A stretch of DNA of 64,000 bases from Ascidia mentula. Its lineage: Eukaryota > Chordata > Ascidiacea > Phlebobranchia > Ascidiidae. The DNA lies in assembly GCA_947561715.1 (NCBI GenBank), contig OX387197.1, positions 16,303,001 to 16,367,000 of the forward strand. The letters are read 5' to 3'. Made by a program: the position numbers and the translations under genes. Positions 1-64,000 of this stretch are shown piece by piece (position 1 is the stretch's first letter; each line of letters begins with the position of its first letter). Below the pieces are notes generated by a model, which searched no databases, was not told where the DNA came from, and worked only from the letters and a program-made list of their open reading frames with translations.

Positions 1-50
1 GCCCATTGTTAAGTGGGCTTGGGGCTCGAAAAAAACAGAGTCCAGCCTAT

Positions 51-198
51 ACCACCCAGTCTTAACTTCGGCCCTATCTCGCCCATTGTTAAGTGGGTCG
101 CGAAAAAAACAGAGTCCAGCCTATCCCACCCAGTCTTAACTTCGGCCCTATCTCGCCCATTGTTAAGTGGGTCGCGAAAAAAACAGAGTCCAGCCTAT
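51..198 (+). repeat. BB step (51-124, 125-198)
   Basis: Two B units in direct succession instead of AB; the first starts ACC rather than CCC. With the preceding A they make a 201-bp ABB trimer. Because 201 is divisible by three, these trimers give a 66-codon open frame from GTG at 13 to the stop at 211-213, which recurs wherever ABB recurs. Confidence 0.9.
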
Positions 199-304
199 GT
201 CTCCCATTGTTAAGTGGGCTTGGGGCTCGAAAAAAACAGAGTCCAGCCAATGTCTCCCATTGTTAAGTGGGCTTGGGGCTCGAAAAAAACAGAGTCCAGC
301 CTAT
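199..304 (+). repeat. AA step (199-251, 252-304)
   Basis: Two A units in direct succession. The first ends CCAAT instead of CCTAT. That T-to-A change accompanies most AA steps in the window, suggesting that they descend from one duplicated A. A few AA steps lack the mark, for example those near 35,766-35,871 and at 57,986-58,091, and look like separate later duplications. Confidence 0.88.
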
Positions 305-378
305 CCCACCCAGTCTTAACTTCGGCCCTATCTCGCCCATTGTTAAGTGGGTCGCGAAAAAAACAGAGTCCAGCCTAT

Positions 379-431
379 GTCGCCCATTGTTAAGTGGGCT
401 TGGGGCTCGAAAAAAACAGAGTCCAGCCTAT
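379..431 (+). repeat. Representative monomer A (53 bp)
   Basis: Type example of A. In order it holds a 4-base head (GTCG or GTCT), the 16-base core CCCATTGTTAAGTGGG, an A-specific stretch CTTGGGGCTCG, an A7 tract, and the tail CAGAGTCCAGCCTAT. Common variants are GTCT/GTCG in the head, CTCG/CTAG/CCCG/CACG before the A tract, and CCTAT/CCAAT/CCCAT at the end. The choice at these sites is shared between equivalent positions of the larger repeats, so they are inherited markers rather than independent mutations. Confidence 0.95.
383..398 (+). other. Short imperfect palindrome in the shared core
   Basis: CCCATTGTTAAGTGGG can fold on itself: CCCA pairs with TGGG, followed by one G-T wobble and one T-A pair around a 4-base loop. 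It is shared by A, B and C monomers. In B it competes with the longer dyad that uses the same GTTAAGTGGG arm. Confidence 0.6.
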
Positions 432-435
432 CCCA

Positions 436-478
436 CCCAGTCTTAACTTCGGCCCTATCTCGCCCATTGTTAAGTGGG
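436..478 (+). other. Imperfect dyad (stem-loop potential) in monomer B
   Basis: Within this B unit CCCA-gt-CTTAAC (436-447) is the reverse complement of GTTAAGTGGG (469-478) apart from a 2-base bulge. This gives a 10-bp interrupted stem around a 21-base loop. The same arms are present in nearly every B in the window; variants CTTATC (left arm) and GTTTAG (right arm) weaken some copies. The A monomer has only the right arm, so the dyad is a property of B. The dyad is seen directly; any protein binding or cruciform role is inference. Confidence 0.8.
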
Positions 479-484
479 TCGCGA
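479..484 (+). other. TCGCGA palindrome (NruI recognition sequence) in monomer B
   Basis: A six-base palindrome with two CpGs sits just before the A tract of almost every B and overlaps its first A. A recurring TGGCGA variant (for example in the B units near 990, 5,929, 7,962, 10,609, 38,413 and 58,393) removes the site. A is missing the motif entirely, so the sites fall mostly 127 bp apart. Confidence 0.85.
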
Positions 485-2231
485 AAAAAACAGAGTCCAG
501 CCTATGTCGCCCATTGTTAAGTGGGCTTGGGGCTCGAAAAAAACAGAGTCCAGCCTATACCACCCAGTCTTAACTTCGGCCCTATCTCGCCCATTGTTAA
601 GTGGGTCGCGAAAAAAACAGAGTCCAGCCTATCCCACCCAGTCTTAACTTCGGCCCTATCTCGCCCATTGTTAAGTGGGTCGCGAAAAAAACAGAGTCCA
701 GCCTATGTCTCCCATTGTTAAGTGGGCTTGGGGCTCGAAAAAAACAGAGTCCAGCCAATGTCTCCCATTGTTAAGTGGGCTTGGGGCTCGAAAAAAACAG
801 AGTCCAGCCTATCCCACCCAGTCTTAACTTCGGCCCTATCTAGCCCATTGTTAAGTGGGTGGCGAAAAAAACAGAGTTCAGCCTATGTCTCCCATTGTTA
901 AGTGGGCTTGGGGCTCGAAAAAAACAGAGTCCAGCCTATCCCACCCAGTCTTAACTTCGGCCCTATCTAGCCCATTGTTAAGTGGGTGGCGAAAAAAACA
1001 GAGTTCAGCCTATGTCTCCCATTGTTAAGTGGGCTTGGGGCTAGAAAAAAAACAGAGTCCAGCCTATCTCACCCAGTCTTAACTTCGGCCCTATCTCGCC
1101 CATTGTTAAGTGGGTCGCGAAAAAAACAGAGTCCAGCCTATGTCTCCCATTGTTAAGTGGGCTTGGGGCTCGAAAAAAACAGAGTCCAGCCTATCCCACC
1201 CAGTCTTAACTTCGGCAATATCTCGCCCATTGTTAAGTGGGTCGCGAAAAAAACAGAGTCCAGCCTATGTCTCCCATTGTTAAGTGGGCTTGGGGCTCGA
1301 AAAAAACAGAGTCCAGCCTATCCCACCCAGTCTTAACTTCGGCCCTATCTCGCCCATTGTTAAGTGGGTCGCGAAAAAAACAGAGTCCAGCCTATGTCGC
1401 CCATTGTTAAGTGGGCTTGGGGCTCGAAAAAAACAGAGTCCAGCCTATCCCACCCAGTCTTAACTTCGGCCCTATCTCGCCCATTGTTAAGTGGGTCGCG
1501 AAAAAAACAGAGTCCAGCCTATGTCGCCCATTGTTAAGTGGGCTTGGGGCTCGAAAAAAACAGAGTCCAGCCTATACCACCCAGTCTTAACTTCGGCCCT
1601 ATCTCGCCCATTGTTAAGTGGGTCGCGAAAAAAACAGAGTCCAGCCTATCCCACCCAGTCTTAACTTCGGCCCTATCTCGCCCATTGTTAAGTGGGTCGC
1701 GAAAAAAACAGAGTCCAGCCTATGTCTCCCATTGTTAAGTGGGCTTGGGGCTCGAAAAAAACAGAGTCCAGCCAATGTCTCCCATTGTTAAGTGGGCTTG
1801 GGGCTCGAAAAAAACAGAGTCCAGCCTATCCCACCCAGTCTTAACTTCGGCCCTATCTAGCCCATTGTTAAGTGGGTCGCGAAAAAAACAGAGTCCAGCC
1901 TATGTCTCCCATTGTTAAGTGGGCTTGGGGCTCGAAAAAAACAGAGTCCAGCCTATCCCACCCAGTCTTAACTTCGGCCCTATCTAGCCCATTGTTAAGT
2001 GGGTCGCGAAAAAAACAGAGTCCAGCCTATGTCGCCCATTGTTAAGTGGGCTTGGGGCTCGAAAAAAACAGAGTCCAGCCTATCCCACCCAGTCTTAACT
2101 TCGGCCCTATCTCGCCCATTGTTAAGTGGGTCGCGAAAAAAACAGAGTCCAGCCTATCCCACCCAGTCTTAACTTCGGCCCTATCTCGCCCATTGTTAAG
2201 TGGGTCGCGAAAAAAACAGAGTCCAGCCTAT

Positions 2232-2334
2232 GTCTCCCATTGTTAAGTGGGCTTGGGGCTCGAAAAAAACAGAGTCCAGCTTCGGCCCTATCTCGCCCAT
2301 TGTTAAGTGGGTCGCGAAAAAAACAGAGTCCAGC
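2232..2334 (+). repeat. AB pair with a 20-bp junction deletion
   Basis: The A unit beginning at 2232 reads normally to CCAGC at 2280 and then continues directly at TTCGGCCCTAT of a B unit. The end of A and the first 16 bases of B are missing, 20 bp in all. A single C is shared at the two break sides. This is the only junction of its kind that I found. Confidence 0.85.
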
Positions 2335-4656
2335 CTATGTCTCCCATTGTTAAGTGGGCTTGGGGCTAGAAAAAAACAGAGTCCAGCCTATCCCACCCAG
2401 TCTTAACTTCGGCCCTATCTCGCCCATTGTTAAGTGGGTCGCGAAAAAAACAGAGTCCAGCCTATGTCGCCCATTGTTAAGTGGGCTTGGGGCCCGAAAA
2501 AAACAGAGTCCAGCCTATCCCACCCAGTCTTAACTTCGGCCCTATCTCGCCCATTGTTAAGTGGGTCGCGAAAAAAACAGAGTCCAGCCTATGTCTCCCA
2601 TTGTTAAGTGGGCTTGGGGCTCGAAAAAAACAGAGTCCAGCCAATGTCTCCCATTGTTAAGTGGGCTTGGGGCTCGAAAAAAACAGAGTCCAGCCTATCC
2701 CACCCAGTCTTAACTTCGGCCCTATCTAGCCCATTGTTTAGTGGGTCGCGAAAAAAACAGAGTCCAGCCTATGTCTCCCATTGTTAAGTGGGCTTGGGGC
2801 TCGAAAAAAACAGAGTCCAGCCTATCCCACCCAGTCTTAACTTCGGCCCTATCTCGCCCATTGTTAAGTGGGTCGCGAAAAAAACAGAGTCCAGCCTATG
2901 TCTCCCATTGTTAAGTGGGCTTGGGGCTCGAAAAAAACAGAGTCCAGCCTATCCCACCCAGTCTTAACTTCGGACCTATCTCGCCCATTGTTAAGTGGGT
3001 CGCGAAAAAAACAGAGTCCATCCTATGTCGCCCATTGTTAAGTGGGCTTGGGGCTCGAAAAAAACAGAGTCCAGCCTATCCCACCCAGTCTTAACTTCGG
3101 CCCTATCTCGCCCATTGTTAAGTGGGTCGCGAAAAAAACAGAGTCCAGCCTATGTCGCCCATTGTTAAGTGGGCTTGGGGCTAGAAAAAAACAGAGTCCA
3201 GCCTATCCCACCCAGTCTTAACTTCGGCCCTATCTCGCCCATTGTTAAGTGGGTCGCGAAAAAAACAGAGTCCAGCCTATGTCTCCCATTGTTAAGTGGG
3301 CTTGGGGCTCGAAAAAAACAGAGTCCAGCCTATCCCACCCAGTCTTAACTTCGGCAATATCTCGCCCATTGTTAAGTGGGTCGCGAAAAAAACAGAGTCC
3401 AGCCTATGTCTCCCATTGTTAAGTGGGCTTGGGGCTCGAAAAAAACAGAGTCCAGCCCATCCCACCCAGTCTTAACTTCGGCCCTATCTAGCCCATTGTT
3501 AAGTGGGTCGCGAAAAAAACAGAGTCCAGCCTATGTCGCCCATTGTTAAGTGGGCTTGGGGCCCGAAAAAAACAGAGTCCAGCCTATCCCACCCAGTCTT
3601 AACTTCGGCCCTATCTCGCCCATTGTTAAGTGGGTCGCGAAAAAAACAGAGTCCAGCCTATGTCGCCCATTGTTAAGTGGGCTTGGGGCTCGAAAAAAAC
3701 AGAGTCCAGCCTATCCCACCCAGTCTTAACTTCGGCCCTATCTCGCCCATTGTTAAGTGGGTCGCGAAAAAAACAGAGTCCAGCCTATGTCGCCCATTGT
3801 TAAGTGGGCTTGGGGCTCGAAAAAAACAGAGTCCAGCCTATACCACCCAGTCTTAACTTCGGCCCTATCTCGCCCATTGTTAAGTGGGTCGCGAAAAAAA
3901 CAGAGTCCAGCCTATCCCACCCAGTCTTAACTTCGGCCCTATCTCGCCCATTGTTAAGTGGGTCGCGAAAAAAACAGAGTCCAGCCTATGTCTCCCATTG
4001 TTAAGTGGGCTTGGGGCTCGAAAAAAACAGAGTCCAGCCAATGTCTCCCATTGTTAAGTGGGCTTGGGGCTCGAAAAAAACAGAGTCCAGCCTATCCCAC
4101 CCAGTCTTAACTTCGGCCCTATCTCGCCCATTGTTAAGTGGGTCGCGAAAAAAACAGAGTCCAGCCTATGTCGCCCATTGTTAAGTGGGCTTGGGGCTCG
4201 AAAAAAACAGAGTCCAGCCTATCCCACCCAGTCTTAACTTCGGCCCTATCTCGCCCATTGTTAAGTGGGTCGCGAAAAAAACAGAGTCCAGCCTATGTCG
4301 CCCATTGTTAAGTGGGCTTGGGGCTCGAAAAAAACAGAGTCCAGCCTATACCACCCAGTCTTAACTTCGGCCCTATCTCGCCCATTGTTAAGTGGGTCGC
4401 GAAAAAAACAGAGTCCAGCCTATGTCTCCCATTGTTAAGTGGGCTTGGGGCTCGAAAAAAACAGAGTCCAGCCAATGTCTCCCATTGTTAAGTGGGCTTG
4501 GGGCTCGAAAAAAACAGAGTCCAGCCTATCCCACCCAGTCTTAACTTCGGCCCTATCTAGCCCATTGTTAAGTGGGTGGCGAAAAAAACAGAGTTCAGCT
4601 TATGTCTCCCATTGTTAAGTGGGCTTGGGGCTCGAAAAAAACAGAGTCCAGCCTAT

Positions 4657-4736
4657 CCCACCCAGTCTTAACTTCGGCCCTATCTCGCCCATTGTTAAGT
4701 GGGCTTGGGGCTCGAAAAAAACAGAGTCCAGCCTAT
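4657..4736 (+). repeat. Hybrid monomer, B head with A tail (80 bp)
   Basis: The unit starts with the full B leader and core, then carries A's 11-base CTTGGGGCTCG instead of B's TCGCG before the A tract. Its length, 80 bp, is 74 + 6 as expected for an exchange inside the shared 16-base core. It is the reciprocal form of the 47-bp hybrid at 42137-42183. Confidence 0.9.
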
Positions 4737-4941
4737 ACCACCCAGTCTTAACTTCGGCCCTATCTCGCCCATTGTTAAGTGGGTCGCGAAAAAAACAGAG
4801 TCCAGCCTATCCCACCCAGTCTTAACTTCGGCCCTATCTCGCCCATTGTTAAGTGGGTCGCGAAAAAAACAGAGTCCAGCCTATGTCTCCCATTGTTAAG
4901 TGGGCTTGGGGCTCGAAAAAAACAGAGTCCAGCCAATGTCT

Positions 4942-7150
4942 CCCATTGTTAAGTGGGCTTGGGGCTCGAAAAAAACAGAGTCCAGCCTATCCCACCCAGT
5001 CTTAACTTCGGCCCTATCTCGCCCATTGTTAAGTGGGTCGCGAAAAAAACAGAGTCCAGCCTATGTCGCCCATTGTTAAGTGGGCTTGGGGCTCGAAAAA
5101 AACAGAGTCCAGCCTATACCACCCAGTCTTAACTTCGGCCCTATCTCGCCCATTGTTAAGTGGGTCGCGAAAAAAACAGAGTCCAGCCTATCCCACCCAG
5201 TCTTAACTTCGGCCCTATCTCGCCCATTGTTAAGTGGGTCGCGAAAAAAACAGAGTCCAGCCTATGTCTCCCATTGTTAAGTGGGCTTGGGGCTCGAAAA
5301 AAACAGAGTCCAGCCAATGTCTCCCATTGTTAAGTGGGCTTGGGGCTCGAAAAAAACAGAGTCCAGCCTATCCCACCCAGTCTTAACTTCGGCCCTATCT
5401 CGCCCATTGTTAAGTGGGTCGCGAAAAAAACAGAGTCCAGCCTATGTCGCCCATTGTTAAGTGGGCTTGGGGCTCGAAAAAAACAGAGTCCAGCCTATCC
5501 CACCCAGTCTTAACTTCGGCCCTATCTCGCCCATTGTTAAGTGGGTCGCGAAAAAAACAGAGTCCAGCCTATGTCGCCCATTGTTAAGTGGGCTTGGGGC
5601 TCGAAAAAAACAGAGTCCAGCCTATACCACCCAGTCTTAACTTCGGCCCTATCTCGCCCATTGTTAAGTGGGTCGCGAAAAAAACAGAGTCCAGCCTATC
5701 CCACCCAGTCTTAACTTCGGCCCTATCTCGCCCATTGTTAAGTGGGTCGCGAAAAAAACAGAGTCCAGCCTATGTCTCCCATTGTTAAGTGGGCTTGGGG
5801 CTCGAAAAAAACAGAGTCCAGCCAATGTCTCCCATTGTTAAGTGGGCTTGGGGCTCGAAAAAAACAGAGTCCAGCCTATCCCACCCAGTCTTAACTTCGG
5901 CCCTATCTAGCCCATTGTTAAGTGGGTGGCGAAAAAAACAGAGTTCAGCCTATGTCTCCCATTGTTAAGTGGGCTTGGGGCTAGAAAAAAAACAGAGTCC
6001 AGCCTATCTCACCCAGTCTTAACTTCGGCCCTATCTCGCCCATTGTTAAGTGGGTCGCGAAAAAAACAGAGTCCAGCCTATGTCTCCCATTGTTAAGTGG
6101 GCTTGGGGCTCGAAAAAAACAGAGTCCAGCCTATCCCACCCAGTCTTAACTTCGGCAATATCTCGCCCATTGTTAAGTGGGTCGCGAAAAAAACAGAGTC
6201 CAGCCTATGTCTCCCATTGTTAAGTGGGCTTGGGGCTCGAAAAAAACAGAGTCCAGCCCATCCCACCCAGTCTTAACTTCGGCCCTATCTAGCCCATTGT
6301 TAAGTGGGTCGCGAAAAAAACAGAGTCCAGCCTATGTCGCCCATTGTTAAGTGGGCTTGGGGCCCGAAAAAAACAGAGTCCAGCCTATCCCACCCAGTCT
6401 TAACTTCGGCCCTATCTCGCCCATTGTTAAGTGGGTCGCGAAAAAAACAGAGTCCAGCCTATGTCGCCCATTGTTAAGTGGGCTTGGGGCTCGAAAAAAA
6501 CAGAGTCCAGCCTATCCCACCCAGTCTTAACTTCGGCCCTATCTCGCCCATTGTTAAGTGGGTCGCGAAAAAAACAGAGTCCAGCCTATGTCGCCCATTG
6601 TTAAGTGGGCTTGGGGCTCGAAAAAAACAGAGTCCAGCCTATACCACCCAGTCTTAACTTCGGCCCTATCTCGCCCATTGTTAAGTGGGTCGCGAAAAAA
6701 ACAGAGTCCAGCCTATCCCACCCAGTCTTAACTTCGGCCCTATCTCGCACATTGTTAAGTGGGTCGCGAAAAAAACAGAGTCCAGCCTATGTCTCCCATT
6801 GTTAAGTGGGCTTGGGGCTCGAAAAAAACAGAGTCCAGCCAATGTCTCCCATTGTTAAGTGGGCTTGGGGCTCGAAAAAAACAGAGTCCAGCCTATCCCA
6901 CCCTGTCTTAACTTCGGCCCTATCTCGCCCATTGTTAAGTGGGTCGCGAAAAAAACAGAGTCCAGCCTATGTCGCCCATTGTTAAGTGGGCTTGGGGCTC
7001 GAAAAAAACAGAGTCCAGCCTATCCCACCCAGTCTTAACTTCGGCCCTATCTCGCCCATTGTTAAGTGGGTCGCGAAAAAAACAGAGTCCAGCCTATGTC
7101 GCCCATTGTTAAGTGGGCTTGGGGCTCGAAAAAAACAGAGTCCAGCCTAT
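4942..7150 (+). repeat. 4,680-bp duplication, copy 1
   Basis: Reads as identical to 9622-11830 apart from one visible mismatch (T at 6904, A at 11584). The match includes rare variants such as the CTCGCACATT form near 6748. It contains ACC-marked ABBAABAB modules starting near 5080, 5588 and 6605. From 5118 onward it also repeats at a 2,033-bp offset into 7151 and beyond. Confidence 0.9.
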
Positions 7151-8740
7151 ACCACCCAGTCTTAACTTCGGCCCTATCTCGCCCATTGTTAAGTGGGTCG
7201 CGAAAAAAACAGAGTCCAGCCTATCCCACCCAGTCTTAACTTCGGCCCTATCTCGCCCATTGTTAAGTGGGTCGCGAAAAAAACAGAGTCCAGCCTATGT
7301 CTCCCATTGTTAAGTGGGCTTGGGGCTCGAAAAAAACAGAGTCCAGCCAATGTCTCCCATTGTTAAGTGGGCTTGGGGCTCGAAAAAAACAGAGTCCAGC
7401 CTATCCCACCCAGTCTTAACTTCGGCCCTATCTCGCCCATTGTTAAGTGGGTCGCGAAAAAAACAGAGTCCAGCCTATGTCGCCCATTGTTAAGTGGGCT
7501 TGGGGCTCGAAAAAAACAGAGTCCAGCCTATCCCACCCAGTCTTAACTTCGGCCCTATCTCGCCCATTGTTAAGTGGGTCGCGAAAAAAACAGAGTCCAG
7601 CCTATGTCGCCCATTGTTAAGTGGGCTTGGGGCTCGAAAAAAACAGAGTCCAGCCTATACCACCCAGTCTTAACTTCGGCCCTATCTCGCCCATTGTTAA
7701 GTGGGTCGCGAAAAAAACAGAGTCCAGCCTATCCCACCCAGTCTTAACTTCGGCCCTATCTCGCCCATTGTTAAGTGGGTCGCGAAAAAAACAGAGTCCA
7801 GCCTATGTCTCCCATTGTTAAGTGGGCTTGGGGCTCGAAAAAAACAGAGTCCAGCCAATGTCTCCCATTGTTAAGTGGGCTTGGGGCTCGAAAAAAACAG
7901 AGTCCAGCCTATCCCACCCAGTCTTAACTTCGGCCCTATCTAGCCCATTGTTAAGTGGGTGGCGAAAAAAACAGAGTTCAGCCTATGTCTCCCATTGTTA
8001 AGTGGGCTTGGGGCTAGAAAAAAAACAGAGTCCAGCCTATCTCACCCAGTCTTAACTTCGGCCCTATCTCGCCCATTGTTAAGTGGGTCGCGAAAAAAAC
8101 AGAGTCCAGCCTATGTCTCCCATTGTTAAGTGGGCTTGGGGCTCGAAAAAAACAGAGTCCAGCCTATCCCACCCAGTCTTAACTTCGGCAATATCTCGCC
8201 CATTGTTAAGTGGGTCGCGAAAAAAACAGAGTCCAGCCTATGTCTCCCATTGTTAAGTGGGCTTGGGGCTCGAAAAAAACAGAGTCCAGCCCATCCCACC
8301 CAGTCTTAACTTCGGCCCTATCTAGCCCATTGTTAAGTGGGTCGCGAAAAAAACAGAGTCCAGCCTATGTCGCCCATTGTTAAGTGGGCTTGGGGCCCGA
8401 AAAAAACAGAGTCCAGCCTATCCCACCCAGTCTTAACTTCGGCCCTATCTCGCCCATTGTTAAGTGGGTCGCGAAAAAAACAGAGTCCAGCCTATGTCGC
8501 CCATTGTTAAGTGGGCTTGGGGCTCGAAAAAAACAGAGTCCAGCCTATCCCACCCAGTCTTAACTTCGGCCCTATCTCGCCCATTGTTAAGTGGGTCGCG
8601 AAAAAAACAGAGTCCAGCCTATGTCGCCCATTGTTAAGTGGGCTTGGGGCTCGAAAAAAACAGAGTCCAGCCTATACCACCCAGTCTTAACTTCGGCCCT
8701 ATCTCGCCCATTGTTAAGTGGGTCGCGAAAAAAACAGAGT
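7151..8740 (+). repeat. 2,033-bp period, second (shortened) copy
   Basis: ACC markers at 5118, 5626 and 6643 recur at 7151, 7659 and 8676, and the CTAG-A8 unit at 5981 recurs at 8014, all 2,033 bp apart. This is sixteen dimers plus the extra A of the A8 tract. The copy ends early: the BB step expected after 8676 is a single B here. Confidence 0.85.
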
Positions 8741-9744
8741 CCAGCCTATGTCTCCCATTGTTAAGTGGGCTTGGGGCTCGAAAAAAACAGAGTCCAGCCA
8801 ATGTCTCCCATTGTTAAGTGGGCTTGGGGCTCGAAAAAAACAGAGTCCAGCCTATCCCACCCAGTCTTAACTTCGGCCCTATCTAGCCCATTGTTAAGTG
8901 GGTGGCGAAAAAAACAGAGTTCAGCCTATGTCTCCCATTGTTAAGTGGGCTTGGGGCTAGAAAAAAAACAGAGTCCAGCCTATCTCACCCAGTCTTAACT
9001 TCGGCCCTATCTCGCCCATTGTTAAGTGGGTCGCGAAAAAAACAGAGTCCAGCCTATGTCTCCCATTGTTAAGTGGGCTTGGGGCTCGAAAAAAACAGAG
9101 TCCAGCCTATCCCACCCAGTCTTAACTTCGGCCCTATCTCGCCCATTGTTAAGTGGGTCGCGAAAAAAACAGAGTCCAGCCAATGTCGCCCATTGTTAAG
9201 TGGGCTTGGGGCTCGAAAAAAACAGAGTCCAGCCAATGTCTCCCATTGTTAAGTGGGCTTGGGGCTCGAAAAAAACAGAGTCCAGCCTATCCCACCCAGT
9301 CTTAACTTCGGCCCTATCTAGCCCATTGTTAAGTGGGTCGCGAAAAAAACAGAGTCCAGCCTATGTCTCCCATTGTTAAGTGGGCTTGGGGCTCGAAAAA
9401 AACAGAGTCCAGCCTATCCCACCCAGTCTTAACTTCGGCCCTATCTCGCCCATTGTTAAGTGGGTCGCGAAAAAACAGAGTCCAGCCTATGTCTCCCATT
9501 GTTAAGTGGGCTTGGGGCTCGAAAAAAACAGAGTCCAGCCTATCCCACCCTGTCTTAACTTCGGCCCTATCTCGCCCATTGTTAAGTGGGTCGCGAAAAA
9601 AACAGAGTCCAGCCTATGTCGCCCATTGTTAAGTGGGCTTGGGGCTCGAAAAAAACAGAGTCCAGCCTATCCCACCCAGTCTTAACTTCGGCCCTATCTC
9701 GCCCATTGTTAAGTGGGTCGCGAAAAAAACAGAGTCCAGCCTAT
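8677..9744 (+). repeat. 3,356-bp duplication, copy 1
   Basis: Reads as identical to 12033-13100 over 1,068 bp, including a shortened A6 tract near 9471, a CCCTGTCTT variant near 9550 and a CCAATGTCG junction near 9181. The copies are separated by the second copy of the 4,680-bp duplication. Confidence 0.88.
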
Positions 9745-11830
9745 GTCGCCCATTGTTAAGTGGGCTTGGGGCTCGAAAAAAACAGAGTCCAGCCTATACC
9801 ACCCAGTCTTAACTTCGGCCCTATCTCGCCCATTGTTAAGTGGGTCGCGAAAAAAACAGAGTCCAGCCTATCCCACCCAGTCTTAACTTCGGCCCTATCT
9901 CGCCCATTGTTAAGTGGGTCGCGAAAAAAACAGAGTCCAGCCTATGTCTCCCATTGTTAAGTGGGCTTGGGGCTCGAAAAAAACAGAGTCCAGCCAATGT
10001 CTCCCATTGTTAAGTGGGCTTGGGGCTCGAAAAAAACAGAGTCCAGCCTATCCCACCCAGTCTTAACTTCGGCCCTATCTCGCCCATTGTTAAGTGGGTC
10101 GCGAAAAAAACAGAGTCCAGCCTATGTCGCCCATTGTTAAGTGGGCTTGGGGCTCGAAAAAAACAGAGTCCAGCCTATCCCACCCAGTCTTAACTTCGGC
10201 CCTATCTCGCCCATTGTTAAGTGGGTCGCGAAAAAAACAGAGTCCAGCCTATGTCGCCCATTGTTAAGTGGGCTTGGGGCTCGAAAAAAACAGAGTCCAG
10301 CCTATACCACCCAGTCTTAACTTCGGCCCTATCTCGCCCATTGTTAAGTGGGTCGCGAAAAAAACAGAGTCCAGCCTATCCCACCCAGTCTTAACTTCGG
10401 CCCTATCTCGCCCATTGTTAAGTGGGTCGCGAAAAAAACAGAGTCCAGCCTATGTCTCCCATTGTTAAGTGGGCTTGGGGCTCGAAAAAAACAGAGTCCA
10501 GCCAATGTCTCCCATTGTTAAGTGGGCTTGGGGCTCGAAAAAAACAGAGTCCAGCCTATCCCACCCAGTCTTAACTTCGGCCCTATCTAGCCCATTGTTA
10601 AGTGGGTGGCGAAAAAAACAGAGTTCAGCCTATGTCTCCCATTGTTAAGTGGGCTTGGGGCTAGAAAAAAAACAGAGTCCAGCCTATCTCACCCAGTCTT
10701 AACTTCGGCCCTATCTCGCCCATTGTTAAGTGGGTCGCGAAAAAAACAGAGTCCAGCCTATGTCTCCCATTGTTAAGTGGGCTTGGGGCTCGAAAAAAAC
10801 AGAGTCCAGCCTATCCCACCCAGTCTTAACTTCGGCAATATCTCGCCCATTGTTAAGTGGGTCGCGAAAAAAACAGAGTCCAGCCTATGTCTCCCATTGT
10901 TAAGTGGGCTTGGGGCTCGAAAAAAACAGAGTCCAGCCCATCCCACCCAGTCTTAACTTCGGCCCTATCTAGCCCATTGTTAAGTGGGTCGCGAAAAAAA
11001 CAGAGTCCAGCCTATGTCGCCCATTGTTAAGTGGGCTTGGGGCCCGAAAAAAACAGAGTCCAGCCTATCCCACCCAGTCTTAACTTCGGCCCTATCTCGC
11101 CCATTGTTAAGTGGGTCGCGAAAAAAACAGAGTCCAGCCTATGTCGCCCATTGTTAAGTGGGCTTGGGGCTCGAAAAAAACAGAGTCCAGCCTATCCCAC
11201 CCAGTCTTAACTTCGGCCCTATCTCGCCCATTGTTAAGTGGGTCGCGAAAAAAACAGAGTCCAGCCTATGTCGCCCATTGTTAAGTGGGCTTGGGGCTCG
11301 AAAAAAACAGAGTCCAGCCTATACCACCCAGTCTTAACTTCGGCCCTATCTCGCCCATTGTTAAGTGGGTCGCGAAAAAAACAGAGTCCAGCCTATCCCA
11401 CCCAGTCTTAACTTCGGCCCTATCTCGCACATTGTTAAGTGGGTCGCGAAAAAAACAGAGTCCAGCCTATGTCTCCCATTGTTAAGTGGGCTTGGGGCTC
11501 GAAAAAAACAGAGTCCAGCCAATGTCTCCCATTGTTAAGTGGGCTTGGGGCTCGAAAAAAACAGAGTCCAGCCTATCCCACCCAGTCTTAACTTCGGCCC
11601 TATCTCGCCCATTGTTAAGTGGGTCGCGAAAAAAACAGAGTCCAGCCTATGTCGCCCATTGTTAAGTGGGCTTGGGGCTCGAAAAAAACAGAGTCCAGCC
11701 TATCCCACCCAGTCTTAACTTCGGCCCTATCTCGCCCATTGTTAAGTGGGTCGCGAAAAAAACAGAGTCCAGCCTATGTCGCCCATTGTTAAGTGGGCTT
11801 GGGGCTCGAAAAAAACAGAGTCCAGCCTAT
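9622..11830 (+). repeat. 4,680-bp duplication, copy 2
   Basis: Second copy of 4942-7150, with the same monomer order and barcode variants and one visible mismatch. It ends where the ACC-starting B of copy 1 (7151) is replaced by a CCC-starting B at 11831. Confidence 0.9.
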
Positions 11831-12032
11831 CCCACCCAGTCTTAACTTCGGCCCTATCTCGCCCATTGTTAAGTGGGTCGCGAAAAAAACAGAGTCCAGC
11901 CTATGTCGCCCATTGTTAAGTGGGCTTGGGGCTCGAAAAAAACAGAGTCCAGCCTATACCACCCAGTCTTAACTTCGGCCCTATCTCGCCCATTGTTAAG
12001 TGGGTCGCGAAAAAAACAGAGTCCAGCCTATC

Positions 12033-13100
12033 CCACCCAGTCTTAACTTCGGCCCTATCTCGCCCATTGTTAAGTGGGTCGCGAAAAAAACAGAGTCCAG
12101 CCTATGTCTCCCATTGTTAAGTGGGCTTGGGGCTCGAAAAAAACAGAGTCCAGCCAATGTCTCCCATTGTTAAGTGGGCTTGGGGCTCGAAAAAAACAGA
12201 GTCCAGCCTATCCCACCCAGTCTTAACTTCGGCCCTATCTAGCCCATTGTTAAGTGGGTGGCGAAAAAAACAGAGTTCAGCCTATGTCTCCCATTGTTAA
12301 GTGGGCTTGGGGCTAGAAAAAAAACAGAGTCCAGCCTATCTCACCCAGTCTTAACTTCGGCCCTATCTCGCCCATTGTTAAGTGGGTCGCGAAAAAAACA
12401 GAGTCCAGCCTATGTCTCCCATTGTTAAGTGGGCTTGGGGCTCGAAAAAAACAGAGTCCAGCCTATCCCACCCAGTCTTAACTTCGGCCCTATCTCGCCC
12501 ATTGTTAAGTGGGTCGCGAAAAAAACAGAGTCCAGCCAATGTCGCCCATTGTTAAGTGGGCTTGGGGCTCGAAAAAAACAGAGTCCAGCCAATGTCTCCC
12601 ATTGTTAAGTGGGCTTGGGGCTCGAAAAAAACAGAGTCCAGCCTATCCCACCCAGTCTTAACTTCGGCCCTATCTAGCCCATTGTTAAGTGGGTCGCGAA
12701 AAAAACAGAGTCCAGCCTATGTCTCCCATTGTTAAGTGGGCTTGGGGCTCGAAAAAAACAGAGTCCAGCCTATCCCACCCAGTCTTAACTTCGGCCCTAT
12801 CTCGCCCATTGTTAAGTGGGTCGCGAAAAAACAGAGTCCAGCCTATGTCTCCCATTGTTAAGTGGGCTTGGGGCTCGAAAAAAACAGAGTCCAGCCTATC
12901 CCACCCTGTCTTAACTTCGGCCCTATCTCGCCCATTGTTAAGTGGGTCGCGAAAAAAACAGAGTCCAGCCTATGTCGCCCATTGTTAAGTGGGCTTGGGG
13001 CTCGAAAAAAACAGAGTCCAGCCTATCCCACCCAGTCTTAACTTCGGCCCTATCTCGCCCATTGTTAAGTGGGTCGCGAAAAAAACAGAGTCCAGCCTAT
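12033..13100 (+). repeat. 3,356-bp duplication, copy 2
   Basis: Second copy of 8677-9744. It diverges at 13101, where a BB step replaces the BA step of copy 1. Confidence 0.88.
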
Positions 13101-13987
13101 CCCACCCAGTCTTAACTTCGGCCCTATCTCGCCCATTGTTAAGTGGGTCGCGAAAAAAACAGAGTCCAGCCTATGTCTCCCATTGTTAAGTGGGCTTGGG
13201 GCTCGAAAAAAACAGAGTCCAGCCAATGTCTCCCATTGTTAAGTGGGCTTGGGGCTCGAAAAAAACAGAGTCCAGCCTATCCCACCCAGTCTTAACTTCG
13301 GCCCTATCTAGCCCATTGTTAAGTGGGTGGCGAAAAAAACAGAGTTCAGCCTATGTCGCCCATTGTTAAGTGGGCTTGGGGCTCGAAAAAAAACAGAGTC
13401 CAGCCTATCTCACCCAGTCTTAACTTCGGCCCTATCTCGCCCATTGTTAAGTGGGTCGCGAAAAAAACAGAGTCCAGCCTATGTCTCCCATTGTTAAGTG
13501 GGCTTGGGGCTCGAAAAAAACAGAGTCCAGCCTATCCCACCCAGTCTTAACTTCGGCCCTATCTCGCCCATTGTTAAGTGGGTCGCGAAAAAAACAGAGT
13601 CCAGCCTATGTCGCCCATTGTTAAGTGGGCTTGGGGCTCGAAAAAAACAGAGTCCAGCCTATCCCACCCAGTCTTAACTTCGGCCATATCTAGCCCATTG
13701 TTAAGTGGGTCGCGAAAAAAAAAGAGTCCAGCCTATGTCGCCCATTGTTAAGTGGGCTTGGGGCTCGAAAAAAACAGAGTCCAGCCTATCCCACCCAGTC
13801 TTAACTTCGGCCCTATCTAGCCCATTGTTAAGTGGGTCGCGAAAAAAACAGAGTCCAGCCTATCCCACCCAGTCTTAACTTCAGCCCTATCTCGCCCATT
13901 GTTAAGTGGGTCGCGAAAAAAACAGAGTCCAGCCTATCCCACCCAGTCTTAACTTCAGCCCTATCTCGCCCATTGTTAAGTGGGTCG
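13101..13987 (+). repeat. Transitional satellite segment
   Basis: Ordinary AB satellite with local variants: a TGGCGA B near 13,328, a CTCACCC B near 13,409 and the first CTTCAGCC B units. ACC-marked B units are no longer seen from here rightwards. No other sequence is present. Confidence 0.85.
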
Positions 13988-14085
13988 CGAAAAAAACAGA
14001 GTCCAGCCTATCCCACCCAGTCTTAACTTCGGCCCTATCTAGCCCATTGTTAAGTGGGTCGCGAAAAAAACAGAGTCCAGCCTAT
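13790..14085 (+). repeat. Run of four B monomers
   Basis: Units 13790-13863, 13864-13937, 13938-14011 and 14012-14085 are all B, with no A between them. The middle two carry CTTCAGCC in place of CTTCGGCC and read the same, so they are probably a recent single-monomer duplication. No other run of more than two full B units was noticed. Confidence 0.9.
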
Positions 14086-14801
14086 GTCGCCCATTGTTAA
14101 GTGGGCTTGGGGCTCGAAAAAAACAGAGTCCAGCCTATCCCACCCAGTCTTAACTTCGGCCCTATATAGCCCATTGTTAAGTGGGTCGCGAAAAAAACAG
14201 AGTCCAGCCTATGTCTCCCATTGTTAAGTGGGCCTGGGGCTAGAAAAAAACAGAGTCCAGCCTATCCCACCCAGTCTTATCTTCGGCCCTATCTAGCCCA
14301 TTGTTAAGTGGGTCGCGAAAAAAACAGAGTCCAGCCAATGTCGTCCATTGTTAAGTGGGCTTGGGGCTCGAAAAAAACAGAGTCCAGCCAATGTCTCCCA
14401 TTGTTAAGTGGGCTTGGGGCTCGAAAAAAACAGAGTCCAGCCTATCCCACCCAGTCTTAACTTCGGCCCTATCTAGCCCATTGTTAAGTGGGTCGCGAAA
14501 AAAACAGAGTCCAGCCTATGTCTCCCATTGTTAAGTGGGCTTGGGGCTCGAAAAAAACAGAGTCCAGCCTATCCCACCCAGTCTTAACTTCGGCCCTATC
14601 TCGCCCATTGTTAAGTGGGTCGCGAAAAAACAGAGTCCAGCCTATGTCTCCCATTGTTAAGTGGGCTTGGGGCTCGAAAAAAACAGAGTCCAGCCTATCC
14701 CACCCAGTCTTAACTTCGGCCCTATCTCGCCCATTGTTAAGTGGGTCGCGAAAAAAACAGAGTCCAGCCTATGTCGCCCATTGTTAAGTGGGCTTGGGGC
14801 T
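13988..14801 (+). repeat. 814-bp tandem duplication, copy 1
   Basis: Repeats at 14802 onward. Matching continues to 14727/15541 with one visible difference (C at 14422, A at 15236). Markers include CTATATAG near 14,163, CCTGGGGCTAG near 14,233, CTTATCTTCGG near 14,278, GTCGTCC near 14,342 and an A6 tract near 14,625. The period equals 7 A + 6 B less the one base lost in the A6 tract. Confidence 0.88.
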
Positions 14802-15541
14802 CGAAAAAAACAGAGTCCAGCCTATCCCACCCAGTCTTAACTTCGGCCCTATCTAGCCCATTGTTAAGTGGGTCGCGAAAAAAACAGAGTCCAGCCTATG
14901 TCGCCCATTGTTAAGTGGGCTTGGGGCTCGAAAAAAACAGAGTCCAGCCTATCCCACCCAGTCTTAACTTCGGCCCTATATAGCCCATTGTTAAGTGGGT
15001 CGCGAAAAAAACAGAGTCCAGCCTATGTCTCCCATTGTTAAGTGGGCCTGGGGCTAGAAAAAAACAGAGTCCAGCCTATCCCACCCAGTCTTATCTTCGG
15101 CCCTATCTAGCCCATTGTTAAGTGGGTCGCGAAAAAAACAGAGTCCAGCCAATGTCGTCCATTGTTAAGTGGGCTTGGGGCTCGAAAAAAACAGAGTCCA
15201 GCCAATGTCTCCCATTGTTAAGTGGGCTTGGGGCTAGAAAAAAACAGAGTCCAGCCTATCCCACCCAGTCTTAACTTCGGCCCTATCTAGCCCATTGTTA
15301 AGTGGGTCGCGAAAAAAACAGAGTCCAGCCTATGTCTCCCATTGTTAAGTGGGCTTGGGGCTCGAAAAAAACAGAGTCCAGCCTATCCCACCCAGTCTTA
15401 ACTTCGGCCCTATCTCGCCCATTGTTAAGTGGGTCGCGAAAAAACAGAGTCCAGCCTATGTCTCCCATTGTTAAGTGGGCTTGGGGCTCGAAAAAAACAG
15501 AGTCCAGCCTATCCCACCCAGTCTTAACTTCGGCCCTATCT
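14802..15541 (+). repeat. 814-bp tandem duplication, copy 2
   Basis: Directly follows copy 1 and carries the same rare variants. It diverges at 15542, where CTAG replaces CTCG in a B unit. Confidence 0.88.
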
Positions 15542-15894
15542 AGCCCATTGTTAAGTGGGTGGCGAAAAAAACAGAGTTCAGCCTATGTCTCCCATTGTTA
15601 AGTGGGCTTGGGGCTAGAAAAAAAACAGAGTCCAGCCTATCCCACCCAGTCTTAACTTCGGCCCTATCTAGCCCATTGTTAAGTGGGTCGCGAAAAAAAC
15701 AGAGTCCAGCCTATGTCTCCCATTGTTAAGTGGGCTTGGGGCTCGAAAAAAACAGAGTCCAGCCTATCCCACCCAGTCTTAACTTCGGCCCTATCTAGCC
15801 CATTGTTAAGTGGGTCGCGAAAAAAACAGAGTCCAGCCTATGTCGCCCATTGTTAAGTGGGCTTGGGGCTCGAAAAAAACAGAGTCCAGCCTAT

Positions 15895-16169
15895 CCCACC
15901 CAGTCTTAACTTCGGCCCTATATAGCCCATTGTTAAGTGGGTCGCGAAAAAAACAGAGTCCAGCCTATCCCACCCAGTCTTAACTTCAGCCCTATCTCGC
16001 CCATTGTTAAGTGGGTCGCGAAAAAAACAGAGTCCAGCCTATGTCTCCCATTGTTAAGTGGGCCTGGGGCTAGAAAAAAACAGAGTCCAGCCTATCCCAC
16101 CCAGTCTTATCTTCGGCCCTATCTAGCCCATTGTTAAGTGGGTCGCGAAAAAAACAGAGTCCAGCCTAT
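15895..16169 (+). repeat. 275-bp BBAB cassette with TATATAG and CTTATC markers (first of nine)
   Basis: Order is B with CTATATAG, B with CTTCAGCC, A with CCTGGGGCTAG, then B with CTTATCTTCGG. The same four-unit cassette starts at 20235, 23066, 25800, 29027, 31254, 33025, 43561 and 45788. It is a useful barcode: its spacing traces the 2,734-, 1,771- and 14,534-bp duplications. The two copies starting at 31254 and 33025 and the one at 45788 share a further CGACC variant. The 66-codon open frame across it is a by-product. Confidence 0.88.
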
Positions 16170-17702
16170 GTCTCCCATTGTTAAGTGGGCTTGGGGCTCG
16201 AAAAAAACAGAGTCCAGCCTATCCCACCCAGTCTTAACTTCGGCCCTATCTCGCCCATTGTTAAGTGGGTCGCGAAAAAAATAGAGTCCAGCCAATGTCG
16301 CCCATTGTTAAGTGGGCTTAGGGCTCGAAAAAAACAGAGTCCAGCCAATGTCTCCCATTGTTAAGTGGGCTTGGGGCTCGAAAAAAACAGAGTCCAGCCT
16401 ATCCCACCCAGTCTTAACTTCGGCCCTATCTAGCCCATTGTTAAGTGGGTCGCGAAAAAAACAGAGTCCAGCCTATGTCTCCCATTGTTAAGTGGGCTTG
16501 GGGCTCGAAAAAAACAGAGTCCAGCCTATCCCACCCAGTCTTAACTTCGGCCCTATCTAGCCCATTGTTAAGTGGGTCGCGAAAAAAACAGAGTCCAGCC
16601 TATGTCTCCCATTGTTAAGTGGGCTTGGGGCTCGAAAAAAACAGAGTCCAGCCTATCCCACCCTGTCTTAACTTCGGCCCTATCTCGCCCATTGTTAAGT
16701 GGGTCGCGAAAAAAACAGAGTCCAGCCTATGTCGCACATTGTTAAGTGGGCTTGGGGCTCGAAAAAAACAGAGTCCAGCCTATCCCACCCAGTCTTAACT
16801 TCGGCCCTATCTCGCCCATTGTTAAGTGGGTCGCGAAAAAAATAGAGTCCAGCCTATGTCTCCCATTGTTAAGTGGGCTTGGGGCTCGAAAAAAACAGAG
16901 TCCAGCCTATCCCACCCAGTCTTAACTTCGGCCCTATCTAGCCCATTGTTAAGTGGGTCGCGAAAAAAACAGAGTCCAGCCTATGTCTCCCATTGTTAAG
17001 TGGGCTTGGGGCTCGAAAAAAACAGAGTCCAGCCTATCCCACCCAGTCATAACTTCGGCCCTATCTAGCCCATTGTTAAGTGGGTCGCGAAAAAAACAGA
17101 GTCCAGCCTATGTCTCCCATTGTTAAGTGGGCTTGGGGCTCGAAAAAAACAGAGTCCAGCCTATCCCACCCAGTCTTAACTTCGGCCCTATCTCGCCCAT
17201 TGTTAAGTGGGTCGCGAAAAAAACAGAGTCCAGCCTATGTCTCCCATTGTTAAGTGGGCTTGGGGCTCGAAAAAAACAGAGTCCAGCCTATCCCACCCAG
17301 TCTTAACTTCGGCCCTATCTCGCCCATTGTTAAGTGGGTCGCGAAAAAAACAGAGTCCAGCCTATGTCTCCCATTGTTAAGTGGGCTTGGGGCTAGAAAA
17401 AAACAGAGTCCAGCCTATCCCACCCAGTCTTAACTTCGGCCCTATCTCGCCCATTGTTAAGTGGGTCGCGAAAAAAACAGAGTCCAGCCTATGTCTCCCA
17501 TTGTTAAGTGGGCTTGGGGCTAGAAAAAAACAGAGTCCAGCCTATCCCACCCAGTCTTAACTTCGGCAATATCTCGCCCATTGTTAAGTGGGTCGCGAAA
17601 AAAACAGAGTCCAGCCTATGTCTCCCATTGTTAAGTGGGCTTGGGGCTCGAAAAAAACAGAGTCCAGCCCATCCCACCCAGTCTTAACTTCGGCCCTATC
17701 TA
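16170..17702 (+). repeat. AB satellite without marked duplications
   Basis: Mostly regular AB dimers with scattered private variants, for example GGGCTTAGGG near 16,316, GTCGCACATT near 16,733 and AGTCATAAC near 17,047. A GGCAATAT B near 17,566 followed by CCCATCCC leads into the C-unit zone. Nothing else is present. Confidence 0.82.
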
Positions 17703-18598
17703 GCCCATTGTTAAGTGGGTCGCGAAAAAAACAGAGTCCAGCCTATGTCGCCCATTGTTAAGTGGGCTTGGGGCTCGAAAAAAACAGAGTCCAGCCTATC
17801 CCACCCAGTCTTAACTTCGGCCCTATCTAGCCCATTGTTAAGTGGGTCGCGAAAAAAACAGAGTCCAGCCTATGTCTCCCATTGTTAAGTGGGCTTGGGG
17901 CTCGAAAAAAACAGAGTCCAGCCTATCCCACCCAGTCTTAACTTCGGCCCTATCTAGCCCATTGTTAAGTGGGTCGCGATAAAAACAGCCTATCCCACCC
18001 AGTCTTAACTTCGGCCCTATCTAGCCCATTGTTAAGTGGGTCGCGATAAAAACAGCCTATCCCACCCAGTCTTAACTTCGGCCCTATCTAGCCCATTGTT
18101 AAGTGGGTCGCGAAAAAAACAGAGTCCAGCCTATGTCTCCCATTGTTAAGTGGGCTTGGGGCTCGAAAAAAACAGAGTCCAGCCTATCCCACCCAGTCTT
18201 AACTTCGGCCCTATCTCGCCCATTGTTGAGTGGGTCGCGAAAAAAACAGAGTCCAGCCTATGTCGCCCATTGTTAAGTGGGCTTGGGGCTCGAAAAAAAC
18301 AGAGTCCAGCCTATCCCACCCAGTCTTAACTTCGGCCCTATCTCGCCCATTGTTAAGTGGGTCGCGAAAAAAACAGAGTCCAGCCTATGTCTCCCATTGT
18401 TAAGTGGGCTTGGGGCTAGAAAAAAACAGAGTCCAGCCTATCCCACCCAGTCTTAACTTCGGCCCTATCTCGCCCATTGTTAAGTGGGTCGCGAAAAAAA
18501 CAGAGTCCAGCCTATGTCTCCCATTGTTAAGTGGGCTTGGGGCTAGAAAAAAACAGAGTCCAGCCTATCCCACCCAGTCTTAACTTCGGCAATATCTC
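17703..18598 (+). repeat. 896-bp tandem duplication, copy 1 (contains a C pair)
   Basis: Repeats at 18599-19494, with matching carried on to 18645/19541. A GTTGAG core variant at 18228 recurs at 19124. The unit equals 6 A + 6 B + 2 C, that is 762 + 134 bp. Confidence 0.88.
17927..18060 (+). repeat. First pair of 67-bp C monomers (17927-17993, 17994-18060)
   Basis: C is B with the A7 tract changed to ATAAAAA and a 7-bp loss in the tail, so CAGAGTCCAGCCTAT becomes CAGCCTAT. The lost 7 bp lie between two CAG triplets 7 bp apart, which is a classic slippage footprint. The same pair recurs at 18823-18956, 19846-19979, 21579-21712 and 22677-22810. All C units share both changes, so they have one origin. 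Confidence 0.93.
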
Positions 18599-19541
18599 GC
18601 CCATTGTTAAGTGGGTCGCGAAAAAAACAGAGTCCAGCCTATGTCGCCCATTGTTAAGTGGGCTTGGGGCTCGAAAAAAACAGAGTCCAGCCTATCCCAC
18701 CCAGTCTTAACTTCGGCCCTATCTAGCCCATTGTTAAGTGGGTCGCGAAAAAAACAGAGTCCAGCCTATGTCTCCCATTGTTAAGTGGGCTTGGGGCTCG
18801 AAAAAAACAGAGTCCAGCCTATCCCACCCAGTCTTAACTTCGGCCCTATCTAGCCCATTGTTAAGTGGGTCGCGATAAAAACAGCCTATCCCACCCAGTC
18901 TTAACTTCGGCCCTATCTAGCCCATTGTTAAGTGGGTCGCGATAAAAACAGCCTATCCCACCCAGTCTTAACTTCGGCCCTATCTAGCCCATTGTTAAGT
19001 GGGTCGCGAAAAAAACAGAGTCCAGCCTATGTCTCCCATTGTTAAGTGGGCTTGGGGCTCGAAAAAAACAGAGTCCAGCCTATCCCACCCAGTCTTAACT
19101 TCGGCCCTATCTCGCCCATTGTTGAGTGGGTCGCGAAAAAAACAGAGTCCAGCCTATGTCGCCCATTGTTAAGTGGGCTTGGGGCTCGAAAAAAACAGAG
19201 TCCAGCCTATCCCACCCAGTCTTAACTTCGGCCCTATCTCGCCCATTGTTAAGTGGGTCGCGAAAAAAACAGAGTCCAGCCTATGTCTCCCATTGTTAAG
19301 TGGGCTTGGGGCTAGAAAAAAACAGAGTCCAGCCTATCCCACCCAGTCTTAACTTCGGCCCTATCTCGCCCATTGTTAAGTGGGTCGCGAAAAAAACAGA
19401 GTCCAGCCTATGTCTCCCATTGTTAAGTGGGCTTGGGGCTAGAAAAAAACAGAGTCCAGCCTATCCCACCCAGTCTTAACTTCGGCAATATCTCGCCCAT
19501 TGTTAAGTGGGTCGCGAAAAAAACAGAGTCCAGCCTATGTC
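18599..19541 (+). repeat. 896-bp tandem duplication, copy 2
   Basis: Adjacent second copy, with its C pair at 18823-18956. It diverges at 19542 (T in place of G in the head of an A unit). Confidence 0.87.
18823..18956 (+). repeat. Second pair of C monomers
   Basis: Two tandem 67-bp C units, 896 bp after the first pair. Confidence 0.92.
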
Positions 19542-20402
19542 TCCCATTGTTAAGTGGGCTTGGGGCTCGAAAAAAACAGAGTCCAGCCCATCCCACCCAG
19601 TCTTAACTTCGGCCCTTTGTAGCCCATTGTTAAGTGGGTCGCGAAAAAAACAGAGTCCAGCCTATGTCGCCCATTGTTAAGTGGGCTTGGGGCTCGAAAA
19701 AAACAGAGTCCAGCCTATCCCACCCAGTCTTAACTTCGGCCCTATCTAGCCCATTGTTAAGTGGGTCGCGAAAAAAACAGAGTCCAGCCTATGTCTCCCA
19801 TTGTTAAGTGGGCTTGGGGCTCGAAAAAAACAGAGTCCAGCCTATCCCACCCAGTCTTAACTTCGGCCCTATCTAGCCCATTGTTAAGTGGGTCGCGATA
19901 AAAACAGCCTATCCCACCCAGTCTTAACTTCGGCCCTATCTAGCCCATTGTTAAGTGGGTCGCGATAAAAACAGCCTATCCCACCCAGTCTTAACTTCGG
20001 CCCTATCTAGCCCATTGTTAAGTGGGTCGCGAAAAAAACAGAGTCCAGCCTATGTCTCCCATTGTTAAGTGGCCTTGGGGCTCGAAAAAAACAGAGTCCA
20101 GCCTATCCCACCCAGTCTTAACTTCGGCCCTATCTCGCCCATTGTTAAGTGGGTCGCGAAAAAAACAGAGTCCAGCCTATGTCGCCCATTGTTAAGTGGG
20201 CTTGGGGCTCGAAAAAAACAAGAGTCCAGCCTATCCCACCCAGTCTTAACTTCGGCCCTATATAGCCCATTGTTAAGTGGGTCGCGAAAAAAACAGAGTC
20301 CAGCCTATCCCACCCAGTCTTAACTTCAGCCCTATCTCGCCCATTGTTAAGTGGGTCGCGAAAAAAACAGAGTCCAGCCTATGTCTCCCATTGTTAAGTG
20401 GG
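19495..20402 (+). repeat. 1,733-bp recurrence, copy 1
   Basis: Matches 21228-22135, including the GTGGCC A-unit variant near 20,070 and an extra base in AACAAGAG near 20,219. One local difference is CCCTTTGTAG (near 19,614) against CCCTATGTAG (near 21,347). Confidence 0.83.
19846..19979 (+). repeat. Third pair of C monomers
   Basis: Two tandem 67-bp C units, 1,023 bp (896 + 127) after the second pair, so one extra dimer lies between them. Confidence 0.92.
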
Positions 20403-21227
20403 CCTGGGGCTAGAAAAAAACAGAGTCCAGCCTATCCCACCCAGTCTTATCTTCGGCCCTATCTAGCCCATTGTTAAGTGGGTCGCGAAAAAAACAGAGT
20501 CCAGCCTATGTCTCCCATTGTTAAGTGGGCTTGGCGCTCGAAAAAAACAGAGTCCAGCCTATCCCACCCAGTCTTAACTTCGGCCCTATCTCGCCCATTG
20601 TTAAGTGGGTCGCGAAAAAAACAGAGTCCAGCCTATGTCGCCCATTGTTAAGTGGGCTTGGGGCTCGAAAAAAACAGAGTCCAGCCTATCCCACCCAGTC
20701 TTAACTTCGGCCCTATCTCGCCCATTGTTAAGTGGGTCGCGAAAAAAACAGAGTCCAGCCTATGTCTCCCATTGTTAAGTGGGCTTGGGGCTAGAAAAAA
20801 ACAGAGTCCAGCCTATCCCACCCAGTCTTAACTTCGGCCCTATCTCGCCCATTGTTAAGTGGGTCGCGAAAAAAACAGAGTCCAGCCTATGTCTCCCATT
20901 GTTAAGTGGGCTTGGGGCTAGAAAAAAACAGAGTCCAGCCTATCCCACCCAGTCTTAACTTCGGCAATATCTCGCCCATTGTTAAGTGGGTCGCGAAAAA
21001 AACAGAGTCCAGCCTATGTCTCCCATTGTTAAGTGGGCTTGGGGCTCGAAAAAAACAGAGTCCAGCCCATCCCACCCAGTCTTAACTTCGGCCCTATCTA
21101 GCCCATTGTTAAGTGGGTCGCGAAAAAAACAGAGTCCAGCCTATGTCGCCCATTGTTAAGTGGGCTTGGGGCTCGAAAAAAACAGAGTCCAGCCTATCCC
21201 ACCCAGTCTTAACTTCGGCCCTATCTA

Positions 21228-22135
21228 GCCCATTGTTAAGTGGGTCGCGAAAAAAACAGAGTCCAGCCTATGTCTCCCATTGTTAAGTGGGCTTGGGGCT
21301 CGAAAAAAACAGAGTCCAGCCCATCCCACCCAGTCTTAACTTCGGCCCTATGTAGCCCATTGTTAAGTGGGTCGCGAAAAAAACAGAGTCCAGCCTATGT
21401 CGCCCATTGTTAAGTGGGCTTGGGGCTCGAAAAAAACAGAGTCCAGCCTATCCCACCCAGTCTTAACTTCGGCCCTATCTAGCCCATTGTTAAGTGGGTC
21501 GCGAAAAAAACAGAGTCCAGCCTATGTCTCCCATTGTTAAGTGGGCTTGGGGCTCGAAAAAAACAGAGTCCAGCCTATCCCACCCAGTCTTAACTTCGGC
21601 CCTATCTAGCCCATTGTTAAGTGGGTCGCGATAAAAACAGCCTATCCCACCCAGTCTTAACTTCGGCCCTATCTAGCCCATTGTTAAGTGGGTCGCGATA
21701 AAAACAGCCTATCCCACCCAGTCTTAACTTCGGCCCTATCTAGCCCATTGTTAAGTGGGTCGCGAAAAAAACAGAGTCCAGCCTATGTCTCCCATTGTTA
21801 AGTGGCCTTGGGGCTCGAAAAAAACAGAGTCCAGCCTATCCCACCCAGTCTTAACTTCGGCCCTATCTCGCCCATTGTTAAGTGGGTCGCGAAAAAAACA
21901 GAGTCCAGCCTATGTCGCCCATTGTTAAGTGGGCTTGGGGCTCGAAAAAAACAAGAGTCCAGCCTATCCCACCCAGTCTTAACTTCGGCCCTATATAGCC
22001 CATTGTTAAGTGGGTCGCGAAAAAAACAGAGTCCAGCCTATCCCACCCAGTCTTAACTTCAGCCCTATCTCGCCCATTGTTAAGTGGGTCGCGAAAAAAA
22101 CAGAGTCCAGCCTATGTCTCCCATTGTTAAGTGGG
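21228..22135 (+). repeat. 1,733-bp recurrence, copy 2
   Basis: Second copy of 19495-20402, with its C pair at 21579-21712. Immediately after it, CTTGGCGCTCG takes the place of CCTGGGGCTAG, so the second half of the 275-bp cassette is missing here. Confidence 0.83.
21579..21712 (+). repeat. Fourth pair of C monomers
   Basis: Two tandem 67-bp C units. The segment 21483-22136 that contains them recurs 1,098 bp later at 22581-23234. Confidence 0.92.
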
Positions 22136-22676
22136 CTTGGCGCTCGAAAAAAACAGAGTCCAGCCTATCCCACCCAGTCTTAACTTCGGCCCTATCTCGC
22201 CCATTGTTAAGTGGGTCGCGAAAAAAACAGAGTCCAGCCAATGTCGCTCATTGTTAAGTGGGCTTGGGGCTCGAAAAAAACAGAGTCCAGCCTATCCCAC
22301 CCAGTCTTAACTTCGGCCCTATCTCGCCCATTGTTAAGTGGGTCGCGAAAAAAACAGAGTCCAGCCTATGTCTCCCATTGTTAAGTGGGCTTGGGGCTCG
22401 AAAAAAACAGAGTCCAGCCTATCCCACCCAGTCTTAACTTCGGCCCTATCTCGCCCATTGTTAAGTGGGTCGCGAAAAAAACAGAGTCCAGCCTATGTCT
22501 CCCATTGTTAAGTGGGCTTGGGGCTAGAAAAAAACAGAGTCCAGCCTATCCCACCCAGTCTTAACTTCGGCCCTATCTCGCCCATTGTTAAGTGGGTCGC
22601 GAAAAAAACAGAGTCCAGCCTATGTCTCCCATTGTTAAGTGGGCTTGGGGCTCGAAAAAAACAGAGTCCAGCCTAT

Positions 22677-22810
22677 CCCACCCAGTCTTAACTTCGGCCC
22701 TATCTAGCCCATTGTTAAGTGGGTCGCGATAAAAACAGCCTATCCCACCCAGTCTTAACTTCGGCCCTATCTAGCCCATTGTTAAGTGGGTCGCGATAAA
22801 AACAGCCTAT
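22677..22810 (+). repeat. Fifth pair of C monomers
   Basis: Two tandem 67-bp C units. Only the second has a counterpart in the next 2,734-bp copy (25478-25544), so the duplication boundary falls within the first. Confidence 0.92.
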
Positions 22811-25470
22811 CCCACCCAGTCTTAACTTCGGCCCTATCTAGCCCATTGTTAAGTGGGTCGCGAAAAAAACAGAGTCCAGCCTATGTCTCCCATTGTTAAG
22901 TGGCCTTGGGGCTCGAACAAAACAGAGTCCAGCCTATCCCACCCAGTCTTAACTTCGGCCCTATCTCGCCCATTGTTAAGTGGGTCGCGAAAAAAACAGA
23001 GTCCAGCCTATGTCGCCCATTGTTAAGTGGGCTTGGGGCTCGAAAAAAACAAGAGTCCAGCCTATCCCACCCAGTCTTAACTTCGGCCCTATATAGCCCA
23101 TTGTTAAGTGGGTCGCGAAAAAAACAGAGTCCAGCCTATCCCACCCAGTCTTAACTTCAGCCCTATCTCGCCCATTGTTAAGTGGGTCGCGAAAAAAACA
23201 GAGTCCAGCCTATGTCTCCCATTGTTAAGTGGGCCTGGGGCTAGAAAAAAACAGAGTCCAGCCTATCCCACCCAGTCTTATCTTCGGCCCTATCTAGCCC
23301 ATTGTTAAGTGGGTCGCGAAAAAAACAGAGTCCAGCCTATGTCTCCCATTGTTAAGTGGGCTTGGCGCTCGAAAAAAACAGAGTCCAGCCTATCCCACCC
23401 AGTCTTAACTTCGGCCCTATCTCGCCCATTGTTAAGTGGGTCGCGAAAAAAACAGAGTCCAGCCAATGTCGCTCATTGTTAAGTGGGCTTGGGGCTCGAA
23501 AAAAACAGAGTCCAGCCTATCCCACCCAGTCTTAACTTCGGCCCTATCTCGCCCATTGTTAAGTGGGTCGCGAAAAAAACAGAGTCCAGCCTATGTCTCC
23601 CATTGTTAAGTGGGCTTGGGGCTCGAAAAAAACAGAGTCCAGCCTATCCCACCCAGTCTTAACTTCGGCCCTATCTCGCCCATTGTTAAGTGGGTCGCGA
23701 AAAAAACAGAGTCCAGCCTATGTCGCCCATTGTTAAGTGGGCTTGGGGCTCGAAAAAAACAGAGTCCAGCCTATCCCACCCAGTCTTAACTTCGGCCCTA
23801 TCTCGCCCATTGTTAAGTGGGTCGCGAAAAAAACAGAGTCCAGCCTATGTCTCCCATTGTTAAGTGGGCTTGGGGCTAGAAAAAAACAGAGTCCAGCCTA
23901 TCCCACCCAGTCTTAACTTCGGCCCTATCTCGCCCATTGTTAAGTGGGTCGCGAAAAAAACAGAGTCCAGCCTATGTCTCCCATTGTTAAGTGGGCTTGG
24001 GGCTAGAAAAAAACAGAGTCCAGCCTATCCCACCCAGTCTTAACTTCGGCAATATCTCGCCCATTGTTAAGTGGGTCGCGAAAAAAACAGAGTCCAGCCT
24101 ATGTCTCCCATTGTTAAGTGGGCTTGGGGCTCGAAAAAAACAGAGTCCAGCCCATCCCACCCAGTCTTAACTTCGGCCCTATCTAGCCCATTGTTGAGTG
24201 GGTCGCGAAAAAAACAGAGTCCAGCCTATGTCGCCCATTGTTAAGTGGGCTTGGGGCTCGAAAAAAACAGAGTCCAGCCTATCCCACCCAGTCTTAACTT
24301 CGGCCCTATCTAGCCCATTGTTAAGTGGGTCGCGAAAAAAACAGAGTCCAGCCTATGTCTCCCATTGTTAAGTGGGCCTGGGGCTAGAAAAAAACAGAGT
24401 CCAGCCTATCCCACCCAGTCTTATCTTCGGCCCTATCTAGCCCATTGTTAAGTGGGTCGCGAAAAAAACAGAGTCCAGCCTATGTCTCCCATTGTTAAGT
24501 GGGCTTGGGGCTCGAAAAAAACAGAGTCCAGCCTATCCCACCCAGTCTTAACTTCGGCCGTATCTCGCCCATTGTTAAGTGGGTCGCGAAAAAAACAGAG
24601 TCCAGCCAATGTCGCCCATTGTTAAGTGGGCTTGGGGCTCGAAAAAAACAGAGTCCAGCCAATGTCTCCCATTGTTAAGTGGGCTTGGGGCTCGAAAAAA
24701 ACAGAGTCCAGCCTATCCCACCCAGTCTTAACTTCGGCCCTATCTAGCCCATTGTTAAGTGGGTCGCGAAAAAAACAGAGTCCAGCCTATGTCTCCCATT
24801 GTTAAGTGGGCTTGGGGCTCGAAAAAAACAGAGTCCAGCCTATCCCACCCAGTCTTAACTTCGGCCCTATCTCGCCCATTGTTAAGTGGGTCGCGAAAAA
24901 ACAGAGTCCAGCCTATGTCGCCCATTGTTAAGTGGGCTTGGGGCTCGAAAAAAACAGAGTCCAGCCTATCCCACCCAGTCTTAACTTCGGCCCTATCTCG
25001 CCCATTGTTAAGTGGGTCGCGAAAAAAACAGAGTCCAGCCTATGTCTCCCATTGTTAAGTGGGCTTGGGGCTCGAAAAAAACAGAGTCCAGCCTATCCCA
25101 CCCAGTCTTAACTTCGGCCCTATCTCGCCCATTGTTAAGTGGGTCGCGAAAAAAACAGAGTCCAGCCTATGTCGCCCATTGTTAAGTGGGCTTGGGGCTC
25201 GAAAAAAACAGAGTCCAGCCTATCCCACCCAGTCTTAACTTCGGCCCTATCTCGCCCATTGTTAAGTGGGTCGCGAAAAAAACAGAGTCCAGCCTATGTC
25301 TCCCATTGTTAAGTGGGCTTGGGGCTAGAAAAAAACAGAGTCCAGCCTATCCCACCCAGTCTTAACTTCGGCCCTATCTCGCCCATTGTTAAGTGGGTCG
25401 CGAAAAAAACAGAGTCCAGCCTATGTCTCCCATTGTTAAGTGGGCTTGGGGCTCGAAAAAAACAGAGTCC
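22737..25470 (+). repeat. 2,734-bp tandem duplication, copy 1
   Basis: Matches 25471 onward at a constant 2,734-bp offset up to 25170/27904, with about half a dozen visible differences. Shared rare markers are GAACAAAAC near 22,916, CTTGGCGCTC at 23361, CAATAT at 24050, GGCCGTATC at 24560 and an A6 tract near 24,896. Net length equals 21 dimers plus one C unit. Confidence 0.9.
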
Positions 25471-27904
25471 AGCCTATCCCACCCAGTCTTAACTTCGGCC
25501 CTATCTAGCCCATTGTTAAGTGGGTCGCGATAAAAACAGCCTATCCCACCCAGTCTTAACTTCGGCCCTATCTAGCCCATTGTTAAGTGGGTCGCGAAAA
25601 AAACAGAGTCCAGCCTATGTCTCCCATTGTTAAGTGGCCTTGGGGCTCGAACAAAACAGAGTCCAGCCTATCCCACCCAGTCTTAACTTCGGCCCTATCT
25701 CGCCCATTGTTAAGTGGGTCGCGAAAAAAACAGAGTCCAGCCTATGTCGCCCATTGTTAAGTGGGCTTGGGGCTCGAAAAAAACAAGAGTCCAGCCTATC
25801 CCACCCAGTCTTAACTTCGGCCCTATATAGCCCATTGTTAAGTGGGTCGCGAAAAAAACAGAGTCCAGCCTATCCCACCCAGTCTTAACTTCAGCCCTAT
25901 CTCGCCCATTGTTAAGTGGGTCGCGAAAAAAACAGAGTCCAGCCTATGTCTCCCATTGTTAAGTGGGCCTGGGGCTAGAAAAAAACAGAGTCCAGCCTAT
26001 CCCACCCAGTCTTATCTTCGGCCCTATCTAGCCCATTGTTAAGTGGGTCGCGAAAAAAACAGAGTCCAGCCTATGTCTCCCATTGTTAAGTGGGCTTGGC
26101 GCTCGAAAAAAACAGAGTCCAGCCTATCCCACCCAGTCTTAACTTCGGCCCTATCTCGCCCATTGTTAAGTGGGTCGCGAAAAAAACAGAGTCCAGCCAA
26201 TGTCGCTCATTGTTAAGTGGGCTTGGGGCTCGAAAAAAACAGAGTCCAGCCTATCCCACCCAGTCTTAACTTCGGCCCTATCTCGCCCATTGTTAAGTGG
26301 GTCGCGAAAAAAACAGAGTCCAGCCTATGTCTCCCATTGTTAAGTGGGCTTGGGGCTCGAAAAAAACAGAGTCCAGCCTATCCCACCCAGTCTTAACTTC
26401 GGCCCTATCTCGCCCATTGTTAAGTGGGTCGCGAAAAAAACAGAGTCCAGCCTATGTCGCCCATTGTTAAGTGGGCTTGGGGCTCGAAAAAAACAGAGTC
26501 CAGCCTATCCCACCCAGTCTTAACTTCGGCCCTATCTCGCCCATTGTTAAGTGGGTCGCGAAAAAAACAGAGTCCAGCCTATGTCTCCCATTGTTAAGTG
26601 GGCTTGGGGCTAGAAAAAAACAGAGTCCAGCCTATCCCACCCAGTCTTAACTTCGGCCCTATCTCGCCCATTGTTAAGTGGGTCGCGAAAAAAACAGAGT
26701 CCAGCCTATGTCTCCCATTGTTAAGTGGGCTTGGGGCTAGAAAAAAACAGAGTCCAGCCTATCCCACCCAGTCTTAACTTCGGCAATATCTCGCCCATTG
26801 TTAAGTGGGTCGCGAAAAAAACAGAGTCCAGCCAATGTCTCCCATTGTTAAGTGGGCTTGGGGCTCGAAAAAAACAGAGTCCAGCCCATCCCACCCAGTC
26901 TTAACTTCGGCCCTATCTAGCCCATTGTTGAGTGGGTCGCGAAAAAAACAGAGTCCAGCCTATGTCGCCCATTGTTAAGTGGGCTTGGGGCTCGAAAAAA
27001 ACAGAGTCCAGCCTATCCCACCCAGTCTTAACTTCGGCCCTATCTAGCCCATTGTTAAGTGGGTCGCGAAAAAAACAGAGTCCAGCCTATGTCTCCCATT
27101 GTTAAGTGGGCCTGGGGCTAGAAAAAAACAGAGTCCAGCCTATCCCACCCAGTCTTATCTTCGGCCCTATCTAGCCCATTGTTAAGTGGGTCGCGAAAAA
27201 AACAGAGTCCAGCCTATGTCTCCCATTGTTAAGTGGGCTTGGGGCTCGAAAAAAACAGAGTCCAGCCTATCCCACCCAGTCTTAACTTCGGCCGTATCTC
27301 GCCCATTGTTAAGTGGGTCGCGAAAAAAACAGAGTCCAGCCAATGTCGCCCATTGTTAAGTGGGCTTGGGGCTCGAAAAAAACAGAGTCCAGCCAATGTC
27401 TCCCATTGTTAAGTGGGCTTGGGGCTCGAAAAAAACAGAGTCCAGCCTATCCCACCCAGTCTTAACTTCGGCCCTATCTAGCCCATTGTTAAGTGGGTCG
27501 CGAAAAAAACAGAGTCCAGCCTATGTCTCCCATTGTTAAGTGGGCTTGGGGCTCGAAAAAAACAGAGTCCAGCCTATCCCACCCAGTCTTAACTTCGGCC
27601 CTATCTCGCCCATTGTTAAGTGGGTCGCGAAAAAACAGAGTCCAGCCTATGTCTCCCATTGTTAAGTGGGCTTGGGGCTTGAAAAAAACAGAGTCCAGCC
27701 TATCCCACCCTGTCTTAACTTCGGCCCTATCTCGCCCATTGTTAAGTGGGTCGCGAAAAAAACAGAGTCCAGCCTATGTCGCCCATTGTTAAGTGGGCTT
27801 GGGGCTCGAAAAAAACAGAGTCCAGCCTATCCCACCCAGTCTTAACTTCGGCCCTATCTCGCCCATTGTTAAGTGGGTCGCGAAAAAAACAGAGTCCAGC
27901 CTAT
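25471..27904 (+). repeat. 2,734-bp tandem duplication, copy 2
   Basis: Directly abuts copy 1. Differences from copy 1 include CCAAT for CCTAT near 26,833, GGCTTG for GGCTCG at 27680 and CCCTGTCTT near 27,711. It diverges at 27905, where a BB step replaces BA. Confidence 0.9.
25478..25544 (+). repeat. Single C monomer
   Basis: Lone 67-bp C between an A and a B, derived from the second C of the pair at 22677-22810 by the 2,734-bp duplication. Confidence 0.92.
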
Positions 27905-30900
27905 CCCACCCAGTCTTAACTTCGGCCCTATCTCGCCCATTGTTAAGTGGGTCGCGAAAAAAATAGAGTCCAGCCTATGTCTCCCATTGTTAAGTGGGCT
28001 TGGGGCTCGAAAAAAACAGAGTCCAGCCAATGTCTCCCATTGTTAAGTGGGCTTGGGGCTCGAAAAAAACAGAGTCCAGCCTATCCCACCCAGTCTTAAC
28101 TTCGGCCCTATCTAGCCCATTGTTAAGTGGGTCGCGAAAAAAACAGAGTCCAGCCTATGTCTCCCATTGTTAAGTGGGCTTGGGGCTCGAAAAAAACAGA
28201 GTCCAGCCTATCCCACCCAGTCTTAACTTCGGCTCTATCTCGCCCATTGTTAAGTGGGTCGCGAAAAAAACAGAGTCCAGCCTATGTCTCCCATTGTTAA
28301 GTGGGCTTGGGGCTCGAAAAAAACAGAGTCCAGCCTATCCCACCCAGTCTTAACTTCGGCCCTATCTCGCCCATTGTTAAGTGGGTCGCGAAAAAAACAG
28401 AGTCCAGCCTATGTCGCCCATTGTTAAGTGGGCTTGGGGCTCGAAAAAAACAGAGTCCAGCCTATCCCACCCAGTCTTAACTTCGGCCCTATCTCGCCCA
28501 TTGTTAAGTGGGTCGCGAAAAAAACAGAGTCCAGCCTATGTCTCCCATTGTTAAGTGGGCTTGGGGCTAGAAAAAAACAGAGTCCAGCCTATCCCACCCA
28601 GTCTTAACTTCGGCCCTATCTCGCCCATTGTTAAGTGGGTCGCGAAAAAAACAGAGTCCAGCCTATGTCTCCCATTGTTAAGTGGGCTTGGGGCTAGAAA
28701 AAAACAGAGTCCAGCCTATCCCACCCAGTCTTAACTTCGGCAATATCTCGCCCATTGTTAAGTGGGTCGCGAAAAAAACAGAGTCCAGCCTATGTCTCCC
28801 ATTGTTAAGTGGGCTTGGGGCTCGAAAAAAACAGAGTCCAGCCAATGTCTCCCATTGTTAAGTGGGCTTGGGGCTCGAAAAAAACAGAGTCCAGCCTATC
28901 CCACCCAGTCTTAACTTCGGCCCTATCTCGCCCATTGTTAAGTGGGTCGCGAAAAAAACAGAGTCCAGCCTATGTCGCCCATTGTTAAGTGGGCTTGGGG
29001 CTCGAAAAAAACAGAGTCCAGCCTATCCCACCCAGTCTTAACTTCGGCCCTATATAGCCCATTGTTAAGTGGGTCGCGAAAAAAACAGAGTCCAGCCTAT
29101 CCCACCCAGTCTTAACTTCAGCCCTATCTCGCCCATTGTTAAGTGGGTCGCGAAAAAAACAGAGTCCAGCCTATGTCTCCCATTGTTAAGTGGGCCTGGG
29201 GCTAGAAAAAAACAGAGTCCAGCCTATCCCACCCAGTCTTATCTTCGGCCCTATCTAGCCCATTGTTAAGTGGGTCGCGAAAAAAACAGAGTCCAGCCTA
29301 TGTCTCCCATTGTTAAGTGGGCTTGGCGCTCGAAAAAAACAGAGTCCAGCCTATCCCACCCAGTCTTAACTTCGGCCCTATCTCGCCCATTGTTAAGTGG
29401 GTCGCGAAAAAAACAGAGTCCAGCCAATGTCGCTCATTGTTAAGTGGGCTTGGGGCTCGAAAAAAACAGAGTCCAGCCAATGTCTCCCATTGTTAAGTGG
29501 GCTTGGGGCTCGAAAAAAACAGAGTCCAGCCTATCCCACCCAGTCTTAACTTCGGCCCTATCTAGCCCATTGTTAAGTGGGTCGCGAAAAAAACAGAGTC
29601 CAGCCTATGTCTCCCATTGTTAAGTGGGCTTGGGGCTCGAAAAAAACAGAGTCCAGCCTATCCCACCCAGTCTTAACTTCGGCCCTATCTCGCCCATTGT
29701 TAAGTGGGTCGCGAAAAAAACAGAGTCCAGCCTATGTCTCCCATTGTTAAGTGGGCTTGGGGCTCGAAAAAAACAGAGTCCAGCCTATCCCACCCAGTCT
29801 TAACTTCGGCCCTATCTTGCCCATTGTTAAGTGGGTCGCGAAAAAAACAGAGTCCAGCCTATGTCGCCCATTGTTAAGTGGGCTTGGGGCTCGAAAAAAA
29901 CAGAGTCCAGCCTATCCCACCCAGTCTTAACTTCGGCCCTATCTCGCCCATTGTTAAGTGGGTCGCGAAAAAAACAGAGTCCAGCCTATGTCTCCCATTG
30001 TTAAGTGGGCTTGGGGCTAGAAAAAAACAGAGTCCAGCCTATCCCACCCAGTCTTAACTTCGGCCCTATCTCGCCCATTGTTAAGTGGGTCGCGAAAAAA
30101 ACAGAGTCCAGCCTATGTCTCCCATTGTTAAGTGGGCTTGGGGCTAGAAAAAAAACAGAGTCCAGCCTATCCCACCCAGTCTTAACTTCGGCAATATCTC
30201 GCCCATTGTTAAGTGGGTCGCGAAAAAAACAGAGTCCAGCCTATGTCTCCCATTGTTAAGTGGGCTTGGGGCTCGAAAAAAACAGAGTCCAGCCCAACCC
30301 ACCCAGTCTTAACTTCGGCCCTATCTAGCCCATTGTTAAGTGGGTCGCGAAAAAAACAGAGTCCAGCCTATGTCGCCCATTGTTAAGTGGGCTTGGGGCT
30401 CGAAAAAAACAGAGTCCAGCCTATCCCACCCAGTCTTAACTTCGGCCCTATCTAGCCCATTGTTAAGTGGGTCGCGAAAAAAACAGAGTCCAGCCTATGT
30501 CTCCCATTGTTAAGTGGGCTTGGGGCTCGAAAAAAACAGAGTCCAGCCCATCCCACCCAGTCTTAACTTCGGCCCTATCTAGCCCATTGTTAAGTGGGTC
30601 GCGAAAAAAACAGAGTCCAGCCTATGTCGCCCATTGTTAAGTGGGCTTGGGGCTCGAAAAAAACAGAGTCCAGCCTATCCCACCCAGTCTTAACTTCGGC
30701 CCTATCTAGCCCATTGTTAAGTGGGTCGCGAAAAAAACAGAGTCCAGCCTATGTCGCCCATTGTTAAGTGGGCTTGGGGCCCGAAAAAAACAGAGTCCAG
30801 CCTATCCCACCCAGTCTTAACTTCAGCCCTATCTCGCCCATTGTTAAGTGGGTCGCGAAAAAAACAGAGTCCAGCCTATGTCTCCCATTGTTAAGTGGGC

Positions 30901-30909
30901 TTGGGGCTC

Positions 30910-32680
30910 GAAAAAAACAGAGTCCAGCCTATCCCACCCAGTCTTAACTTCGGCCCTATCTAGCCCATTGTTAAGTGGGTCGCGATAAAAACAGCCTATC
31001 CCACCCAGTCTTAACTTCGGCCCTATCTAGCCCATTGTTAAGTGGGTCGCGAAAAAAACAGAGTCCAGTCTATGTCTCCCATTGTTAAGTGGGCTTGGGG
31101 CTCGAAAAAAACAGAGTCCAGCCTATCCCACCCAGTCTTAACTTCGGCCCTATCTCGCCCATTGTTAAGTGGGTCGCGAAAAAAACAGAGTCCAGCCTAT
31201 GTCGCCCATTGTTAAGTGGGCTTGGGGCTCGAAAAAAACAGAGTCCAGCCTATCCCACCCAGTCTTAACTTCGGCCCTATATAGCCCATTGTTAAGTGGG
31301 TCGCGAAAAAAACAGAGTCCAGCCTATCCCACCCAGTCTTAACTTCAGCCCTATCTCGACCATTGTTAAGTGGGTCGCGAAAAAAACAGAGTCCAGCCTA
31401 TGTCTCCCATTGTTAAGTGGGCCTGGGGCTAGAAAAAAACAGAGTCCAGCCTATCCCACCCAGTCTTATCTTCGGCCCTATCTAGCCCATTGTTAAGTGG
31501 GTCGCGAAAAAAACAGAGTCCAGCCTATGTCTCCCATTGTTAAGTGGGCTTGGGGCTCGAAAAAAACAGAGTCCAGCCAATGTCTCCCATTGTTAAGTGG
31601 GCTTGGGGCTCGAAAAAAACAGAGTCCAGCCTATCCCACCCAGTCTTAACTTCGGCCCTATCTAGCCCATTGTTAAGTGGGTCGCGAAAAAAACAGAGTC
31701 CAGCCTATGTCTCCCATTGTTAAGTGGGCTTGGGGCTCGAAAAAAACAGAGTCCAGCCTATCCCACCCAGTCTTAACTTCGGCCCTATCTCGCCCATTGT
31801 TAAGTGGGTCGCGAAAAAAACAGAGTCCAGCCTATGTCGCCCATTGTTAAGTGGGCTTGGGGCTAGAAAAAAACAGAGTCCAGCCTATCCCACCCAGTCT
31901 TAACTTCGGCCCTATCTCGCCCATTGTTAAGTGGGTCGCGAAAAAAACAGAGTCCAGCCTATGTCTCCCATTGTTAAGTGGGCTTGGGGCTAGAAAAAAA
32001 CAGAGTCCAGCCTATCCCACCCAGTCTTAACTTCGGCAATATCTCGCCCATTGTTAAGTGGGTCGCGAAAAAAACAGAGTCCAGCCTATGTCTCCCATTG
32101 TTAAGTGGGCTTGGGGCTCGAAAAAAACAGAGTCCAGCCTATCCCACCCAGTCTTAACTTCGGCCCTATCTCGCCCATTGTTAAGTGGGTCGCGAAAAAA
32201 ACAGAGTCCAGCCAATGTCGCCCATTGTTAAGTGGGCTTGGGGCTCGAAAAAAACAGAGTCCAGCCAATGTCTCCCATTGTTAAGTGGGCTTGGGGCTCG
32301 AAAAAAACAGAGTCCAGCCTATCCCACCCAGTCTTAACTTCGGCCCTATCTAGCCCATTGTTAAGTGGGTCGCGAAAAAAACAGAGTCCAGCCTATGTCG
32401 CCCATTGCTAAGTGGGCTTGGGGCTCGAAAAAAACAGAGTCCAGCCTATCCCACCCAGTCTTAACTTCGGCCCTATCTCGCCCATTGTTAAGTGGGTCGC
32501 GAAAAAAACAGAGTCCAGCCTATGTCGCCCATTGTTAAGTGGGCTTGGGGCTCGAAAAAAACAGAGTCCAGCCTATCCCACCCAGTCTTAACTTCGGCCC
32601 TATCTCGCCCATTGTTAAGTGGGTCGCGAAAAAAACAGAGTCCAGCCTATGTCTCCCATTGTTAAGTGGGCTTGGGGCTA
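30910..32680 (+). repeat. 1,771-bp tandem duplication, copy 1
   Basis: Constant 1,771-bp offset to 32681-34451, with matching carried on to 32732/34503. It contains one C unit (30933-30999), a 275-bp cassette (31254-31528) and a GCTAAG core variant near 32,408. Length equals 14 A + 13 B + 1 C. Confidence 0.9.
30933..30999 (+). repeat. Single C monomer
   Basis: Lone C, with counterparts at 32704-32770 (1,771-bp duplication) and 45467-45533 (14,534-bp duplication). Confidence 0.92.
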
Positions 32681-34503
32681 GAAAAAAACAGAGTCCAGCC
32701 TATCCCACCCAGTCTTAACTTCGGCCCTATCTAGCCCATTGTTAAGTGGGTCGCGATAAAAACAGCCTATCCCACCCAGTCTTAACTTCGGCCCTATCTA
32801 GCCCATTGTTAAGTGGGTCGCGAAAAAAACAGAGTCCAGTCTATGTCTCCCATTGTTAAGTGGGCTTGGGGCTCGAAAAAAACAGAGTCCAGCCTATCCC
32901 ACCCAGTCTTAACTTCGGCCCTATCTCGCCCATTGTTAAGTGGGTCGCGAAAAAAACAGAGTCCAGCCTATGTCGCCCATTGTTAAGTGGGCTTGGGGCT
33001 CGAAAAAAACAGAGTCCAGCCTATCCCACCCAGTCTTAACTTCGGCCCTATATAGCCCATTGTTAAGTGGGTCGCGAAAAAAACAGAGTCCAGCCTATCC
33101 CACCCAGTCTTAACTTCAGCCCTATCTCGACCATTGTTAAGTGGGTCGCGAAAAAAACAGAGTCCAGCCTATGTCTCCCATTGTTAAGTGGGCCTGGGGC
33201 TAGAAAAAAACAGAGTCCAGCCTATCCCACCCAGTCTTATCTTCGGCCCTATCTAGCCCATTGTTAAGTGGGTCGCGAAAAAAACAGAGTCCAGCCTATG
33301 TCTCCCATTGTTAAGTGGGCTTGGGGCTCGAAAAAAACAGAGTCCAGCCAATGTCTCCCATTGTTAAGTGGGCTTGGGGCTCGAAAAAAACAGAGTCCAG
33401 CCTATCCCACCCAGTCTTAACTTCGGCCCTATCTAGCCCATTGTTAAGTGGGTCGCGAAAAAAACAGAGTCCAGCCTATGTCTCCCATTGTTAAGTGGGC
33501 TTGGGGCTCGAAAAAAACAGAGTCCAGCCTATCCCACCCAGTCTTAACTTCGGCCCTATCTCGCCCATTGTTAAGTGGGTCGCGAAAAAAACAGAGTCCA
33601 GCCTATGTCGCCCATTGTTAAGTGGGCTTGGGGCTAGAAAAAAACAGAGTCCAGCCTATCCCACCCAGTCTTAACTTCGGCCCTATCTCGCCCATTGTTA
33701 AGTGGGTCGCGAAAAAAACAGAGTCCAGCCTATGTCTCCCATTGTTAAGTGGGCTTGGGGCTAGAAAAAAACAGAGTCCAGCCTATCCCACCCAGTCTTA
33801 ACTTCGGCAATATCTCGCCCATTGTTAAGTGGGTCGCGAAAAAAACAGAGTCCAGCCTATGTCTCCCATTGTTAAGTGGGCTTGGGGCTCGAAAAAAACA
33901 GAGTCCAGCCTATCCCACCCAGTCTTAACTTCGGCCCTATCTCGCCCATTGTTAAGTGGGTCGCGAAAAAAACAGAGTCCAGCCAATGTCGCCCATTGTT
34001 AAGTGGGCTTGGGGCTCGAAAAAAACAGAGTCCAGCCAATGTCTCCCATTGTTAAGTGGGCTTGGGGCTCGAAAAAAACAGAGTCCAGCCTATCCCACCC
34101 AGTCTTAACTTCGGCCCTATCTAGCCCATTGTTAAGTGGGTCGCGAAAAAAACAGAGTCCAGCCTATGTCGCCCATTGCTAAGTGGGCTTGGGGCTCGAA
34201 AAAAACAGAGTCCAGCCTATCCCACCCAGTCTTAACTTCGGCCCTATCTCGCCCATTGTTAAGTGGGTCGCGAAAAAAACAGAGTCCAGCCTATGTCGCC
34301 CATTGTTAAGTGGGCTTGGGGCTCGAAAAAAACAGAGTCCAGCCTATCCCACCCAGTCTTAACTTCGGCCCTATCTCGCCCATTGTTAAGTGGGTCGCGA
34401 AAAAAACAGAGTCCAGCCTATGTCTCCCATTGTTAAGTGGGCTTGGGGCTAGAAAAAAACAGAGTCCAGCCTATCCCACCCAGTCTTAACTTCGGCCCTA
34501 TCT
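32681..34503 (+). repeat. 1,771-bp tandem duplication, copy 2
   Basis: Abuts copy 1 and carries its own C unit, cassette (33025-33299) and GCTAAG variant. It ends at 34504, where CTCG replaces CTAG in a B unit. Super-block copy II does not hold this second copy. Confidence 0.9.
32704..32770 (+). repeat. Single C monomer
   Basis: Lone C produced by the 1,771-bp tandem duplication. Confidence 0.92.
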
Positions 34504-37500
34504 CGCCCATTGTTAAGTGGGTCGCGAAAAAAACAGAGTCCAGCCTATGTCTCCCATTGTTAAGTGGGCTTGGGGCTAGAAAAAAACAGAGTCCAGCCTA
34601 TCCCACCCAGTCTTAACTTCGGCAATATCTCGCCCATTGTTAAGTGGGTCGCGAAAAAAACAGAGTCCAGCCTATGTCTCCCATTGTTAAGTGGGCTTGG
34701 GGCTCGAAAAAAACAGAGTCCAGCCCATCCCACCCAGTCTTAACTTCGGCCCTATCTAGCCCATTGTTAAGTGGGTCGCGAAAAAAACAGAGTCCAGCCT
34801 ATGTCGCCCATTGTTAAGTGGGCTTGGGGCTCGAAAAAAACAGAGTCCAGCCTATCCCACCCAGTCTTAACTTCGGCCCTATCTAGCCCATTGTTAAGTG
34901 GGTCGCGAAAAAAACAGAGTCCAGCCTATGTCGCCCATTGTTAAGTGGGCTTGGGGCCCGAAAAAAACAGAGTCCAGCCTATCCCACCCAGTCTTAACTT
35001 CGGCCCTATCTCGCCCATTGTTAAGTGGGTCGCGAAAAAAACAGAGTCCAGCCTATGTCGCCCATTGTTAAGTGGGCTTGGGGCTCGAAAAAAACAGAGT
35101 CCAGCCTATCCCACCCAGTCTTAACTTCGGCCCTATCTAGCCCATTGTTAAGTGGGTCGCGAAAAAAACAGAGTCCAGCCTATGTCGCCCATTGTTAAGT
35201 GGGCTTGGGGCTCGAAAAAAACAGAGTCCAGCCTATCCCACCCAGTCTTAACTTCGGCCCTATCTCGCCCATTGTTAAGTGGGTCGCGAAAAAAACAGAG
35301 TCCAGCCTATCCCACCCAGTCTTAACTTCGGCCCTATCTCGCCCATTGTTAAGTGGGTCGCGAAAAAAACAGAGTCCAGCCTATGTCTCCCATTGTTAAG
35401 TGGGCTTGGGGCTCGAAAAAAACAGAGTCCAGCCAATGTCTCCCATTGTTAAGTGGGCTTGGGGCTCGAAAAAAACAGAGTCCAGCCTATCCCACCCAGT
35501 CTTAACTTCGGCCCTATCTCGCCCATTGTTAAGTGGGTCGCGAAAAAAACAGAGTCCAGCCTATCCCACCCAGTCTTAACTTCGGCCCTATCTAGCCCAT
35601 TGTTTAGTGGGTCGCGAAAAAAACAGAGTCCAGCCTATGTCTCCCATTGTTAAGTGGGCTTGGGGCTCGAAAAAAACAGAGTCCAGCCTATCCCACCCAG
35701 TCTTAACTTCGGACCTATCTCGCCCATTGTTAAGTGGGTCGCGAAAAAAACAGAGTCCAGCCTATGTCTCCCATTGTTAAGTGGGCTTGGGGCTCGAAAA
35801 AAACAGAGTCCAGCCTATGTCTCCCATTGTTAAGTGGGCTTGGGGCTCGAAAAAAACAGAGTCCAGCCTATCCCACCCAGTCTTAACTTCGGCCCTATCT
35901 TGCCCATTGTTAAGTGGGTCGCGAAAAAAACAGAGTCCAGCCTATGTCTCCCATTGTTAAGTGGGCTTGGGGCTCGAAAAAAACAGAGTCCAGCCTATCC
36001 CACCCAGTCTTAACTTCGGCCCTATCTCGCCCATTGTTAAGTGGGTCGCGAAAAAAACAGAGTCCAGCCTATCCCACCCAGTCTTAACTTCGGCCCTATC
36101 TCGCCCATTGTTAAGTGGGTCGCGAAAAAAACAGAGTCCAGCCTATGTCTCCCATTGTTAAGTGGGCTTGGGGCTAGAAAAAAACAGAGTCCAGCCCATC
36201 CCACCCAGTCTTAACTTCGGCCCTATCTAGCCCATTGTTAAGTGGGTCGCGAAAAAAACAGAGTCCAGCCTATGTCGCCCATTGTTAAGTGGGCTTGGGG
36301 CTCGAAAAAAACAGAGTCCAGCCTATCCCACCCAGTCTTAACTTCGGCCCTATCTAGCCCATTGTTAAGTGGGTCGCGAAAAAAACAGAGTCCAGCCTAT
36401 GTCGCTCATTGTTAAGTGGGCTTGGGGCCCGAAAAAAACAGAGTCCAGCCTATCCCACCCAGTCTTAACTTCGGCCCTATCTCGCCCATTGTTAAGTGGG
36501 TCGCGAAACAAACAGAGTCCAGCCTATGTCGCCCATTGTTAAGTGGGCTTGGGGCTCGAAAAAAACAGAGTCCAGCCTATCCCACCCAGTCTTAACTTCG
36601 GCCCTATCTAGCCCATTGTTAAGTGGGTCGCGAAAAAAACAGAGTCCAGCCTATGTCGCCCATTGTTAAGTGGGCTTGGGGCTCGAAAAAAACAGAGTCC
36701 AGCCTATCCCACCCAGTCTTAACTTCGGCCCTATCTCGCCCATTGTTAAGTGGGTCGCGAAAAAAACAGAGTCCAGCCTATCCCACCCAGTCTTAACTTC
36801 GGCCCTATCTCGCCCATTGTTAAGTGGGTCGCGAAAAAAACAGAGTCCAGCCTATGTCTCCCATTGTTAAGTGGGCTTGGGGCTCGAAAAAAACAGAGTC
36901 CAGCCAATGTCTCCCATTGTTAAGTGGGCTTGGGCTCGAAAAAAACAGAGTCCAGCCTATCCCACCCAGTCTTAACTTCGGCCCTATCTAGCCCATTGTT
37001 AAGTGGGTGGCGAAAAAAACAGAGTTCAGCCTATGTCTCCCATTGTTAAGTGGGCTTGGGGCTAGAAAAAAAACAGAGTCCAGCCTATCTCACCCAGTCT
37101 TAACTTCGGCCCTATCTCGCCCATTGTTAAGTGGGTCGCGAAAAAAACAGAGTCCAGCCTATGTCTCCCATTGTTAAGTGGGCTTGGGGCTCGAAAAAAA
37201 CAGAGTCCAGCCTATCCCACCCAGTCTTAACTTCGGCCCTATCTCGCCCATTGTTAAGTGGGTCGCGAAAAAAACAGAGTCCAGCCTATGTCCCCCATTG
37301 TTAAGTGGGCTTGGGGCTCGAAAAAAACGGAGTCCAGCCTATCCCACCCAGTCTTAACTTCGGCCCTATCTAGCCCATTGTTAAGTGGGTCGCGAAAAAA
37401 ACAGAGTTCAGCCTATGTCTCCCATTGTTAAGTGGGCTTGGGGCTAGAAAAAAACAGAGTCCAGCCTATCCCACCCAGTCTTAACTTCGGCCCTATCTCG

Positions 37501-37626
37501 CCCATTGTTAAGTGGGTCGCGAAATAAACAGAGTCCAGCCTATGTCTCCCATTGTTAAGTGGGCTTGGGGCTCGAAAAAAACAGAGTCCAGCCTATCCCA
37601 CCCAGTCTTAACTTCGGCCCTATCTC
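34504..37626 (+). repeat. Satellite block with ABB steps, matching 48.0-50.5 kb
   Basis: ABB trimers begin near 35199, 35453, 35961 and 36670. The segment near 35.2-36.1 kb matches 48.07-48.95 kb, but has one extra B beside the GTTTAG variant near 35,604. The later part lacks one dimer relative to 48.97-49.1 kb. A G lost from CTTGGGGCTCG near 36,931 and a GAAATAAAC tract at 37521 are shared with the later copies at 50442, 58905 and 63738. Confidence 0.85.
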
Positions 37627-39030
37627 GCCCATTGTTAAGTGGGTCGCGAAAAAAACAGAGTCCAGCCTATGTCGCCCATTGTTAAGTGGGCTTGGGGCTC
37701 GAAAAAAACAGAGTCCAGCCTATCCCACCCAGTCTTAACTTCGGCCCTATCTAGCCCATTGTTAAGTGGGTCGCGATAAAAACAGCCTATCCCACCCAGT
37801 CTTAACTTCGGCCCTATCTAGCCCATTGTTAAGTGGGTCGCGAAAAAAACAGAGTCCAGCCTATGTCGCCCATTGTTAAGTGGACTTGGGGCACGAAAAA
37901 AACAGAGTCCAGCCTATCCCACCCAGTCTTAACTTCGGCCCTATCTAGCCCATTGTTAAGTGGGTCGCGATAAAAACAGCCTATCCCACCCAGTCTTAAC
38001 TTCGGCCCTATCTAGCCCATTGTTAAGTGGGTCGCGAAAAAAACAGAGTCCAGCCTATGTCGCCCATTGTTAAGTGGGCTTGGGGCTCGAAAAAAACAGA
38101 GTCCAGCCTATCCCACACAGTCTTAACTTCGGCCCTATCTCGCCCATTGTTAAGTGGGTCGCGAAAAAAACAGAGTCCAGCCTATGTCTCCCATTGTTAA
38201 GTGGGCTTGGGGCTCGAAAAAAACAGAGTCCAGCCTATCCCACCCAGTCTTAACTTCGGCCCTATCTCGCCCATTGTTAAGTGGGTCGCGAAAAAAACAG
38301 AGTCCAGCCTATGTCGCCCATTGTTAAGTGGGCTTGGGGCTCGAAAAAATCGGAGTCCAGCCTATCCCACCCAGTCTTAACTTCGGCCCTATCTAGCCCA
38401 TTGTTAAGTGGGTGGCGAAAAAAACAGAGTTCAGCCTATGTCTCCCATTGTTAAGTGGGCTTGGGGCTAGAAAAAAACAGAGTCCAGCCTATCCCACCCA
38501 GTCTTAACTTCGGCCCTATCTCGCCCATTGTTAAGTGGGTCGCGAAAAAAACAGAGTCCAGCCTATGTCTCCCATTGTTAAGTGGGCTTGGGGCTAGAAA
38601 AAAACAGAGTCCAGCCTATCCCACCCAGTCTTAACTTCGGCCCTATCTCGCCCATTGTTAAGTGGGTCGCGAAAAAAACAGAGTCCAGCCTATGTCTCCC
38701 ATTGTTAAGTGGGCTTGGGGCTAGAAAAAAACAGAGTCCAGCCTATCGCACCCAGTCTTAACTTCGGCAATATCTCGCCCATTGTTAAGTGGGTCGCGAA
38801 AAAAACAGAGTCCAGCCTATGTCTCCCATTGTTAAGTGGGCTTGGGGCTCGAAAAAAACAGAGTCCAGCCCATCCCACCCAGTCTTAACTTCGGCCCTAT
38901 CTAGCCCATTGTTAAGTGGGTCGCGAAAAAAACAGAGTCCAGCCTATGTCGCCCATTGTTAAGTGGGCTTGGGGCTCGAAAAAAACAGAGTCCAGCCTAT
39001 CCCACCCAGTCTTAACTTCGGCCCTATCTA
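37627..39030 (+). repeat. 1,404-bp unit, copy 1 of 3
   Basis: A 22-monomer unit of 10 A + 10 B + 2 C: 530 + 740 + 134 = 1,404 bp. It has C units at 37724-37790 and 37918-37984, separated by one B and one A. Markers are GGCACG near 37,890, CCACACAG near 38,113, AAAAAATCGG (T at 38350), TGGCGA near 38,413, and CGCACCC plus CAATAT near 38,750-38,770. This copy alone has GGACTTGG near 37,884. Confidence 0.92.
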
Positions 39031-40434
39031 GCCCATTGTTAAGTGGGTCGCGAAAAAAACAGAGTCCAGCCTATGTCGCCCATTGTTAAGTGGGCTTGGG
39101 GCTCGAAAAAAACAGAGTCCAGCCTATCCCACCCAGTCTTAACTTCGGCCCTATCTAGCCCATTGTTAAGTGGGTCGCGATAAAAACAGCCTATCCCACC
39201 CAGTCTTAACTTCGGCCCTATCTAGCCCATTGTTAAGTGGGTCGCGAAAAAAACAGAGTCCAGCCTATGTCGCCCATTGTTAAGTGGGCTTGGGGCACGA
39301 AAAAAACAGAGTCCAGCCTATCCCACCCAGTCTTAACTTCGGCCCTATCTAGCCCATTGTTAAGTGGGTCGCGATAAAAACAGCCTATCCCACCCAGTCT
39401 TAACTTCGGCCCTATCTAGCCCATTGTTAAGTGGGTCGCGAAAAAAACAGAGTCCAGCCTATGTCGCCCATTGTTAAGTGGGCTTGGGGCTCGAAAAAAA
39501 CAGAGTCCAGCCTATCCCACACAGTCTTAACTTCGGCCCTATCTCGCCCATTGTTAAGTGGGTCGCGAAAAAAACAGAGTCCAGCCTATGTCTCCCATTG
39601 TTAAGTGGGCTTGGGGCTCGAAAAAAACAGAGTCCAGCCTATCCCACCCAGTCTTAACTTCGGCCCTATCTCGCCCATTGTTAAGTGGGTCGCGAAAAAA
39701 ACAGAGTCCAGCCTATGTCGCCCATTGTTAAGTGGGCTTGGGGCTCGAAAAAATCGGAGTCCAGCCTATCCCACCCAGTCTTAACTTCGGCCCTATCTAG
39801 CCCATTGTTAAGTGGGTGGCGAAAAAAACAGAGTTCAGCCTATGTCTCCCATTGTTAAGTGGGCTTGGGGCTAGAAAAAAACAGAGTCCAGCCTATCCCA
39901 CCCAGTCTTAACTTCGGCCCTATCTCGCCCATTGTTAAGTGGGTCGCGAAAAAAACAGAGTCCAGCCTATGTCTCCCATTGTTAAGTGGGCTTGGGGCTA
40001 GAAAAAAACAGAGTCCAGCCTATCCCACCCAGTCTTAACTTCGGCCCTATCTCGCCCATTGTTAAGTGGGTCGCGAAAAAAACAGAGTCCAGCCTATGTC
40101 TCCCATTGTTAAGTGGGCTTGGGGCTAGAAAAAAACAGAGTCCAGCCTATCGCACCCAGTCTTAACTTCGGCAATATCTCGCCCATTGTTAAGTGGGTCG
40201 CGAAAAAAACAGAGTCCAGCCTATGTCTCCCATTGTTAAGTGGGCTTGGGGCTCGAAAAAAACAGAGTCCAGCCCATCCCACCCAGTCTTAACTTCGGCC
40301 CTATCTAGCCCATTGTTAAGTGGGTCGCGAAAAAAACAGAGTCCAGCCTATGTCGCCCATTGTTAAGTGGGCTTGGGGCTCGAAAAAAACAGAGTCCAGC
40401 CTATCCCACCCAGTCTTAACTTCGGCCCTATCTA
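39031..40434 (+). repeat. 1,404-bp unit, copy 2 of 3
   Basis: Same 22-monomer order and markers as copy 1 (TCGG T at 39754). C units are at 39128-39194 and 39322-39388. Confidence 0.92.
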
Positions 40435-41838
40435 GCCCATTGTTAAGTGGGTCGCGAAAAAAACAGAGTCCAGCCTATGTCGCCCATTGTTAAGTGGGCT
40501 TGGGGCTCGAAAAAAACAGAGTCCAGCCTATCCCACCCAGTCTTAACTTCGGCCCTATCTAGCCCATTGTTAAGTGGGTCGCGATAAAAACAGCCTATCC
40601 CACCCAGTCTTAACTTCGGCCCTATCTAGCCCATTGTTAAGTGGGTCGCGAAAAAAACAGAGTCCAGCCTATGTCGCCCATTGTTAAGTGGGCTTGGGGC
40701 ACGAAAAAAACAGAGTCCAGCCTATCCCACCCAGTCTTAACTTCGGCCCTATCTAGCCCATTGTTAAGTGGGTCGCGATAAAAACAGCCTATCCCACCCA
40801 GTCTTAACTTCGGCCCTATCTAGCCCATTGTTAAGTGGGTCGCGAAAAAAACAGAGTCCAGCCTATGTCGCCCATTGTTAAGTGGGCTTGGGGCTCGAAA
40901 AAAACAGAGTCCAGCCTATCCCACACAGTCTTAACTTCGGCCCTATCTCGCCCATTGTTAAGTGGGTCGCGAAAAAAACAGAGTCCAGCCTATGTCTCCC
41001 ATTGTTAAGTGGGCTTGGGGCTCGAAAAAAACAGAGTCCAGCCTATCCCACCCAGTCTTAACTTCGGCCCTATCTCGCCCATTGTTAAGTGGGTCGCGAA
41101 AAAAACAGAGTCCAGCCTATGTCGCCCATTGTTAAGTGGGCTTGGGGCTCGAAAAAATCGGAGTCCAGCCTATCCCACCCAGTCTTAACTTCGGCCCTAT
41201 CTAGCCCATTGTTAAGTGGGTGGCGAAAAAAACAGAGTTCAGCCTATGTCTCCCATTGTTAAGTGGGCTTGGGGCTAGAAAAAAACAGAGTCCAGCCTAT
41301 CCCACCCAGTCTTAACTTCGGCCCTATCTCGCCCATTGTTAAGTGGGTCGCGAAAAAAACAGAGTCCAGCCTATGTCTCCCATTGTTAAGTGGGCTTGGG
41401 GCTAGAAAAAAACAGAGTCCAGCCTATCCCACCCAGTCTTAACTTCGGCCCTATCTCGCCCATTGTTAAGTGGGTCGCGAAAAAAACAGAGTCCAGCCTA
41501 TGTCTCCCATTGTTAAGTGGGCTTGGGGCTAGAAAAAAACAGAGTCCAGCCTATCGCACCCAGTCTTAACTTCGGCAATATCTCGCCCATTGTTAAGTGG
41601 GTCGCGAAAAAAACAGAGTCCAGCCTATGTCTCCCATTGTTAAGTGGGCTTGGGGCTCGAAAAAAACAGAGTCCAGCCCATCCCACCCAGTCTTAACTTC
41701 GGCCCTATCTAGCCCATTGTTAAGTGGGTCGCGAAAAAAACAGAGTCCAGCCTATGTCGCCCATTGTTAAGTGGGCTTGGGGCTCGAAAAAAACAGAGTC
41801 CAGCCTATCCCACCCAGTCTTAACTTCGGCCCTATCTA
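40435..41838 (+). repeat. 1,404-bp unit, copy 3 of 3
   Basis: Third copy (TCGG T at 41158), with C units at 40532-40598 and 40726-40792. After it the array continues with a GGCCCG A unit near 41,911, the same right neighbour as the single 1,404-like unit near 50.5-52.0 kb. Confidence 0.92.
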
Positions 41839-42136
41839 GCCCATTGTTAAGTGGGTCGCGAAAAAAACAGAGTCCAGCCTATGTCGCCCATTGTTAAGTG
41901 GGCTTGGGGCCCGAAAAAAACAGAGTCCAGCCTATCCCACCCAGTCTTAACTTCGGCCCTATCTCGCCCATTGTTAAGTGGGTCGCGAAAAAAACAGAGT
42001 CCAGCCTATGTCGCCCATTGTTAAGTGGGCTTGGGGCTCGAAAAAAACAGAGTCCAGCCTATCCCACCCAGTCTTAACTTCGGCCCTATCTAGCCCATTG
42101 TTAAGTGGGTCGCGAAAAAAACAGAGTCCAGCCTAT

Positions 42137-42183
42137 GTCGCCCATTGTTAAGTGGGTCGCGAAAAAAACAGAGTCCAGCCTAT
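42137..42183 (+). repeat. Hybrid monomer, A head with B tail (47 bp)
   Basis: The unit starts with A's GTCG head and shared core but then has B's TCGCG before the A tract, giving 53 - 6 = 47 bp. It is the reciprocal product of the 80-bp hybrid at 4657-4736; 47 + 80 = 127. It is also equal to the minimal core common to A and B. Confidence 0.92.
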
Positions 42184-45100
42184 GTCTCCCATTGTTAAGT
42201 GGGCTTGGGGCTAGAAAAAAAACAGAGTCCAGCCTATCTCACCCAGTCTTAACTTCGGCCCTATCTCGCCCATTGTTAAGTGGGTCGCGAAAAAAACAGA
42301 GTCCAGCCTATGTCTCCCATTGTTAAGTGGGCTTGGGGCTCGAAAAAAACAGAGTCCAGCCTATCCCACCCAGTCTTAACTTCGGCCCTATCTAGCCCAT
42401 TGTTAAGTGGGTCGCGAAAAAAACAGAGTCCAGCCTATGTCGCCCATTGTTAAGTGGGCTTGGGGCTCGAAAAAAACAGAGTCCAGCCTATCCCACCCAG
42501 TCTTAACTTCGGCCCTATCTAGCCCATTGTTAAGTGGGTCGCGAAAAAAACAGAGTCCAGCCTATCCCACCCAGTCTTAACTTCGGCCCTATCTCGCCCA
42601 TTGTTAAGTGGGTCGCGAAAAAAACAGAGTCCAGCCTATGTCTCCCATTGTTAAGTGGGCTTGGGGCTCGAAAAAAACAGAGTCCAGCCAATGTCTCCCA
42701 TTGTTAAGTGGGCTTGGGGCTCGAAAAAAACAGAGTCCAGCCTATCCCACCCAGTCTTAACTTCGGCCCTATCTAGCCCATTGTTTAGTGGGTCGCGAAA
42801 AAAACAGAGTCCAGCCTATGTCTCCCATTGTTAAGTGGGCTTGGGGCTCGAAAAAAACAGAGTCCAGCCTATCCCACCCAGTCTTAACTTCGGCCCTATC
42901 TCGCCCATTGTTAAGTGGGTCGCGAAAAAAACAGAGTCCAGCCTATGTCTCCCATTGTTAAGTGGGCTTGGGGCTCGAAAAAAACAGAGTCCAGCCTATC
43001 CCACCCAGTCTTAACTTCGGCCCTATCTCGCCCATTGTTAAGTGGGTCGCGAAAAAAACAGAGTCCAGCCTATGTCTCCCATTGTTAAGTGGGCTTGGGG
43101 CTAGAAAAAAACAGAGTCCAGCCTATCCCACCCAGTCTTAACTTCGGCCCTATCTCGCCCATTGTTAAGTGGGTCGCGAAAAAAACAGAGTCCAGCCTAT
43201 GTCTCCCATTGTTAAGTGGGCTTGGGGCTAGAAAAAAACAGAGTCCAGCCTATCCCACCCAGTCTTAACTTCGGCAATATCTCGCCCATTGTTAAGTGGG
43301 TCGCGAAAAAAACAGAGTCCAGCCTATGTCTCCCATTGTTAAGTGGGCTTGGGGCTCGAAAAAAACAGAGTCCAGCCAATGTCTCCCATTGTTAAGTGGG
43401 CTTGGGGCTCGAAAAAAACAGAGTCCAGCCTATCCCACCCAGTCTTAACTTCGGCCCTATCTCGCCCATTGTTAAGTGGGTCGCGAAAAAAACAGAGTCC
43501 AGCCTATGTCGCCCATTGTTAAGTGGGCTTGGGGCTCGAAAAAAACAGAGTCCAGCCTATCCCACCCAGTCTTAACTTCGGCCCTATATAGCCCATTGTT
43601 AAGTGGGTCGCGAAAAAAACAGAGTCCAGCCTATCCCACCCAGTCTTAACTTCAGCCCTATCTCGCCCATTGTTAAGTGGGTCGCGAAAAAAACAGAGTC
43701 CAGCCTATGTCTCCCATTGTTAAGTGGGCCTGGGGCTAGAAAAAAACAGAGTCCAGCCTATCCCACCCAGTCTTATCTTCGGCCCTATCTAGCCCATTGT
43801 TAAGTGGGTCGCGAAAAAAACAGAGTCCAGCCTATGTCTCCCATTGTTAAGTGGGCTTGGCGCTCGAAAAAAACAGAGTCCAGCCTATCCCACCCAGTCT
43901 TAACTTCGGCCCTATCTCGCCCATTGTTAAGTGGGTCGCGAAAAAAACAGAGTCCAGCCAATGTCGCTCATTGTTAAGTGGGCTTGGGGCTCGAAAAAAA
44001 CAGAGTCCAGCCAATGTCTCCCATTGTTAAGTGGGCTTGGGGCTCGAAAAAAACAGAGTCCAGCCTATCCCACCCAGTCTTAACTTCGGCCCTATCTAGC
44101 CCATTGTTAAGTGGGTCGCGAAAAAAACAGAGTCCAGCCTATGTCTCCCATTGTTAAGTGGGCTTGGGGCTCGAAAAAAACAGAGTCCAGCCTATCCCAC
44201 CCAGTCTTAACTTCGGCCCTATCTCGCCCATTGTTAAGTGGGTCGCGAAAAAAACAGAGTCCAGCCTATGTCTCCCATTGTTAAGTGGGCTTGGGGCTCG
44301 AAAAAAACAGAGTCCAGCCTATCCCACCCAGTCTTAACTTCGGCCCTATCTTGCCCATTGTTAAGTGGGTCGCGAAAAAAACAGAGTCCAGCCTATGTCG
44401 CCCATTGTTAAGTGGGCTTGGGGCTCGAAAAAAACAGAGTCCAGCCTATCCCACCCAGTCTTAACTTCGGCCCTATCTCGCCCATTGTTAAGTGGGTCGC
44501 GAAAAAAACAGAGTCCAGCCTATGTCTCCCATTGTTAAGTGGGCTTGGGGCTAGAAAAAAACAGAGTCCAGCCTATCCCACCCAGTCTTAACTTCGGCCC
44601 TATCTCGCCCATTGTTAAGTGGGTCGCGAAAAAAACAGAGTCCATCCTATGTCTCCCATTGTTAAGTGGGCTTGGGGCTAGAAAAAAAACAGAGTCCAGC
44701 CTATCCCACCCAGTCTTAACTTCGGCAATATCTCGCCCATTGTTAAGTGGGTCGCGAAAAAAACAGAGTCCAGCCTATGTCTCCCATTGTTAAGTGGGCT
44801 TGGGGCTCGAAAAAAACAGAGTCCAGCCCAACCCACCCAGTCTTAACTTCGGCCCTATCTAGCCCATTGTTAAGTGGGTCGCGAAAAAAACAGAGTCCAG
44901 CCTATGTCGCCCATTGTTAAGTGGGCTTGGGGCTCGAAAAAAACAGAGTCCAGCCTATCCCACCCAGTCTTAACTTCGGCCCTATCTAGCCCATTGTTAA
45001 GTGGGTCGCGAAAAAAACAGAGTCCAGCCTATGTCTCCCATTGTTAAGTGGGCTTGGGGCTCGAAAAAAACAGAGTCCAGCCCATCCCACCCAGTCTTAA

Positions 45101-45466
45101 CTTCGGCCCTATCTAGCCCATTGTTAAGTGGGTCGCGAAAAAAACAGAGTCCAGCCTATGTCGCCCATTGTTAAGTGGGCTTGGGGCTCGAAAAAAACAG
45201 AGTCCAGCCTATCCCACCCAGTCTTAACTTCGGCCCTATCTAGCCCATTGTTAAGTGGGTCGCGAAAAAAACAGAGTCCAGCCTATGTCGCCCATTGTTA
45301 AGTGGGCTTGGGGCCCGAAAAAAACAGAGTCCAGCCTATCCCACCCAGTCTTAACTTCAGCCCTATCTCGCCCATTGTTAAGTGGGTCGCGAAAAAAACA
45401 GAGTCCAGCCTATGTCTCCCATTGTTAAGTGGGCTTGGGGCTCGAAAAAAACAGAGTCCAGCCTAT

Positions 45467-45533
45467 CCCACCCAGTCTTAACTTCGGCCCTATCTAGCCC
45501 ATTGTTAAGTGGGTCGCGATAAAAACAGCCTAT
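45467..45533 (+). repeat. Single C monomer
   Basis: Lone C, 14,534 bp from the one at 30933-30999. Confidence 0.92.
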
Positions 45534-46745
45534 CCCACCCAGTCTTAACTTCGGCCCTATCTAGCCCATTGTTAAGTGGGTCGCGAAAAAAACAGAGTCC
45601 AGTCTATGTCTCCCATTGTTAAGTGGGCTTGGGGCTCGAAAAAAACAGAGTCCAGCCTATCCCACCCAGTCTTAACTTCGGCCCTATCTCGCCCATTGTT
45701 AAGTGGGTCGCGAAAAAAACAGAGTCCAGCCTATGTCGCCCATTGTTAAGTGGGCTTGGGGCTCGAAAAAAACAGAGTCCAGCCTATCCCACCCAGTCTT
45801 AACTTCGGCCCTATATAGCCCATTGTTAAGTGGGTCGCGAAAAAAACAGAGTCCAGCCTATCCCACCCAGTCTTAACTTCAGCCCTATCTCGACCATTGT
45901 TAAGTGGGTCGCGAAAAAAACAGAGTCCAGCCTATGTCTCCCATTGTTAAGTGGGCCTGGGGCTAGAAAAAAACAGAGTCCAGCCTATCCCACCCAGTCT
46001 TATCTTCGGCCCTATCTAGCCCATTGTTAAGTGGGTCGCGAAAAAAACAGAGTCCAGCCTATGTCTCCCATTGTTAAGTGGGCTTGGGGCTCGAAAAAAA
46101 CAGAGTCCAGCCAATGTCTCCCATTGTTAAGTGGGCTTGGGGCTCGAAAAAAACAGAGTCCAGCCTATCCCACCCAGTCTTAACTTCGGCCCTATCTAGC
46201 CCATTGTTAAGTGGGTCGCGAAAAAAACAGAGTCCAGCCTATGTCTCCCATTGTTAAGTGGGCTTGGGGCTCGAAAAAAACAGAGTCCAGCCTATCCCAC
46301 CCAGTCTTAACTTCGGCCCTATCTCGCCCATTGTTAAGTGGGTCGCGAAAAAAACAGAGTCCAGCCTATGTCGCCCATTGTTAAGTGGGCTTGGGGCTAG
46401 AAAAAAACAGAGTCCAGCCTATCCCACCCAGTCTTAACTTCGGCCCTATCTCGCCCATTGTTAAGTGGGTCGCGAAAAAAACAGAGTCCAGCCTATGTCT
46501 CCCATTGTTAAGTGGGCTTGGGGCTAGAAAAAAACAGAGTCCAGCCTATCCCACCCAGTCTTAACTTCGGCAATATCTCGCCCATTGTTAAGTGGGTCGC
46601 GAAAAAAACAGAGTCCAGCCTATGTCTCCCATTGTTAAGTGGGCTTGGGGCTCGAAAAAAACAGAGTCCAGCCTATCCCACCCAGTCTTAACTTCGGCCC
46701 TATCTCGCCCATTGTTAAGTGGGTCGCGAAAAAAACAGAGTCCAG

Positions 46746-47359
46746 CCAATGTCGCCCATTGTTAAGTGGGCTTGGGGCTCGAAAAAAACAGAGTCCAGCC
46801 AATGTCTCCCATTGTTAAGTGGGCTTGGGGCTCGAAAAAAACAGAGTCCAGCCTATCCCACCCAGTCTTAACTTCGGCCCTATCTAGCCCATTGTTAAGT
46901 GGGTCGCGAAAAAAACAGAGTCCAGCCTATGTCTCCCATTGTTAAGTGGGCTTGGGGCTCGAAAAAAACAGAGTCCAGCCTATCCCACCCAGTCTTAACT
47001 TCGGCCCTATCTCGCCCATTGTTAAGTGGGTCGCGAAAAAAACAGAGTCCAGCCAATGTCGCCCATTGTTAAGTGGGCTTGGGGCTCGAAAAAAACAGAG
47101 TCCAGCCAATGTCTCCCATTGTTAAGTGGGCTTGGGGCTCGAAAAAAACAGAGTCCAGCCTATCCCACCCAGTCTTAACTTCGGCCCTATCTAGCCCATT
47201 GTTAAGTGGGTCGCGAAAAAAACAGAGTCCAGCCTATGTCGCCCATTGCTAAGTGGGCTTGGGGCTCGAAAAAAACAGAGTCCAGCCTATCCCACCCAGT
47301 CTTAACTTCGGCCCTATCTCGCCCATTGTTAAGTGGGTCGCGAAAAAAACAGAGTCCAG
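46746..47359 (+). repeat. 307-bp local duplication
   Basis: A five-monomer AABAB order that starts after a CCAATGTCG junction at 46746 restarts at 47053, 307 bp later (3 A + 2 B). The second copy carries the GCTAAG core variant near 47,250 known from the 1,771-bp units. This local duplication has no counterpart in super-block copy I. Confidence 0.78.
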
Positions 47360-50300
47360 CCTATGTCGCCCATTGTTAAGTGGGCTTGGGGCTCGAAAAA
47401 AACAGAGTCCAGCCTATCCCACCCAGTCTTAACTTCGGCCCTATCTAGCCCATTGTTAAGTGGGTCGCGAAAAAAACAGAGTCCAGCCTATGTCTCCCAT
47501 TGTTAAGTGGGCTTGGGGCTCGAAAAAAACAGAGTCCAGCCAATGTCTCCCATTGTTAAGTGGGCTTGGGCTCGAAAAAAACAGAGTCCAGCCTATCCCA
47601 CCCAGTCTTAACTTCGGCCCTATCTCGCCCATTGTTAAGTGGGTCGCGAAAAAAACAGAGTCCAGCCTATGTCTCCCATTGTTAAGTGGGCTTGGGGCTC
47701 GAAAAAAACAGAGTCCAGCCTATCCCACCCAGTCTTAACTTCGGCCCTATCTAGCCCATTGTTAAGTGGGTCGCGAAAAAAACAGAGTCCAGCCTATGTC
47801 GCCCATTGTTAAGTGGGCTTGGGGCCCGAAAAAAACAGAGTCCAGCCTATCCCACCCAGTCTTAACTTCGGCCCTATCTCGCCCATTGTTAAGTGGGTCG
47901 CGAAAAAAACAGAGTCCAGCCTATGTCGCCCATTGTTAAGTGGGCTTGGGGCTCGAAAAAAACAGAGTCCAGCCTATCCCACCCAGTCTTAACTTCGGCC
48001 CTATCTAGCCCATTGTTAAGTGGGTCGCGAAAAAAACAGAGTCCAGCCTATGTCGCCCATTGTTAAGTGGGCTTGGGGCTCGAAAAAAACAGAGTCCAGC
48101 CTATCCCACCCAGTCTTAACTTCGGCCCTATCTCGCCCATTGTTAAGTGGGTCGCGAAAAAAACAGAGTCCAGCCTATCCCACCCAGTCTTAACTTCGGC
48201 CCTATCTCGCCCATTGTTAAGTGGGTCGCGAAAAAAACAGAGTCCAGCCTATGTCTCCCATTGTTAAGTGGGCTTGGGGCTCGAAAAAAACAGAGTCCAG
48301 CCAATGTCTCCCATTGTTAAGTGGGCTTGGGGCTCGAAAAAAACAGAGTCCAGCCTATCCCACCCAGTCTTAACTTCGGCCCTATCTAGCCCATTGTTTA
48401 GTGGGTCGCGAAAAAAACAGAGTCCAGCCTATGTCTCCCATTGTTAAGTGGGCTTGGGGCTCGAAAAAAACAGAGTCCAGCCTATCCCACCCAGTCTTAA
48501 CTTCGGACCTATCTCGCCCATTGTTAAGTGGGTCGCGAAAAAAACAGAGTCCAGCCTATGTCTCCCATTGTTAAGTGGGCTTGGGGCTCGAAAAAAACAG
48601 AGTCCAGCCTATGTCTCCCATTGTTAAGTGGGCTTGGGGCTCGAAAAAAACAGAGTCCAGCCTATCCCACCCAGTCTTAACTTCGGCCCTATCTTGCCCA
48701 TTGTTAAGTGGGTCGCGAAAAAAACAGAGTCCAGCCTATGTCTCCCATTGTTAAGTGGGCTTGGGGCTCGAAAAAAACAGAGTCCAGCCTATCCCACCCA
48801 GTCTTAACTTCGGCCCTATCTCGCCCATTGTTAAGTGGGTCGCGAAAAAAACAGAGTCCAGCCTATCCCACCCAGTCTTAACTTCGGCCCTATCTCGCCC
48901 ATTGTTAAGTGGGTCGCGAAAAAAACAGAGTCCAGCCTATGTCTCCCATTGTTAAGTGGGCTTGGGGCTAGAAAAAAACAGAGTCCAGCCTATCCCACCC
49001 AGTCTTAACTTCGGCCCTATCTCGCCCATTGTTAAGTGGGTCGCGAAAAAAACAGAGTCCAGCCTATGTCTCCCATTGTTAAGTGGGCTTGGGGCTAGAA
49101 AAAAACAGAGTCCAGCCCATCCCACCCAGTCTTAACTTCGGCCCTATCTAGCCCATTGTTAAGTGGGTCGCGAAAAAAACAGAGTCCAGCCTATGTCGCC
49201 CATTGTTAAGTGGGCTTGGGGCTCGAAAAAAACAGAGTCCAGCCTATCCCACCCAGTCTTAACTTCGGCCCTATCTAGCCCATTGTTAAGTGGGTCGCGA
49301 AAAAAACAGAGTCCAGCCTATGTCGCCCATTGTTAAGTGGGCTTGGGGCCCGAAAAAAACAGAGTCCAGCCTATCCCACCCAGTCTTAACTTCGGCCCTA
49401 TCTCGCCCATTGTTAAGTGGGTCGCGAAAAAAACAGAGTCCAGCCTATGTCGCCCATTGTTAAGTGGGCTTGGGGCTCGAAAAAAACAGAGTCCAGCCTA
49501 TCCCACCCAGTCTTAACTTCGGCCCTATCTAGCCCATTGTTAAGTGGGTCGCGAAAAAAACAGAGTCCAGCCTATGTCGCCCATTGTTAAGTGGGCTTGG
49601 GGCTCGAAAAAAACAGAGTCCAGCCTATCCCACCCAGTCTTAACTTCGGCCCTATCTCGCCCATTGTTAAGTGGGTCGCGAAAAAAACAGAGTCCAGCCT
49701 ATCCCACCCAGTCTTAACTTCGGCCCTATCTCGCCCATTGTTAAGTGGGTCGCGAAAAAAACAGAGTCCAGCCTATGTCTCCCATTGTTAAGTGGGCTTG
49801 GGGCTCGAAAAAAACAGAGTCCAGCCAATGTCTCCCATTGTTAAGTGGGCTTGGGCTCGAAAAAAACAGAGTCCAGCCTATCCCACCCAGTCTTAACTTC
49901 GGCCCTATCTAGCCCATTGTTAAGTGGGTGGCGAAAAAAACAGAGTTCAGCCTATGTCTCCCATTGTTAAGTGGGCTTGGGGCTAGAAAAAAAACAGAGT
50001 CCAGCCTATCTCACCCAGTCTTAACTTCGGCCCTATCTCGCCCATTGTTAAGTGGGTCGCGAAAAAAACAGAGTCCAGCCTATGTCTCCCATTGTTAAGT
50101 GGGCTTGGGGCTCGAAAAAAACAGAGTCCAGCCTATCCCACCCAGTCTTAACTTCGGCCCTATCTCGCCCATTGTTAAGTGGGTCGCGAAAAAAACAGAG
50201 TCCAGCCTATGTCCCCCATTGTTAAGTGGGCTTGGGGCTCGAAAAAAACGGAGTCCAGCCTATCCCACCCAGTCTTAACTTCGGCCCTATCTAGCCCATT

Positions 50301-50644
50301 GTTAAGTGGGTCGCGAAAAAAACAGAGTTCAGCCTATGTCTCCCATTGTTAAGTGGGCTTGGGGCTAGAAAAAAACAGAGTCCAGCCTATCCCACCCAGT
50401 CTTAACTTCGGCCCTATCTCGCCCATTGTTAAGTGGGTCGCGAAATAAACAGAGTCCAGCCTATGTCTCCCATTGTTAAGTGGGCTTGGGGCTCGAAAAA
50501 AACAGAGTCCAGCCTATCCCACCCAGTCTTAACTTCGGCCCTATCTCACCCATTGTTAAGTGGGTCGCGAAAAAAACAGAGTCCAGCCTATGTCGCCCAT
50601 TGTTAAGTGGGCTTGGGGCTCGAAAAAAACAGAGTCCAGCCTAT

Positions 50645-50905
50645 CCCACCCAGTCTTAACTTCGGCCCTATCTAGCCCATTGTTAAGTGGGTCGCGATAA
50701 AAACAGCCTATCCCACCCAGTCTTAACTTCGGCCCTATCTAGCCCATTGTTAAGTGGGTCGCGAAAAAAACAGAGTCCAGCCTATGTCGCCCATTGTTAA
50801 GTGGGCTTGGGGCACGAAAAAAACAGAGTCCAGCCTATCCCACCCAGTCTTAACTTCGGCCCTATCTAGCCCATTGTTAAGTGGGTCGCGATAAAAACAG
50901 CCTAT
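50645..50905 (+). repeat. C-B-A-C group of the unexpanded 1,404-bp unit
   Basis: C units at 50645-50711 and 50839-50905 flank one B and one A with a GGCACG head to its tract. The order is as in the three units at 37.6-41.8 kb, 12,921 bp from the first of them. Confidence 0.9.
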
Positions 50906-51038
50906 CCCACCCAGTCTTAACTTCGGCCCTATCTAGCCCATTGTTAAGTGGGTCGCGAAAAAAACAGAGTCCAGCCTATGTCGCCCATTGTTAAGTGGGC
51001 TTGGGGCTCGAAAAAAACAGAGTCCAGCCTATCCCACA

Positions 51039-53070
51039 CAGTCTTAACTTCGGCCCTATCTCGCCCATTGTTAAGTGGGTCGCGAAAAAAACAGAGTCCA
51101 GCCTATGTCTCCCATTGTTAAGTGGGCTTGGGGCTCGAAAAAAACAGAGTCCAGCCTATCCCACCCAGTCTTAACTTCGGCCCTATCTCGCCCATTGTTA
51201 AGTGGGTCGCGAAAAAAACAGAGTCCAGCCTATGTCGCCCATTGTTAAGTGGGCTTGGGGCTCGAAAAAATCGGAGTCCAGCCTATCCCACCCAGTCTTA
51301 ACTTCGGCCCTATCTAGCCCATTGTTAAGTGGGTGGCGAAAAAAACAGAGTTCAGCCTATGTCTCCCATTGTTAAGTGGGCTTGGGGCTAGAAAAAAACA
51401 GAGTCCAGCCTATCCCACCCAGTCTTAACTTCGGCCCTATCTCGCCCATTGTTAAGTGGGTCGCGAAAAAAACAGAGTCCAGCCTATGTCTCCCATTGTT
51501 AAGTGGGCTTGGGGCTAGAAAAAAACAGAGTCCAGCCTATCCCACCCAGTCTTAACTTCGGCCCTATCTCGCCCATTGTTAAGTGGGTCGCGAAAAAAAC
51601 AGAGTCCAGCCTATGTCTCCCATTGTTAAGTGGGCTTGGGGCTAGAAAAAAACAGAGTCCAGCCTATCGCACCCAGTCTTAACTTCGGCAATATCTCGCC
51701 CATTGTTAAGTGGGTCGCGAAAAAAACAGAGTCCAGCCTATGTCTCCCATTGTTAAGTGGGCTTGGGGCTCGAAAAAAACAGAGTCCAGCCCATCCCACC
51801 CAGTCTTAACTTCGGCCCTATCTAGCCCATTGTTAAGTGGGTCGCGAAAAAAACAGAGTCCAGCCTATGTCGCCCATTGTTAAGTGGGCTTGGGGCTCGA
51901 AAAAAACAGAGTCCAGCCTATCCCACCCAGTCTTAACTTCGGCCCTATCTAGCCCATTGTTAAGTGGGTCGCGAAAAAAACAGAGTCCAGCCTATGTCGC
52001 CCATTGTTAAGTGGGCTTGGGGCCCGAAAAAAACAGAGTCCAGCCTATCCCACCCAGTCTTAACTTCGGCCCTATCTCGCCCATTGTTAAGTGGGTCGCG
52101 AAAAAAACAGAGTCCAGCCTATGTCGCCCATTGTTAAGTGGGCTTGGGGCTCGAAAAAAACAGAGTCCAGCCTATCCCACCCAGTCTTAACTTCGGCCCT
52201 ATCTAGCCCATTGTTAAGTGGGTCGCGAAAAAAACAGAGTCCAGCCTATGTCGCCCATTGTTAAGTGGGCTTGGGGCTCGAAAAAAACAGAGTCCAGCCT
52301 ATCCCACCCAGTCTTAACTTCGGCCCTATCTCGCCCATTGTTAAGTGGGTCGCGAAAAAAACAGAGTCCAGCCTATCCCACCCAGTCTTAACTTCGGCCC
52401 TATCTCGCCCATTGTTAAGTGGGTCGCGAAAAAAACAGAGTCCAGCCTATGTCTCCCATTGTTAAGTGGGCTTGGGGCTCGAAAAAAACAGAGTCCAGCC
52501 AATGTCTCCCATTGTTAAGTGGGCTTGGGGCTCGAAAAAAACAGAGTCCAGCCTATCCCACCCAGTCTTAACTTCGGCCCTATCTAGCCCATTGTTTAGT
52601 GGGTCGCGAAAAAAACAGAGTCCAGCCTATGTCTCCCATTGTTAAGTGGGCTTGGGGCTCGAAAAAAACAGAGTCCAGCCTATCCCACCCAGTCTTAACT
52701 TCGGACCTATCTCGCCCATTGTTAAGTGGGTCGCGAAAAAAACAGAGTCCAGCCTATGTCTCCCATTGTTAAGTGGGCTTGGGGCTCGAAAAAAACAGAG
52801 TCCAGCCTATGTCTCCCATTGTTAAGTGGGCTTGGGGCTCGAAAAAAACAGAGTCCAGCCTATCCCACCCAGTCTTAACTTCGGCCCTATCTTGCCCATT
52901 GTTAAGTGGGTCGCGAAAAAAACAGAGTCCAGCCTATGTCTCCCATTGTTAAGTGGGCTTGGGGCTCGAAAAAAACAGAGTCCAGCCTATCCCACCCAGT
53001 CTTAACTTCGGACCTATCTCGCCCATTGTTAAGTGGGTCGCGAAAAAAACAGAGTCCAGCCTATCCCACC
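51039..53070 (+). repeat. 2,032-bp tandem duplication, copy 1
   Basis: A constant 2,032-bp offset (16 dimers) links it to 53071-55102. The AAAAAATCGG marker T at 51271 recurs at 53303, and the ABB trimers near 52265 and 52953 recur near 54297 and 54985. Confidence 0.87.
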
Positions 53071-55199
53071 CAGTCTTAACTTCGGCCCTATCTCGCCCAT
53101 TGTTAAGTGGGTCGCGAAAAAAACAGAGTCCAGCCTATGTCTCCCATTGTTAAGTGGGCTTGGGGCTCGAAAAAAACAGAGTCCAGCCTATCCCACCCAG
53201 TCTTAACTTCGGCCCTATCTCGCCCATTGTTAAGTGGGTCGCGAAAAAAACAGAGTCCAGCCTATGTCGCCCATTGTTAAGTGGGCTTGGGGCTCGAAAA
53301 AATCGGAGTCCAGCCTATCCCACCCAGTCTTAACTTCGGCCCTATCTAGCCCATTGTTAAGTGGGTGGCGAAAAAAACAGAGTTCAGCCTATGTCTCCCA
53401 TTGTTAAGTGGGCTTGGGGCTAGAAAAAAACAGAGTCCAGCCTATCCCACCCAGTCTTAACTTCGGCCCTATCTCGCCCATTGTTAAGTGGGTCGCGAAA
53501 AAAACAGAGTCCAGCCTATGTCTCCCATTGTTAAGTGGGCTTGGGGCTAGAAAAAAACAGAGTCCAGCCTATCCCACCCAGTCTTAACTTCGGCCCTATC
53601 TCGCCCATTGTTAAGTGGGTCGCGAAAAAAACAGAGTCCAGCCTATGTCTCCCATTGTTAAGTGGGCTTGGGGCTAGAAAAAAACAGAGTCCAGCCTATC
53701 GCACCCAGTCTTAACTTCGGCAATATCTCGCCCATTGTTAAGTGGGTCGCGAAAAAAACAGAGTCCAGCCTATGTCTCCCATTGTTAAGTGGGCTTGGGG
53801 CTCGAAAAAAACAGAGTCCAGCCCATCCCACCCAGTCTTAACTTCGGCCCTATCTAGCCCATTGTTAAGTGGGTCGCGAAAAAAACAGAGTCCAGCCTAT
53901 GTCGCCCATTGTTAAGTGGGCTTGGGGCTCGAAAAAAACAGAGTCCAGCCTATCCCACCCAGTCTTAACTTCGGCCCTATCTAGCCCATTGTTAAGTGGG
54001 TCGCGAAAAAAACAGAGTCCAGCCTATGTCGCCCATTGTTAAGTGGGCTTGGGGCCCGAAAAAAACAGAGTCCAGCCTATCCCACCCAGTCTTAACTTCG
54101 GCCCTATCTCGCCCATTGTTAAGTGGGTCGCGAAAAAAACAGAGTCCAGCCTATGTCGCCCATTGTTAAGTGGGCTTGGGGCTCGAAAAAAACAGAGTCC
54201 AGCCTATCCCACCCAGTCTTAACTTCGGCCCTATCTAGCCCATTGTTAAGTGGGTCGCGAAAAAAACAGAGTCCAGCCTATGTCGCCCATTGTTAAGTGG
54301 GCTTGGGGCTCGAAAAAAACAGAGTCCAGCCTATCCCACCCAGTCTTAACTTCGGCCCTATCTCGCCCATTGTTAAGTGGGTCGCGAAAAAAACAGAGTC
54401 CAGCCTATCCCACCCAGTCTTAACTTCGGCCCTATCTCGCCCATTGTTAAGTGGGTCGCGAAAAAAACAGAGTCCAGCCTATGTCTCCCATTGTTAAGTG
54501 GGCTTGGGGCTCGAAAAAAACAGAGTCCAGCCAATGTCTCCCATTGTTAAGTGGGCTTGGGGCTCGAAAAAAACAGAGTCCAGCCTATCCCACCCAGTCT
54601 TAACTTCGGCCCTATCTAGCCCATTGTTTAGTGGGTCGCGAAAAAAACAGAGTCCAGCCTATGTCTCCCATTGTTAAGTGGGCTTGGGGCTCGAAAAAAA
54701 CAGAGTCCAGCCTATCCCACCCAGTCTTAACTTCGGACCTATCTCGCCCATTGTTAAGTGGGTCGCGAAAAAAACAGAGTCCAGCCTATGTCTCCCATTG
54801 TTAAGTGGGCTTGGGGCTCGAAAAAAACAGAGTCCAGCCTATGTCTCCCATTGTTAAGTGGGCTTGGGGCTCGAAAAAAACAGAGTCCAGCCTATCCCAC
54901 CCAGTCTTAACTTCGGCCCTATCTTGCCCATTGTTAAGTGGGTCGCGAAAAAAACAGAGTCCAGCCTATGTCTCCCATTGTTAAGTGGGCTTGGGGCTCG
55001 AAAAAAACAGAGTCCAGCCTATCCCACCCAGTCTTAACTTCGGACCTATCTCGCCCATTGTTAAGTGGGTCGCGAAAAAAACAGAGTCCAGCCTATCCCA
55101 CCCAGTCTTAACTTCGGCCCTATCTCGCCCATTGTTAAGTGGGTCGCGAAAAAAACAGAGTCCAGCCTATGTCTCCCATTGTTAAGTGGGCTTGGGGCT
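53071..55199 (+). repeat. 2,032-bp tandem duplication, copy 2
   Basis: Second copy, running to about 55199, where CTAG replaces CTCG in an A unit. About 2.5 kb from 53153 to 55698 is itself repeated at 59457-62002 with a 6,304-bp offset. Confidence 0.87.
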
Positions 55200-55434
55200 A
55201 GAAAAAAACAGAGTCCAGCCTATCCCACCCAGTCTTAACTTCGGCCCTATCTCGCCCATTGTTAAGTGGGTCGCGAAAAAAACAGAGTCCAGCCTATGTC
55301 TCCCATTGTTAAGTGGGCTTGGGGCTAGAAAAAAACAGAGTCCAGCCTATCCCACCCAGTCTTAACTTCGGCAATATCTCGCCCATTGTTAAGTGGGTCG
55401 CGAAAAAAACAGAGTCCAGCCTATGTCTCCCATT

Positions 55435-56524
55435 GTTAAGTGGGCTTGGGGCTAGAAAAAAACAGAGTCCAGCCTATCCCACCCAGTCTTAACTTCGGCA
55501 ATATCTCGCCCATTGTTAAGTGGGTCGCGAAAAAAACAGAGTCCAGCCTATGTCTCCCATTGTTAAGTGGGCTTGGGGCTCGAAAAAAACAGAGTCCAGC
55601 CCATCCCACCCAGTCTTAACTTCGGCCCTATCTAGCCCATTGTTAAGTGGGTCGCGAAAAAAACAGAGTCCAGCCTATGTCTCCCATTGTTAAGTGGGCT
55701 TGGGGCTCGAAAAAAACAGAGTCCAGCCTATCCCACCCAGTCTTAACTTCGGCCCTATCTTGCCCATTGTTAAGTGGGTCGCGAAAAAAACAGAGTCCAG
55801 CCTATGTCTCCCATTGTTAAGTGGGCTTGGGGCTCGAAAAAAACAGAGTCCAGCCTATCCCACCTAGTCTTAATTTCGGACCTATCTCGCCCATTGTTAA
55901 GTGGGTCGCGAAAAAAACAGAGTCCAGCCTATCCCACCCAGTCTTAACTTCGGCCCTATCTCGCCCATTGTTAAGTGGGTCGCGAAAAAAACAGAGTCCA
56001 GCCTATGTCTCCCATTGTTAAGTGGGCTTGGGGCTAGAAAAAAACAGAGTCCAGCCTATCCCACCCAGTCTTAACTTCGGCCCTATCTCGCCCATTGTTA
56101 AGTGGGTCGCGAAAAAAACAGAGTCCAGCCTATGTCTCCCATTGTTAAGTGGGCTTGGGGCTAGAAAAAAACAGAGTCCAGCCTATCCCACCCAGTCTTA
56201 ACTTCGGCAATATCTCGCCCATTGTTAAGTGGGTCGCGAAAAAAACAGAGTCCAGCCTATGTCTCCCATTGTTAAGTGGGCTTGGGGCTAGAAAAAAACA
56301 GAGTCCAGCCTATCCCACCCAGTCTTAACTTCGGCAATATCTCGCCCATTGTTAAGTGGGTCGCGAAAAAAACAGAGTCCAGCCTATGTCTCCCATTGTT
56401 AAGTGGGCTTGGGGCTCGAAAAAAACAGAGTCCAGCCCATCCCACCCAGTCTTAACTTCGGCCCTATCTAGCCCATTGTTAAGTGGGTCGCGAAAAAAAC
56501 AGAGTCCAGCCTATGTCGCCCATT
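55435..56524 (+). repeat. 1,090-bp tandem duplication, copy 1
   Basis: Repeats directly at 56525-57614. Markers are CAATAT B units near 55,499, 56,208 and 56,335, recurring near 56,589, 57,298 and 57,425, and a CACCTAGTC B near 55,861/56,951. A private difference is TTAATTTCGG near 55,873 against TTAACTTCGG in copy 2. Length equals 8 A + 9 B. Confidence 0.88.
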
Positions 56525-57631
56525 GTTAAGTGGGCTTGGGGCTAGAAAAAAACAGAGTCCAGCCTATCCCACCCAGTCTTAACTTCGGCAATATCTCGCC
56601 CATTGTTAAGTGGGTCGCGAAAAAAACAGAGTCCAGCCTATGTCTCCCATTGTTAAGTGGGCTTGGGGCTCGAAAAAAACAGAGTCCAGCCCATCCCACC
56701 CAGTCTTAACTTCGGCCCTATCTAGCCCATTGTTAAGTGGGTCGCGAAAAAAACAGAGTCCAGCCTATGTCTCCCATTGTTAAGTGGGCTTGGGGCTCGA
56801 AAAAAACAGAGTCCAGCCTATCCCACCCAGTCTTAACTTCGGCCCTATCTTGCCCATTGTTAAGTGGGTCGCGAAAAAAACAGAGTCCAGCCTATGTCTC
56901 CCATTGTTAAGTGGGCTTGGGGCTCGAAAAAAACAGAGTCCAGCCTATCCCACCTAGTCTTAACTTCGGACCTATCTCGCCCATTGTTAAGTGGGTCGCG
57001 AAAAAAACAGAGTCCAGCCTATCCCACCCAGTCTTAACTTCGGCCCTATCTCGCCCATTGTTAAGTGGGTCGCGAAAAAAACAGAGTCCAGCCTATGTCT
57101 CCCATTGTTAAGTGGGCTTGGGGCTAGAAAAAAACAGAGTCCAGCCTATCCCACCCAGTCTTAACTTCGGCCCTATCTCGCCCATTGTTAAGTGGGTCGC
57201 GAAAAAAACAGAGTCCAGCCTATGTCTCCCATTGTTAAGTGGGCTTGGGGCTAGAAAAAAACAGAGTCCAGCCTATCCCACCCAGTCTTAACTTCGGCAA
57301 TATCTCGCCCATTGTTAAGTGGGTCGCGAAAAAAACAGAGTCCAGCCTATGTCTCCCATTGTTAAGTGGGCTTGGGGCTAGAAAAAAACAGAGTCCAGCC
57401 TATCCCACCCAGTCTTAACTTCGGCAATATCTCGCCCATTGTTAAGTGGGTCGCGAAAAAAACAGAGTCCAGCCTATGTCTCCCATTGTTAAGTGGGCTT
57501 GGGGCTCGAAAAAAACAGAGTCCAGCCCATCCCACCCAGTCTTAACTTCGGCCCTATCTAGCCCATTGTTAAGTGGGTCGCGAAAAAAACAGAGTCCAGC
57601 CTATGTCGCCCATTGTTAAGTGGGCTTGGGG
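56525..57631 (+). repeat. 1,090-bp tandem duplication, copy 2
   Basis: Adjacent second copy, diverging near 57,632, where CTCG replaces CTAG in an A unit. Confidence 0.87.
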
Positions 57632-57985
57632 CTCGAAAAAAACAGAGTCCAGCCTATCCCACCCAGTCTTAACTTCGGCCCTATCTCGCCCATTGTTAAG
57701 TGGGTCGCGAAAAAAACAGAGTCCAGCCTATGTCGCCCATTGTTAAGTGGGCTTGGGGCCCGAAAAAAACAGAGTCCAGCCTATCCCACCCAGTCTTAAC
57801 TTCGGCCCTATCTCGCCCATTGTTAAGTGGGTCGCGAAAAAAACAGAGTCCAGCCTATGTCGCCCATTGTTAAGTGGGCTTGGGGCTCGAAAAAAACAGA
57901 GTCCAGCCTATCCCACCCAGTCTTAACTTCGGCCCTATCTAGCCCATTGTTAAGTGGGTCGCGAAAAAAACAGAGTCCAGCCTAT

Positions 57986-58091
57986 GTCGCCCATTGTTAA
58001 GTGGGCTTGGGGCTCGAAAAAAACAGAGTCCAGCCTATGTCGCCCATTGTTAAGTGGGCTTGGGGCTCGAAAAAAACAGAGTCCAGCCTAT
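57986..58091 (+). repeat. AA step without the CCAAT mark
   Basis: Units 57986-58038 and 58039-58091 are both A with GTCG heads, and the junction reads CCTAT. The corresponding places near 49,589 and 62,872 have a single A, so this is a private one-monomer duplication. Confidence 0.88.
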
Positions 58092-59167
58092 CCCACCCAG
58101 TCTTAACTTCGGCCCTATCTCGCCCATTGTTAAGTGGGTCGCGAAAAAAACAGAGTCCAGCCTATCCCACCCAGTCTTAACTTCGGCCCTATCTCGCCCA
58201 TTGTTAAGTGGGTCGCGAAAAAAACAGAGTCCAGCCTATGTCTCCCATTGTTAAGTGGGCTTGGGGCTCGAAAAAAACAGAGTCCAGCCAATGTCTCCCA
58301 TTGTTAAGTGGGCTTGGGCTCGAAAAAAACAGAGTCCAGCCTATCCCACCCAGTCTTAACTTCGGCCCTATCTAGCCCATTGTTAAGTGGGTGGCGAAAA
58401 AAACAGAGTTCAGCCTATGTCTCCCATTGTTAAGTGGGCTTGGGGCTAGAAAAAAAACAGAGTCCAGCCTATCTCACCCAGTCTTAACTTCGGCCCTATC
58501 TCGCCCATTGTTAAGTGGGTCGCGAAAAAAACAGAGTCCAGCCTATGTCTCCCATTGTTAAGTGGGCTTGGGGCTCGAAAAAAACAGAGTCCAGCCTATC
58601 CCACCCAGTCTTAACTTCGGCCCTATCTCGCCCATTGTTAAGTGGGTCGCGAAAAAAACAGAGTCCAGCCTATGTCCCCCATTGTTAAGTGGGCTTGGGG
58701 CTCGAAAAAAACGGAGTCCAGCCTATCCCACCCAGTCTTAACTTCGGCCCTATCTAGCCCATTGTTAAGTGGGTCGCGAAAAAAACAGAGTTCAGCCTAT
58801 GTCTCCCATTGTTAAGTGGGCTTGGGGCTAGAAAAAAACAGAGTCCAGCCTATCCCACCCAGTCTTAACTTCGGCCCTATCTCGCCCATTGTTAAGTGGG
58901 TCGCGAAATAAACAGAGTCCAGCCTATGTCTCCCATTGTTAAGTGGGCTTGGGGCTCGAAAAAAACAGAGTCCAGCCTATCCCACCCAGTCTTAACTTCG
59001 GCCCTATCTCGCCCATTGTTAAGTGGGTCGCGAAAAAAACAGAGTCCAGCCTATGTCGCCCATTGTTAAGTGGGCTTGGGGCTCGAAAAAAACAGAGTCC
59101 AGCCTATCCCACCCAGTCTTAACTTCGGCCCTATCTAGCCCATTGTTAAGTGGGTCGCGATAAAAAC
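58039..59167 (+). repeat. 4,833-bp recurrence, copy 1
   Basis: Matches 62872-64000 to the end of the window, including the lost G near 58,314, the A8 tract near 58,450, the GTCCCCC head near 58,675, the AACGGAG variant near 58,710 and GAAATAAAC at 58905. One difference is TGGCGA near 58,393 against TCGCGA near 63,226. The same module appears at 36.7-37.8 kb and 49.6-50.7 kb. Confidence 0.87.
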
Positions 59168-59368
59168 AGCCTATCCCACCCAGTCTTAACTTCGGCCCTA
59201 TCTAGCCCATTGTTAAGTGGGTCGCGAAAAAAACAGAGTCCAGCCTATGTCGCCCATTGTTAAGTGGGCTTGGGGCACGAAAAAAACAGAGTCCAGCCTA
59301 TCCCACCCAGTCTTAACTTCGGCCCTATCTAGCCCATTGTTAAGTGGGTCGCGATAAAAACAGCCTAT
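59108..59368 (+). repeat. C-B-A-C group
   Basis: C units at 59108-59174 and 59302-59368 around one B and one A, 8,463 bp from the group at 50645-50905. The CCACACAG dimer that follows the group elsewhere is missing here, which shortens the later offset by 127 bp. Confidence 0.9.
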
Positions 59369-59456
59369 CCCACCCAGTCTTAACTTCGGCCCTATCTAGC
59401 CCATTGTTAAGTGGGTCGCGAAAAAAACAGAGTCCAGCCTATGTCGCCCATTGTTA

Positions 59457-62002
59457 AGTGGGCTTGGGGCTCGAAAAAAACAGAGTCCAGCCTATCCCAC
59501 CCAGTCTTAACTTCGGCCCTATCTCGCCCATTGTTAAGTGGGTCGCGAAAAAAACAGAGTCCAGCCTATGTCGCCCATTGTTAAGTGGGCTTGGGGCTCG
59601 AAAAAATCGGAGTCCAGCCTATCCCACCCAGTCTTAACTTCGGCCCTATCTAGCCCATTGTTAAGTGGGTGGCGAAAAAAACAGAGTTCAGCCTATGTCT
59701 CCCATTGTTAAGTGGGCTTGGGGCTAGAAAAAAACAGAGTCCAGCCTATCCCACCCAGTCTTAACTTCGGCCCTATCTCGCCCATTGTTAAGTGGGTCGC
59801 GAAAAAAACAGAGTCCAGCCTATGTCTCCCATTGTTAAGTGGGCTTGGGGCTAGAAAAAAACAGAGTCCAGCCTATCCCACCCAGTCTTAACTTCGGCCC
59901 TATCTCGCCCATTGTTAAGTGGGTCGCGAAAAAAACAGAGTCCAGCCTATGTCTCCCATTGTTAAGTGGGCTTGGGGCTAGAAAAAAACAGAGTCCAGCC
60001 TATCGCACCCAGTCTTAACTTCGGCAATATCTCGCCCATTGTTAAGTGGGTCGCGAAAAAAACAGAGTCCAGCCTATGTCTCCCATTGTTAAGTGGGCTT
60101 GGGGCTCGAAAAAAACAGAGTCCAGCCCATCCCACCCAGTCTTAACTTCGGCCCTATCTAGCCCATTGTTAAGTGGGTCGCGAAAAAAACAGAGTCCAGC
60201 CTATGTCGCCCATTGTTAAGTGGGCTTGGGGCTCGAAAAAAACAGAGTCCAGCCTATCCCACCCAGTCTTAACTTCGGCCCTATCTAGCCCATTGTTAAG
60301 TGGGTCGCGAAAAAAACAGAGTCCAGCCTATGTCGCCCATTGTTAAGTGGGCTTGGGGCCCGAAAAAAACAGAGTCCAGCCTATCCCACCCAGTCTTAAC
60401 TTCGGCCCTATCTCGCCCATTGTTAAGTGGGTCGCGAAAAAAACAGAGTCCAGCCTATGTCGCCCATTGTTAAGTGGGCTTGGGGCTCGAAAAAAACAGA
60501 GTCCAGCCTATCCCACCCAGTCTTAACTTCGGCCCTATCTAGCCCATTGTTAAGTGGGTCGCGAAAAAAACAGAGTCCAGCCTATGTCGCCCATTGTTAA
60601 GTGGGCTTGGGGCTCGAAAAAAACAGAGTCCAGCCTATCCCACCCAGTCTTAACTTCGGCCCTATCTCGCCCATTGTTAAGTGGGTCGCGAAAAAAACAG
60701 AGTCCAGCCTATCCCACCCAGTCTTAACTTCGGCCCTATCTCGCCCATTGTTAAGTGGGTCGCGAAAAAAACAGAGTCCAGCCTATGTCTCCCATTGTTA
60801 AGTGGGCTTGGGGCTCGAAAAAAACAGAGTCCAGCCAATGTCTCCCATTGTTAAGTGGGCTTGGGGCTCGAAAAAAACAGAGTCCAGCCTATCCCACCCA
60901 GTCTTAACTTCGGCCCTATCTAGCCCATTGTTTAGTGGGTCGCGAAAAAAACAGAGTCCAGCCTATGTCTCCCATTGTTAAGTGGGCTTGGGGCTCGAAA
61001 AAAACAGAGTCCAGCCTATCCCACCCAGTCTTAACTTCGGACCTATCTCGCCCATTGTTAAGTGGGTCGCGAAAAAAACAGAGTCCAGCCTATGTCTCCC
61101 ATTGTTAAGTGGGCTTGGGGCTCGAAAAAAACAGAGTCCAGCCTATGTCTCCCATTGTTAAGTGGGCTTGGGGCTCGAAAAAAACAGAGTCCAGCCTATC
61201 CCACCCAGTCTTAACTTCGGCCCTATCTTGCCCATTGTTAAGTGGGTCGCGAAAAAAACAGAGTCCAGCCTATGTCTCCCATTGTTAAGTGGGCTTGGGG
61301 CTCGAAAAAAACAGAGTCCAGCCTATCCCACCCAGTCTTAACTTCGGACCTATCTCGCCCATTGTTAAGTGGGTCGCGAAAAAAACAGAGTCCAGCCTAT
61401 CCCACCCAGTCTTAACTTCGGCCCTATCTCGCCCATTGTTAAGTGGGTCGCGAAAAAAACAGAGTCCAGCCTATGTCTCCCATTGTTAAGTGGGCTTGGG
61501 GCTAGAAAAAAACAGAGTCCAGCCTATCCCACCCAGTCTTAACTTCGGCCCTATCTCGCCCATTGTTAAGTGGGTCGCGAAAAAAACAGAGTCCAGCCTA
61601 TGTCTCCCATTGTTAAGTGGGCTTGGGGCTAGAAAAAAACAGAGTCCAGCCTATCCCACCCAGTCTTAACTTCGGCAATATCTCGCCCATTGTTAAGTGG
61701 GTCGCGAAAAAAACAGAGTCCAGCCTATGTCTCCCATTGTTAAGTGGGCTTGGGGCTAGAAAAAAACAGAGTCCAGCCTATCCCACCCAGTCTTAACTTC
61801 GGCAATATCTCGCCCATTGTTAAGTGGGTCGCGAAAAAAACAGAGTCCAGCCTATGTCTCCCATTGTTAAGTGGGCTTGGGGCTCGAAAAAAACAGAGTC
61901 CAGCCCATCCCACCCAGTCTTAACTTCGGCCCTATCTAGCCCATTGTTAAGTGGGTCGCGAAAAAAACAGAGTCCAGCCTATGTCTCCCATTGTTAAGTG
62001 GG
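59457..62002 (+). repeat. 6,304-bp recurrence, copy 2
   Basis: Repeats 53153-55698. TCGG T at 53303 recurs at 59607, ABB trimers near 54297 and 54985 recur near 60601 and 61289, and paired CAATAT B units near 55,372/55,499 recur near 61,676/61,803. Confidence 0.87.
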
Positions 62003-62871
62003 CTTGGGGCTAGAAAAAAACAGAGTCCAGCCTATCCCACCCAGTCTTAACTTCGGCCCTATCTCGCCCATTGTTAAGTGGGTCGCGAAAAAAACAGAGT
62101 CCAGCCTATGTCTCCCATTGTTAAGTGGGCTTGGGGCTAGAAAAAAACAGAGTCCAGCCTATCCCACCCAGTCTTAACTTCGGCAATATCTCGCCCATTG
62201 TTAAGTGGGTCGCGAAAAAAACAGAGTCCAGCCTATGTCTCCCATTGTTAAGTGGGCTTGGGGCTAGAAAAAAACAGAGTCCAGCCTATCCCACCCAGTC
62301 TTAACTTCGGCAATATCTCGCCCATTGTTAAGTGGGTCGCGAAAAAAACAGAGTCCAGCCTATGTCTCCCATTGTTAAGTGGGCTTGGGGCTCGAAAAAA
62401 ACAGAGTCCAGCCCATCCCACCCAGTCTTAACTTCGGCCCTATCTAGCCCATTGTTAAGTGGGTCGCGAAAAAAACAGAGTCCAGCCTATGTCGCCCATT
62501 GTTAAGTGGGCTTGGGGCTCGAAAAAAACAGAGTCCAGCCTATCCCACCCAGTCTTAACTTCGGCCCTATCTAGCCCATTGTTAAGTGGGTCGCGAAAAA
62601 AACAGAGTCCAGCCTATGTCGCCCATTGTTAAGTGGGCTTGGGGCCCGAAAAAAACAGAGTCCAGCCTATCCCACCCAGTCTTAACTTCGGCCCTATCTC
62701 GCCCATTGTTAAGTGGGTCGCGAAAAAAACAGAGTCCAGCCTATGTCGCCCATTGTTAAGTGGGCTTGGGGCTCGAAAAAAACAGAGTCCAGCCTATCCC
62801 ACCCAGTCTTAACTTCGGCCCTATCTAGCCCATTGTTAAGTGGGTCGCGAAAAAAACAGAGTCCAGCCTAT
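62003..62871 (+). repeat. AB satellite segment with CAATAT pair
   Basis: Regular AB dimers with CTAG-type A units, two GGCAATAT B units near 62,183 and 62,310 and a GGCCCG A unit near 62,644. The order resembles 56.1-57.9 kb. Nothing other than satellite is present. Confidence 0.82.
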
Positions 62872-64000
62872 GTCGCCCATTGTTAAGTGGGCTTGGGGCT
62901 CGAAAAAAACAGAGTCCAGCCTATCCCACCCAGTCTTAACTTCGGCCCTATCTCGCCCATTGTTAAGTGGGTCGCGAAAAAAACAGAGTCCAGCCTATCC
63001 CACCCAGTCTTAACTTCGGCCCTATCTCGCCCATTGTTAAGTGGGTCGCGAAAAAAACAGAGTCCAGCCTATGTCTCCCATTGTTAAGTGGGCTTGGGGC
63101 TCGAAAAAAACAGAGTCCAGCCAATGTCTCCCATTGTTAAGTGGGCTTGGGCTCGAAAAAAACAGAGTCCAGCCTATCCCACCCAGTCTTAACTTCGGCC
63201 CTATCTAGCCCATTGTTAAGTGGGTCGCGAAAAAAACAGAGTTCAGCCTATGTCTCCCATTGTTAAGTGGGCTTGGGGCTAGAAAAAAAACAGAGTCCAG
63301 CCTATCTCACCCAGTCTTAACTTCGGCCCTATCTCGCCCATTGTTAAGTGGGTCGCGAAAAAAACAGAGTCCAGCCTATGTCTCCCATTGTTAAGTGGGC
63401 TTGGGGCTCGAAAAAAACAGAGTCCAGCCTATCCCACCCAGTCTTAACTTCGGCCCTATCTCGCCCATTGTTAAGTGGGTCGCGAAAAAAACAGAGTCCA
63501 GCCTATGTCCCCCATTGTTAAGTGGGCTTGGGGCTCGAAAAAAACGGAGTCCAGCCTATCCCACCCAGTCTTAACTTCGGCCCTATCTAGCCCATTGTTA
63601 AGTGGGTCGCGAAAAAAACAGAGTTCAGCCTATGTCTCCCATTGTTAAGTGGGCTTGGGGCTAGAAAAAAACAGAGTCCAGCCTATCCCACCCAGTCTTA
63701 ACTTCGGCCCTATCTCGCCCATTGTTAAGTGGGTCGCGAAATAAACAGAGTCCAGCCTATGTCTCCCATTGTTAAGTGGGCTTGGGGCTCGAAAAAAACA
63801 GAGTCCAGCCTATCCCACCCAGTCTTAACTTCGGCCCTATCTCGCCCATTGTTAAGTGGGTCGCGAAAAAAACAGAGTCCAGCCTATGTCGCCCATTGTT
63901 AAGTGGGCTTGGGGCTCGAAAAAAACAGAGTCCAGCCTATCCCACCCAGTCTTAACTTCGGCCCTATCTAGCCCATTGTTAAGTGGGTCGCGATAAAAAC
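62872..64000 (+). repeat. 4,833-bp recurrence, copy 2, cut by window end
   Basis: Second copy of 58039-59167. The last unit (63941-64000) is a C monomer truncated by the window edge: it already shows CGATAAAAAC at 63991-64000. The array therefore continues past the right end. Confidence 0.88.

Follow-up and report, generated by a model that had tools for sequence, protein, structure and literature searches.

Organization of the satellite array

The window analyzed here, a stretch of 64,000 nucleotides of Ascidia mentula DNA (contig OX387197.1), lies in a satellite array that spans ~2 Mb, with exact-pattern matches listed at ~15.4-17.4 Mb of the 27.9-Mb contig. The two normal unit types, A (53 bp) and B (74 bp; A + B = 127), have in common a core of 16-19 bp and a tail of 23-24 bp, and carry a type-specific middle of 4 bp in A and 10 bp in B. 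As read from the sequences, the core tract common to both is 16 bp long where the A head is GTCT, and 17 or 19 bp long where a GTCG-headed A is compared with a B carrying CTAG or CTCG. The window was decomposed by dynamic programming into A, B and both hybrid references, which gave 1008 units, with 54 pairs of neighboring A units and 72 pairs of neighboring B units. The GTCG-headed unit A2 was frequent (131 copies in a 76-kb block). Exact pattern searches, on which all assembly-wide junction and core counts are based, found 11,543 A-type and 9,506 B-type normal cores (21,049 together).

Rfam (at gathering scores) and the plasmid and phage collections gave no match, a sequence-word search of the literature listed two papers, each containing one short word and neither of them the core, and none of the unit lengths of the array was found in a literature search. 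The per-site deviation rate was lowest in the core (0.0069 in A and 0.0043 in B; 0.0088-0.064 and 0.011-0.025 elsewhere) in a larger sample in which only substitutions were counted. When the core was considered as a conserved box, 7 of 32 sites were variable in the 76-kb block versus 46 of 95 outside the core, and the larger sample (again substitutions only) gave 22 of 32 versus 77 of 95 (p = 0.22). A hairpin of the B head and core, at -6.9 kcal/mol, was tried as a cause of slippage and left unused as weak, with z = -1.2 when the whole B unit was taken and z = -2.1 for a 59-base piece picked by hand.

Two hybrid units and their flanks

A hybrid monomer has been defined as one that deviates by no more than about 1% from a prefix of X followed by a suffix of Y, where X and Y are both frequent monomers (PMC8336445). 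Two such units were found in the window, both on the forward strand, at the places and with the lengths and composition given in an earlier note on this DNA. The 80-bp unit (4657-4736) consists of a B head (31 bp, ending in CTCG), the 16-bp core CCCATTGTTAAGTGGG (4688-4703), in which B switches to A, and the middle and tail of A; it shows 0 edits to the B-head/A-tail reference. The 47-bp unit (42137-42183) consists of an A head (GTCG), the core (42141-42156), in which A switches to B, and the middle and tail of B; it differs by 1 edit from the reference with the GTCT head and by none if A2 (GTCG) is taken as parent X.

The decomposition of the window returned one 80-bp and two 47-bp calls. The other 47-bp call, at 2292-2338, carries a head of B type (CTCG), is preceded by a 60-bp 'A' unit and is not a hybrid, because the two units (2232-2338) together represent a 20-bp deletion across the A/B boundary, outside the core; a second copy of this deletion lies upstream at C1:16299303. 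Thus, the count of one clean hybrid of each kind held for the window. The switches were indeed located in the core, but this is forced for any clean head/tail hybrid, since the core is the one stretch common to A and B that lies between the head and the type-specific middle, and the common core is 17 or 19 bp rather than 16 bp for some A/B pairs. Similarly, 47 + 80 = 127 is true, but it is an arithmetic identity that follows from A + B = 127 and adds nothing. Lengths with breakpoints outside the core, which the note had named as evidence against its reading, were found to some extent: 67- and 60-bp units in the window and, elsewhere in the fetched array DNA, units of 64, 43, 71 and 79 bp, the last being a B head joined to a tail end outside the core.

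Flanking variants suggested the parents of the 80-mer. Two units on its 5' side, with one A between, lies a private variant, here labeled B22 (4530-4603; TGGC middle, GTTCAGCTTAT tail), and its right neighbor is B5 (4737-4810; ACCACCC start). The mark of B22 is matched exactly at 3 places in the assembly, each of which shortly precedes one of three related copies of the 80-mer; two of these copies are located just upstream of the window. These common features showed that the 80-mer has already been copied locally and shares descent with the two upstream copies, from both of which it differs at two head positions, each closer to the common B head. In the 76-kb block, 20 of 23 B5 units follow A2 and the remaining 3 follow 80-mers. 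On this basis, the parents look like a B6-type unit and an A2 preceding B5. Over 890 bp, the left flank of the C1:16301547 copy differs by 2 edits from the B6 context that ends at window position 986, and one of the equally good arrangements (971-1542) places the parental cores 556 bp apart, at 971-986 (B6) and 1527-1542 (A2 before B5). Shifts of +556, -461 and -969 tie for the window 80-mer at 150- and 300-bp flanks, and +734 fits best at 450 bp; for the copy at C1:16301547, -969 (3 edits) is ahead of +556 (5 edits) at 450-bp flanks.

The 47-mer has a different setting. Its left flank is another A2 context, which recurs without an edit over 1000 bp at three further places, and its right neighbor A7 (54 bp; 42184-42237) is informative about the right parent. 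The other A7 units of the 76-kb block are preceded by B6 in 10 cases and by B18, B1 and B39 in one case each; the middle and tail of the 47-mer are not B6-type. The unit joins an A2 from an 'A6 B1 A2 B2' context to a TCGC/GTCCAG tail before A7. At 150-bp flanks, a shift of +334 ties with at least six others at 0 edits, and flanks of 300 bp favor +333 by a single edit (2 versus 3), with cores at 62876-62891 (A2) and 63209-63224 (B18 before A7), 333 bp apart (62876-63224). At 450 bp, -301 is best, yet the right flank nowhere shows fewer than 6 edits. No copy with the same neighbors on both sides was found in the fetched DNA. Loss of 27 bp from a B unit between CCTAT repeats was rejected as a source of the 47-mer, with 0 exact matches and an observed GTC head that is A-type.

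Recurrence of the hybrids and their proposed origin

Both hybrids were commoner outside the window, with 98 exact 80-type and 55 exact 47-type junctions in the assembly, yet they form a minority class compared with the 21,049 normal cores. Most junctions (90 of 98 and 49 of 55, respectively) are concentrated in a few clusters on the same contig. In all fetched DNA, 19 of 19 clean 47-mers had the order B[47]A and 26 of 43 80-mers had the order A[80]B; the other 17 80-mers showed different orders, including 7 B[80]B and 7 A[80]A. The fetched DNA (169,578 bases) contained 64 units of 80 or 47 bp; for 61 of these, we counted 18 flank families (14 of 80 and 4 of 47), a count that lumps the window 47-mer with two groups having different neighboring units. 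Exchanges in the tail (AA and BB junctions) numbered 153 in 76 kb, but they fall into just 3 to 10 flank families by single linkage, so that they give no firm ratio of tail to core exchange.

The clearest case of exchange elsewhere is the 80-mer at C1:16384390. If a 47-bp loss between neighboring B and A cores is assumed, its flanks agree with C1:16368817 without an edit for 450 bp on either side; an 842-bp duplication fits equally well. For the 47-mer at C1:16053557, an 80-bp loss between an A core and the neighboring B core explains the flanks without an edit over 150 bp, although other shifts are one edit better at 300 bp.

We consider it likely that the hybrids arose by recurrent out-of-register exchange at the 16-19 bp core, followed by local amplification, and that the pair in the window represents two events with different parents. 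Occasionally, an A core would pair with an out-of-register B core of the same strand or a sister strand, for which replication slippage, single-strand annealing or microhomology-mediated joining, and unequal sister exchange are candidate routes. A join in the core would give either a B-head/A-tail 80-mer or an A-head/B-tail 47-mer, and the local duplication that builds higher-order repeats could then copy or lose each of them. As far as sequence comparison goes, exact hybrids, flanks indicating different parents, shared descent of the 80-mers and recurrence of both junctions along the array are all established, whereas the repair pathway, and deletion or duplication in each event, can only be suggested. 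The orders A[80]B and B[47]A fit exchange in an alternating array, and exchange between two places in the higher-order repeats accounts for the neighbors, with parents traced by variants and several shifts fitting. The view of the earlier note that these units are products of A x B exchange joined in the core, and that such exchange makes new unit lengths (80 and 47), was supported as the best reading. It is also possible, though somewhat less likely than not, that A and B form a closed two-module system, in which all four head/tail combinations (53, 74, 80 and 47) exist, arise repeatedly in the 16-19 bp tract and seed new higher-order repeats (80-mers at ~16.46-16.61 and 16.99-17.14 Mb and 47-mers at ~17.21-17.30 Mb of the contig). 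If so, short-homology exchange at one named site would be the main driver of unit-length diversity in this satellite, and the rate of such exchange would be measurable.

Among the alternatives, in-place gene conversion, which would have overwritten the head of a normal unit, or its 4/10-bp middle, with a short tract, appeared unlikely. The two head differences of the window 80-mer from its upstream copies resemble a small conversion patch, and the B[80]B and A[80]A orders (7 of 43 each) are those expected from conversion in an alternating array. Such conversion does not yield A[80]B or B[47]A, but it stays compatible with the neighbor order because AA and BB neighbors exist. For the 80-mer it would need a B before B5 or an A1-A2 pair, and for the 47-mer an A2-A7 pair or a B2-B pair leading into A7. 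All of these are absent from the 76-kb block, where B5 is preceded by A2 in 20 of 20 non-hybrid cases, and conversion is disfavored for the two window units.

A little less probable still is an older age of the 80- and 47-bp units: they would have had a 27-bp and a 6-bp segment together, or else lacked the two, A and B would descend from them, and the window copies would be survivors. B does read as a 27-bp segment plus a 47-bp unit one base off the 47-mer, and hybrid-rich stretches fit the A/B references worse (0.906-0.928 per base versus 0.948 in the 76-kb block). However, a poor fit was also seen without hybrids (0.898 at C1:16215353), flanks in or near the window place each hybrid as a join of two recognizable local variants, and the exact junction of a B minus 27 bp had 0 matches. 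Assembly or polishing error at two single places would explain why each hybrid is present once in the window, and may apply to the 47-mer, since no copy shares its neighbors on both sides in the fetched DNA. As both junction types recur tens of times and three 80-mer copies have a private marker and flanks in common, we regard such error as improbable.

Finally, one A x B exchange could have given rise to both units as reciprocal products, the relation in which the earlier note placed them while allowing that they need not stem from one event. Their composition and lengths are complementary, and the orders A[80]B and B[47]A are those expected of a pair. However, the parents of the 80-mer (a B6-like head and an A2 before B5) differ from those of the 47-mer, and the flanks are not swapped as a reciprocal crossover would require. 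The parent comparison rests on few markers, since the left flanks differ little: that of the 47-mer shows at best 1 edit over 150-250 bp to A-before-B5 copies and 0 to others. A 47-mer with a B6-type TGGC middle, the expected counterpart of the 80-mer, had 0 exact matches in the assembly, and 0 of 42 tested 80-mers were followed by 'B1 B1 A4', the context that a counterpart of the 47-mer should show. Because the products of one exchange normally lie on different chromatids, such missing counterparts are weak evidence by themselves. Reciprocal origin, which also has to accommodate an 80-mer that is one of three copies, was rejected on the differing parents, with the missing counterparts as weaker support, and appears very improbable.

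Comparison with hybrid monomers in other satellites

Monomers of alpha satellite are near 171 bp and alike throughout, whereas A and B have just a short core and a short tail in common. It is for this reason that the hybrids here have new lengths (80 and 47) and joins confined to 16-19 bp. Since the core and the common tail are the only parts in which A and B resemble each other, the exchange site can be read to 16-19 bp, and it should be harder to place where monomers are alike throughout.

Hybrid monomers arising through deletion or unequal exchange are already known. CentromereArchitect listed 33 of them in human centromeres, and the K+F hybrid of cenX was attributed to a likely deletion from an F-block into a K-block on the basis of its neighbors (PMC8336445). 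The hybrids described here are similar in being prefix/suffix joins of two monomers whose origin is read from neighboring units (PMC8336445). For alpha-satellite D1/D2 hybrids, which often occur once per higher-order repeat, heavy deletion of a former pure array was one of three explanations offered for mixed domains (PMC4496801). Hybrids that may come from deletion are the common point with those repeats; the satellite differs, and the hybrid data are given there as not shown (PMC4496801). In Meloidogyne satellites, monomer changes occur in short conserved motifs (Box 1 being 17 bp), for which illegitimate recombination is one of two proposed mechanisms, together with a transposition-like cut-and-paste (PMC3694981). 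The likeness is that switches between different monomers fall in a short common motif; the difference is that the Meloidogyne box resembles the CENP-B box (PMC3694981), whereas the core here is not clearly poorer in variable sites in the wider sample. Junctions in the present array also did not always fall within the core, as a Meloidogyne-type pattern would require of its box. Most likely, the two hybrids arose separately, as satellite rearrangements of an ordinary kind, rather than as the halves of one event. The array clearly documents how new monomers emerge in a satellite and are amplified afterwards.

The two window hybrids and their flanks

Satellite DNA was found to make up the entire 64 kb of the window, which occupies C1:16303001-16367000 (C1, contig OX387197.1) and was decomposed into 1008 units, including one 80-mer and two 47-bp calls. 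Inspection of the sequence placed the 80-mer (B head, core and A tail, where A and B are the normal 53-bp and 74-bp units) at 4657-4736 and the 47-mer (A head, core and B tail) at 42137-42183, exactly as claimed in the earlier note. Its count of one hybrid of each kind was also borne out: the second 47-bp call (2292-2338) is no hybrid because it has a B-type CTCG head and is the right piece of a 20-bp deletion across the A/B boundary. Both window hybrids are real and ordinary in kind, and they are not reciprocal products.

Units were labelled by exact sequence (the labels A2, B5, B6 and so on were coined in this analysis). Two further 80-mers were identified within 6 kb upstream of the window, at C1:16301547 and C1:16302590. 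The window 80-mer differs from each of them by 2 edits over 300 bp leftward, both inside its own head, and rightward by 0 edits over 1200 bp from the nearer copy and over 500 bp from the other. A private variant lies two units upstream of each of the three 80-mers, and an exact search of the assembly for its mark gave three matches, one per 80-mer. The common flanks and the private mark thus indicate a family of one origin, in which the two head differences may reflect a later change either in the window copy or in the upstream copies. In the contiguous 76-kb block, which includes the window, B5 is preceded by A2 at 20 of 23 places and by an 80-mer at 3 of 23, and therefore the right parent of the 80-mer is A2 before B5. 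On the left, the flank of the C1:16301547 copy resembles a B6 context with its core end at window position 986 (2 edits over 890 bp). With 150- and 300-bp flanks, the A2-before-B5 cores 556 bp downstream and 461 and 969 bp upstream of that B6 fit equally well, and with 450-bp flanks the best shift (the distance between the two candidate parental cores) is -969 bp for the C1:16301547 copy and +734 bp, at another place, for the window 80-mer. Since several shifts fit equally or change with flank length, the 80-mer may have arisen by deletion or by duplication.

The 47-mer has other surroundings. Over 1000 bp, its left flank agrees at every base with three window places that have an intact A2 (core ends at 52269, 54301 and 60605), and its right neighbours, A7-B9, are elsewhere in the 76-kb block preceded by B6 or B18 at 10 of 10 places. 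A stretch that agrees exactly with this sequence for 148 bp, counted from the core, is found six times between 121 and 249 kb upstream. With 150-bp flanks a shift of +334 bp was level with several others at 0 edits, with 300-bp flanks +333 bp was best by one edit, and with 450-bp flanks -301 bp was better, the right flank having at least 6 edits everywhere.

Exchange, conversion and reciprocity

Conversion in place might also be considered as the origin of the hybrids. In an alternating array, this route does not lead to A[80]B or B[47]A (a hybrid with its left and right neighbours), whereas it could yield either order where AA or BB neighbours are present. Neighbour pairs in the window comprised 437 A-B, 437 B-A, 72 B-B and 54 A-A, so breaks of alternation are common and hybrids rare. 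However, conversion of the window pair needs starting unit orders that are absent from the 76-kb block. All 19 clean 47-mers were B[47]A, and the 43 80-mers comprised 26 A[80]B, 7 A[80]A, 7 B[80]B and 3 B[80]A. On the basis of these neighbour orders and the missing starting orders, an exchange origin of the window hybrids is preferred, although not proven; for part of the remaining 80-mers, the history may be different or compound. The most likely course would be out-of-register joining by short homology at the core, followed by local amplification of the hybrid. As read from the sequence, the length of the tract common to A and B depends on the variants paired and is 16, 17 or 19 bp. Ordinary homologous recombination usually works on tracts longer than 16-19 bp, a length at which slippage, annealing or end joining typically acts.

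That the two hybrids are a reciprocal pair, as the earlier note had proposed, is rejected mainly on their different parents. Two of the points made in that note have no force: 47 + 80 = 127 is an arithmetic identity, and a clean head/tail hybrid must switch in the core, the sole stretch that A and B share between their heads and their type-specific middles. The expected counterpart of the 80-mer (a 47-mer with a B6-type TGGC middle) had no exact match across the assembly, and that of the 47-mer (an 80-mer followed by 'B1 B1 A4') was found at none of the 42 80-mers tested, of 98 in the assembly. Since loss of a counterpart is expected if it was on another chromatid, it is the parents that carry the weight against reciprocity. 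Over 250 bp, the left flank of the 47-mer is separated from A2-before-B5 contexts by as little as a single edit, compared with 0 for other contexts, which makes this test weak by itself.

Recurrence of hybrids along the array

Exact patterns identified 11,543 A cores, 9,506 B cores, 98 80-type junctions and 55 47-type junctions across the assembly (195.8 Mb, 79 contigs), all of which are lower bounds because exact patterns miss variants. Stricter first patterns had given 97 80-type and only 8 47-type junctions, the latter because the pattern also required CCTAT ahead of its head and GAAAAA behind its middle. All listed junctions were on C1 (27.9 Mb), where satellite-pattern matches, among those listed, span about 15.43-17.40 Mb. 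The 80-type junctions cluster at 16.46-16.61 Mb (47/98) and 16.99-17.14 Mb (43/98), and the 47-type junctions at 17.21-17.30 Mb (49/55). Among the matches listed, strand is mixed at 15.4-15.96 Mb, plus at 16.05-16.61 Mb and minus at 16.99-17.40 Mb, which suggests large inversions. Hybrids recur as a normal part of the local repeat pattern at C1:17223501-17229500 (eight 47-mers in 6 kb) and C1:17129501-17135500 (seven 80-mers in 6 kb).

Flank clustering was applied to 169,578 bases, a non-random sample consisting of the window, its two 6-kb flanks and DNA mostly picked around hybrids. Of the 80- and 47-bp units, 64 in all, it assigned 61 to 18 families; the three left out were a pair of 47-bp fragments from the 20-bp deletion and an 80-mer situated too close to a sequence end. 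It should be noted that the number of events is uncertain in both directions, since clustering merges groups with unlike neighbours and may split old families; for example, the window 47-mer was placed with groups at C1:15432352 and C1:16053561 despite differing neighbour units. Convincing parents were not found, within the DNA compared, for most tested families of 16.46-16.55 and 17.29 Mb. Simple candidate parents were found for two other hybrids. The 80-mer at C1:16384390, compared with 16368817, is explained without any edit over 450 bp on either side by a shift of 47 bp (-842 bp being equally good). For the 47-mer at C1:16053557, a shift of 80 bp needs 0 edits when 150 bp are compared, although at 300 bp it requires 6 edits, one more than shifts of 1144 and 1511 bp (5 edits).

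Length changes outside the core and comparison with other satellites

Breakpoints were not confined to the core. A 67-bp B variant with a GATAAAAACAGCCTAT end (24 units in the window within 17927-59368, for example 17927-17993) is without 7 bp between two CAG motifs; these variants stand as tandem pairs or directly before normal B. The 20-bp deletion at the A/B boundary, which includes a 60-bp unit, is present at window positions 2232-2338 and in a copy about 5.9 kb away (C1:16299303-16299409), and thus this deletion too was duplicated. Units of 43, 64, 71 and 79 bp, likewise broken outside the core, were observed in other examined parts of the array. In the 79-bp unit at C1:16386328, the point at which a B head meets a tail end lies outside the core and apparently coincides with a short match, CAGCC. 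The core is therefore one of several sites of change. The B head CCCAGTCTTAAC and the core GTTAAGTGGG can pair in a weak predicted hairpin (-6.9 kcal/mol, z -1.2).

Searches by sequence words and unit lengths, with partial coverage of the literature, found no paper on this satellite. In other systems, hybrid monomers have been reported from human centromeres, one case being explained by a deletion inferred from neighbouring monomers (PMC8336445; PMC4496801), and junctions in short conserved boxes from satellites of Meloidogyne (PMC3694981).
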